A stretch of 64,000 bases of DNA from Daphnia pulex. Taxonomy: Eukaryota > Arthropoda > Branchiopoda > Diplostraca > Daphniidae. This document shows, piece by piece, positions 1 to 64,000 of the stretch. Location: positions 9,486,001 to 9,550,000 of the forward strand of contig NC_060023.1 in assembly GCF_021134715.1 (NCBI RefSeq), in the 5' to 3' direction. The notes under the pieces are model-generated. The model had not been told where the DNA came from. It did not search any database and saw nothing but the letters and a program-made list of their open reading frames with translations. The position numbers and the translations under genes are program-made. Every line of letters begins with the position of its first letter. Positions within the stretch are counted from its first letter, which is position 1.

Positions 1-820
1 GGAGGGTGTCACTCTCGTCTCACAAATCCCGTATTTTCATTCAAACAAAAGGGAATGCAATTTCTCTTCAAAAATTAAAAAGCTCAATAAAATCGTTTTT
101 TTGACGAATGCAAAAGATTTCAAACAAACACACGGTCGACATTTAAAAGAGGAAACAAGGAAAATGATCAAAAACACTCGCACTCGCAGTTATACATCGC
201 ACGCATGAATCAAATAAAAAACATTCAATCGCACCCCAGGAGAAAGAAATTTACAATTTATGCGAATCCCCGAAAGAATTTCTCAAACAAACAAAAACTA
301 AAAACACATTCGCAATTCAGGAGTATAGAGCCCCCCTTCTCCCCCCTTTCAGAAAAAAAAAATTAATTATATAGAAAAGTTTACATGTACCAACCGACCA
401 ACCAACCAATCGAAATAACAAACAAGGGGGGGAGAAGAAAGGAAAAAAAATCTTCGCTTCTTTTATCTTTTTCAAAATAATAATAATAATTATAAGTCAT
501 CTGCAAGAAAATAACTTAAATGATGAATGATGATGACGTAATTTTTTTTTTAATGAGAAACCCCCCCATCTCTTTTAACACCTCCTCTTTCCCCCTATTT
601 TAATGAATTAAAATGTTCTCATCGTTGAGATCGATTTGACGATGTTTTGGGTGGGGTCATAGCGAGAATGGAAACGAAGGGTCTCAATCAATTTTGGTTT
701 TTGGGTTATTGCTGATGTGTGTGTGTGTGTCGTCGAGGTGTTGTTGTTGTGTTAATGTTGTTGTTGCCTGAGGTCGACGTTTTTCTTTTTTTAAAAAATG
801 AATAATAATGCGGATGATTT
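1..820. other. 3' flank of spook, no gene seen
   Basis: AT-rich, low-complexity DNA with homopolymer runs, a short GT repeat near 716-730 and CCAACC/ACCGACC-type short repeats near 390-410. It lies immediately downstream of the spook stop codon on the minus strand, so the right-hand part is probably its 3' UTR. No open frame here has protein-like composition. Confidence 0.6.
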
Positions 821-3800
821 TCAATAAGACGCCGGCGCTGAGGGTCGGGGCGTTAGGACGACGCGGAAGGCATCGGGTGGTACGGCGACGCAAGCTTTGG
901 GTAGGTGGATGACATCCTCTGAGGCTGAGACGTCGAAATTCTGAAGCAAAGTGGCGAGTGTGACGAAACTGACGTGCTGGACCAGCCGGTAACCCATGCA
1001 GGCTCGTTTGCCAGTGCTGAACGGAATGAAATATTCCGGTTTGACGATTTTGCCCTGGATGAGGAACCGCGCAGGATCGAACGTCAGAGCCTGGTCGCCC
1101 CAGTAGTCTGGACTGATGTTCAGCTCGTAGTTGTTGAGGAATACCATCGTGCCTTCTTGAACGTCGTAACCTTTAAATAAAAATGAGAAAAAGAGAAACA
1201 ATTAGATCAGTATATTCGAAAGATGATGATTGGTTCTATTCAAATGAGATTATTTTTGTCAAAAATATTTACCGGCGACGGATGTGTTTTGCATGGCGAC
1301 GTGGGGGACAATGGGCGACGAAGACAATCTCAACGTTTCCAGGATGGTGGCTTCCGTGTAGGGCATGCTGGGCCGATCTTCCAGGACGACGGGTCGTGAA
1401 TTATCGCAGGTGACTTTGCGGATCTCCTCCTGGATGTTGGCCATGACGTGAGGGCTGGAGCAGAGCTCGCCGACGGCCCTCATCAGCAAATTGCCGATAG
1501 CCGAGTGTCCGCCGAGAAAGTCTTCCAGCTCGTAGAGAACGTGATTCCAGTCGAGTTGCTTTTCGTTGTCGTTGTGATCGGCAGCCTGGACATCTTCGCC
1601 GTTGTTCTTCTCATTTCCCAGTTGGCTGAGGAGGACGTCGGTGAAATCTCTGGGGTTGTTGACGTCCATGGTGGATCGGTGCTCGTCGATGATGGTCTTG
1701 ACGATGAACTGGCGGATGTCCGTGCCCCACGACTTGAGCTGCTGCATGTGGCGGCGGTAGACGGGCATGAGCCAGGGCAGGAAATCGACAGCGTAGCCCT
1801 GGTTGATGTCCCAGAAAATCTGGTCAAAGAGACGGACGACTTTGCCGAATTCCTTGTTGTTGTAATCGAAGCGGGTGCTGCACATGTAGTGGGTGAAGAC
1901 GTTGGCGCACATGGTCATCATCGTCGTCTTCAAGTCGATGCCTTTGCCGGCCGCCGCCGCCGTCATGAGCGACAATTCGTTGACCATCAAGTCGCTTTCG
2001 GACGTCAGGACGCGGCTGAGAGTGTCGAACTGCATCGAATCGACGCGCGGGTGGCACCAGTGGCGGGCGATCGAACGGCGATCTCTCTGCAGGTACGACC
2101 AATCGCACAGGGCCAGTGCTAAAGAAGAAGAAAAAAAAATAACACGCACACGTCAATTATTTTGAATTCGCTCAGACGACTGGTCATTTTGTGCCGCTAG
2201 ACATTGGAACATTTCTATCATCTCTTTAGGAATATTGGCATTGACTGGAATATATTTTTGTTTTCGGAATACTTGGAAAGCGGAAAACTGGTAATTTTTC
2301 CCAACTGCCAAGTCGGCGGGATTTTGAATTAATATAGACGACCCCTCCCTAGAGTTAGAACGATGGTCATTTCCTTATTACAGATATAATACTTTTCTCC
2401 ATTTGCGTCACACAATAAGCGCCCGTCGTAGTAGAGTCGGGTGTGTGTGTCTATACAACAGGTGTATCGCTCTCTCTCTCTCTCTCTCTCTGCTAGTGGA
2501 AAGCTTTCGACTATATACAGTAACATCTAGAGTGAAAATCAAGGTCAGGGTCGGCCCTGGGAAACAGACTGACCGAAACCTTGAAAAGAAATATAACGAA
2601 TCTCCTTCTCTAGATACCTTTTTCCCACTATATAACCCTCGAATTCTTCCGATTGGATTTCAAACGTCGCCAAAGAAAACGAAAATTTTTGTCACACAAA
2701 TTTTTTTTTCCAATTCCCAAATTGAAAGTTTTTTTTTTTTACGTTAAGGGGAAAAATTCAATTAGCATTACAGAAAATAAAATCCCCAAGCGAATTTTGT
2801 CGACCGTATTTTTCTACATCATAACGCTCGCGCTAGAGCTAAAACTATAATTACAAAAACCAACTGTGTGTGTGTACTTATATATATGTTCTGGAAAAAT
2901 ATTATGACTTTTGCGCACCTGTTGAACTGCCCAACACACACAACGGAAGGTGGACGTTTGTGATTCATTTTCGTTGGCACTCGCAATTAACTCTGCTTCA
3001 TACATATCCCCTCATGTGCATTTTCGTCATATTTTTTTTTAAGTGCTGGGCCCCACATGCATCGTTATTATTTGTGCATACATGAGAAATACGTTTTTGC
3101 AGCAACGTTTCCTACAATTCTCTACTACATGTTGCCCCGGAATATATTTGTACAGCTCAGGGAACGATCGGAAATTGCGCAATTATTTCTGGGCCTTGCC
3201 ATTTTTTTTTTTTTACATTGGCACCCACGTAGACCCAATGACAGACACATTTTCTAGGGGGCACATAGGGGTTGGACTGAAATACAAATTCCCCAATTTT
3301 TACCCCACCGAGAAAAAAAAAATGTATCATATTTAATTACACCTGTAGCCCGACCTCGAAATATATCGGCCAAACCCCAATAGAATTGAGTCATTATCTT
3401 TTTAAAAAACGTAATAATGATGCAGCACAAAAAATCTCTCGTTCTTCCTCAAAATTCGATTTCCCCCCTTTGCTGATTTATTTTTAGACACTTGTTGCCA
3501 GTTGCTAATGATTACAAAAGCCCAGGGGTCGTTTTAACCGTAGGAACAAGTCTAAAAATAGCCCCACCTCTATTCGATTTGATTTTTATGAGGAAATGAA
3601 AATGAAAATAATCAAATGATGAGACTTACAATTGTCGCGATCGCCGCCGAAGAGAATGTCGTAGCGGATAAAGTTGGGCCGTCCGCCAAAGTGGGGGCCC
3701 TTGGTGATGAGCACCTCCTTGATGAGCTTGAAACTGTTGACGACGACGCACGGCGTCGAGCCCAAGGTAATGCTGAAAATGTCGCCGTAGATTTTGCTGA

Positions 3801-4218
3801 GCTCAGAGAAAGCCTCGAACGGGACCTCGTACTGGCCCAGCAAGTGGAGCGAGCCGATGACGGGCCAGCCGACCGGGCCGGGCGGCGGACTCCACGGCTT
3901 GGCGACAACCGTCGTGCCACTTGTGGCGGCCGTAACGACAGGAACAGCAGCAGAGGCTTTAGCGGCCGACGATTTGGCCAGGTGAGAGCGGACCAATCGC
4001 TGGGCTTTGCTCTTGATGCGGAAGAAGAGTGAGTCGGCCATTTGCGGGGGGCCGTTCTTGCGCCCGTTGAGCCAGACGAGCGTGAACGTCAGGGCGGCCA
4101 ATGTGGTCAGGAGGACGGTGGTGGCCGACACGAAGACGGCGCCAATTTGTCCAACGCTGAAACCACCGACCAGCGAAGCCGATGAAAAAGACGAGCTCTC
4201 GACAGTCAACAGCTCCAT
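821..4218 (-). CDS. spo: CYP307-family cytochrome P450 (spook-type)
   Basis: Three exons on the minus strand: 4218-3630, 2118-1273 and 1170-821, joined in phase, giving 594 residues. The start is the first ATG giving a membrane anchor. Residues about 20-50 form a hydrophobic anchor, followed by an Ala/Ser/Lys-rich linker and the proline hinge PPGPVGWPVIGSLHLLG. P450 landmarks seen are the K-helix ETLR, a FDPARF meander motif and the heme loop FSTGKRACMG with Cys536 as the thiolate ligand. The I-helix reads GGHSA rather than the usual AGxDT, as I recall for CYP307. The stretch around GPHFGGRPNFIRYDILFGGD is close to insect spook/spookier. CYP307 enzymes act in the 'black box' steps converting 7-dehydrocholesterol towards ketodiol, probably at the ER. 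Intron 1 is about 1.5 kb and carries a CT microsatellite. Its pathway partner neverland lies divergently 19 kb away. Identity as CYP307 is secure; spook versus a paralogue is not. Confidence 0.93.
2469..2491. repeat. (CT)n microsatellite in spook intron 1
   Basis: About ten uninterrupted TC dinucleotides inside the first intron of the CYP307 gene. No function implied. Confidence 0.9.
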
Positions 4219-4536
4219 TTTTCTTACGGGTTGTTCTTGTTGTTGTTGTTGTATTTTTACTGCGGGGAGGGAGCTGGGCAACGGCGCGGTTCTCGTCACA
4301 AACGGAAATGTTTCAACAAACCGCAGGGACGAGATGAACGAATTAAAATTTGGACTTAGATTTTTCGTCGCGGGACAAATAAAATTGGGACAGACAACTG
4401 AGTTGTTGTTGCAGGACTAGTGGGAAGTTTTTTGGATTCTCAAAAAATTCTGCGGATGGGGGGATTTGTTGTTATTGTGTCGGAAGGGACTTTGGTGTGT
4501 GTGTTTCGGGGTCTTCCTCAACTGATGAGAGAGAGG

Positions 4537-4568
4537 CGGTGGTGGTGGTGGTGGTTGGTGGTGGTGGG
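4537..4568. repeat. GGT-rich simple repeat
   Basis: Tandem GTG/GGT trinucleotides followed by a G run, in the presumed spook 5' UTR or just upstream. Confidence 0.8.
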
Positions 4569-4611
4569 GGAAAAAGGTGAAGTGGGAACTGGTGTACGGT
4601 TCGCCGACGAC

Positions 4612-4646
4612 TGTGGACCCGGTTCTAGCGGTTGGCGCGATTTATA
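4612..4646 (-). promoter_or_regulatory. Candidate core promoter of spook (TATA + initiator)
   Basis: On the minus strand a TATAAA box occupies 4646-4641 within CTTATAAATCGCG. About 32 bases downstream there is a CCACAGTC stretch (4616-4609) that fits an arthropod initiator. Transcription from there would give a 5' UTR of roughly 395 bases before the ATG at 4218. The spacing is right for TATA/Inr, but this is inferred from sequence only. Confidence 0.5.
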
Positions 4647-5135
4647 AGAGCGCGGAGCGCGGGGCGGGCAGCAACTGACGGACTCTCGGAGAAGGAAAGA
4701 ACCAAAAAGAATAAAAAAAGAAAAAGAAAAAATTTGTTATTAAGGAAGGGGGAGGGAACGAGATGGGAGGAGGCTATACAACACTCTTGCGCTCTATGTA
4801 GTAGTCTAGTAGAGTTATAGTAGTATATACATACAATGCTGCGCTGAGACTGCTTATATAACCAGACTATGACGTGACACACAATAACTCGTCTGAATTA
4901 TCTAATTGAATTTTTCATGAAAAAAAACCCCAAAAAAGATTTCCGCTAAATTTTGGAATTTTGTTTCTGCGTCATTGAAAGATTTTTATTTTATTTCTTT
5001 TTATTAAAAACTTTTTTTTTTCTTTCCTAAAAGAAAGTCGCGAACCGCTTTGCTCTGCTCTCTCTCTCTCTGTGTGTTTGTATGGACAGTGTTTAACTCC
5101 GCCCACTTCTGATTTTTTTTTCTCCTCTTCTTGTG

Positions 5136-5154
5136 TCGGTCGGTCGGTCGGTCG
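5136..5154. repeat. (GTCG)n microsatellite
   Basis: Tandem tetranucleotide GTCG/CGGT, about four and a half copies. Similar ACCG/GACC short tandem runs occur near 8540 and 12080, so this motif recurs across the spacer. Confidence 0.85.
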
Positions 5155-5593
5155 CCGGGGCTGAGATTTTAGTCAAGTCATATGACGCAACAACTCGAGT
5201 TGACAATCCCAACTTCTCCGTTAGACTTGTTTTCTTATAAGCCATCTTCTTAATGATTTGATTGATTATTACTTTTTTTCTTGCACTTATTCTGATTATA
5301 TTACATAGCCTTCAGGTGTACATAAATAAACACAAATTAGAGAACCGGTGGCTGTTTTTGGCCGGGGGTTAGGCTGCTGCTATATTCGTTGCGATCCGCA
5401 TCAATGAAAAAGTGAAACTCTTCTTCAACATTTTTGTTTTTTCTTTCTCTCTCTCTCACGTAATCAACGACCAATCAACAGGTTCAAACTGTTGCCCCGC
5501 AACGGACCCAAAATCTCAAGCTCCGCCCTCGATTCCCTTCAAACATGTACAGTTTAGATTGTACAGGTAACACGTAATTAAGTCCAGTCAATT

Positions 5594-5618
5594 GTAGTAG
5601 TCGTAGTAGTAGTAGTAA
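5594..5618. repeat. (GTA)n microsatellite
   Basis: Imperfect tandem GTA trinucleotides interrupted by one GTC. Confidence 0.8.
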
Positions 5619-5710
5619 GTCTAAATATAAACCGGGCAATAGTAAAGAAAAAACCGTTGAATATGTAGAGTCGAATCAGTTGGAACGACAAACAAGCTAT
5701 AAGGGGATTT

Positions 5711-5872
5711 TCATTTTCTATTTTCTATTTTATTTTTGGTATTTTTTCGGTTTTCTGGTCAAGGCCAAGGTCTTCTTCTTTTATCATCTTCTTCTTTTTC
5801 TTTTTTATCTTTTTTTTTTCTTTTTTATATTCCTCTTCTTCTCTATATATCCCTCCCTTTTTTCTTAGACCT
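5711..5872. repeat. Pyrimidine-rich tract
   Basis: About 160 bases that are almost all C/T on the plus strand, followed at about 5889-5917 by a purine-rich (GAA)n run. This gives apparent open frames of Phe/Leu/Ser that are composition artefacts. Confidence 0.8.
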
Positions 5873-8800
5873 CCTTCTTTTTCACGTTGGAAAAAGAAGA
5901 AGAAGAAGAAGAAAAAACTTCCCCTTTTTATTCTCGTCCTGAAAACCGAAAAAATTCCTTTTTTTCTTCTTCTACCTGTTGTCGGTTCGATTCCTCTCTC
6001 TTTCCTCTACGCACTCTCACGTGACTTGACGTCAGCGGCCACTCGATCCCGCTATATGCGCTCACGCCTCCCACCCGAAAAAAAAAGTGAATGGGCGGCC
6101 AATTTGAAACAGATGAACAAACGAAAATAAAACTAGTGTCAATACAGCCCTGGCCGACATATTCTGGTTCATGAATAACAAAAAGGTGGCCAACTATGTA
6201 TCGATTAACATTGAAAACTGCCGGCTCGGCCAACAACACCTGTCGCACTTGAACTTATAGAGCGCCTATCTACTGTCAATATTTAGATATTGACACATAT
6301 TACAGTTCTGATGAAATTTATTTTGATTAACTGCCACGCAGTTTGCGCGACAAATGGGAAAGGAGAGAGTAAAAACACCTGCCGTTTCGACTGTTTCAAT
6401 TCCAAGTTCGAATTATTTTTACGTTGGAAAAAGGTGTGTGTGTGACTAGTATATCCGGGTGAAGTTTTTTTCGTGCGACCCTGCCACATGTGTGAGTCGC
6501 ATAGGTGACGAGAAATGTGTTGTTTGAACAGCTGGGCTCTCTATGATCATTCGACACTGACACCAATAGACATACGTCAACGCCTGAAATTCTGCCGAGT
6601 AATGTAGACTAACTACTGGAAAATGGAGAGGAGAACAAGAAATGTGGCCAATGGAATATTTGAATCGACCGTAGATATCTTTTCCATCACGGATACTCTC
6701 CCCGCCTAACACGGCTGCCAGTCCCGCCATATTGAACGGAAACAAAACGGAGTGAAATAAAAATGACGGCCAAACGCGTCAGCAACAGGTGCATCGCATC
6801 GGGTTAGACTGGAAAATAAAAAGGTCTAAATAGCTCAGCCCACAGGAACGAGAAAAAAAAATATGAATAAAAACAAGGGATGGCCGTGAACTTTTTAGAA
6901 TCCCGGATCTGTGTTTCAACTGATTGACGTCATACTCGGTCATCTCTACGTCAAAAAAAAAAAAAAAAAGAATAATTCAATTTTCTTTAAACAAACTATT
7001 AAAAATGAAAAGTAAACTTGCGGTAAGGGACGCGGGGAAATCCCAAACCTCCAATAACCAGAAAATAAAACTCCCCTATTTCGAATGAATAGATTTTCCT
7101 GTTTTTCTTTTATACCGTCCCAAAGTCAAACACACAGATAAACGTTATACAATTCAAACTGGGCTGCTCCTTAAAGACCAGGTTGTTTTTTTGAGTGTTA
7201 CCCCCCCTCATATTTTTTATTATACCTACACAGAGCCATACGTCCTTTTCGACTAGATAGCGCATCAGCCACCGAAAATGTGCAATTCATTTAGAATACC
7301 TGTGGGGACTGGCAGGGCTGTCTAAAGAACACATATTTGCTCTGTGGACGTATCTTTTTGATGCGATTGTTTGGCGTGCGCCTCAAATCGATTGGCGTCT
7401 GTGTGTTTTGTACCTGGCGCCATAATTATTCCCCTTCTAAATAAAAAATGCCGCCCCATTTTTTTGTGGTTGAAAAAACCCTGTCTTAAACAGCCAAACA
7501 GGACCAAATAATCAATAATAATAAAAATTTTATTTGGTACCCCCCTCTCAAAAGAAAATATCAAAATTAAATGAGTCCCTTTGGCGCAGTTTTGAAGTGT
7601 GTCAACAACACAAAACTCCTACCGTTTTCGGGCTGCTGGCACCGATGAGGCGATCGCCATTTAAATAAAGAGAGAAGAAGAAGATGCCACACATACTTAT
7701 CAATTGCATTTCGCCAGTTGGCAGAAAAGAAATTTTCCTGTTCAAACCCGCGCGAAATGCTGTGGCGAAATGTGCTGTGTAGAAATCGCATTCGAATAAT
7801 AATACGACAATCAAGTTGGCAATACAGATAGAAATATATATAAGAGAGCTCGTGATTGGTTTGCGTACGTATCATTATTATTCCGCGAAAAGAAGCGAAA
7901 GTCTGCGAGCTATATAACATCATGCCCGGCTCCCGCGCACACAATAGACGCCGGTCAACCGGTCCGCCTTTTTTAGGTTGGGCTTTGTTTTTGTTTGGTT
8001 GTTGTTGCCCGTCTCTCTCTCTCTCTCTGTTGGACTGTTGGCGAGTGCAATGCAACGCTGTTTGACCGCCGGAGAAAATCATGGAGAAGATAGAAGATAA
8101 GCCAAACGGGTGGTGGTGGTGGTGTAGAAAATTCAAAAGAAAAGAACCCGTTACATTGGCGATGGCTTTGGCTGATTGGTTGACCGTTGGACGTTCGGGA
8201 AAGAGAGAGAGCGCCGGGGTCGGCTGCTGGACTCCTCATGTGGCCATGCACATATACATATGCATATGTAATACATAGATATATCTATTCGGTCGTTATG
8301 CAGTCGAAATATCTGGCTCAGATACTATTATAGGATCGGTTTGTTTCGTTTCTTTCTATTCGTCACTTTCGTCGCTTTGGCCCGGCCCTCCGCCACGCGC
8401 TGACCGGAATCGGAGTATAGAAAAAAAAAAAAAATCTCGTCGTCGGTTTGTTTTGGTTGTTATGTCCTTTTCACGTGGGTCCAGCGTGAAACGGGCAGGG
8501 CATGTCCTGGATTTTTCTCATTCCTAGATTGCACCACACGACCGACCGACCGACCAACCAAACAGCAGCGCCATAACATCACTCGGTTTCCAAACAGTGA
8601 AAACCAAAAAACACAAGCGAGAGAAAATATCCGGGACACCGGAAGAATTTTGATTTCAGTTCAACCGAAATCGTCTGGAATTTCTTCTAGTTTTTTTTCT
8701 CTCCCAGACACAATCATTTGCTATTTTTCGCCCTCAATTTAAAAAACAATAAAATGTGCACTCTTGTACCTTTTTGAAAAAATTATTATTATTGTTATAG

Positions 8801-10347
8801 GCTATGCTCTACTGTTCGCAATCTAGTGGGACAACAATCGAGTCCAGGTGTGTGCCAAAATCTTTTTTTATTTTTATTTTCTCACGAATGTGGGACGCTA
8901 TAAACAAAAGAAAGAGAGATTTCGCGAGTCCCTCATTCAGTTTATGTCCAAGAAATTTGCAACTGTGCCACATGCAGCAGCAGCAAATAAATCGAATTAA
9001 ATCTTTCTCTTATATAGTACATATAATGAAAGGAGGGCGTGGGCATTTATTATTATAGTCTCAAGCTAAGTCTGTCATCATCCAGATTTTTCGAATAAAA
9101 AGACAACTGCGCAATAACTGGATTGCAAAGCGTGGTGGCAGGGAAAGGTGAGGAATCCGAATCTTTAAAAAGAAAAAATTGAAAAGAAAAAGTCCACCCC
9201 ACTCCCGCCACGCCACCCCACACGCCTGTTCTCCCGATCTATCGCTTGTCCCGTTATGTTTTCTGTTTTTCTTTGAATTTCAATTTTGCTTTTGTTTGTT
9301 TGTTTGCTTGTGTAACCCGCATTTTGATTTTGATCCACACACACAAACAACGGGCGGTGCCATCCACACAGGCATTGCGCATGGCGAATACCCAAAGTGA
9401 ATCCGTTAGCTTTTTTCTCGGGTGCATTTCGTATGCGACCGGGAAAAAACGAAGCGAATAAAATATCAATAAGCCATTTACATATTACAATCGCGGTTGT
9501 AATATGGTCCTGGAGTGCCGCTCTTCAGCCAATCACGTTGTTCGCATACCAAATTTTGACCATCTTCTTTATTCGATATCATCCGCAAAATTGCCAAAAG
9601 AAAAAACAATAAAACTCTCATAAAATCTCTGAAATAATTAAACCAGTTTTTGTTGTTTCACTTGTTTGAATATTCAATCGACTGAATTAAAATTCCCCGC
9701 AAGTGCAGATCCATTTCAGATATGTCCTGGGCGATTTTTCTGAATGAAAGTTTTGTTTTCCACAAGATAGAGCGCCGATAGATTGAGGTTGGAAAATCTG
9801 GTCAATGGGCAGCTACAGCCGTGTGGGCTGCGCGTGTCAATTGATTACGAAATCGATCAATCATTCTGGAACAAAAAAACATCAAAAGGCCGAGACAAAA
9901 GGGGGGCAGAGAACATGCTAGAAACAAAACATGGGTTGGAGAAGCTTCGACTGACTCGACGTCTCAGCACGTCGTTTTTATATAATAAAAAGAAACGAAT
10001 TCGTTTTATGAGTTCGGAGAAGTGGGGAAGGAGAAAATGCAAAAGTTTTGTATTTTTATTTATTTCTTTTAAATTTTTCTTTTGTTTTGTTTTTCATTTT
10101 AGGGTTGAGCGACGGAAAAAGGAAAGCACCGTTAGAAAACGCCGATGACATAGCATAAAACTCTATACGCATACCGATGTATTTAATTCATTTCCCTTTA
10201 AATAATTACGTGCGACGTTGCAGATTTCTTACAAATTCCCCCCCGAAAAACGGTGAATGAAAATCCAACGAAAATAATTCGTCTCGAATCTGAAATAAAT
10301 CTTTAATATCCCGTCGGTAGATCAAATTGAGGTCTCGTCCCTTCCGC

Positions 10348-10357
10348 GTCACGTGAC
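10348..10357. promoter_or_regulatory. Palindromic extended E-box GTCACGTGAC
   Basis: Perfect 10-base palindrome with CACGTG core in the spook-neverland spacer. This sequence matches the known consensus for bHLH-leucine-zipper factors of the MiT/TFE and USF type. CACGTG-like cores are also bound by bHLH-PAS pairs, which include the juvenoid receptor Met. Function here is inference only. Confidence 0.4.
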
Positions 10358-13300
10358 CCCCCAGCTATACGTGCTGCGTGTTGGGTGGGTGGGGCGGTCG
10401 GAATGGATACACGACAAAAAACAACCGAAAATATACACACGAAATCAAAAAGCATTTCGGCTGGCTATTACATACTGTACGTTGTAATTGATTGGACTAG
10501 AACCGATAATGTTCCGCTCGTGATGTAATGGTCAGTTTACACACTCCCGAGAGAAACCGGTAGTGATTGCCCACCCCCCGGACCGCGGCAATTCAAGACA
10601 CAAATTTCTTTTTCTCTGTTTGTTTTACATGGGTTGGATATCCATTAGCAACAGGGTACGATTCGCCCGAGTTCCCACACACATCACGCGGTCCAATATG
10701 TGCGCGCGTAACCAGACTCCCGCAAATGTTCCCCCCTGCCGAATAAAACCAAAAAGAAGTGCAACGCTACACGCCGAGCTGCGCGCGCCAGACCTCTGAA
10801 ATCATTGGCCACCATTTCCTTCTCCCATATTCTTCGCTTCTCACATCGCTAAAAATTCACGACTATTTTTTCCTTTTTTTCTCCTTTGGGCGGTGTTTTG
10901 GTTTTTTGGCAAATAAAAAAGAAGAAGAAAAAAAAAACCCCAACCAACCGCCAAGTCGGCACACACACGGTATATAGTTCTATAGTTATCAGATCGCGTT
11001 ACTGACTCACTGCACTCCTTTTGCTTTAAAAGAGAAATAAGATTGACCGGAAATTTCTCGTTCTGTGTCATCGGGGAATTTGAAATTGGCGCGCTTGAAA
11101 ATTCAAAAAAAAAAATTTAACTTTTTCAAATTTTCCCGCCAACGTATTTTTTTAGGATTGCGCAATCTTCAATAAAAATTGGCAAACCATTTTCTCTTTC
11201 ACGCCCATTTTTGTCTGTCGATCTACGTGACCCGCTTATCTATCAGATATTCGTCATTGGTAATCACACACATTATTTCATCATTTTAAGTTGAAATTTC
11301 GTCAAAAAATAAAAAAAAAATTCCATTTCGCTTTACACGAGCACGTGAAAAACGAAATAATAAAAAGAAAATGTCGACGAACTTCGGACAACCTGTTTTC
11401 TCTTGGACCACACAATAAAACGACTTGCGGTACTTTTCCGTCGTCGTTTGTTATTGTCGTTGGCATACTATTATTTCCTATCCTTTCTGGGCATTTGGTC
11501 TTCTCCCTTGATTTATGTTTCTGTCGACTTGTCATCGGTTTTTACCTTCTCTCTTTTAACTTTTAATTTTATTTGCTTGTACCCGAAAAGAAAAGAAACA
11601 AACAAACAAAAAACCTACGGGAATAATGACGACGACGACCCAGCAGCTGTAATAATACTACGTAGCTAGGGGGGCCTCTACGATGGGGGCTGATTTGCAT
11701 TGTGCAGTCGTGACCGTCGGTTGTCCTTCCGCTTTATTTTTCCACCAACAACAACTATCGTCTCCTGTCCAGCAACGGAATTCCCCATTTTCTTATTTTA
11801 TTTTCTTTCCCTTTGCGCGCAATTCTTGCGGTGGTGGTGGTGCCGTCGCCAGCAAAGAAACAAACAAAAAAAATTTGTCTTTTTATCTTCTTCCGCGTTG
11901 TTGTACCTTCAAGTTCATTGTCACGAACGCTAACAGCAGACTTGGCTTTTCCATCTCTCTCTCTCCGCGTGCTGGGAAATCTTGATTTTTCTCTTTTATT
12001 TTATAGAAAGCCAGCTCAGCTCCTTTCACGGGATTTTCACCGCCTGTGTGACGTCGTCGTCGTGTGTCCATTCACGGACCGACCGACCGACATTCGACGC
12101 GCGTCAATAAAACAAAAAAACAAAAAACTCATCGATTTTTGATTTTTGTTTTTGTCGTTTGCCACATCCAGACGGTCATGGTGACCTCAATTTTTCGATT
12201 TGAAACAAAACATTTTGTTCGGTTTGTTTTGAATTCTGAATTGTGCTGTGTGCGTTGTCTTCCCTGTTGCGCAAGAGATATGTGTCGACCCGGCTGCTGT
12301 GGTGGATATGATCCGGACTTCGGAACCGCCCGGAAGGGCCCTCCTTCCGGCCCCCGGTCTTATTGGCTCGGGACTGATGGCTGATGGGGCTGAAATTGAA
12401 CGGTCGCCGCCGCCACCGACGACGGCCAAGGTATCGGGAGTATCCGGCGGCGGCGATGCCTGGCGACGGGTGACGTCGTGGGGACACATTACATTTCGCG
12501 TGCATGGTGCATCGGATAACGGGCATATTCTTATATGATGATGATCCGTTTACCTTGATTTCAATTTCCCATCCGGTTGATGGCTGATGGGGTCGTTCAA
12601 ATTTTTTGGGTGTCGTCATCAATTTCATCGCCATTTTCCGTTTCTTTTCTCTTTTCTTTTCCCGGTAGTTTTAGATTTCACAGGTTGACCAGGTTATTTC
12701 ATCATCTGTGAACTTGTCCAGGAATATTTTTTGTGTCTAACTTCTCCTGCTTAAACGACCATATAGCCGCCCCCCCCCTTGCACCATGACCGGCCCCCAG
12801 CAGGCGCGTCATGGTGAAAGAAAAAACACGCCAGAAAATTAGGTCAAATTTCTTTCTCCATTTTGGAATGAAGAGAGAGAGAGAGAGGAAACAAAAAGGT
12901 TCTTATCGTGTGGGACTCGCCTTCTTCTTCTTCTTCTCCCTGGAACATTTTTTGAAAACGTCCAAGACTTTGGTGTCACCTGGTGTTGAAATTGAGCGAA
13001 AAACATTTCGTTTTCTTGTTGGGGATTTCCCATCTCATCACACAGCGCCGGAACGATGCGGAAGGATTTCTCTCTCTCTCCTTGCACGACGAAGGAGTTA
13101 AGTGCCAACACGTGTGCCTCGTGTGAGACACGCACCGATCGGCCGCTCCTTTTCGTTCCTCTTTTATTTTTTTATTTTTTGTTTTTATTTTTTGAAGGGC
13201 ACCAAGACACGCCCTCTTGATTCTTCTTCTTCTCTCAACCGGAGAAACTCATTTCATTTGTGTTATTTTAATATTCAATGTTAACCCTCTCACCTTCCCT

Positions 13301-14699
13301 CATTACCGGGGGATGAAAAATTTACATATTAAAACACATGGACCCAATGATTCCATTTCCATTTGATTAAAACGGGGTGGTGGGGTGAAACGAAAAAGAA
13401 ATGTGTCAAGGAGGCCGGAGCGTGCACGCGTGTTCAAGTTAAAGGGGAAAGAAAAATTTCCATAGACCGAAGGGGGTTAAAAATAAAACAAAAAGAACGA
13501 ATCCAACTGACTAGATGATACTATAGTCTTATAAAAATATACCTGGTGGTTGGTGGTGGTGGTGGGTGAACAGTATACGACAGAAAAGGGGGGAGAGAAG
13601 AAGAATAATGCCGCGGGATTGTATTTTCATCAGATCGAAGACGCCGATGATACTATCACGAAGGCATCCGAGGCCAGCAGCGTGATTAGGGGGTGAAAAT
13701 TTCGAATGCAATCAAAAAACGAAAAAGAAGAGCGTGTGTGTGTGTGGGTCAAACCGAAAAAGAAGGGGATGATACACACACACACCAGAGAGAGAGGGTG
13801 TATTATTCAAGTCTTTATTTGGTCATTTCAGAGGAAAAAAGAGAAACGAAAACCAAAAATTCTTTTCATCCCTCGAACTTTTTTCGTTTCCCTCTCTGCC
13901 ACTGGCAGCCGTCAGACTCACTTGACGATAGCACCCGATAAAATATATCAGGAAATGGAATGAGTTAATAACAATATCAACCTTTTGAAATAAAAATGAC
14001 GTCGAAACAATAGTTGTATCAACATCATTTCTATACAAGGACCGGAGCTAGAATTTTATTTCGGGTGTATATTCGATTGCCTTTTTAGTTAGATCGGGAA
14101 TGAATTGATGACAAAATGATACGCAGACGTGTGTTTTTTCACGTACGCCATTCAGAAACAGAAATTTGAAACGCCAGAGAGTTGTCATTGACTGGGATAT
14201 TATAGACTCGAGCTACTTTGAATGTTTTAGGGATAAACAGCAATCCGGGAATCGGGACTTTTTCTTCTTTTCCCTTGAGATAATCATTATTGAGCTAATC
14301 TCTACACAATTACGCACAAAACAAATAATAAGACTCATTTTCAGCCATAAACAGTTGCTGAGCTTTTTCTTTCGGAGTTTCGTTTTTGACCGTGAAAGAA
14401 ATCTTAATTACTGGGATCCCCCAATAATTATGATTTCAAAACAAACTTAAAATTGTTGGGTCCGTTTCGGGACCTTTTTCGGGTTTAGAGAGATATAATT
14501 GATGCCCTGGAAACGGCGGAGAAAGATCTTACGTCTTACTTACACGTCACGTGTTACCATTTAAATTACTTTGACTTTCGTTTCAAGTCGTGTCCTTCTC
14601 CGTTTACCGAAATCACACGCGTGAAAACGGAGGGTTTCTCTCTCCCACCCACCCCCCGGTTGTGCCCGGCACTCGGTCAAGTTCAACAGGTGGTTGCTT

Positions 14700-15960
14700 T
14701 ATTCCTCTGTTTCGTCATAGCCGAAATAGAGGGCGTTTTAAGATTTGTGAACCGGAACTAAAATACTACCGTACCAGGAGGTGCCGGTGTGGCGGCAAAA
14801 CCCTTCTTGGTTGAAAAATTGTTCAAGTTGCACTTTGCTTCAAGTGTTTCAAGTTCAAATGAATTGGATTGTTTACTCACAGACACAGCTGTGATGTACA
14901 AAAACAGGCCTGATCTGCAGTCGTTCAAAAATGAGTGATCTAATAAACCCTGACTGAGAAAAACAAAAACAACAAGATAAAAAGTTTCAGCCAACTGCAT
15001 GGCCCAGGAATAATCCTACTCCGTACTACATAACGATTTAAAATTAACGCCACCAAATTGTCCAAAAGGAAGAATAGAGATGAATTTGTCCTACCTTTAT
15101 GCCTTGGAAATCCACAGCCAGGCATCCACAAGTGCTCCATCCAAAGTTGAATCCACCAGGATGGATAGGGTAAAGGGTGTCCTCGTGAATACACCCACAT
15201 TCGTACACGGGCGTACACGAGGGCATTTAAAGGAAGAGGAATTGAAGAGATCCTTAACTCGGACGGCATCGGTAGTTTCTCCAATGGGATACTGTTTATC
15301 TAAATAAAAAATTTTAACAATGAGTTATACGACAAATATTTAAAGAAACAATACTAAGCAAGGAAAAGTAGAAAATAACAGTTGTAAACCAGGGTATACC
15401 CTAATAGTTATTAAACAGGAGAATTGAAGGTTTGAATGTAATACACTACATTTATGCAAGTCTTGCATCATAAACAAATCTGGCAGGTCACATGCAGGTT
15501 TATAAAAGTAACGAAAATTATTACCTGAGCGATGATACTGTGATTGTTGATGATGGCAGGAGGTTAACAATCAAATCACATGACTGGAAGTCCAGCACAA
15601 GAAAAACTTTGCTGTTACGATGGCTGGCTCAGGCCTCAAACCTGCACAGAGGAAAAGGTTACATATATAGTGCAAACAAACTACCATGCATAGACAAGGG
15701 GATAATTAATGACTCATTAGTTAGTAACAATTCACAAACTTGGAACAAGTTTAACTCTGCTATTGAAGCTCCCATAGACATCCCATTTTTGTTCTGAGTA
15801 TTTACCCGCCAAACAGCATGGAGAGAATGGAAAGCTGCGACACCAAAGTTGACATGGCGATGACCACATTTTTGTAATTTTATTTTCGTGTATCTTCCAC
15901 GTGACCACGTCCAAAAAGTGATCAATAGTTGTCAATCATTCCGTTTTTCTTTGAAATCTT
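14700..15960 (-). ncRNA. Candidate spliced transcript without a long ORF
   Basis: Five minus-strand segments have well-formed splice signals in consistent order: first exon ending 15808 (donor GTAAAT), 15641-15525 (acceptor TGTGCAG, donor GTAATA), 15299-15095 (acceptor TATTTAG, donor GTAGGA), 14953-14881 (acceptor TTCTCAG, donor GTGAGT), and a last segment starting 14757 (acceptor ATTTTAG). All three frames of the second segment contain stops, so the chain as a whole is non-coding. One short ORF beginning at the ATG at 15226 crosses two introns and would give about 74 residues, Cys-rich at its start (CGCIH, STCGC). I do not recognise it. It could be a lncRNA, a microprotein gene or a decayed gene. 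Confidence 0.3.
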
Positions 15961-18350
15961 AGTCTACTGTTGAAAATTATAGTCTCCTTTGGAAATTTTA
16001 GTCTCCGCTTGTAAACGAACGAAAGCAGCAGACGACACTAATATTCTAATTAGTAATAATTAAGGTATCGATTAGAATTTATTAAAAATCGACCCCTAAA
16101 TCCAAAAAACGCAAACAAAGAAAAAAGCGGTTTGAACGCCAGCAATCAACATCCGCTGAACAGATCGGTATTATTTTCAAATCAAATTGTTCGTCTCAAC
16201 AATTTGATTACGTCCACCCACCACAGACAAGATTAAAGTAAAAGTTTGCACGAAACCCGCCCTAATAACACCCCCAGGACCCTCTTGGAAGCCAAAAGGG
16301 AATAATTATTATTAGATAAGAAATCAAATAATATTACATGCCCGTACTGAGGAATTTGCTTTTTATTTTAACGCTTCTTCTTGGTGGCGATCATGGCGAT
16401 GGGATTGGGTCGGGTGATCAATTCGAAATTCAATCACACGAACAAGTCGAGCAAGTTCTTCTTCTTTCAACTTTGCTCACGTATGAGAGTTCTCCGATGA
16501 CATCCATTCGGGTGTCATCCCTTCGCCATTCCACATCAGAGGGTTCGAATAAAACTTGGACAGCCGGAATGAATTTGGAGCTACCGGAAGATGAGTTTTT
16601 GTTTCACACATGTATACGTCGGGATATTATTCGATCGATCTTATATACTTTTGCACTTGGCTTATTATTATTATGTGTATATTAGGTTCGGTTGTTTTTT
16701 GGTCTCGAGAGATGTATTTTGGAGAATTAAAAGAAAAGAAATAATAAATATTTTGTCTTTAGATATTTTCCTTTAGATTTTTGAATTCATTTCATTTAAT
16801 TGGTTCGGCAGAAGAATAAGCAAAAGTGCCGACTCTGCACGTGATCCATCGGGTAGATAACCTTATAATGCCGCAGGTCCCCCGGGCTGGATGACTCTCG
16901 GGACGGGATCTCAAGAATACCGCTTGTCACGAACGACGACGTCTCGCCGTTCATGAATACTGAATGAAAAATCGTAGAGAATAAAAAACACAAAAAAAAA
17001 CATCTTTTTTTGGCAACAACAATTTGAATACATTGGAAAAAAATAATTTAAAAAATGAAAGAAAAAATCTTTTAAATTGATTTTTTTTTAAATTTATTTC
17101 CCCAACTGCCGGGACGGCAAACGGGAATCGACGGTGGCCCTTCTTCATATTCGGGGCTGTAAACGGAGACTATGTGCTGGATGAAAGGGAAAATACGAAA
17201 AAGGGATCCGACGACGAGAAGAAACCAAAAGACTCGGAAAGACAATGAAAACTTGTTGTCTGTGGTCAAATTCACAAAAGAGTTTCGACTCCTATAAAAG
17301 CGAAGACAAAGTCAGAGCCCATGTGTCTAGAGTCTAGACAGACGTCCAGAATCCCTTTTACATCTGCCGATGGAGAAATAAAGAAAAAGAGTCCAGGGTT
17401 TTGGGTGTGTCCGGGTGTCCATGGGTTTTTTCTCCGTTCTTCATTCAGTCCGCGAAAATATAAATGAATAGAGACGTAGATTATGCGCTAGTCACATCTT
17501 TGACTATCATTTTTAATTTCTTGTTTTTTTTTTCTTCTCATTTTCGTCGAGATGATTTTCGCTTTTTGGGATTTTTCTTGTTTTTGTAGAAATATTATTC
17601 ATATCAGATGAAACCGGACTGGCCGAATAAATAAGAGACCAGCTTTGCCCATAGCTTAAACCAGTGCATTTCCATAGTTGGACAACTCGAAACAATTCAA
17701 AAATGAACAGCAACTTTTATAAGTATCCGGTCATCCAGTGCTTTCAATCGGCAGAACCCCACAATCGAATCCTCCTGCTATTTTTTGAGCTTCTTATTTC
17801 AACTTCATTTGGTATTATATACTATACTAAGATGCCTGTCGAGAGAGAGTGAGAAGAACGCCATCCACTACAACGCTCTTTTCAAGGTTGAAACTTGACT
17901 ACTACTATTACCTGTGGGCTGTGGTACGGTTTGATGTGACTTTCGTCCTGGGCAACTTGATTCCAGTTGGGGCTGTTCTTCAACCTGTCATCCCTTTTTC
18001 TTTTCTTTTTTTTTTTTAAACTCAAACCTTTTGAAAAATTTGAAATAGGGGAAGCCAAATTTTTCCAAATCAAAAAAATCTTTTTTATCTTTTCCGGAGC
18101 AGATCGTATACAACTTTTGTCGCCAATTTGCTGATAGCAAACAACTTGTTAAGGTCTCAAACGTGTGCCGATAGAGAAATTATTTTTTTTTTTTTTGCAA
18201 TTAAGAAACGAGAATTTCTGACTTTTTCCTTTTTCGTCTTTTGCTTTTATTACCTACCTGTCCTACCTGTATAGTAGATAGTTGTAGCGTCATTATGTGG
18301 GACCCCATCTTTCCCAATCCTCTGCAGACTTTTTTTTTTCTTCTTTATTT

Positions 18351-18370
18351 GTGTGTGTGTGTGTGTGTGT
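18351..18370. repeat. (GT)10 microsatellite
   Basis: Uninterrupted GT dinucleotide run in the spacer. Confidence 0.95.
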
Positions 18371-20397
18371 TGGGTACTAGAGTAGACGTGATGTGTGTTT
18401 GACTATCGTTGGTTTCATCCTCAACGACCCTTCTTCATTCTCCTCCTATCGACCTCCCCATTCCTCCGAAATCAATATAGACATACCTTTAGGGATTTCT
18501 CTTTGTTTTTGTCCTTTCATTCTTGTTCGTATGATTCTACTCCAGACATTCTATTTGTATAGTACACACTCGCATACATTTATGAATGTCAAGGACGACA
18601 TTTTCGTTTTTTCTATTTCTTTTTCATAATTGTCATTCCACCCTCTTATCGAACGTTGATATCCTTCGATGTATTAGAAGGAAAAAGACCCAGAGAAATG
18701 TCCCAAATGAATGTGTAGTATTTTTACTATATAGAGTCTTCTTCTTCTTCTTAGAGTCTTGTCCAGATCAGAAGGTTATAACTATATATAGGCTATATAC
18801 ATAACGTTATATGACACTCAAGTTGTAAAACTGTTGGGTATATGGGACCCATTTTTCAGTTGATACAACACACAAAAGAAATTGCAGCTGAATTGGTTTA
18901 ACCGGGTTTAACCCTTTTCGAGTTGTTATATTTTAGCGCAGTTTATAATAGACGGGACCGATGAGTCGAACACAGTTGCTGGGCCCGCCAAATAAGGTTC
19001 TATTTAGCCTATAGTATACATATATACCTTTTCTTTTCTTTGAAAAAATAAAATTTAGTCGTAAATAAAAAAGAAATAGAAGAGGAAACCAGAAAACACA
19101 AAAAAGAATGGGAAGAATGCGTAGAAGATTTCGATTTATTTTTTACGAGGTCGTGGATATAAATAGTTCGACCCATTTATACTATTCTTGTACATATATA
19201 TGTCGTTTTTTTGGTCATCTGTCATTCAATAGAGCATGGATATATCTTCCGGAGCATATAGAGTCGGCAAAGGTACCATAAGAAATACTTATAGAGAAAG
19301 AAGAAGAAACAAAATAAATAACTCGAAACTGAAAAGAAAAAAAGGGTTAAAAATAAACACGCATCGATCGAGTTGACCGTATTTGGTTGGTCCATCCGAA
19401 ATAGTAAAATAAAAAAAAAGGGAAATAAAATCAAGAAAGAAAAAAGAAGAAGAAGACTGGCTACAGGCGAATGAAGGTTGAATATAAGGTGGAAAAGAAA
19501 TCAACAGTAAACGAGTTATCTCTATTTGAGAAAAATATACAAAACAGGAAATCATCATCACGAAAAAAGAGTAAAAACGAAAAATCCAGTATACCGAGAG
19601 AGCAGTGGCCCTTTTATTATACACTACTATATGCTATGGATGAATAATGGTCTCTTTGTTCATTTCGGTTCAACGAATTGGTATCCGTGCCGAAAATTCG
19701 ATTTTGCGGCCACTAAATTATTCACTGAATTCATTATCTCCACGTCGATAATAAATCCATTAATGACACAACACAAGACGGCATTTTTACTTTCGTTCGA
19801 ATTCGAAATGGACGGACGCGAACTGGATATTGGCTTATACCAAACGCATAATTATTTTATGGCTAAACCGTCGTCGTTGAGGTGTTTCTCCTCTATTCTT
19901 TTTCGAGATGGAACATTCAAGATATACGGTGGAAGAACAAGTGCTTGCGAGAGTGAAGCAGCTATATAAGTTCGGCTCCTTTCAGCTTTTTTTGGCGGCC
20001 GCACCTTTTGAATTATAAAGACCTGTTTTTTTTCGGTTAGTTTGCTCGACGATTTGAATTCCCTTTTTTTTTCGCCCGATTTAGTTTGAGCTGTTTCACC
20101 TTTAACTATACATGTAAAATAAATTATAATACTGCACTCTACAGGCCAATGACCAGCCAGTCGTCCACACCCATTTCATCGTTTCCCTTTCACGAACAAA
20201 AATCTTCTTCGACAATCATCAATTCAAACAATATATAACGTTTAAGGACGAATAGACAATTAATTTCCCTTTCTTTTATTCGTTATTCATCCGTATAGAA
20301 TAGTACGGGTTGTTGGGACGTTACAAGGCTATGCGTAGACCAGCCAATTCTTGCAGTGTCACTTTTGATTGTTCGGTAGCGATAACGAAATGATTCA

Positions 20398-20419
20398 GAA
20401 GAAGAAGAAGAAGAAGAAA
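20398..20419. repeat. (GAA)n microsatellite
   Basis: Seven uninterrupted AGA/GAA trinucleotides in the spacer. Confidence 0.9.
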
Positions 20420-21208
20420 CAAAAAAAGAAACAAAGTCTATAATCCAGTTTGGGGACTGCTGTGATTTGAATTTTGGATTCGCCGATGAGAGTTGCTGGG
20501 GCGTAACCCTAGATGTTTCAAAATTTCGTGGAGGTCTTATTGCTCAATTTTCAGAAAAAAACTGGAAAAACTCGACAGTGTCCATCAAAGTGCATTCACA
20601 CGTAAATTTGAGAACGAAAGAATCATACTATACGATCAAAAATGTGTAGATTGTTACATTTTCGGAATATATTCACGTTCACCACACATATTTTTTCCGT
20701 ACGATGTGTATTTAATGCTGATTCAATTTATTCATCTCTTCCCAGCTGTTTGTAGGTTGCGCATCTGGCCTGACAATTTTTCCCTATTTTTCCAACGGCC
20801 GGTATAGACTCGGCACTTTTCCAACTGACGGCAATATATTTCCGGCGCAAGTGTCGGCTCTGTTTGGTCATAGTGGCATATCTTTCATTTCCGTTCAAAC
20901 TCGTCGTTATTGATTTGTGGACTGTCGCAATCGAAATTTTTGTTTTCCCCTTTTTCCGCCCGTCAACGACATTGTGAAAGGTTCATATCGTTTGGTTCCG
21001 AATAACCTTGCGATGAAAATCACCGTCATTATATATGACGTGATACTGTGCGCTATGTACATAAACGAAATTTCAATCAAAGGCTTTGTATAGTATTAGT
21101 CAAATCGATGCTTCACACTCAAGCCGAAATAATTAGATAAAAGATGAAATCAGTGACGCATTTCGGGAACTATTCCTTGCCCTTTGTGTAAGTAGAACGT
21201 AGACGACC

Positions 21209-21235
21209 GGTCCCGGCGTCATATATGCCGGGACC
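21209..21235. repeat. Perfect inverted repeat (9-bp GC-rich stem, 9-base loop)
   Basis: Left arm GGTCCCGGC (21209-21217), loop GTCATATAT, right arm GCCGGGACC (21227-21235). The arms are exact complements. The left arm overlaps the palindrome GACCGGTC (21205-21212). Such a GC-rich stem stands out in AT-rich DNA. No mature small RNA that I know is recognisable in it, and the stem is too short for a standard miRNA precursor. Confidence 0.7.
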
Positions 21236-23264
21236 TGATTTCAGTTCAAATCACCCTGCAACTTAGAAACTAGATTACCTTGCGTGACTTTATGCTAACC
21301 TTAAATAATTGAATGGTGCATTCAACCCCACTTTTACTCACGTGTTGACTGACTTTAAGAGTCATTTGATTTTAGCGAGTTTACTCGTTTAGGTTACATT
21401 CATCACTTATACATTTTCCAACCTGCCTTATCTTTTGTTCCTTTAACGTCATATGCGACTTAAAGGCTACACGTCAATGGTATTGAAATATTAGTCACTT
21501 TCCTTATTATCACTAAGTCAACGTAGAACGTAGTACATCCCATATCTGAAACGCACCGTGTGCGCTGTATATGTTGTCGAAGGATCGAGAAAATCCTTTT
21601 TGGTATTTTACGGTTCTATAATGAAATAAGATAAAAGTGCACTGATAATGAGCCGAGTATAGTGAAACATATTTAAACACGCATGACGCATTGAGCGGGC
21701 ACCACACATTCTTGTTGGCCTGTGTAGCGACCGATCCCCAAACTGCGCTCTCGATATTATTCATATACAAATCATCCCGAATCGATCGATCCGTTTTTCT
21801 GGTTTTTCAACTCTTCTTTTTGTTTTTGAATTGCTGTGCCTGGTTTTTTTGAATTGATTGAGGTCAGAAGTTTAAACCATCCAAACATACAGTGAATTCG
21901 TTGACACTTGATTCCTGACAGTTTTTAAAATTTAACAAAAAGACGATCATATTCCGTTAGATCGCCAATTCAGGAAGAATTCCAGGAAATATAAAGGAGT
22001 CGGACTACTACTAAACTCAAAAAAGAAAACATTTGTGTTCGTTATACTAGTACATTATAGAGTGAATTGGATATATATATATAACCCCCAAAATAGCTAT
22101 TTCTACGAGTCCCAAGGCAAAGGCTCGAGAGCATAGTCGCATTCATTTGTTTGCTGACTCGGCTTCGTTCATCACGTCGACAACCAATTTTCAAACGGCA
22201 TCGTCAATTTCTTCTGTTTCTACCGGCGACGACACGAATTTCTATACACCATTGGCTCAACCACACAGGTAAAAAAAAAAATAATCAAATGTTTGAGCTT
22301 GAAATTTCTATAAAAATTGAATAAAGTTTGGTGGAAATGTACATACAGAGCGTGGGCGCCCAGCACGCTGAGCGCGGGACAGGTAAATATATTTCAAATG
22401 AGATAGGGACACCGGGGTAATGTTGTGAAAGAAAAAGGGACGACAACAAGTCAGGTGCTGGCCAAGGTTGACGCAATCTCGCCTTTCTGTTTGTGGAGCT
22501 CATCTAAAATGTCCCCATCACCACCAACCACCCTCTCTCTCTCTCTCTCGAAAAATAAAACACAAGCGAAAAAAGCCAGCAGCTCCGATTCATCACTTTC
22601 CCTTATCTCTGCTGCTGCTGGCCTAGCACAAAAGTTGGCCCCTCCTATATATATTCCTTACGTTGATTCTTTTTATTTTTACAAACGAAAAGGTAAAGAA
22701 ACAAAAAAAAGATATAGAGGAAAAACCACAAGGCCCTACGGCAACCAAACGGCTATCCACTTTACCTGTAGTCAAGTGTTTCCCCCTAAAAGTGGTGTAG
22801 CCGTTTCAGCCAAACAAAGTGAAGATGTGCAACTAGGATAAAAAGCAATTGCACAGACTGTATGCCAGCGCAGGTTGTTAAGGCTGGTCAAGGTAAAATA
22901 ATACAACGATTCGTAACGTTCGGAGAAAAATAGTCGAATGGAAATTGATGGGCAAAAGTCACTAGGGAGGGATATAGCGCTGCTGGGGGGAGAGGAAAAT
23001 GAGCTTTGTATTTCGTACGCCGCTGACTATATCATCTTACAGCGTTGTATCTTTTTTTGTTTCCTTTTTTATTATTGGTTTCACTCTTGCAACAGTAGCT
23101 GAGACTCTGCTGCTGGAAAACACCAAAGGCAAAGGGAAAGCAACAGTCTTGTGTCTGAGCGACTCGTCGACGGTGAGACCCCCACATTCATCTATTATTC
23201 AAACTAGACACACAAAATCCTACAGTTCCATTTCAACGGCATAGGTCTAGACTAGCACGCAAAA

Positions 23265-25019
23265 ATGTCGGCGGATTTCTTCACGTCTCTCAGCTGGACG
23301 GCAATGGACAAGACCACGTTGTTCATTCAAGTCTTTTACACTGTTGCTGCGCTAGTCTTAATGTGGCTCTTGCATTACGTCTTTATCCAACCGCTCAACA
23401 GGATCAGAGTAAGTTTCAAATTGTAATTCAATCTTTTTTTAAAAAACATAAAATTTTTTTTTTGATGGCAGGATTTGTGCGACACGGGCTACCAAGATCA
23501 AGCGAGATGGGATCGCTACGGAAGGACAAAGCGCCAGCTGGCCAACGAAGCTAGACGGAACAAAAAAGTCGGCGACGTGCCGCCCGTCTTTCCCAACGGA
23601 TGGTTCGCTCTGTGCGAGTCGGAAGACCTCAAAGCCGGACAAGTCTTGGCCGTCAAAGCTCTCGGTAAAATCAAAATCAAATAATTAAATCAATTTCAGA
23701 TGAATGACGTAACAGTTCAGAGTGACCTCTGTTAAGGACGTGACGCAGTTATATAGTATAGGCGCATAATCTAATATATTAAAATGGCTGCTGCCTAGAT
23801 GATGTAACACTATAATTGGTAATCCTCCAACGTTACGTATATCTTTATACAGACGAGAATCTGGCCGTTTTTCGGACCGAAGAAGGAAAAGTATGTGTGC
23901 TGGACGCTTACTGCCCTCATTTGGGAGCCCATTTGGGCATAGGTGGACGAGTTGTTGACGATTGCATCGAGTGTCCATTTCACGGCTGGAAGTTCAGCGG
24001 GCACGATGGCAAATGCACTTCTATTCCATACTCAAAAGGAAAAGGTTGAATTTCGAAATGCATCTAAACAAAAATAAAAAAACAGGAATATTATAGTCAT
24101 ATGTAAATTACAATTATGTTTTGAAAATCATGATACCAGTTCCGACGAGCGCTCAAGTCAAGAAATGGCCGAGCCACGAAGTCAACGGCTTCGTTTTCTT
24201 CTGGTACCACGCCGAGACGGACAAGAGTTTGGAACCAGAATGGACCGTTCCCGAATTGGATGTCATCAGCTCAGGCCGTTGGAAATACCGCGGACGGACC
24301 GAGTACAAAGTCAACGTTCACATTCAAGAGATACCTGAAAATGGAGCTGACGTGGCTCATTTGGCCCATCTCCACGGTCCGTCGATGCTGGGAGGATCCG
24401 ACCTGACATTCATCGACAAATCAAACTGTCCCGGCAAATTAAACGACACGTCGGCGCCCATTCTGCATCATCACTGGGAGGTGGGATGGCAAGGCCCGGA
24501 GCACGGAGCGGCCGATAGCCACATAGCTGTCACGACCATCAAGCACGATTTGCGTCTTTTCGGCCGCATACCCTTCATCTTGATGGAAGTCGAAGCCAAA
24601 CAGATCGGTCCCGGATTGGTTTATTTGACTCTGGACACTTCGCTGGGCCGTTGCGTCTTGGTTCAGACTGTTACGCCCATTGCGCCGTTCACTCAACGGG
24701 TATTACATCGATTGTACGCCTCGCCAACTGTCATCGCACCTTACGCCAAACTGATTCTTTGGGGCGAAGCTATTCAGGTATTCATTCATCAGATGGTTTT
24801 GGTAAATTCTTATGATTTTTAACTGACATTGAGGGATTGTTTTAGTTTGAGCGCGACGTGGCTGTGTGGAACAACAAAACTTACATCAGACATCCGGTCA
24901 TAGTCTCCGAAGATCGAACCATCAGCAAACATCGACGTTGGTACCAGCAATTTTATTCGGAACATTCTCCGCGTATTGAAACCATCATGGAAAGTAGAAA
25001 AGGTTCTTTAGATTGGTGA
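23265..25019 (+). CDS. nvd: Neverland: Rieske cholesterol 7,8-dehydrogenase
   Basis: Five exons: 23265-23408, 23472-23664, 23853-24044, 24140-24777 and 24846-25019, in phase, 446 residues. It converts cholesterol to 7-dehydrocholesterol, the first step of ecdysteroid synthesis. The N-terminus carries one membrane segment (about residues 18-41). The Rieske [2Fe-2S] domain has C133-x-H135 and C153-x2-H156. The catalytic domain has the neverland/DAF-36 non-heme iron pattern E243-x3-D247-x2-H250-x4-H255. The start is the ATG in context AAAAATG that immediately precedes the membrane anchor. All catalytic ligands are present, so it should be active. Daphnia species are known to have more than one neverland gene; I cannot tell which copy this is. 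It ends 336 bases from the convergent CUB gene. Confidence 0.95.
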
Positions 25020-25355
25020 AATTCGTTTTGTTTAGTGAACAGCCTGATTTTATTAATCTTTTGTTTATTCCAGCATGTGTATACAGTAAACCGAGTACTT
25101 ATGTTTTGTATCATTGTGTATTTGACATTTTTAAAAATGATTATCCAGTTTTTCTCAAATTACATTTTTTAAAACAAATTCATTCAATTGTAACATTATT
25201 CGCCAGGTAAAGAGACACCTCAATTATAACGATATTTACACACGTCAAGATTATATAAGACTGAGATTCAAATGCAGACACGCAATCCAAATATTTGTGC
25301 GATTAGATGTAACAGTTAGTAGGAACGATAATGAAAATCAAATCGATAATCATCA

Positions 25356-28300
25356 CTATTCAAAAGATTTCTTATTGATGCTCACAAGATCCTTGTCATC
25401 ATCCGATTCGTCGTAATAATCAGCGTCGACCAATAGCAAATCAGTTCCATTGATGTTCGCATTTGAGGCGTAGTTGTAATTATTAATGGCGGATTGACTC
25501 GGACATTCGCTCGTTTGCTCAAAGTCGATGCGGAAGCCTGGGCCGTGATCGCTGGCGTTAAAGTGCCTTGGCGCTCCGGTATGGAAGATCATCATGTGCA
25601 CACTCTTGGACATGCGAGCTGAATGCAAATTAAAACCATTTTAGTATTCGAAAAATTTAGATTATTAAAAATTTCGTACCCATGACTATTCTGTGACGGA
25701 AATCACCGCGTCTTTCGCTAAATTTAGATCCGCAATATCGATCGTGGGTATCACTGGATAAACTTCTTTCTTCCGACTGGGTGGTGCCCGGAATCCACAA
25801 GTAGTCACGAGGACAAGCTTTCTTTCCGACGCCAGCTCTTTAATTTAGAAAATTGTGATACCAGGAAAAATGAAGATAATTACGTGGCCTGGATAGAATG
25901 TCAATTAAACAAATAATAATCATTATACCGATTGGCAGGAACGCTACGAGATTTGGCTTTATAGATGCCGAAATCTCCTTCGGTACTAGATAGAGCCAGC
26001 GTGCAAGAATTGTCGATGGATTTGACACAGATCCTGTAGTTTTGATTGTTCCAATACTGACCACCGTCAAAGTTGAAGCTCTTAATAACACCTGTACGGC
26101 TGTTGAAATACTGGAAACATCCGGTGGGAGCTAGAGAAACAATTAAATACTTACTTGCTATTTTTTAACAAATTTATTATTGGTTTATACCTTTGTTTGG
26201 GCTGGGCAAATCACAATTGATCTGATTGACTATCATCGAGTAGCGATAAGGAAATCCAGCCGCTTTGGTATTGATTTTAAAATCTACATGGCGAAGATTA
26301 TCGGTGTTTTCCGATTGAGCCAGTTCCACGTAAACTTGTGAAATAAATAAAAAATAATTCAGTTAAATTTAAATTTGAAATTACTTGTTAGTTTTTCAAC
26401 TCACAATGCTGGTCTGAGTTATAACCACACAATTTGTTTTCTACGGCAGGTGATTTAAGTCGTCCCGTAGTCGACTCGGAGACGGTCAAATATTGATGTA
26501 AACAATTTCCTTTTCTAGGAAGCAACATTCTACTTTCGCGAAATTCCACTCTTATCTGATCAAAATATTTAATGTGTTTAGCGGGAAATTCTCTGGGGCA
26601 CGCTTCCTCATCTAATTACCTGACAGACGTGATGCGAATTCACTAGAAGACGAAAGTCACAGTTGCCGGATTCATCATCCGCATTCGGATAGTTGGGATT
26701 GGTGATAACCAGTTCGTCGGAAGAAGACTGATTTCCACAAGAAAATCCTGTTTATAGCACAGAGAGAAATGAATTAGGCAATTTTATTCGTCATATTTAC
26801 GAAAGTTTTGTTTTGAATCACTTACGCGGGAGTGAAGGAGGCAGATCGTCGTTGGTATTTCCATTAAACGAGGAAATAGGCGAGGCATTAACCGCACGAA
26901 TAAAAGAGGACGAGTTCCTGCTGGTCAGTAATAGACCGGGAGATTGAATCAGCTGACTGAAGGAAGGAAAAGCCCACGAAGAATTCCCCGTTCTAATTGC
27001 GTTTTGATTGTTAGTCCTGACGGAAGAATCTAAAGATCGTCGGCGATTGAGTTCTTCCTCGTGTTCCAGGGAATCGGGATACGGACTGGCCATGATGACG
27101 TGAACAGTCGCCGTGACGGGAAGGGGTTCCGGCAAAATATTCTTTTTGGTCTGCCGGACGTCCGACTGTGACGAAGAGTTATTGCTGGTGGATGAGCGTC
27201 GGGCGTCGTTGAAAAATGGCGAATTGTTTCCGGACATTAAAGCGGAAGTGTGGGCGAGAATCAACGACGCTAGGCCCGTATTCTTTTTAGGAGCCGGTTT
27301 GCTGGTGACGATTTTAGGAGCCTCAACTTCCGGTTTCAAAGTGAACATTTGAATGGAAGAAGCCGAAGGAAATTTGTCGGTAGACGAATCCGGGGACGAT
27401 TTACGTGGCGGATAGGAAGGAGTGAGTTGCTGCTGGACCAAGGACGGATTCCTGGACGGGATGATGAGTGTGTGCGACGACAATGTTGCCTTGTTGATGG
27501 CCGGGTCGTAGTGCGCAGGGGATTGTATAACTTTCTCTGGTAAAACTGTAGTGGAAGGCGAAGGAGCTGAGTAGGTCGACGACATTGGAGCAGGTTCGAT
27601 TAGCTGGGAGGAAACGATCGACCAATCGTTGATGGACTGAACCGGCTCCGAATGATGCAACACCCACGGAAAATAGGATTCGGTGGACGTGGTTGTAGTA
27701 GTAGAAGAGGTGGTGCTCGTAGACGTCAAAGGGGCGGCAGAAGTGAAATGGTAGGAGCTGGTTGTCGAACTCGAAGTTGGAGAAGGAGACGTAAAAGTCG
27801 AATTAGATGGTAATGAAGAAGAAGATGTCGCAGACGAAGAAGAGGTAATAGGAGGCAATAAATGGGTTAGCAACAGGTTCTCCAAGGTTTTGAGGAGCGG
27901 TGGCGTCATTTGCTCCTCTGTGGAACTGGTAGGCATGGCCGTCACGTTACTCACGTCAACTGCAACAGCCGAACCCGTCAAGTCTGCAGCGTCGTCGATG
28001 GGTTCAACGCTATTTACGGCTGGTTTGTCATCCTCCACTTTCCTGAATACAAAATTCAACGATTCCAAATGATGCGGAACAGCGTCTGTGCTGTCATTGT
28101 GGATGGTAATGATTTCCTCCGTCAATAGCGAGGAATTCGAGGGAACAAAAGATACCGTTTGAAATTCAATCGTCGTGTCCGTGTTTATCGATTGAGGGGT
28201 TGTTGAATATTGTTGTTCCGATAATGGTTGCTCATCTTCATCGGCTATTACGATGGTGGTGCGGACAATGAGACGATCCGGCTTCGTTCCGGCGATCCGG

Positions 28301-29922
28301 CCAAAGCCGGGAAAATAATTTTCAATGCCTGATAAATCAGTCCAACCAGATTGATTGAGACCGGCCGACTGGAACCGCTTGAAAACGATGGTCCCGTTAT
28401 TGGCAAATGAGTCCGTCGCGGCGTAACACGTCGAATCGTCGACCCGGACCACCAGCGACCAGCTGTTGTTGAATCGATGAGGCAGCGCGGTCGGCTGTGG
28501 GGTGGTGCGGATCGAGTCGTCTTCAGATTGGACAAACCCGTCACGGTTTGCGGCTTCAGTTGCATCCGGTAACTGAGACTGCTGGCTGCTGCTGGTAGGT
28601 AAGATGGTCGAAGAACCTTTTTCTTCTGCTTCTTCCGTCCGGCTGCTGCTAATGTCCGTTACCAGAACCGAGTCGTCGTTCTCCAGCCGATGAAAGGATT
28701 CAGAATGATTCCCGGAATCATGGACGTTCCAGCTGAGCGGAGCCGTAGATGTTGTCGTAGTTGGCTGAGTTGTTGCTACTAGCTCAGTGGTAGACCGAGA
28801 AGGTAATAACTTGTTTAGCGCATCCCATTTCTGCGGTCGGCGCGTTTTCATCATTTCCCACAGACCAAACGTTACAGGGGATTCCGGCTGGGAGTAGTGC
28901 CCGTTTCCGCTCAGGTTGCCCTCCATAATCTCCTCTTCTGACTGCTGAGAACTCCGATAGCGCACCATTCCTTTCTCGACGGTGAAGAGGCCGCCGTATT
29001 TTCTGGATGACTCCACGTGCCGCTGCTGCTGGTCAGCCTCGACGACCGGTTCCGCTTCGCCAATTATCACCAAATGGCTGGCGTTGTGCGGAGGCCAGGC
29101 ATTAAAAGATGAAGAAGACGTCCGGCTCGATGGTGGCGACTCTTCTTTACGGATGGGAATGGCTTCCGTTCGACGGCCCAGGAAGTTTGGCGTCCAGCTG
29201 GGTCGTGGCGGCAGGAGGGCCAACATTTGCTCTACGGGCGATCTGATGCGGCTGATGATGGTAAACGAAGGCTCGTAAGATCTGCCACGCTCTTCTTTAG
29301 AGATGATTCTCGTCGTCTCGGCCACTTTGGATGAAGGGGTTCTCGACGACGACAGCAACTGGCGGGTGGCAACTTCAGAAGCGTGGACTTGACGGAAGAC
29401 GTGCCAGAGACTTCCGGGCCCTTCCTGACCCGAAGGATCATGTGGTACGCCGATAAATCCTTAAAAAGAAGACAAATAATACACATGTAAATAAGGGAGA
29501 TCGAATTGAACTAGATAACAATTTCATCTGAGCTCTTGATATTTCACACCATAAAATTCTAGCCATCATTTTCATCCCTCGCTTCTGGGCTGAATCACTT
29601 CCGTTATTAATTTTAAAAAGTTTGGGAGCTATAGTCATTAGACACCCAACAAGCCGAGAACACTCGGGGAAAGATAAGAAAAAAGGAGCGGGTCATAAAT
29701 AGAAATGCCATCGAGAAAGAGAAAGCTTTTTTTCTTTTTAAATGGTGGCAACTGGCAACTGAACCAGAACAGAGGATGTGTGTTGTACCGCAATATTATA
29801 AAACAATAAGGGAATATTCTAATTGACCAACTATAAAATTTAAAATTGAACTTACCGACAGGATTAGTCTGAACAAGCGACATCAAACAAATAATTAATG
29901 TTGGAATTAAAGTAGGATCCAT
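25356..29922 (-). CDS. Secreted CUB-domain protein with giant Ser/Thr/Pro-rich region
   Basis: Eight minus-strand exons: 29922-29856, 29459-26826, 26747-26620, 26555-26405, 26334-26191, 26130-25929, 25837-25680 and 25618-25356; about 1248 residues. Exon 1 encodes a signal peptide (MDPTLIPTLIICLMSLVQT). Exon 2 alone encodes about 878 residues rich in Ser, Thr, Pro and Asn, with many NxS/T sites, no clear fold, and probably heavy O-glycosylation. The C-terminal 370 residues resemble arthropod CUB proteins: one CUB module starts at CGNQSSSDELVITNPNYP, and a second CUB-like region contains FQYFNSRTGVIKSFNFDGGQ, CPRDYLWIP and YCG. The tail is acidic (DADYYDESDDDKD). No protease or membrane segment was seen. 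It is probably an extracellular-matrix or cuticle-associated protein; that role is inference. Confidence 0.85.
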
Positions 29923-29990
29923 GATGATGATGAACTAATGTCCTTTTACAAGCCAGGACAACAATCACCCGAATCAAGTACCAACAACAA

Positions 29991-30028
29991 ACTGAACGCT
30001 AAAGCAAGCTATGCGGTCTTTTAAAAGG
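29991..30028 (-). promoter_or_regulatory. Candidate core promoter of the CUB gene
   Basis: On the minus strand an A/T box TTTTAAAA (within 30019-30026) lies about 30 bases upstream of TTCAGTTTG, an arthropod initiator of the TCAGT type with A at 29993. That would give a 5' UTR of about 70 bases. Confidence 0.5.
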
Positions 30029-30729
30029 CAATCTTTGCAAGGAGGAGTCTTCGTGAGCTCGATCGGTGAACGAGTGATCTTATGATCACACCGGCTTCTT
30101 GTACAAACCTGAGGTTTCCTCTCCCATGCGCCTCGACAGCCGGGCAGGCAATGCCAATCGGAAGGGAAAAAACAAAACAACAACAACAACCAAAGTGGTG
30201 AATAACCTGCTGGTGAAACGAGCGAAAGTGAAAAGAAACGGCTCTCACCAAACAACACAAGAAGAAAAAACACAGGAAGAAGAGGAAGAGAAAACGACGT
30301 GTCGGATAAAAGGAGGAAAAAAAAGTCGGAAGAAGAGCGGGTGCTTGACTCCTTAAAAGTTAAAGTAAATGGTTGGGCTTCCCATTCACAAACACATTTG
30401 CAGCTGTTTTTTTTTCTTTCTTCCTTTTTCTTTTCTCTAGAAAATTTTTATTCTCCGAGTTGAGTAACCAAGCATACAGTTCCGACGGTCATCCCAGCAG
30501 AATCGCCCTACAGCGACATTAAGAAAAAACCCTCCCGCTGAGTTTACGGCTGTGAGAACCAATCATTTAATACATTAAAAGAATGATAACACGGCGCCGA
30601 GAGAGCGGTCAAAAGAAAATTACAAAAGGGAGAGTGTCCGGGAACTTTCTCAAAGGTGTGGAATTTTATAAATTATAAGAAAAAAAAAAAAAAAGAAAAA
30701 AGAAAGGAAAAAGTGCGATGAAAGTGAAC
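30029..30729. other. Intergenic, no gene seen
   Basis: Between the CUB gene promoter and the BRF2-like stop codon, both on the minus strand. Contains A/G-rich simple sequence (30220-30340) and poly-A runs (30680-30710). Part is probably the 3' UTR of the BRF2-like gene. Confidence 0.5.
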
Positions 30730-32370
30730 TTAGTCATCATCGAGGTAATTGATGGATTTTGACTTTGATTTTTTCTTTTGTTGTTGCTTGATTGTTCGTT
30801 TTTTCTCCAGCTCGGCGAGGTCCGAATCCAAGTTGGCAGCAAACGATAGATGGACGTTTACGGGATTCAGTTCCACTTCTGGGCGCAAATACTTGCTTAA
30901 TTCCGCATCTGGCAAATCCTTTTCACTTAATTCAGGCGCATCCAAGATCGCTTCTTCTTCCGCGGTTAGTTCTTCCGATAAAAAAATAAAATGAAATCAT
31001 TAAAAAACCAAGAGTTCAATAACACTTTTCATTTACAGTCCATTAGAGCGTAGGAAAAGAGCAAAAAAGACAATGTCAATAAAGAGAATAAGGAAAAACA
31101 AATCAAACCTCTTGGTATAATGGGTGCGATGATGGGTTCATTAAGCCTCTTCATCTCTTCTTCCTGGTTCAGCGCGTCGGTAGTCATACCTTGGAATAGA
31201 AAAATCTGTTCTAGGTACTTGGGTACATCATTCTTGCATTTCCTAGTTTTCGCAACCCAAGTCATGTGTTTGAATAGCTGCAGCAATTCCTTTGAGATTA
31301 AAGTCACACTCCTCGTTATGTGGCGGGCAGTTTGGTCGTCTATCCCAAGGTTGGTAAGAGTTAAATATTTTTGGAAATCACTTTTCTCTTTAGGTTCCCT
31401 GAGCTCCGTGAAAGGCACTTGACTGTTATAACGCTTGTCATAATAATGACACGATTGCCAAGCCAGGAAACCTGCAGCGATTGTGAGGATCCGACGGTCG
31501 AAACTTTGCTTGGTCCGCCGCTCGAAAATTGTGACGATCTTATTCGTGATATTGTAGACCCGTTCAGTTACATCCACGGACGTCATGAAAGGATCCTGGA
31601 CTTTTAAGTTGGGTAGAACTGAACGGGCATGCTTGTTAATCTCTGGGATTGTGCATGTACTACTTCCAGATTCCAATGTTGTTGATTCGTCTGAGGGTTG
31701 AGGCGGTGCGGGCAACTTCTCTCTGCGGTATTTGTCTACTCTTTTCACAGCTACGCCAAGTAAAGACATGGTGACTGGAGGGGTTACGTTCAGGACAGGC
31801 AAAATTTGTTTAATGGAGATTGGCTGCTCCCTTCGGTAGACAGAAATGAAGACAGCAGCTGCCACTGAAGTAAGATTGCGCCATGCTTTCAGATGTTTAA
31901 AAATGTCCAGCATTTCCTTTTCTAAACGACCAGCATTAAATTTCATGCATAGTGTTTCGATTACACCTTTCCCAGCTTTCCTTCCCTGGAAGATTATGGT
32001 TTGATATACACTGATAGTTGGAACAAGGAATCAACATGATTGGTTTACATACCTCAGAGATACTTGCTCTATTGTATTTCACGCCTGATGTTTTGGCTCC
32101 TTCTCCATCTTCATGGACATATGTTGTACCTCCATCGTATGTTCCTGTGAAGTCAAAACCATCATCCTCAGCGTCGTACATTTGCTGTGTAGTCCCACAT
32201 TCTTGGCACTGAAGAAATACCTAGATTTCCCATAAAAAGCTGTAGTCACAATTCAAATAACAAAAACAGTATAGTAAAGAGTACAAAACATTACATACCT
32301 CATCACTTGTCATACGATTCGGGAACATGGACCCACCACATTCACATTCAACACCATTGTTTTCTTCCAT
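30730..32370 (-). CDS. BRF2: BRF2-like TFIIIB subunit (TFIIB-related)
   Basis: Four minus-strand exons: 32370-32299, 32220-32053, 31985-31109 and 30971-30730, in phase, 452 residues. An N-terminal zinc ribbon has C9, C11, C29 and C32. Two helical cyclin-like repeats follow. The second contains RRILTIAAGFLAWQS, which closely resembles ITAATFLAWQSL of human BRF2. The C-terminal DLPDAELSKYLRP resembles the BRF2 NISDSEIEQYLR segment. The tail is Lys/Ser-rich and ends LDDD. BRF2 replaces BRF1 in TFIIIB at type 3 RNA polymerase III promoters (U6-like). The length is close to human BRF2 (419). Oddities: the first zinc pair is spaced CxC rather than CxxC, and the donor of exon 3 is a weak GTTTGA. TAF1B and TFIIB were considered but fit less well. 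Confidence 0.8.
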
Positions 32371-32665
32371 TTCTGGATATTATCAAAATGTTTGAAGAAC
32401 TTCCACGATGAAACAAATAAACAATAACAATTAACCTTTTTTTCAAATACTGAATGTTTCAAGCAGACGACAACCATACGAAAAGTAAACGTAAGCAAAG
32501 TTGCCGCCTTGGTTACATACTTCGCGAAAAAAATGATAAAAATTGCAAACTCAAAAGAAATCTGTACAGAGAGCGTGTATTATATCATGAAACGAATTAA
32601 ACCAACATTATAAAAAGAAAAGTGTAAACTACAGACAACAGCAACACATTCAAGTCAATGTTCAA

Positions 32666-34588
32666 TCAGCCGCCTACTAGTCGTAGATTGGCGATTTGGG
32701 TTACGTTGCACAGTGGCGAAAATTGTGACGGTCGTTCAGATGAAGCAGTCGCTATGTCGATCCTGATGGCCTGAGTGAGAACAAGTCCAAAGAGAAAAAC
32801 GCCTACGACTATGATGGCGCAAGCGAAAAGGCACGAAACAAGATTCTTCCGGCGGATCATAGACGGATCTTGCCTCAGTGTAACTTGCAGCAAGCAAATT
32901 CCTGAGATAAAAGAATAATAAATGAGCATCATTCTCCTCTTCGCTGCTTGTTTAGTTTAATTTCAAATTTAAAAAAATCAAGTTGTTTACCCGGAAAGAC
33001 GAAGATAAACACAGCAGCAAGACTACCTAAAATTTGGATAACTTGACCAATGTCTGGTATTAAGACGGCTAGCATCAGACTACAAGTGAACCATGTGATG
33101 GCAATAAGAATACGCCCCCATTTTTCTCTATGCTGGCCAGTTACAACCGACGAAGCCGACCCAAAGTCATGTGCCACGCTCATCAGCGCTTCCCTGTTAG
33201 ATACAATCAAAGATAACAATGTTATTTAAAATGTTTTGAAAGAAAAATATTTCTGTAGGAAATCTATACCTCCCACAAAATGCAAGAATAGGATAGGTGG
33301 CGCAGCTCTTTGCGGCCAATGCAACAATAGCGATGAGGACGTGGGGCTGGGATGCGTCATATGCTTGGAGGATATCGCTGGGCACATTGCTACCGAAAGT
33401 CAGATAGCCGAACGTTGCTGCAACCGTGTATGCTATGAAACAAATAAAAATCGCAGAGGACATGCACACGGAGAAACGCTTCACTGTTCTTTCTTTCATG
33501 CACGAGTAGATGGGCACCGCAGATACATGGCACTAAACGTTCAGCATTTCAGAATACAACCAATCATTTAGTGGGCCCAATGGGCATACGACATAAAATT
33601 AATTAACGGTATACCTGGTAACCAAAACAAATGACCGGAACTACGAGAAAGACGTCCGTCCAACTATCGGGGCTTTCTTTGATCAACCCAGGGACGTAAC
33701 CTCCTTCGAAATATTCGTACGCAATGAGACCAACAACGTACACAATTGATAAAACTCCGACGGGGCTAACGTATTTAAGAAAATCGATTCTCAATGAGAA
33801 GCAGAGTGGAAGAATGAAAATTATGGAAGAAGCTGGAATCAAGAATTCTCTTTGCATGTACCTAAAGCATTTAAGACAAATAAATAAGGATGTTTCAAAT
33901 ATTTCCACACAATTTCAAAAAATTTAACTGACCAATAACTGCAGAAATTTGGTCCATACAAAGAAGCCAATGCTCTATCAAATTGGTCTCCAATAATGAT
34001 AAGGAAAGTTATGCAAGTGCCAAAAGAGTAAAGGGCTACACAAAAGGAACCAATATTTTGGCCAATCTTGCCACTTGCTCCATGGAGTGCTGCCTGTGAT
34101 TTTAAATAAACATAAGTAAATAACTATACTATCTGGCACATGATATGACTTGAATTTTTACCTGCACAGTCTCTGCACCATTTACATCAGAACACTTTGC
34201 CAGAATAAGTAGTGAGGCTATCACAAAAACAACAAGGATTGCTTGCACAACAAGAGCAACTTCAATACCCCCTGCCTGATCAAATGCTTTAGGAAAATTC
34301 AATAACCCGGCTCCGAGTGCAGCATTCACAATCAGGAAGACAGTCCCAAGATTGCTGGTACCTACTGTATTTTAAAAATTCATCATTTACCAAAGTTTGG
34401 CAGCCAAATTTACGAAAAATTTACTCACCTCTTGAAGCACTTCCAAGAGCACTGGTTCGTCTGAGAGTGGTTACATCAGATGCGGGATTGGTAAGAGGCA
34501 CTAGGTCATTGCTATTTTCGAGATTAAACGAAGGAACGATTAGCCCTGATTGCTGGTAAGTTTCGGCATCTTCGATCACGCTGGCCAT
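32666..34588 (-). CDS. SLC38-family amino-acid transporter (SNAT7/8-type)
   Basis: Seven minus-strand exons: 34588-34429, 34364-34162, 34093-33933, 33861-33615, 33532-33270, 33193-32991 and 32901-32666; 490 residues. A polar N-terminal tail of about 55 residues is followed by about eleven hydrophobic segments. The first has the family signature VFLIVNAALGAGLLNFPKAF. Others are FGTCITFLIIIGDQ, CFGYQCHVSAVPIYSCM and TYPILAFCGR, all close to human SLC38A7 (lysosomal glutamine/asparagine exporter) and SLC38A8. The weak exon 3 donor (GTCAGT) is supported by the in-frame join to WYMQREF. Its stop lies 296 bases upstream of the BRF2-like ATG on the same strand, so the 3' UTR is short. Confidence 0.9.
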
Positions 34589-35387
34589 GATAGAATGGAA
34601 TTAAGGACAACAATGAACTATTAGAACAGACTTAAGAGAGTTGACATTCAGAGTGGTCGAAATAAAAACTCATTATAGTGTGTAATTCAATGAGGAGCAA
34701 AACGCTCCAACGCCTCTTTATTTAAGACAATACTGTCAATGGTTTTTTGTTTATCAATCTAAAGGGTTTATTCATCCCTCGATTTTAATGACTACTTTAT
34801 TTTTCCATTGGTAGATGGCGCGAAGGGTAGGTAAATTTTACCCTGCCCCCCTTCCCTTACGTCAATTCGCCAATTTATTACATATGAAATTACATCACTA
34901 ACGATTCTCATATTTTAGGAAATTTTAACTTCTCACAATTTTATTTAAATTTGTTAAAATCGTTTAACAGATTTACTGAGGTTTTGAAATATCTCTGCAC
35001 TTTTAATCGCCAGATGGCCATGGCCATGGGCGGCGTCTCAAAGCGTTGAGCTGACGAACGACGGAACGAGTGAAAAGAATAGAAACTGTGTGTTTAGAAG
35101 AAAGCATTTCTTTTTTTAGGCGTAAGATTTGTGTTATATTTACTATTAATGTCAGAACTGTTAGTCCAGCCCAGCAGTTTTTGGAAAAAGTGTCTTTTAA
35201 ATGCTATGTGTGTTACCTCAAAACACTTTAACGATCGACTAAGGTACAAACAAGAACGTTGTTGCTATGATGTTTTCCCGCTACGCCGATAGTTGAGTAT
35301 TGATTTTCACCCTTTTAGACAAGCGCGCTTCCCCCTTTTGAATGACACAAAACTCTAGCACAGGAGTGTTCCTGATGTGGTTACACC
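34589..35387. other. Divergent promoter region (SLC38 / CSRNP)
   Basis: Holds the 5' flanks of two head-to-head genes. There are no convincing exons. Contains the self-complementary ATGGCCATGGCCAT near 35014-35027. Confidence 0.4.
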
Positions 35388-37562
35388 ATGGAATCACTAA
35401 ATGAAGGTGTTACAATGGGTATGCTCACTTCGAAACCAGCAGTAGCAGACATTGATAATGTGGTAGTTAAGTGTTTAAATAAAGAAGAACCAGTGAAAGA
35501 AACTGAATTTGAAATGGAGGAAAAAGCTGTGGCTGATCCGGTGCCTCCTGCCCTAGTGTCACCCTTAACTGCATTGCAAGACTTAACTCGTGAATATCAA
35601 GAAATCGATCCTGTTTCTTCAAAGTCTACTAGTCTCTCGGAAGTTGAAGAGGGGCAAATCCTGGAATCTTCCTCTGATGCTTCTGATTTGACAAAAGAAG
35701 TTATAAAGAACGAGAGCAACATTAATAAGAGACCAAATTCTGTGCTCTCTGATGCCGATGATGCTGGAATGGTTTCTGCCAAAAAACCCAAAAAGAAGAT
35801 CTCGTTTTCGTCTGTGACGGCTTACTACTTCCCCAGAGCGCAAGGTTTCACGTGTATCCCGTCTCAGGGAGGTTCAACATTGGGCATGGCTCTCAAGCAC
35901 AGCCATGAAGAAAGCTTCACACTCTCCGAACATGCGAATTATCAAAGACGAAACCACCGAAGGTATGTTTTCAAACATCAAATTTACATTTTTTTAAAAT
36001 AATGTATGATCTTAATTATTCTGTAATGTTTTGACCAGGTTGTTGCTTCAACTTCGTAAAAGGAGAAAGAATCGTAGCGCCACAAAAGCCAGCGAAGAAG
36101 ACGCAGTGGCAGCAGCAGCAGCAGCAACAGCTTTGGAGGCCACGAACGATACTGCAGAGGTTTTGGCTGGAAAAAGTAGTCCAGAAGCCAAAGAGAAGAA
36201 TGAAGTGAAGGAATCGGAAAGCGACGACAGTGATGTAGATGGACAGCAAATTAGCGACATATCTGATTCAGAGCTAGAAGTGGACAACTATTACTTTTTA
36301 CAGGTAAGAAGAAGAAAAAAAAAACATTCCTTGTGCAAATATAGAACAAAAAAGAAAATAATCCGTTATCGTTGAATTTTTAATATAGCCTGTTCCAACA
36401 AGACAACGACGAGCTTTACTCCGAGAATCAGGGATAGGGAAGATTGAAACGTCAGAGAAAGACGATTGCCGCCAAATCCGCGTCTCTCGAGAATCTTGTG
36501 GATGCTCATGTCAAGTAAGTTGCATTCGAATCCCATTCTTAGGTCAGATTTGATTATTGATTATGTCTCCTGTTAATTCAATAGGGATACTGCGATCCGG
36601 AATCCTGCTCCTGCGCTCAATCGGGCATCCAATGCCAGGTCGATAGGCTTAACTTTCCATGCGGTTGTTCACGGGATGCATGTGGTAATCCATCAGGACG
36701 CATAGAATTCAACCCGGTGCGAGTTCGAACCCATTTCATACATACTTTAATGCGAATGGAGCTGGAAAATACTCAGGAGCCCAACAAAGGCCTACAACCT
36801 GTTCATCATAATCAACAGATTCAGCACCACCAATTACTTCAAAGCATCGAAGAGCTTCCTGCAGCCGAAATAGACATCGGGGTGGTTAACGCGCTAGCAC
36901 CGCCGGAATCGCACTACAACTGGGACAGCGTCATGCAGTTGGCTCCTTCTCAAGATCAGCATCAACAGGCGCTACAGCATCATACCAGTTACCCTGTAGC
37001 TGATCCAATGTCCGAAAATGGGTGGTTTTGTCATTATTCTAACGACGTAAGCAACAGTTACTCACTTTATTCTGGACCCAGTGCAGCTGGCAGCGCGGAA
37101 GTCTTCGCATACGATCAACATCCTTACGATGCACTGGGATACCATTCTACCGACGTCGCAGGCGAGAACTCCCAGCAGCATTACACTGAACTGGTAGATA
37201 GTAGCAGCAGCTCTGGCTATACCGGTGGTGGCGTCAGTGGTAGCGCAAGTGAATTTTACAGCGAATATAGTCAGAGCTATCAATCTTTTGATCCACAATC
37301 TTTCAGCTATCACCACACGACTAGCGACGCGTATAGTACCGCTGATGAGATTTATAACTATTCAGAAGACGGTTCGGGCTTTGCACTCGGCGGTGTTAGC
37401 TCCAATACTGTTTACGGAAGTGCTTCGAACGGCAACGCAGTTCTCGATTCCGTCAATGGAGCGCCCAAGACCGAATCATCCAACAGTAGCTCCGAGGAAG
37501 ATATTTTAGACATGGGCAGCTCTCTGGCCACCATTGTTAAAGAGACTATGGTGTCTGTCTGA
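35388..37562 (+). CDS. Axud1: Cysteine/serine-rich nuclear protein (CSRNP/AXUD1)
   Basis: Four exons: 35388-35962, 36039-36303, 36389-36514 and 36585-37562; 647 residues. The family signature is present: [19 protein letters not shown] followed by [10 protein letters not shown], then a basic RKRRKNR stretch. Next comes the Cys-rich block with [15 protein letters not shown] and [13 protein letters not shown] joined across introns. The C-terminal 300 residues are Ser/Gln/Tyr-rich, typical of an activation region, and acidic segments (ESDDSDVD) lie between. CSRNPs are nuclear, putative DNA-binding transcriptional activators; Drosophila Axud1 is linked to apoptosis and proliferation control. An Ala run in exon 2 is a small low-complexity insert. 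Confidence 0.93.
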
Positions 37563-39092
37563 TTTGCCACTTTGTCGAGAAAAACGTATTAGATTAATGG
37601 TTTTCGATGCACAGTATGAGCCGCTTGCAATAATACCCAGTTCGTGCACTGTGGTGTGTATTGAAGTAACGTAATTTGTTCCCGTTTTTGACCGTTGATT
37701 TGCCAAAATAGCGACTGTCTGCGTACATGCCATCTTTCAACTTCTCTTTAGCCCATTTTGTTACGTAAGTCTCAACGGACGTCGGGCTCGTCATTTAGAT
37801 AATTACTTTGCAACTTTTCCTTCCGTTTTAAATTCTTAATCCGAATAGGTGCCCAACCAAATTAAATTTTAGGCTGTTCTTCCCCGTTTTTTTTTCATTG
37901 TTGTCCGACTTGTTGTCTGTTACTGTTTCGACTTTCCGGGCCGACTTTATAATAAAAAAAAAATTAGCAAAAAAAATAAAATAAATTTTAGCATGAAAAG
38001 ATAGAATCCATTATACAACACCAGGTCGTCACCACCGATCGGTTTCGTTCCGAACAGGGTTGTGAAGTCTTAAATTTAGGATTTTCAGTTTTCAGACCAC
38101 TTGTTTCTTTTGGGTCGTCTTATCTCTGAATGTGCTAGTGAATTATTTGAAGCCACAGTATTATCTTATTGTGTTGACGACTGCCTGACTGAGGAACAAT
38201 TACAAACAAAACCGATCCCAAATTTTTACTCTCACCGAGGGAGTTCGTATCGCTTGTAATGTACTGTACTGTACTCCCCCTTCTCACCTCATCTTCTAAT
38301 TGGTCTCGAGAAAAATTTTCAACTTCAAAGATGCAATGAATTTATACAAAATGAAACTGTGACTTTTTGACAGAATGCAACTAACAAAGCGCATTAGAGC
38401 TCCTATTAATGAATTCGATTCCGATGTGCTCTGTACCTTGGACGCTTGTCAGTTTCTTTCTTGTTCTTGTATCGAGAAAGAAACAGCAATGCGCAAAATA
38501 TCGTCAATACAGTTTGTTTTCTTGTCAAATTATTGTACGCAATTGATTTCAATATGTTACGTCAAATTGTGTATTGAAATTCCAACAGAACCGGTTCTAG
38601 TAAATACTCACAGGATTCTCTTTGTACTTCCGGTTGATGCCTATTTTGGTTAAGGCAGTCGATTTTTCAAAATGACGAGGCCACACTTTGACAACTTCAA
38701 CGATAGAGTTTCTCAGTATTTTATTTCTAAGGAAAATATGTGGATCTAACATGGCTAGGGAGTTAAGGAAGCCTTTGTTGTGAGATTATCGATCAACCTC
38801 CGACCTTAATATCATACCATTCATTGTCAATTATCTTGTACTCTTTATTTTGGAAACCTATGTAGCAAACTGTATTGTTGTTGGAACCTTTTTTCTTTTT
38901 ACAGTTTTTTAGATCAGTATTTAGACAACTACGAATATTGTTACCGTTAAATTAAATGCAATAAGCCATAAGTGTTTCTTTATAAAATATTCATTATTGA
39001 AGATGATAAGTCGATTAATGTTACACCTCGTCGTTAATGAAATTGTTCCTCCTTCGCTGATTAAAAAGCGGTAAGCGTAAAACAAACCCTGT
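37563..39092. other. 3' UTRs, no gene seen
   Basis: Lies between the convergent CSRNP and Rh genes. An AATAAA polyadenylation signal at 37951-37956 would give a CSRNP 3' UTR of about 400 bases; a second lies near 37979. The remainder is AT-rich with no credible exon. Confidence 0.5.
37951..37956 (+). terminator. Polyadenylation signal of CSRNP gene
   Basis: AATAAA 389 bases after the stop codon, within an A-rich stretch. Chosen as the first canonical hexamer on this strand. Confidence 0.5.
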
Positions 39093-41119
39093 TCAAAATT
39101 TAAACAGATGTTGGTAATAGTTTTCTGAAAAGTCCATCTCCCATTTACCAGTAATTAGTCCTCCGAATATAGCAAATGCTAGAGTAGTTCCTAGAGCCGC
39201 AATTTGGTAAGCTCCTTGACTTAAAGCAGAACGAGCCAACCCTGGCACAACATTTCCAACGTGGTGTTCCAAATTCCAGTAATCTGGAGTTTTGACCATG
39301 GGCGTTCTAGCAGGAAACAGCCGATACAAACTGAAACAAATTAAAATGTGATTACGGACAATTTTTTTCTAGTGAATCAAGGCAATTTCACGTGTAATTG
39401 TAATTTTTTTCTGTAGCAAAAGCCGCTGCAATAGCTCCTACAAATGCGGAAATTAATCCCGGAAGGCCATGTAAATTGTGAACACCATTAGTGTCCCGAA
39501 TACCGAATATTCGATTGATTCCTGGCTTTGATAAGTTTAATTGGTAATAGAAAAAGCATATTTATTTTATAACCTGTTATTTAAATTGAAAAAAAGAAAA
39601 ACTTACAGTAAAAACCACCACTCCGAGCACTGAAACTAGCCCAGCGAAACATCCCACAATAATCGCACCAAATGGATAAATCATCATGTCAGCAGCTGTG
39701 CCAATTGCAACTCCTCCTGCCAAAGCTGAATTTTGAATTTGTACCTGTGTGAGTTTGGTAACACTTTATATTTCAAACTGCTGATTAAGTTTTTTAAAAT
39801 TTATTTTTACCGTATAGGATCGTTTATTGTCCAAAAGGGAACTTAGACTTATAGCCAAAGTCACGACAGTACTCGCTGCTAAAGAATAGTAAGTATTAAT
39901 AACAGCTCTGTGCTGGGCATCGCCCTGAGCTAAACTAGCGTTTAGTGTAGGCCAAAAAAGCCATAGAAACATCGTCCCTAAAAATTCCCATCGGAAAATT
40001 ATTTCTTTCAATAAAGCGACATAAAAAATAATACCGATTACGGCGAATAGATCGGAAGTTGGAAGGGTGATACTGACCGTCTCTCTTTCCGGTCTGTTTT
40101 TTCGCAAGACGCAACTCACTGTTAGGCCGAAATAAGCAGCAAAAACGTGAACCAACATTGAAACTCCAACGTCCGAAATCTAAATGAACTTGATTGTTGA
40201 GAGAATCAACGATTTCCAATGTAAAAAGAGAAGAGCAAGCTACTAAGAACAACGATGGAAAATACCTGTAAAATGTCGAGGCAGATGTATTCGTTGGTGG
40301 CGAAACAAAGTATTTCACAGATGGCCATAATTATCAACTGAGTCGGAGTGGTCAAATCAAGAACGGCTCCGAATGAAATTAATATCGCTAGCGTAGCGAA
40401 ATCAGCATGCACCAAACTATTTGCGACACAGGAATGTTTCACTTGTAACAAATTGTCATTAACTATAAACACAAATTACTTGGTAATGCTGACGTGAATT
40501 TTCCCGCGTTGCATTTGAAAAAATCCTTGGCATAAAGTCGCCCATTGAAGTGTAATTGCCACGACCAATAAAGTCGAAACGACAGAACTATTGCCATACC
40601 GTTTTAAAAAAGTTGCAAGGAAACCGAACCCAATGACCACCGTCAAATGAACATCCTGAAACACTAGAAGACAAACCAGCCGGAGCATTTAATTTAATCT
40701 TAAACGATCCTCAACATCCGTTTATAATAGGCAGAATCAATTAAAAAATGTAACGGAATTATACGGGAGCGAACCCTAAAACATTTAAATTGTCAAATGA
40801 AAGTGAAGACGACATTCCTTTCCATGATGAATGTAATTTAAAAAATGATTGCATTATTACTGTAGTAGTAAATCGATGACAAATGTTTTCTAACGTGAGT
40901 CCCACGAACACGATCAAAATCATTTTCTACGACGATTCCAATCGATTCTCCAGTATAGTCAACAAACATTGCATACGCCCAACACAGAGCAAGTTCAAGA
41001 AATAATATACACAATGCAAAGCTCCCATTCTCCATCGTGAAATGCGAGCCTAAGTATGCAGCTGTGCTCCGGCGACTAGTCAAAATGCTACTGAAATCAA
41101 ACATGTTTTTTTTCCCCAT
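39093..41119 (-). CDS. Rh50: Rh-type ammonium/CO2 transporter
   Basis: Eight minus-strand exons: 41119-40861, 40663-40480, 40416-40266, 40179-40035, 39977-39811, 39744-39607, 39525-39392 and 39330-39093; 471 residues. It matches animal Rh glycoproteins (RhBG/RhCG, Rh50) throughout: [57 protein letters not shown] and [13 protein letters not shown]. The pore histidines of the twin-His motif are present in [12 protein letters not shown] and [10 protein letters not shown]. About twelve membrane segments are expected. It probably mediates ammonia excretion. Joins at 40663 and 40416 were picked because they restore FQDVH and NLVHADF in phase. The first exon has an alternative acceptor-like TTTCAG just after the ATG, so an upstream non-coding or coding exon is possible. 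Confidence 0.9.
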
Positions 41120-42064
41120 AAATCAGACAAATGATGGCGGTTGAACTGGGGTTCGACACCCTCCTAGTATAATTCTTGGTGAAACCTTTTTTTAAAATAA
41201 ATAATCGAGGGAAATTAGTTCACCAGTAATCCTTAGGCTAGTAGAAATGGTAGAAGACAAGCTATTTAATTCATAATAAAATTAATCGTGAATGAAATTG
41301 ACACGAAATCTAGACTTTCTATTTAAAAATTGACTCTGTCATGCGCCGTCTCATGCTTCTGAAATCTGAATCAATGACGAAGTCAAACTATGCGAGTAAC
41401 TGTGCTATATGATAGCGCCGTACGTTTAATTTTAATACAGAACACAATTAATTTAGCATTTTGTAATGGATTAATTTGTAGCCTGCACGTGGTCTCGTCG
41501 CCGTGTTTTAACTCTTTTGTAACTGAGCTGTATATTATTTCATCACATGACAGTGTCGTGTGGTCAATGAATCACACGCAAAACCTTGGGACAGCACTAA
41601 GCTTCGAAATATTTTAACAGATACGAAACAGAAATTATCTAAGATAGTGTAGATTAATTGAAGAAAAAAGCCGTGTAATAATCAGGAAAACTAAAAATAC
41701 AAATTTTTACACGGTAATAAGGAAGTTGAAACACACAGCTGTTCGCTCTGCGTTTATTTGACACCAGAGGGCTTTGCTTTAAGAGTACTCGCATGCGACT
41801 CATTCTTCAGGAATAACGGCGATAGATCCTTCAGAAATTTTGATTGTCTAGTGGTATTGGTTTTCACCTTTCAGACCTGTGGGGCAAATGTAACAGTTGA
41901 AGACGAAGGAAAACTCATTGGCGAAATTGCAAATTTAGTTGAAACCGTTAGGTTCTTACGGTTGGTCGAGGGGAAAACGAAATCTCTGTGACATCGTTTG
42001 TTGGTGCCTGCATGAAACTGTCGTAGCGAGTTTTTTGTTTTTCAATAAAAATCGATGACCCATC
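41120..42064. other. Divergent promoter region (Rh / REPS)
   Basis: Holds the 5' flanks of two head-to-head genes. The 77-codon open frame at 41758-41991 lacks support and is left out. Confidence 0.4.
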
Positions 42065-44294
42065 ATGTTGGCCAGCAGTAAAATTTTACCTCTCAATGTT
42101 GATGTGGAAACTGGTAATCACACAGTGAACAGTGAAACTGACATACTCTCGACTAGTTCTCCCAAATGCCACTCCTTGGTGCACACTGTTCACCAACCTA
42201 GGACAAGGAATCTGCACCACCATGCAAGGGGAAATAAAAAGATGCCTCCAAAGAGTCCAGATCTGATAGAACTCTCTGATGCAGGCCAGTCACCAGTTTC
42301 GGTTAGTATAGCGATTATTAATGCTTTGGCACTACCCTTAACATGTTTCCAAAACACAGTCTTTCTTATTCCTATTGTCTAAGAGGATACAACTCTAGCG
42401 GGAAATGAAACTATATATTGTTAATTTTCAGGTACTAGAAGATGACAGCAGCCCAGGTGTGACAACTGATGCTGATAGTGAAGATCCTTCTTACTGTGAT
42501 ACAGAATCTCCTACACCAACTAATAGTGCTGTAACTATCGACCCTAAAAACTACTGGCAAGGAGCAGAAGAGCATAGGGAGTTGTTAGCAACAGAAGGTG
42601 AAGAAGAAGATGATGATGAAGAACAAGTTGATCAAGATGACCAACGAGACATAGAATTGGTAGATATCAACAGTTCTGATTCTGAAGTAGGAACTTCAAA
42701 TAATCCAAGTAGTGATTCTGATGGTGGCAATCTCTCTTACTCAAATGATGGTATGTTTTCTAACATTGATGTTATCTAGAGTTCTAGACAGACAAAGTAT
42801 CCTCAAAACATTTTTATTTTTAATTAGTAGATGACATTGATGAAGAAGAATTGTGGAAAATAAATCCTGACCAGTTATCCTATTACAAAGTTCAGTTCAA
42901 GACACTTCAAACTGACCCAAATGGACTAATTGGAGGTTCTCAAGCCAAGCAATTCTTTGAAAAGTCCCGATTGCCAACCGCGGAACTCTCTCATATTTGG
43001 TAATAAGAAGGCCTTGATGCACCAAAGTCATTGATTAATTTTCTAAACTCATATATTACAGGCAACTCAGTGATGTGACCAAGGATGGGGCTCTGTCTTT
43101 AAGTGAATTTTGCACTGCTATGCATTTGGTGGTATTGCGAAGGAACAAAATTATGTTGCCCAAGCAGTTGCCTCCAGCATTAGATCCATTGCAAATGTTT
43201 GAAGCTTCACCGCAACCATCTCTGTCGTCAGCCGTTTCGACTGTGGCAACTACAATCAATGATAAAGATCCGCAGAATACCCAAGGGAAACCCTCCTCAT
43301 CTAGCCTACAATCTGCTGTCGATGGTTCTGGCACTGCTCAGCATTGGACCAAATTTGTCGACTCCCCTACAGGATCGGTGGCATCCCCCGGTCCCCAACC
43401 AGTGAATTTTGATTTCAAACGAGCCCAAGTCCAAGTGGAACAGGATCCACGAATTCTCCACCCAGTCGCCTTACGGTTAACGCCCGAGTCACAACAATTG
43501 TCAGAAATAGGCCCTTCTTCAGGCGCCGTTTCCCTGCCCCAAACTTCGACTGTTAATTCCCTAGGAAACAACTTGACTAGCCACGTGACTTCTATCCCTT
43601 CTGCAGCTTCAATTGCTAGCTCATCGGTGGGCAAGAAGGAACCACCACCTCCTCCTCCACCTCGACCGTACAGAGGACACGCCAGGAGTTCCTCGTTGGA
43701 TCTCAACCAACTTGGTACTTATCTTGAAGCTTAATTGACCCAAGAAGATAATATTGAGCATTATCTATTCTAGGTCGCAATACCGGACTGAATTCTGCGG
43801 CACCTCCCGCCGTTCCTCCTCGTGTCTCTCCCAGTATGGTAAGTAAACATCAAGTACAAACATTTCTAACCGTCGCATGAATAATTCAAAGTTTCCATTT
43901 ACTCATCAGGGCTCCCCAAGGAAAGAAAATGAGTCAAGCAATCAAAGTACTGGTGGTGGGGCATTCCAAGTTTATCGGAGACCCACCGGGCCAATCGCCG
44001 TTCCTGTTGTCAGCACTTGCGCAACTCCGGAAAAGAAACCCGCTGTATTATCCAATACCACCTCGACGGCTACCAAAAGCCTGACTTCGGTCATCGAGGA
44101 TCACCAACGGCGGGGTGAAGTTCTCCGGAAACAGCAACAAATCTTGACCAAGCAGCTGTTTGACATCCAGGTAAATTAAATTTGCAGCTCATAAGTTCGA
44201 GTATTCGTTGACATTTCATTTGTGATACCAGGAAGAGAAAAATCACCTTGAGCTCCGTCTACAAAAACTGCACGTATCCGATTCTCAGTGTTAG
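42065..44294 (+). CDS. Reps: REPS-type EH-domain protein (RalBP1-associated)
   Basis: Seven exons: 42065-42301, 42432-42750, 42831-42999, 43062-43714, 43774-43838, 43910-44170 and 44232-44294; 588 residues. The N-terminus is polar and acidic. The EH domain (around residues 190-290) contains [30 protein letters not shown] and [33 protein letters not shown] is a complete EF-hand calcium loop. A proline run with SH3-type PPPPPPPRP and the REPS-conserved [11 protein letters not shown] follow. The C-terminus is a coiled coil ([20 protein letters not shown] onward), which binds RalBP1 in mammals. REPS proteins link Ral signalling to endocytosis of receptors. Only one EH domain is seen. Confidence 0.92.
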
Positions 44295-44878
44295 ATGATT
44301 TCAACCGAACGAACTGCCAGTGCTTTATTGTCGACCGGGAGGCTAGGTGTTGTGAGGTTGGTGAAGTATCAAGCCAAAGTCAACGAGTGTGAACGGTTTT
44401 TTCTCTCTCTCGCTTTTCCCCAAGCGGCTATTTTTTTACCACATTAGCATTCTATGGAGCTGAAGTTAAAAAGAGAAATTGGCAGCTTCTGTGTTCTCTG
44501 ACGAAGGAAGTGGAAAAAGAATTGAAATATGTAATTGTTAGTTTGTTATCCCTTTTTTCCTAGTTTGTTATTTTTGAAGATATGCTTCCGTCGTCTTCTT
44601 TTCTTGATTAAAATTTTTTCGCTCTTTCGTCCACTCTCTTGCACATGTGTCGGGAACATTGTGGATTACGGTATTCGCACACACACCTCTCATCCACCTC
44701 TCGGTCATATTATATCTAAATCTCTCCTAAATGTACATTTAATTATTCCACCCGTTGCCTCCCCGCCAGCCCTTTTCCTTGCTTCCCCTTCACCATGCCA
44801 TCAAACGACTGGCTATAATAAATCAAATAACCAATGTATTGCTATAAAGAAACAAAAAGCGTGGAAAGAATAATTTTC
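44295..44878. other. Convergent 3' UTRs of REPS and OSCP1
   Basis: A pyrimidine-rich, non-coding stretch. The REPS AATAAA signal at 44817-44822 lies only 57 bases from the OSCP1 stop, so the two mature transcripts probably overlap tail to tail. Confidence 0.5.
44817..44822 (+). terminator. Polyadenylation signal of REPS gene
   Basis: AATAAA about 520 bases after the stop, directly before the convergent OSCP1 coding end. Confidence 0.45.
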
Positions 44879-45970
44879 TTATTTATCAGATACACTGGCT
44901 TGATCAAACAGATCTAGTAGCGTTTCTTCGGCGACATGAAGAGTTTCTTGTTCCGGTAGTGAAATCGCCTTGAGCTCCAGTTGAATCGAGTCTACCTTTC
45001 CTTCTACTGTTGCGGTGCCAACGTTTGCTATATTCGGTTGAGTATTATCCATAGTTGGCTTAGCCATAATTCTTTGCAGGGAAGTGAATCCGCTTGTGCG
45101 AAAGTGTGGTCGCTGAGATTCGTTGAACATATTTATCCCAAGATTACTAGACTCGTTGAACTGAAAATCGTAAGGTTTGCAATTTCCTAGAGCAAGTTGA
45201 GGCAGAATGAAACCCTCCGGAAGAGGGCGCTTGTTATCTAAATAAAAATAGCCGGATTGACTCTGTAATTCTCGGTTTAGGAATATGGTAACACGAGTCT
45301 TGCATGGTTGCAGGTAGTTGAGCAAGCCATGTCGAATCGTCATCCACGCCCATGGCGAAAGTTTTGCGTAATGCTATCATGAAATATTATTATTTTACCA
45401 TCAAGAAAATTTTAATAAAATAGAGAAGGATGTACCGTCATCAATAAGTCCTTGGAATATTGGATTTGCAGCAGGATTTCTGGATCTTCGGATAGCTGCA
45501 TCCAACTGTCCACATGGTTTATCGTAATAGATAACAATGACTGTGCGTCTGGAGCTGACATGAATTGAAATTTTATAGACATGGCCATCAAATCGTACAG
45601 TTTATCGAGGCTATCTTGAGCGAGTCGCATTATGGAAGAGTGAACAATATTTTCCATTAAATTCTTCAAGTTGGATGTTGAATTTAGACGTTCCGGACGG
45701 AATATTCCGCTTAGGAACTGACGGTTCAACATTGTTGAAAGTAAATCATTCAACACTAAATCCCGTCCGTCGTTATCAGTGATAAAACAGTAATCAAAAT
45801 CAAAGTTAAAGAAATGCATTGTATTATTTTTATATCCTCTAAATCTTCTCACCTTTTTCAGATTTTTCTTTCAAAATATCCTGAGCTTGGAGTCGTTGTT
45901 CTATTATGTACAGCAACTCCCCTCCTAAATTTAAATACAATAAAGGAAACGCTTGAAGAATATAACCCAT
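44879..45970 (-). CDS. OSCP1: OSCP1 (organic solute carrier partner 1)
   Basis: Three minus-strand exons: 45970-45853, 45755-45436 and 45373-44879; 310 residues. The N-terminus FPLLYLNLGGELLYIIEQRL is nearly the same as vertebrate OSCP1 (LPLLFLNLGGEMLYILDQRL). It continues with VLNDLLSTMLNRQFLSGIFRPE and ASIMKL-like HSSIMRLAQDSLDKLYDLMAMSIKFQ. Intron 1 is placed so that the join reads EKSEKVLNDLL, which fits the family. OSCP1 is a conserved cytosolic protein tied to solute transport and, in ciliated organisms, to flagellar function; its biochemistry is unclear. The C-terminal third is shorter than in mammals (about 380). Confidence 0.9.
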
Positions 45971-46304
45971 TTTTCAAGTTATTTTCTCAGAAGGTTTTTT
46001 AGAATGATTTGCTTTCTTATTTTGTTTTGAAAACTGGCAAAACAATTGTTGTCAAGGCAACTTTGCTTCTTGGTTAGAAGAGGCTTCTTGTCTTGTAGTG
46101 TTTTCTTCTTCTCAGAGTCTCAGCCGTCTCAGCTGATAGCTCGTCATCGCGCGAACATTTAACAACCCAATCTCTATTTTATTTTTAGACCAACTCAGTT
46201 TCTATTCATCTTAGATGATTAAATCTCCTGTCATTATCAGTGAAAATCATTAAAAAAATTGACAGTCTGTTTACTATATATTGATAAAAGCATTGATAAC
46301 AACA
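45971..46304. promoter_or_regulatory. Bidirectional promoter between OSCP1 and METTL4
   Basis: Only 334 bases separate the two divergent start codons, so both promoters must lie here or overlap. It contains a near-palindromic CAGCCGTCTCAGCTGATAGC stretch at 46121-46140. No TATA box is obvious for either gene. Confidence 0.5.
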
Positions 46305-47475
46305 ATGTCTATTTTGCATAAGAGTGAAGCTGGATATTTTATATGCCATCGTAATCTGTCTGAGGAAATGTGTGGACGACCGTACAATAGAAATTTGTTC
46401 GATATACGTACTCCTTTTTTGAAAGACCAAGAAGCTGCATCTGTAGCACAAGAAATGGAAAGTGGTGTTACCAAGAAGAGGAAGCGTAAGAAAAACCACG
46501 AAGTTAAACCATTACCCCTTGAAGAATCATCAGTTTTAGAACTCTTGTCTGAGCTGTCAAGTTTTTTCAAACCTCCACCTTCACCACTAGATTTCACTGT
46601 CAACAACACACCTGCTCGTAACATGGTCACCAAGTTTCTTTCATCAGTTCCAGGGTTAAAAATACAAGACACCAATTTTCAAATGAGTTGTGTCAACTCA
46701 TCAGAACAGATAATAGAGAAGGACATTGATGGAGAAACTTTCATTCTCCCACCTCATAGCCAATTTTACAAGAGTGACATTGGCTACCTGGAAACACTAG
46801 TGAAAAGTGGACGTACGTTTTCTCTCATCGTTATGGACCCATCTTGGACGAACCGCTTTGTTAAGCGAAAGAGACATGCTGGTGGTCCAAATAGTTATCA
46901 ATCGATGGATAACGACATTTTAGCAACTTTACCCATTTCAAAGTTGTGCACCCAAGGAACTTTGGTTGTGGTATGGTGCACCAATTCCAAAACTCATCTA
47001 GACTACCTTTCAAATACTCTACTACCTCTCTGGAATCTAACCTACGTTGCTACCTGGTTCTGGATCAAAGTAAGTGCACAATTAGTTTTTTCCTCGTAAT
47101 TAGGCATTACCGGTGTTCTTTTACCCGATTCAGATTACTAAATCTGGAAAATTTGTATGCCCGTGGAACGGACCAAGTGGCAAACATCCGTTTGAACGAA
47201 TCATATTAGCGCGTAAAATAATTCCAACCAAAGGAACACTGGAAATAGAACCAGTTCCAGATAAGAAGTTGGTTGTGTCTGTCCCTTGCGCAATACATTC
47301 GTTCAAACCGCCGCTTCAAAAGCTCCTCCGACCATTTCTCACGTCTGACAATCAGACATTGGAATTGTTTGCGCGATCTCTCATGCCCTACACAGTTAGC
47401 TTGGGGAATCAAGTACCACTTTTGCAGCATACAAGTTTATTCGAAGAGAAAAATGAGCAGTCGATATCATTCTGA
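46305..47475 (+). CDS. METTL4: METTL4: MT-A70 family N6-adenine methyltransferase
   Basis: Two exons: 46305-47069 and 47134-47475; 368 residues. A basic, nuclear-signal-like KKRKRKK lies at residues 57-63. The MT-A70 core follows: FSLIVMDPSWTNRFVKRKR, then TLVVVWCTNSKTHLDYL, WNLTYVATWFWIK and ITKSGKFVCPWNGPSGKHPFE, all close to human METTL4. It uses SAM to methylate adenine N6; human METTL4 makes m6Am in U2 snRNA, and DNA 6mA has also been claimed. The catalytic motif is DPSW (residues 178-181) instead of the usual DPPW. The other landmarks are intact, so loss of activity cannot be concluded. ATG 46305 is the first ATG in frame after an upstream near-cognate-only stretch. Confidence 0.92.
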
Positions 47476-48931
47476 TGTTTTCTTTTCCCGTTTGCTCTAA
47501 TTCGTTTTCTAAGCTTGACTTTCTCGATTTAGTATAAAATAGAAAGTGTGTCCAAGTGATTTTGCTCTATTAATCTTTTTAAATTTTTTTTTGTTTTATC
47601 CCATGGAAAATTGTACGTCAAAAGATTATCATCGCGCGTCAATTGTTACCATAGAATGTCATCTCATTGAACTATTGAACAATGGAAGAACAAAAAATAC
47701 CGATAAACAGCTAATACGTGACAAATCATCTTTGCTAAGGAAATTTTTTTTGATTGATAGCGTACGTCTCGTACTTTCATGTCATGGGGTCTTACGTATA
47801 ACGTATCAAACGTAGTTGTGTAGTTGTAGATTGAAATGACAAAGGTTACAGACACATTACGTTATGCACTCTCTTCGAAAATATCACGTATTTGTCTTTA
47901 AAATTGAAAGATTTACTGTCGTTAAAATTAGACATGGTTTGATTCATATGCTTTATGTCGTAAATCTTTTAAGTCTTTGTTTACATTAAATATCACACAT
48001 CAACCCATTGAGTTTAACTCAGGGGACTCAACCTATGAGACTAGACTTTAGGGATTTACCCAAGATTGATAATCATTATCCTGGTGTATAAATCACCCAA
48101 AAACCAAATCTTCGTTTGTCATCACGTATACGGGGTGACAAAATAAATTGAGTTGACAGATGATAAAATTATAGACAACGCTTTGACACTACTCGTTTAC
48201 GTAGTTTAAGCGATTCGAAAAGTCATCGTCAACGCAGAATCAAGTTTATGGTCAACAGCTAGAGTTGTAAGCTTTAGCACACAATAACAGACGTGTCATA
48301 TCTTATACAATAGCATTGCCAGTCTCACTGTCATGGACAGTATCTAATCCTCCAAATGTCATAGTAATTTTTATGCGGTTCTGCCTTGTTGTTTTAGCAG
48401 ATTAATCCATTTAAGAACCAACAACGCGGTACCATGAAAGAATATTTGCTTTAGTAAAAAAAAAAAATATGTTGGTGATAATATTGGAAGTAAAAAAAAA
48501 ATAATAAAATCAACGTTGAGTGCAAAGATCTTTGTCGCAATTTCGCCACACGGGGAGGGGATTGACGATTTACAGTTAAACGTGTAATAAACTACGTAAT
48601 CTGTACCGTAATCTGGGGTGGAATTTCGACAGGTGATAATTTTGTCAATGCGAGGTTACAACATGCTCATCATTTCAGGTAACTGAAGCGTGTCGTGTGA
48701 AAAGAGCAAACTGCGACAGAACTGTGGCGTCAAGTGCCCTTAATGACGTCATTCCGGCATCTTTTGTCTGCCTCCCATTGGTGCTGTCTTGGTTCGATCA
48801 AGGCGACAAAAGGTTGACGAAGATAACATTAGACGCACAGATTAAAAATGCCGATGTTTATTTAAATAGACGGGCGGGTCTGTCAACAACCAGATCAGTA
48901 ATTTCCTAGTCGTCGAAAGCTAAAGTTCAAT
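47476..48931. other. Intergenic, no gene seen
   Basis: AT-rich, with poly-A runs near 48455-48510. Contains METTL4 3' UTR and the upstream region of the mucin-like gene, where TATTTAAATA (48859-48868) sits about 36 bases before a TCAGT initiator-like site (48895-48899). That spacing is a little long, so this core promoter is tentative. Confidence 0.4.
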
Positions 48932-51900
48932 ATGAAAAACTTCTTTTGGATAAGCAAATTCCTTTCAACTGCATATTTTGCGCTCCTGATTTTCTTGCCC
49001 TATTCTGTAAGTTAAATTTAATTTAAAAATTTTGAATTGATTAATTACTCATTAGATGTTGAAATGATTAGCACGCACAAGACAGTTCATGTTTTGGAAC
49101 CACCGTTTTTACTCCGCCTACGGTACCATGTGTAGGCTGTTCGTCCTCAACCACTCCTATTTCTACGACACCATGTGTTTCAACAAGTTTGTAGAATTAT
49201 TTAATTTTATGATTTCTTCCTTAAAAATAAGCTTCATAAAGTAAAAATCTATTTTTATTTCATTATAGCAAATAAAAATTCGACTACGGAACAGTCCGTG
49301 GTAACAACAACAGGTTTTACTCCTCCGACCGTACCTTGCATTGGCCCCCTTTGCCCTACAACGCCAGCGACCACATCATCTCCTAGTACTTCCGCAACGT
49401 CACCAGAAGGTAAGTGATGTCCCTAATCCCTATTTGACTTAATCTACACTGCGGCACTTTCAAAATTGAATAGATAAGACTCTGCTACTCTGGCAAAAAG
49501 AACACGAAACTAAAAGGTTTATATAATACCGCAAATATGCTACTTCTATTGTTTTAAAATATTTGTGCAGTTGTGTAAACTGTTTTTGACACGAGCAATC
49601 GCTAGCAACAAGATTAAATTGTGATAGCTTACACTTGAGCTTCCATTTAGTAAAAAAATAGGTTCCGTAATAATATTCTTCCATTATGCGGATATTTGCA
49701 GAATCGTCGTCGTCGTCTTCGCCAAGCTCAGTAACCGATACCACAACAGAAACAACTGATTTTACAGAGTCCTCTTCAATTTCATCGGGACAAGTATCAA
49801 CTTTAACATCAACAGATGTTACATCCTCTTTTGCTTCTTCCACGGAACTTACGCCGATTACGGACCCAGAAACTTCGACGGCTGAAATTTCGACAAGCAC
49901 CATCACGGATTCTACGACAGATATATCGACAACAGATTTGACAACAGAAACAAGCTATTCGTCGGAGACCTCTTCTATTTCTACCGACTTGCCAACTGAA
50001 GCGTCAACGGAAACATCTTCCTTTAGTACCTCCACAGACCTTCCTTCTTCTGTTTCGTCAACTGAGCCGGATTCCAGTACAGTCACCGAAACGTCGTCCA
50101 CCGACATTTCAACTGAATCGACAACATCTTTCGCATCTTCTACTTCGTCGGAGTCGTCGACAGAAACTACCGAAATTTTGACAACTGATACAACCACAGA
50201 TTATCCAACTTCTACTTACTCGTCAACGGATCCTTCATCGAGTACGGTCACAGAAACATCTTCGGAGGATACTTCAACCTTACAGTCAACAACGTCTAAC
50301 ACCGAGTCTTCTCCTGAAATAACAACCGAAACATCAACAGATACAGTTCCTTTTAGTTCAACCACAGATTTTACTTCTAGTACAGTCACAGAAATTTCAT
50401 CGACTGAATTTTCAACTTCCGATTCATCTTCGTCAAGCACGATAACTGACTCTTCTTCGCCTGATATTTCAACTTCAGATTCGACAACGGAAATTTCATC
50501 TGAGTCAATTCCAACTGACTTGACTACTGAAATTTCCACAGAAACATCTTTCTTTAGTACCTCCACAGACGTTTCATCTTCTATTTCGTTCACAGACCCG
50601 GATACCAGTACAGTGACCGAAACGTCTTCTACTGATATTTCAACTGAATCGACAACACCTTTCGTTTCTTCCACTTCATCGGAATCATCATCTATAACAG
50701 AAACTACCGAAATTTTGACAACTGATTCAACCACAGACCTTCCATCTTCTGTTCACTCGTCAACGGATCCTTCATCAAGTACAGTCACAGCAACATCTTC
50801 GGAGGATACTTCAACCTTACAGCCAACAACTGACACTTCTTCACCTGATATTTCAACTTCAGATTCGACTACAGAAACAGTTTCGTTGTCAGAGACCTCT
50901 TCGATATCCACGGACTTAACAACGGAAATTTCAACCGAAACATCCACAGACCCTTCAACTTCCATTTCGTCTACTGAACCGTCCTCCAGTACAGAGACCG
51001 AAACATTTCCCTCGACAAGTGAATCGACAATTATTTTCACATCTTCTGCTTCGTCGGAATCGTCTTCGATCACTGAAACATCTTCGACCGATATTTCTAC
51101 AACTGAATGGACGACAATTTCTACAGAGTCGAGTTCACCTTCCTCTGAAGTAGAAACCACTGAGTCATCGACAGAGACAACTGCTTATGGTACATCGCCA
51201 TCAGATTTTACATCTTCTATCATTTCTTCTTCGTACCCTTCATCGAGTACAGTCACAGAAACGTTATCTACTGAAATTTCGACCTCCGAGGCTTCCATAA
51301 CAAGCACTTCTACTGATATGTCGACATCAGAAATGACAACTGAAACAACTGATTTTTCTGACACTTCTTCAGCTTCAACAGAAACGTCTTTCTACAGTAC
51401 GTCCACAGACATCACAGCTTCTGTTTCTACCTCGTCGGAACTTTCCTCTAGTACATCGACCGAAACTTTGTCTAGCGATTTTTCGACTACTGATTTGACC
51501 ACCGACTTCCCATCGTCAATATATTCTTCCTCGGAACCTTCGTCGAGTACTTTCACAGAAATATCTTCTACCGATACCACTGAATGGACAACAGTTTTTA
51601 CAGAGTCGTCGACCTCATCCTCAGAAGATGTAACAACCGAAATGACAACAGTAATCACCGATTCGACTTTTTCGGTGTCCACTTCTTCGGAACCTTCGTC
51701 GAGCACAGAAATTTCTCCGACCGATATTTGGACAACCGAATTGACGACAGTTTTTACAGATTCCAGTTCACTCTCTTCTGAGGTAGAAACCACAGAAACA
51801 ACGCCGTTCACCTCAGATTTTCCGACATCTATTTCTACATCCTCGGAACCATCGTCGAGTAGTACAATGTATGAAACTTCGTCCAGTGACGTCTACACTT

Positions 51901-53790
51901 CAGGAACATTTTCTACAGAAATTTCAACAGAAACGATTTTGACCACGGACGCCACATCATCTGTTTATTCTTCTTCGGAACCTTCGACTAATACAATCAC
52001 AGACATTTCATCAACTTCAATTTCCGAGACCGACTCGTCCAGTACCATGATCGATTCTTCAACATCAGATATGTCGACAACAGATTTGACAACAGAAACA
52101 AGCTATTCGTCGGAGACGTCTTCGATTTCTACCGACTTGCCAACTGATGCGTCAACGGAAATATCTTCCTTTAGTACCTCCACAGACCTTCCTTCTTCTA
52201 TTTCGTCAAGTGAGCCGGATTCCAGTACAGTAACCGAAACGTTGTCCACCGATATTTCAACTGAATCGACAACACCTTTCGCATCTTCTACTTCATCGGA
52301 ATCGTCGTCGATAACAGAAACTACCGAAATTTTGACATCTGATTCAACCACAGACTTTCCATCTTCTACTTACTCGTCGACGGATCCTTCATCGTCTACG
52401 GTTACAGAAACATCTTCGGAGGATAGTTCTACCTTGCAGTCAACAACATCTAATACTGAGTCTTCTCCTGAAATAACATCCGAAACATCAACAGATACAG
52501 TCCCTTTTAGTTCAACCACAGATTTTACGTCAGATTATCCATCTTCTATTTACTCCTCGACGGATCCTTCTTCGAGCACCGTTGCGGAAACGACTTCTAC
52601 TGAATTTTCAACTTCAAGTGACTTCTCGTCAAGCACGATAACCGACACTTCTTCATCTGATATTTCAACTTCAGATTCGACAACAGAAACTTCTGTATCA
52701 GAGGACTTTTCAACATCCACTGACTTGACAACGGAAGTTTCAACAGAAATGTCCGGATTCAGTACCACTACAGACTTTACGACTTCGATTTCGTCTACTG
52801 AACCACCTTCTAGTACGGATACCGAAACTTTGTCGACCGATGCTTGGACAACTGATTCAACCACAGATTTTCCATCCTCTTTTTACTCTTCAAAGGATCC
52901 TTCGTCGAGTACGGTCACAGAAACAACATCTTTTAGTACCTCCACTGAGAACACTTCTTCTATTTCAACTTCCGATCCGTCGTCTAGCAGCACAGAGACC
53001 GAAACTTTGCCCTCAGATTTATCAACAGATGGATTGACAACTGATTTTACAGAGGCGACATCCTCCTCCTCTACATTCGAATCCACATTAATTCCAACAG
53101 AAACATCTGTGTATAGTACAACCACAGATTCGACTACAGGTAATACAGAGTCCATTTCTCCCACGTCTGAAGTGGAAACCACTTTAAAATCCACAAAAGA
53201 ACCCCCTGTTTCTTGGACAACTTCTGACTCAACAACCATTACCAATTCTCCAGGTAATTATTTGTTTCTAAAGATTTTGTTTCAAATTTTCTAACTTATT
53301 GACCGAATTTTTCTTTTAGAAACACCAACTGACACTTCTTCTTCTTCCATGTCCACTTCGACGGAGTTTTCGTATTCGTTTACTTCTACTACAGATCCAA
53401 CCAAAAATCCAAATGACTTAAACGACAAAATGAATAAAACTCAATTCTATGTGATACTTGGTGTTGTTGTGGGATTACTATTGCTATTGCTTCTGGTTTT
53501 CACTATTCTCGCCATCACATATGCAAGGTGTGTTATATTTCTTGATCATTTACATTCAATTGTGTTTAACAAACTATTTTGTTACAGGAGAAGAAACAAT
53601 GTACCTCTTTTACCTTTAACTCAAGCACCAAGTGAAAACAGGTTTGTTTATATATTTTTTTAATAACATGGAAGAAATTTAAAATCTTCGGATTGTGTTT
53701 CCAAATTAATTGGTTTTTCTTTATTGCAGCTACGGATCGCAAGAGAGAAGAGTGCGCGGGCTTTTACGTACTCCTTTACGTGGTTACTGA
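48932..53790 (+). CDS. Mucin-like Ser/Thr-rich single-pass membrane protein
   Basis: Seven exons: 48932-49006, 49072-49186, 49269-49409, 49702-53253, 53320-53527, 53588-53641 and 53730-53790; 1401 residues. Exon 1 encodes a signal peptide (MKNFFWISKFLSTAYFALLI). Exons 2 and 3 each carry one copy of a short Cys module (FTPPTVPCVGC, FTPPTVPCIGPLC). The 3552-base exon 4 encodes about 1184 residues made almost wholly of Ser, Thr, Asp, Glu and Pro, in units such as SSTVTETSSTDISTS, and must be densely O-glycosylated. Exon 5 encodes one membrane span, FYVILGVVVGLLLLLLLVF. A 37-residue basic cytosolic tail ends RGLLRTPLRGY. I know of no named orthologue; by design it is a surface mucin, possibly of gut or epidermis. 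Internal repeats are listed separately. Confidence 0.85.
49927..50370 (+). repeat. Higher-order repeat in mucin exon, copy 1
   Basis: Begins near GACAACAGATTTGACAACAG and encodes a run from TTDLTTETSYSSETSSIS through PFSSTTDFTS. It is nearly the same at DNA level as 52075-52528, about 2.15 kb downstream. Confidence 0.85.
50520..50880 (+). repeat. Higher-order repeat in mucin exon, partial copy 2
   Basis: Shares the central part of the unit (DTSTVTETSSTDISTEST, SSITETTEILTT, STDPSSSTVT then SSEDTSTLQ) but is more diverged and shorter than copies 1 and 3. Boundaries approximate. Confidence 0.65.
52075..52528 (+). repeat. Higher-order repeat in mucin exon, copy 3
   Basis: Counterpart of 49927-50370 with few substitutions and small in-frame indels, which points to a recent segmental duplication or gene conversion within the exon. 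Confidence 0.85.
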
Positions 53791-54999
53791 TTTAAAAAAT
53801 TTACCTCACACATCCTTCATTTTTAAATAGGCCGAATCATTGAGTGATTAATTTGTGCTCTTACCGCCATCCTGCATATATTTCATAAGGTGTCGAATTG
53901 TTTTCCCTCCAATGTAGATATTCTCAATTTTTGTTTCGACTATTGTCTAATACCTTAATTTAATTCAATCTGAAATTTCCAATCGAATTGTCATATGAAA
54001 TTATGAACTGTGTTCTAGAAAAATTAGGAAGCGTCCAATGGGAAGATATACACAGTATTCTTATCGAAAATTCATGTGACAGCTGTCAAAAGTATTGACA
54101 TGTCAACTTTTGTTGAGCAATACAGTGTATGTCTAGGCAGTTTAGTGACTGTTGTTGACTGAAGTTCCAAAGTTTGTTGCGGTTCTTTTCGGCAAAGGCT
54201 TTTCAAAAATACCGATTTCTTAAATGGGCGTATGAAACGCGCACGCGACTTGATGACAAAAAATGTGATAGTGGCGCCAGTTAATCACTATTGCGTTTCA
54301 CAAATGATGACATGTCTGAATTAAATGCGCTGAGTAGGGCGAACTCGTCTGATGCTGAAGTTCAAATTCAATTTGGAAATATTTTACCTAATGTTTGATT
54401 ATGTGTACGTCAGATTAAAGGTTCGTAGGCGGCGATTCGGCATCGGAATGAAAGCATAGAGCCAGAGTTGGGGCGAAGCATGCAATTAGCTCAAAGCGGT
54501 CTCTTTAAAAACCCGCAAACAAAGAAAAAAGAGCGCGCTTTTGCTCTACTTTGCTCGGGACGTTCCGGTTTACTACAATGCTACTTAAATAATATTTTTT
54601 TTTTTATTTCCACCGTTAAAGTAAAAATAGTTTTTCAAGTAACAGATGGTAATTCTAATTTCTTTCATAATGAGCTAAAGCTTGTTAACATAGTAATAAT
54701 TAATAATAATTAATATTAAAATTTTTTACACGGTTCTTCTATTTACGACGAAATCTCCCGATAAGGTTTTTGAATTCCGCTCCATGAATCATCGGTCGAT
54801 AATAATGGTATGCCATCTTGCGTTAAAGTAATGTACCCAAATGCAAACAGTCAGTCGACAAGCGAAACGGAGAAAGTATAAAGTAAAAGCTGTTACCCCA
54901 CCGATTGTTGTGACACGAAATAGATAATATATTTTGTGTTTTCCATGCTTGTTATTTTTAGCATGAAGAAACTTTTCAAAGGGTTTCAAGATTTAAATC
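53791..54999. other. Intergenic between mucin-like gene and BCR-like gene
   Basis: No credible exon. Contains a perfect 12-base palindrome, a second 12-base palindrome and a repeat of its core, all listed under the MEIS/TGIF-type site. The right end is the BCR-like gene's 5' flank or UTR. Confidence 0.5.
54077..54106. promoter_or_regulatory. Paired palindromes of MEIS/TGIF type
   Basis: TGACAGCTGTCA (54077-54088) is a perfect palindrome matching the known dimer motif of TALE homeodomain proteins (TGIF/MEIS; Homothorax/Achintya in insects). Seven bases on is TTGACATGTCAA (54095-54106), and TGACATGTC recurs near 54308. Binding is inferred, not shown. Confidence 0.4.
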
Positions 55000-57900
55000 A
55001 TGAATGAGTTCAATGAGTTTTGTAAAGCATGGAAGCAAGAATTTCCAGGGCAAGATCTGCCCACTATTTGGGAAGTTGACACTCGTGCTAATCTTCTTAT
55101 GCATAAGAAAAATCTGGATTATTTGAAGTCAGAAGTACGTAAAGAAGAGTTCTATGTTAAATTTCTCGAAAATGTCTTATCCAATGCTGAAAGCAGAAAA
55201 CAGCAAGTGTCGGAAACCATTACCAGCGAATCAGTATCTACTGATGTGAGCAAATCGACAGCTACACCACATACAGAATCCTTGCAGCCTGATTTTGTCA
55301 CTGTTATTTCAATCATTAACAAACTTGAAAATTCCCAAGAACTTTCAAAGCAGGCAGTGGAAAGGCCCAAAGCACCCCCAAAGCCTTTAAAGCAATATTC
55401 TAGGAGCATTTCAACACCATCCGAAAGCCCTTCCAAAGTAAAACCTGAAAATTTAATAGCATGGACGAAGCAGCAAATCCAGCAGCTTCAAACAAAGCAG
55501 ACCATTGCACATGGAGATTTGTCTGATTCAACTTCCCTTATATCAACTAAAAACAATTCTGATAACCCAACTGATGTGAGTTCAAGACGTCGGATCAGCT
55601 ATGAAAATGTTAAACATCCAAGAGCAGACTATGAAAATGTGTTGGGTAACTTTCCAAACAGCAGCAGGTATTGATTGAATAATGTAATATATTTTGAAAT
55701 ATTTATTATAAAATGTTATAATTGTCAACTGTAGAGAACCAGAAAATGGAGATCTCAAGAGACTTCCAACCCTGCCAATTACAGATATGGATTCTGAACA
55801 AGGAGGAGTGTTACGAAATATTGCCCTCTTTGAAAGCTCCAAACTTGCCTTTCCTCCAGTTTCTCCTCGCCAGCCAACACAAGTGGTTGATGAAGATGCT
55901 TTCTATGATTCCGTCCCCCAAGAGGAAAATATTAGCTATATTGATGGTTAGTTAAACTTACATGGATCACAGTAATAATATATTTCCTACTAACGTATCT
56001 TATGTTTTAGCTGAGAACTACATTTATCTACTCGATAAACCAGAAGAAATTGATGATCGCGAAGCAGAAATAGAGCGGAATGGAACCCTAAAATCGTTTA
56101 GCAGTACGATATCAGACGATAGTAGTACAGGAAGTCTACGACGTCGCCTGTACGCTAATCTCTCGAATTTGGACGATTTAGATTCTCCCAGGTAAGTGTT
56201 TTACTTTGATTCTGCAATTAATAATATTTGACAACATTTTTACTCTATTAGACCCCTGACAGCTAAACAGCAGCTTGTACTACAGAATTTCTTTGATAGT
56301 GAAGAAAACTATGTTGGTGCTTTGAATGTAGTACTGCATTACAGTAAGGCCTTAACAGCTGCCTTGAACAGTTCTCAACCTGTTTTGACCAAAGAGGAAA
56401 TTGCTTGCATTTTCTTCCATATCCCTCAGTTACATTTTAATCATTCAGAATTCCTCCAGAGCATTAAAAGTATCAAGTTGGTTGATTCGAATTTGATTCA
56501 GGTATTTTTTTATTTATTTATATTTATTTTTATGTTTTGTTTTGATAGCATTTTATGTTGTGCTGGATTTAATTGAATTTGTTTTTGTGTTTATCTTAGA
56601 TTGTTCAGTTGCTAAAAGGTTTTTCCGAGAATGTCCTTCCCGAGTATGCTATTTTCTTGTCAAACTTCAAAGAGGCACTGGAAATGACTAGGAAAGCTTG
56701 TCAAAATTCTACACAGTTTGCAGATTTGGTTCGCCGTATTAAGTTGAGATCTAGCAATCAACAGATGGTGATAACTCTGGACGAGCTGTTGCACAAACCG
56801 GTTGCTCGTATCCAACGCCATGTCGCTGTTGTACAGGTATATTACCTGCACAAAATAGAATTTATCATAGGATACATACAGCTTTTAATTTAGGATTTGC
56901 TTGACGTGAGTACGCCAGACGAACCGGCCTATGGAATGTTGCAAGAAGTTCAGCAAATAACGAAAACATTTCTCAGCGAATTCAGCACTAATCAACTTCA
57001 GTCCTTATTTCCTGCCCAGACTGCTAAAAATCATCCGGTCGTCCAAACTAGCGTAATTTCGGTTCTTTTTATTAAAAAGTTGTATTTTATTATTTTAAAT
57101 TGTTTAAAATCTTATGCAGAGACACTTGGTGAAAAATGGATTTCTGGTGGAACTTCAACCCGATGGAAAGAGAAAGCAGCGACACTGTTTTCTCTTCACC
57201 GATCTTATTGTTTGTACCAAGTATAAAGGAAGTGCAGGTAATTTGGAAATCAAGTGGTATCTTCCATTAGCACAAGTTTCGGTTTCAACGGACGATTCTG
57301 CTTCGAAGCTGAACATTTCTGCACTAACAAATGTTGCGTCGTTAAGGTCAGTGACAACTCAGAAAATTTAAGGAATGCTATGATGGATCACTATTCTCAT
57401 CACCGATTTTGTTTTAAAATTTATCCATAGATCACAAGCAGCTGCTGTCAGAACGCAATTGGAACGCTCAACAGCCGGTTCAGATAGGCAGCGGAAGAAG
57501 TTGGCCTCTTTGGAGGCTAAACTCTTGTTGGATTCACCAAATCTGCCGTTAAAAATCTCATACAAACCTAAAGGGACCTGTAGTAAATCAAGCCAGTCAT
57601 TCACTTTCTTGCTTTCCTCTGAATTTGAGAGAACACTTTGGGTGGAGGCAGCTGAAACTTTAAAACGGAACATCGAACGGCTACCTGTAGTTTATTTGCA
57701 ACCGGAAGAAGTAGAAAATCACATCAGAGCTTGCCGGACAGCAGTTGAACCACTTGTTGGACTTATGAAAAGTTTGGCCGTACAAGCCATCGGGGGAGAG
57801 CTACAGGTTGTAGTTCATTCACTTCGCGGATTATCAAAGCATTGCGGTATAACAACATCAGCAACTAGCGAATAATGCAATAACTAATTGGTCTTTTTAA

Positions 57901-59293
57901 AAACTTCTAGATGTTTATGTGGTGTTCGAATTGGATTCCTATGGTCATTACTTTCATAAAGCCCGAACCAAGATGGCAATTAAAAGTTTGGAACCGCGCT
58001 GGGAAGAAGATTTCCACATTGATTTGGAAGGGGCACGAGGAATGAGAATTTTACTTTACGAGGAAGACGCAAAACAAAACGCTATTTTACGCGGCAAGGC
58101 CGAGATTGAGGTATGTGTTGGTTTACCTTATTTTTTTACTTAAAGAACACCAATCTACTTTTTTATTGTCGTATCTAGCTCTCTGGTGCCTGGCTAAAAT
58201 CATTGAAAGGTCCGCAATATATCCCGCTCTCTCATCAGTTTTCGACGAGATTATCAGTAGCCGAAGCTACACCAGCTGAAGATTTAACTTTGTGTATAAG
58301 TTTTCGATACGTCTCGCATGATGTCACTTTACGCCGGCCAGCTTTGCGCGGTAATTCTGTAACCATATTTGGTGTACCGATAGAAGAGGTGAGATTGCAC
58401 AAATCCTTCTAACTGTTGTTACATTTTGATAACCTTGCCACCTTCTAATCAAAGGTCTGCTCTCGAGAGAAACGAACTATACCACACATAATCTCGTGCT
58501 GTGTCCGTGAAGTTGAGCGTAGAGGGCTAGAAGAGCTTGGTATCTATCGAGTGTCTGGTTTAGCCACTGAAATAGCTAAATTGCGCAAAACTTTCGATAC
58601 TCGTGAGTTACTCAATTACAATTCCTACCGCATTATCATATCATAGGTATCATAAATTATTTGAATTACTTCTAAGGTGGCGTAGAGTGGGATACCGTAC
58701 TGAAAGATGTCGATGTGAATTCTATAAGCGGTTTATTGAAATTGTACCTTCGCCAGTTGCCCGAAGCGTTGTTTACCGATAGACTTTATCCGCATTTTCT
58801 TCAAGTAAATATTTAAAAAATTGATTAGTGAAAAGTCTGTTTATTGACGCATTGTTCAGGCATTCAGTACATTAGACGTTGCTTCAATGAATGCCGTCGA
58901 GGACATTACTATTACTCGCGATGTTGGGGTTAGAAATCTAGCCATACTATTCTCCTCATTGCCGCAATTGAATCAAACAGTCATAATGCACTTGCTAGAC
59001 CATTTGATTTGGTAAGTTCGTTTTGTCAAATACATTTTAGACTGTAATGATACTTACCTTCATCATTATTTTTTTTTAGTGTCAACTGTAAAGAAGTGAA
59101 GAACAAAATGTCTCTCCATAACCTAGCTACTGTATTCGGCCCTACTTTGTTACGACCAGCTCCTACCGATACTCCGGACAGTCTTGATCAACTCGCAATG
59201 GGAACAATTGACGTGATGGCGCAAGCAGGAATTCTCCACTACTTTCTGCTTAGGAGAGCACGTCGACTTCCGATTCAGTATCCTCCCGTCTGA
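55000..59293 (+). CDS. Bcr: BCR/ABR-type RhoGEF-PH-C2-RhoGAP protein
   Basis: Fourteen exons: 55000-55667, 55735-55946, 56011-56191, 56252-56501, 56600-56836, 56894-57052, 57120-57346, 57431-57846, 57911-58110, 58179-58388, 58455-58602, 58677-58804, 58860-59011 and 59080-59293; 1133 residues. Residues 1-65 match the BCR oligomerisation coiled coil ([10 protein letters not shown], similar to FKAAWRAQFP). Next come PKAPPKPL, an SH3-type site, and two YENV sites at Y201 and Y211. A DH domain (RhoGEF) starts near [23 protein letters not shown] domain starts at [20 protein letters not shown], and its last part is split by exon 8. A C2 domain contains [12 protein letters not shown] and [13 protein letters not shown]. 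The C-terminal RhoGAP has the arginine finger in LGIYRVSG and [15 protein letters not shown]. The protein should both load and switch off Rho GTPases. Having the coiled coil makes it BCR-like rather than ABR-like. Confidence 0.93.
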
Positions 59294-59888
59294 TGTTATA
59301 AGGTTCAGCAGCTACTTAAAATATCGTGATTTGGGACCCGATTAGTAAGTGAACCAACTTAAAGATTCTCATTTTTTATATCGAGAAAAAAACAGGGACC
59401 AACTGTCCATTAAGTCAAAGAGATGCAATATTTTTTTTCTTTTTTTTTTAAATATTTTGTTAATTTTCGATTTCCCCCACAAAACATCAACGGGGCGTGT
59501 TACATTTTTAGATCTTGAACCAGAGCTAACCATTTTTATACAAAATGTATTGCCATAAAGAATAAGAGTCTTAGTTTAAATGTTTTTGTGTTTCATTGTG
59601 TCTTTTGTGAAAGAGGCTTAAGTACTTCTGGGCGTTTGTCTTGTGTTCGTTGACCTTTGATAGAATGTCAAGAAATTCTTCGGGCATTTAAACGGATAAT
59701 TCAGTTACGAATGTAACTGTAGACAACGCATATCTTTTCTTTTTTTGTGTGTTACGTGAGTACAGTACAAGCATTTGTATGTGTTAAAAGATTTGTACTT
59801 CTCATAAATCATTCACGTGAAATCGGAGCGCCAAGCCTTTTAAATTTGTCCATTTTTCAAATTGATAAACCCTGAATGACACGTATCT
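59294..59888. other. Convergent 3' UTRs of BCR-like gene and CDC40
   Basis: AT-rich, non-coding. The two stop codons are 595 bases apart. Confidence 0.5.
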
Positions 59889-62139
59889 CTAGTCCCAAAA
59901 CTTAATTAATCCATCCCATCCAGCTGATGCAATTTTCGATGTCTCGTGAGGATGCCATAAGACGGAACTACAGACAGCTTGGTGAGCCTTCCACCTAGCC
60001 AGCACTCGAGTAGTTTTCCAGTCCCAAACGAAGACTTTGCCGTCAGCGTCGCCGGAAATCACGTAACTAAAAAAAAAAGAAAATAAACACAGTTAAGAGG
60101 GGACGAACAAGAATCAACAATATAAAGATACTGCAAGAACATACCTCATTTCAGGTGAGAAATCAAGACCACACGCATAACCAGCAACCATGTGTCCCTT
60201 GAAAGTTTTCTTTCTGTTGAGTTTGAAGCGGTTTAGTGCAGAGTAAATGACGATTTTGTTATCCATGCTTTGACATCCAAGCCATTTCAAATTTGGTGCC
60301 AGCGTTACAGCAGGCATGGAATGCATAGTGGGATCGGCGATGTATTTCATGTCCACAGGAATATCCCTGTAACAAAAAGGTGTCTCAATTTCTGTCTTTT
60401 TTTTTTAGAAGCTTCTTCGTTCTTTTAATCTTACCATTCCCAAACGCGTAAACTCTTGTCATCGGATGTAGACACAAATCTTCGATTCTCATCGACGAAA
60501 GTGATTGTGTTGACGGCACCTAAATGCCGATCGTATTCTTGAACAGCTTCACCGGTGCGAGTGTCCCACTATATTAATACAAAAAAAAAAGATTAAGATT
60601 TTGAAGTAGGAAATAATAGAATGACTAAAAACTTACGCAGACAATTTTCTTATCCGCCATTCCAGCAACGAAAAGATGTTGCTTATCTTCTTCAGGGTTG
60701 AATTTGACGCAGTAGGGCACCTTCTTATTCGTAAATCGAGAAATAACCTGTCCTGTTTCTGTATCCCATAATTTGATGTAACGATCATACGCTGCAGAAA
60801 GGAACTTATCGCCAGTGTTGTTGAAGCTTATGTCTCGCACAGCTTGCCGATGGCCAAAATAAGTGCGGACGCATCTTCTGTCCTTGTACACCTCCCAGAT
60901 CTAACAAGTTAATGCGTTGAAATAACTAAGAATTTGAGGATAATTTAGGCTCACAAATGTACCTTGACTCTTCCATCCATGCTGCACGAAAGGAGCAGAT
61001 GAGCAGTCTTAGGAAACCACCGAATCTGCGCCACTCCCTTATTGTGTCCTGTCCAGGCGTGGATCTGTTTTTTCGGGATGAAACATTTATTAGGTGGGGC
61101 GTCTGAACGTAAGTTGACGCCTATGTCATGAGGTGCGTGTAAAAAGTTTCGGCCTTGGTAGTCCACAGGGTCATCAACTGTAAATTTCGATTATTAATTA
61201 GTTTATGCACGGTCTTCATAATATTTATTAAATATTCCTTACTATGGAGAGTTGTTTTTTCTTCAATTGCTTTCTCCTCATACCTGGGTTTACCCCTTTT
61301 CTTCATTTTGGCTAAATATGCATCAAGTTCTTCCTTGTCAGCCTAAATTTTTAAAAATTATATGAATATTTCATTATACAAATTTAAATATTTCATTTAC
61401 CTCTGAAGGCTTCGCACTTCGATTTTCATTTTCATATGGTGCCCATGGTCCTCTGTATCCTTCTAAATCAGCAGAATCATCATTCTTTTCTAATTTTCTC
61501 TTATTTGTAGCTCTGCTGGGATCTGGTCTATTGGGGTTCTCAAAGACTGTTCGGCCAGAGGAAGATTCAGCTGATTCAATGTTTCCAACATAACTATTTC
61601 CTTCATTTTGAGTTAGACCAACTGTTGGATCTAGGGCATAACCTGAAAACGTCAATGTTTAAATTATTTGAACGAAAGCAAATTAAAAAATATGTATACA
61701 AACCAAAACTGGTGAAAGTTTTTCTTTGGGCTTCAAATTGAAATTCACTCAAGTGGGCAGGTTCGACAAATCCAGCTACTGTATTTCTGTGTGCTCTTTG
61801 CTGCCCTGTTTTGAATGGACAATCTGGTCCGAGTGTAGGTGCATAGAGTTCTTCTGCTTTGGGATTATAAAGCAGTTCTTTGGATGTCGGATCCACATGT
61901 CGTAAAGGATCTAATTCTTCCTGTAAAAAGAATTTGTTTAATTTACCATTTCAACAATTAGTTCGAAAAAGAAAATCAAGGCTTACATTCGGTAAAACGT
62001 CGGGTGCTGCAACTACTGAAACGACCAACTTCTGGTTGACCAATTCAGTCGTATTAATGGGATTAAGATGGGAATCTTCGCCACTTCCACTGTCATCGTC
62101 ACTACTTCCATAGTCACGTAATGCTGCCACTGAGGCCAT
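59889..62139 (-). CDS. CDC40: Pre-mRNA-processing factor CDC40/PRP17
   Basis: Nine minus-strand exons: 62139-61987, 61920-61704, 61642-61401, 61342-61243, 61177-60963, 60900-60637, 60568-60435, 60366-60145 and 60066-59889; 574 residues (human 579). The N-terminus has a conserved acidic-Ser patch ([12 protein letters not shown]) and family segments [15 protein letters not shown] and [18 protein letters not shown]. The C-terminal half is a seven-bladed WD40 propeller from [17 protein letters not shown] to [14 protein letters not shown]17 works in the second step of splicing in the spliceosome C complex. All parts are present and no oddity is seen. ATG 62139 ([13 protein letters not shown]) is preferred over an upstream in-frame ATG at 62166, because the family starts here. 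Confidence 0.96.
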
Positions 62140-63009
62140 TTGGAAATACTTGTAAAATAAGCTCAAAATCTCAAACTAAACTTGCTTATTAACCGCGAAA
62201 AGAAACAACCGTAGTCCAAAACGTCAAGAGCATGTTTGAGGCAGAGTTGCCGGAATGCTGGAGGAGTCAACAAAATAAGAAGGTAATATTTTTTTTTACA
62301 TATGTGATAATATGAATTAATGAATCGCCAAAAATTTTTTCTACGTTTTATTTATATGATCGAAAAATTGGATTCTGAGATGATTTATTGCGACTTTTCT
62401 CTACTCTGTGGCACCTCTGGACGTGCAATACAGACATGTATAGACTAGCCTCAATATTGAATATACCGTTGTTCTTTTAGAATATTCGAATGGAATGATA
62501 TTTCGAAAAAGGCTAATAACTAAAGGTGATCGATTGTCAGTTACAGAAATATTAAATTTATCGTAGGAAGTTTCTAGTTATAACTTAAAATTAAGAAGAT
62601 GATGCGGGACTTTTAGGCTTTAGTCTTTACAGCCCGTCTCGCCGTCTCGGTACAGGTGGCGTTGTATAGGAAAGTGACAACCAATGCGTGGCCGGTCTTA
62701 TTCCGTCTATTTCGACCTGCCAGCATAGCAGAGCTGAGAGCTTATCAGTTAGCAGTCTGCTTGCCTCTCTGATTCATTGCCACAACAGCATTTGGAATTA
62801 ACAGAGAGTTGTGTTAGCATGTCAGTTGTAAGATAGGAATACAAAATACAGTCAGCAGATAAATCATGCTACTTCAATCCGGGTGATTTCAAGTAAACGG
62901 CGTAACCAGACCAATTAATTAAATTGGATGGAAATTAATAGATTTGTGTGTGTGCTTCGTCTAGTTCATTCTTGTGCAATTCTTGTTTTGTGGAGAAACT
63001 CGTTTCGAA
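62140..63009. other. Divergent promoter region (CDC40 / mannosidase)
   Basis: Holds two head-to-head 5' flanks. A non-coding first exon and intron of the mannosidase gene may lie here. No credible coding exon. Confidence 0.4.
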
Positions 63010-63670
63010 ATGGGTCTCGAGAACATTTTACCTACCTATCATAGGTCGCCAACTAAGTTGCCGATATCTCTAAACAAGTTGTGCCGTTCAAAGGAGAGAG
63101 TTTTACTGGGTTTTGTGTGTTTTGGGCTTGTAGTTGCTTGTTTTGGAACAGTTTTTTTTCTTCCAGAGTTACGCACTGGTATTGCATTGCCATCAATAAA
63201 TAGTGTGTACAAGGTTTATGAACATGTACAAAAAGTTGGCCCTGAGTTCATATTGCAGTTACCTCCATTAGCAAAGGATGATGTACATGACGGCAAATCT
63301 CAACAACATCATGGCCAAATTGATAAGCCAGATTTCCATTTATTGGAAGATCAAGCCAGATTAAGAGCAAAGATTGAAACAGAAGAGAGACTAGAACTGG
63401 AGCAAAACCAGTTGAAAGTTCTACCCAAACCAATGATTCCTTCAAGTAAAAGTGAAGCTGGTGATTCTCGGTATCATACAAATTTTTATAATTGTGTAAA
63501 TTAAAATAGCTAACAATATTTATTTTACTAGTTCAACCCTATCACATGGGTCATTCAAGAAAGAAAGTGATAAAAACATTGCTGACCAACCCAAAATTCG
63601 GCTACCTAAGGTTCAGGGTGGAGACGACGTTGAACCAGACATAAAAGCGAAAAGAGAAACAGTTCGTAAG
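63010..63670 (+). CDS. mas-1: Class I alpha-1,2-mannosidase (IA-type), 5' part only
   Basis: Two exons are visible: 63010-63470 and 63532-63670 (200 residues, phase 0 at the last donor GTAAAA); the gene continues beyond the window. It is a type II Golgi protein: a short basic cytosolic tail, then the membrane anchor VLLGFVCFGLVVACFGTVFF ending FLPEL, as in MAN1A1 (FGAIFFLPD). A charged stem follows (LEDQARLRAKIETEERLE). The last visible residues DVEPDIKAKRETVRK align with the start of the glycosidase family 47 domain, which normally continues MMxHAWDNY. The enzyme trims Man9 N-glycans in the Golgi. The start is the ATG giving the usual short tail; the open frame extends a little upstream without an ATG. 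Confidence 0.88.
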
Positions 63671-64000
63671 GTAAAAAAAAAAATCAATAGTTTCCTTTAC
63701 TTTTAATATTGCATGGACGTTGAACTTACAGTGTGTTGTTTTTATCGGAAAAATAATAATCTCTAGAATCGCTTCCGTATTCTGTTATTTTTTAACAAAC
63801 ATATCATTCGGATTTTAATTCCGGAGTATAATCTCATTAATCACATTGGATGAAAAAATGTAATCTTGTTTGTATAGTGTAAACCTTATAGGAATATGAA
63901 ACAATTTCTAAGCTTAATATCTGAAGCTCTAACAATAGTCGGATTTCAGAAAGTTCTACAGCGGAACCATGAGAATTCTAAGATGTAGTATTGTAAAAGT
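63671..64000. other. Intron of mannosidase gene, running off window
   Basis: AT-rich, without exon-like sequence, following the donor at 63671. Confidence 0.6.

What the first reader, a model, noticed from the sequence alone, without database searches (positions are those of the whole stretch)
821..25019. Two successive ecdysteroid-biosynthesis genes, spook and neverland, are linked and divergent
Seen: a complete CYP307 gene and a complete neverland gene, 19 kb apart, head to head, with no convincing conserved gene between them. Known: Neverland makes 7-dehydrocholesterol and CYP307 acts directly after it; both are expressed in steroidogenic tissue. In Drosophila, as I recall, spookier and neverland also lie near each other in 3L pericentric DNA under related zinc-finger regulators. 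Inference: this is an ancient or repeatedly selected metabolic cluster with shared enhancers in the spacer, rare for animal steroid pathways.
Basis: partly seen in the sequence, partly recalled or inferred. Interest (0 to 1): 0.8.

Follow-up and report, generated by a model that had tools for sequence, protein, structure and literature searches.

The report
Known spook-neverland gene neighbours in Daphnia
Two water-flea genes for early steps in making the moulting hormone sit back to back on one chromosome; this neighbourhood was published in 2008 and is shared with some insects, and what remains open is whether it matters for switching the two genes on together.

Summary
A complete 3-exon CYP307 (spook) gene (4218..821, minus strand) and a complete 5-exon neverland gene (23265..25019, plus strand) stand head to head, start codons 19,046 bp apart, with no recognisable gene between. 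It is not new: Rewitz & Gilbert 2008 (PMC2276477) reported spo adjacent to nvd in Daphnia and Anopheles gambiae, and nvd within 60 kb of spok in three Drosophila species. 'Ancient linkage' is thus supported from print; 'shared enhancers' is untested.

Added here: the genome has one CYP307 but two intact nvd genes, and only this one is linked. In D. magna, Nvd2 and spook peak together in the moult cycle while four later enzymes stay flat (PMC6711514). Published Nvd2 primers fit the linked copy somewhat better (9 against 13 mismatches of 35), so Nvd2 is probably the linked gene, on weak evidence. The locus holds many CACGTG E-boxes: 20 in 33.3 kb against 3.9 at genome density, 11 of them in 3.25 kb beyond spook; controls are mixed, and this is a post hoc lead, not a result.

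The parts
821..4218 (-). CYP307 (spook), three exons 4218-3630, 2118-1273, 1170-821, 594 aa
   Evidence: D. magna CYP307a1 primers 1 mismatch of 20 each
4219..23264 (.). head-to-head spacer, 19,046 bp, no recognisable gene; 9 CACGTG sites
   Evidence: (Pfam six frames)
14770..16320 (.). dispersed repeat inside the spacer, family not identified
   Evidence: 51 matching pieces elsewhere in the genome, the long ones mostly 71-84% identical; only 39 of 771 candidates were scored
23265..25019 (+). neverland, five exons, 446 aa, Rieske and KshA_C domains

Best explanation
This is the conserved spook-neverland neighbourhood of pancrustaceans, seen in a Daphnia chromosome. Neverland converts cholesterol to 7-dehydrocholesterol and CYP307 acts in the Black Box that follows. 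The pair were most likely neighbours before insects and branchiopods split and have stayed linked because they share regulatory needs as the regulated entry steps of ecdysteroid synthesis. Most likely each gene has its own promoter and proximal elements, and the gene-poor block around them exposes both to the same moult-stage and sesquiterpenoid (Met) inputs. Shown here: gene identity, layout, copy number, no recognisable gene between. Shown in print by others: linkage in Daphnia, Anopheles and Drosophila; joint peak of Nvd2 and spook in the D. magna moult cycle. Inferred: that the window copy is the Nvd2 orthologue, that selection keeps the linkage, and that regulation is shared in cis.
For: Gene models and domains. 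Published microsynteny in Daphnia, A. gambiae, D. pseudoobscura, D. willistoni and D. mojavensis, against 'little conservation of microsynteny' around Halloween genes in general, phm/CYP18A1 being the other case. Two introns in the gene, as published for Daphnia spo. Single CYP307. In D. magna, Neverland 2 and CYP307a1 reach their maximum at 48 h post-moult while CYP306a1, 302a1, 315a1 and 314a1 show little change (PMC6711514 section 13). Met or Jhamt RNAi raises Spo, Nvd2 and Dib and not the other synthesis genes tested (PMC7546464 section 8). Nvd2 primers: 9 of 35 mismatches to the window gene, 13 of 35 to the C4 copy; they span 59 bp in the window gene, as published. In Drosophila three zinc-finger factors coordinate 'just two genes', nvd and spok.
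Against: Dib also responds to Met/Jhamt RNAi, so co-regulation may not need linkage (where dib lies was not determined). The Nvd2 assignment is weak: 9 of 35 is worse than for known orthologues in the same table (spook 2 of 40, CYP18a1 6 of 38), and elsewhere in the window the forward primer alone finds chance matches with 4 mismatches. Motifs of pathway regulators are not enriched in the spacer: FTZ-F1 1 against 0.93 expected, HR3/E75-type 1 against 0.70, EcRE 0 against 0.04, AGGTCA 4 against 7.75. In Drosophila separate factors serve the two genes (Sean for nvd, Ouib for spok), and about 1.4 kb upstream of spok is enough for gland expression, which argues for separate proximal elements. A second intact nvd is unlinked.
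Confidence: 0.62

Rival explanations
1. The linkage is a passive remnant: the genes happened to be neighbours in the ancestor and have not been separated; expression is controlled by separate elements and proximity does nothing.
For: Fly spok and nvd have separate dedicated factors and a proximal spok element. Dib co-responds with Spo and Nvd2 in D. magna. No shared non-simple promoter words and no enriched nuclear-receptor sites.
Against: Most Halloween neighbourhoods were not kept between insects and crustaceans, and in D. magna the genes that cycle together are spook and a neverland, not the later enzymes.
Confidence: 0.28
2. The E-box-rich DNA in and left of the pair is a shared response region for a CACGTG-binding bHLH factor: methyl-farnesoate receptor Met/Src is the first candidate, with clock proteins and Hairy as others.
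For: 20 CACGTG in 33.26 kb against 3.94 at genome density (15,769 in 133.19 Mb); 11 within 3.25 kb of DNA that is single-copy in this genome; maximum 12 per 33 kb in the first 800 kb of C1. A CACGTG-bearing element binds Met-Tai at Kr-h1 (PMC8487040 passage); Met RNAi derepresses Spo and Nvd2; Per/Tim and Hairy act on Halloween genes in flies (PMC8863297 passages).
Against: Found after testing ten motifs and partly in a stretch meant as a control. The whole window has 15 sites against 9.84 expected, and 6 of 100 shuffles reach 15. The spacer alone (9) is within the C1 range (maximum 10 per 19 kb), ranks only 8th of 64 palindromic hexamers, and is 9 against 6.06 by a maximal-order Markov estimate; for L017 it is 11 against 8.35 by that estimate, which uses the same sites. 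The dense part lies 6.1-9.4 kb beyond the spook stop and may serve the left neighbour. Met normally activates with hormone, so repression needs another step. Genome-wide cluster frequency was not obtained.
Confidence: 0.1

Closest known systems
Daphnia spo-nvd microsynteny (Rewitz & Gilbert 2008, PMC2276477)
   Same: Same two genes, adjacent, in Daphnia; the paper examined the D. pulex genome (abstract), which this assembly resembles (133.19 Mb in 13 contigs; 12 chromosomes for D. pulex is recalled).
   Different: No difference seen in the arrangement (their figure was not visible, only its legend). Added here: exon coordinates, the second intact nvd, the C5 fragment, spacer content, E-box density.
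Drosophila nvd and spok in chromosome-3 pericentric heterochromatin, regulated by Mld/Sean/Ouib (PMC5788525, PMC8863297)
   Same: Same orthologous pair acting as one regulatory module.
   Different: The fly factors are found only in Drosophilidae (PMC8863297 passage); the chromatin state of the Daphnia locus is unknown.
phm (CYP306A1) / CYP18A1 tail-to-tail pair
   Same: Other conserved linkage in the ecdysteroid pathway; a tail-to-tail P450 pair lies at C11:857-865 kb, its plus-strand member fitting D. magna CYP18a1 primers.
   Different: The members are paralogues, so duplication can explain them; spook and neverland are unrelated enzymes.

Membership tests
CYP307 (spook) | P450 domain and haem-binding FxxGxRxCxG | tested here: met
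   FSTGKRACMG; Pfam p450 2.2e-74
CYP307 (spook) | Two introns, as published for Daphnia spo | tested here: met
   two introns as in PMC2276477 section 6; positions were not aligned with insect genes
CYP307 (spook) | Matches sequence published as Daphnia CYP307a1 | tested here: met
   D. magna CYP307a1 primers, 1 mismatch of 20 each
Neverland / DAF-36 | Rieske CxH...CxxH and KshA-type C-terminal domain | tested here: met
   best solved relatives are 3-ketosteroid 9alpha-hydroxylases
Neverland / DAF-36 | Which of the two Daphnia copies is closer to insect nvd | not tested
   no insect nvd sequence was compared; both copies keep the Rieske motif
Conserved spo-nvd microsynteny | The two genes adjacent on one chromosome | tested here: met
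   published
Co-regulated metabolic gene cluster | Shared cis-regulatory element or domain | not testable with these tools
   needs ATAC, Hi-C or reporters; motif scan inconclusive
Co-regulated metabolic gene cluster | Co-expression of the members | tested here: inconclusive
   published D. magna data fit if Nvd2 is the linked copy

The most novel reading that the evidence does not exclude
The spook-neverland block is a cis-regulated two-gene unit, kept since the pancrustacean ancestor, that gates entry into ecdysteroid synthesis and is controlled in Daphnia by methyl farnesoate/Met through a dense E-box array in and beside the spacer; the unlinked second neverland escaped this control.
Probability: 0.08. 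Interest if true: 0.65.

Novelty: already known. Interest (0 to 1): 0.27.

Why it matters
Unrelated enzymes of one animal hormone pathway staying neighbours across insects and crustaceans would hint at selection on gene order. With two intact nvd paralogues in one Daphnia genome, one beside spook and one not, Daphnia offers a natural test of whether the linkage affects expression: same enzyme family, same animal, with and without the neighbour.

Tried and rejected
A gene hidden in the spacer: 12 six-frame pieces against Pfam, none at E<=0.01; Rfam and tRNA scans empty (18, 19). Unknown or non-coding genes are not excluded.

Nuclear-receptor sites in the spacer (FTZ-F1, EcRE, HR3/E75, AGGTCA halves) and GATA: at or below expectation, or 1 against 0.7-0.9. 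A Kr-h1 site pattern, recalled, had no match in 84 kb. Shared words in the two 1.5-kb upstream regions: 10-mers 13 against 4.0 expected, 12-mers 3 against 0.35; the 12-mers all come from one CACCACCAACCACC-like stretch, so I set this aside. Perfect CRE: 2 sites against about 0.3 expected, not pursued.

Recent tandem origin of CYP307 from the P450 cluster about 100 kb away on C7: rejected, other P450 pieces match it at 40% identity or less.

Literature on linkage in other arthropods; among the papers that I opened, PMC2276477 is the one that describes spo-nvd linkage. Most listed papers were not opened. Two mite genome papers report that neverland was not found (passages). Sumiya 2014 is not held.

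Comparison with related genomes: not possible; G000 'has no relatives here'. Viral contigs and genome contigs were not scanned.
Full report
Observation. CYP307 is on the minus strand with three exons (4218-3630, 2118-1273, 1170-821; 594 aa; FSTGKRACMG), neverland on the plus strand with five exons (23265 to 25019; 446 aa; Rieske CxH-CxxH). Pfam gives p450 at 2.2e-74, Rieske at 2.8e-23 and KshA_C at 2.1e-28. The best solved relatives by sequence are CYP17/CYP1 enzymes and bacterial 3-ketosteroid 9alpha-hydroxylases. Start codons lie either side of a 19,046-bp spacer. Six-frame Pfam scans of the spacer, in 12 pieces, gave nothing at E<=0.01; Rfam and tRNA scans of the window gave nothing.

Where it is. 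The window is G000:C7:9486001-9550000 of a 133.19-Mb assembly in 13 contigs. Primers published for D. magna CYP307a1 match with 1 mismatch of 20 each, which points to the genus.

Prior art. I read sections 6 and 7 of Rewitz & Gilbert 2008 and passages of the rest (PMC2276477). [quoted passage not shown] pseudoobscura, D. willistoni and D. mojavensis, and that nvd and spo/spok seem to function in two succeeding steps. Their Figure 2B shows the arrangement; I saw only its legend. The linkage is therefore already known, very probably in this same species.

Copy number. The genome has one CYP307: other P450 pieces match it at 40% identity or less. Neverland has a second intact copy at C4:3463218-3464594, minus strand, 55-70% identical exon by exon and cut by introns at matching points, and a degenerate exon-4 fragment with stops at C5:6536352-6536739. 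A KshA_C family search at E<=1 found only the C7 and C4 genes. Two nvd paralogues are reported in D. magna (passage in PMC5798790). Only the window copy neighbours spook.

Expression evidence in print. In the D. magna moult cycle Neverland 2 and CYP307a1 reach their maximum at 48 h, while CYP306a1, 302a1, 315a1 and 314a1 are described as constitutive (PMC6711514 section 13). A 'Neverland' transcript, copy not stated in the passages, was highest at 0 and 48 h in another study (PMC4529017 passages). [quoted passage not shown] whether Nvd1 was among those was not visible to me. Which gene here is Nvd2? The published Nvd2 primers (table passage) fit the window gene with 9 of 35 mismatches and the C4 copy with 13 of 35, the two copies differing at 15 of 35; they span 59 bp in the window gene, as published. 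This favours the window copy, but 9 of 35 is poorer than spook (2 of 40) or CYP18a1 (6 of 38) in the same table, so it is a lean, not proof. If right, the linked pair is the pair that cycles.

Drosophila. In PMC5788525 (abstract and passages) Sean, Ouib and Mld coordinate just nvd and spok, both in pericentromeric chromosome 3; the review PMC8863297 (passages) adds that other Halloween genes are not in that heterochromatin and that the three factors are found only in Drosophilidae. Ouib acts through a proximal element, and about 1.4 kb upstream of spok suffices for gland expression (PMC4684333 passages). So the pair is one regulatory module in flies, yet with separate elements. This weakens 'one shared enhancer' and leaves 'shared domain or inputs'.

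Surroundings. To the left, the next sizeable open frame (1618 aa, minus strand, no Pfam hit) has its near edge at C7:9465822, 21.0 kb beyond the spook stop; the 20 kb of L017 and L018 gave no Pfam hit. To the right, 1.8 kb after neverland, lies a minus-strand 880-aa open frame without a Pfam hit, followed by open frames with CSRNP, amino-acid transporter, ammonium transporter, MT-A70, OSCP1 and RhoGEF domains. Between the left frame and neverland, about 43 kb, spook is the only recognised gene. The spacer carries a dispersed repeat at 14770-16320; that search scored only 39 of 771 candidates and did not list the spacer's own place, so it does not show the rest of the spacer to be unique.

E-boxes. 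I scanned ten motifs in the spacer. CACGTG stood out: 9 sites against 2.35 by dinucleotide shuffles. The stretch L017, meant as a control, held 11 more in 3.25 kb (C7:9477448-9480695), DNA that is single-copy in this genome. Other stretches: L018 0, L019 0, L020 0, L021 3, L022 0, and the 39 kb right of neverland 6. The genome has 15,769 sites, so 20 in 33.26 kb compares with 3.94; the Poisson value 8e-9 overstates it because sites cluster. Over the first 800 kb of C1 the maximum per 33 kb is 12, per 19 kb 10, per 10 kb 6. Against: the whole window has 15 sites where shuffles give 9.84, and 6 of 100 shuffles reach 15; the spacer alone is within the C1 range, CACGTG ranks only 8th of 64 palindromic hexamers there (first in L017), and maximal-order Markov estimates, which use the same sites, are 6.06 for the spacer and 8.35 for L017. 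Met-Tai binds a CACGTG-bearing element in Kr-h1 (PMC8487040 passage), and Met RNAi derepresses Spo and Nvd2. This makes a testable idea of low probability: clock proteins, Hairy and other bHLH factors are equal candidates, and the dense part may serve the left neighbour.

Verdict. Observation confirmed; arrangement already known; ancient linkage supported by print; shared cis-control untested. The most useful new points are the contrast of a linked with an unlinked neverland and the E-box density. Interest 0.27.

Noticed in passing
L017:1448-4700 (C7:9477448-9480700), left of the window: Eleven CACGTG E-boxes in 3.25 kb of DNA that is single-copy in this genome, with four neighbouring pairs 1-10 bp apart; none in L018, the next 10 kb to the left.
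   Followed up: partly
window 14770-16320: Dispersed repeat of about 1.4-1.5 kb in the spacer; 51 matching pieces listed elsewhere (a lower bound), family not identified.
   Followed up: partly
L020:4852-5233 (C5:6536352-6536739): Degenerate neverland exon-4 fragment with stop codons; no other exons matched there.
   Followed up: partly
L019 (C4:3463218-3464594): Second intact neverland with matching intron points and conserved Rieske motif, not linked to spook.
   Followed up: yes
window 49674-53294: 1206-aa open frame almost wholly Ser/Thr-rich, mucin-like, no Pfam hit.
   Followed up: no
window 26818-29460: 880-aa minus-strand open frame rich in Ser/Thr, no Pfam hit, convergent with neverland.
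   Followed up: no
L021 (C11:857-865 kb): Tail-to-tail P450 pair that fits the published phm/CYP18A1 linkage; the phm identity of the minus-strand member is inferred.
   Followed up: partly
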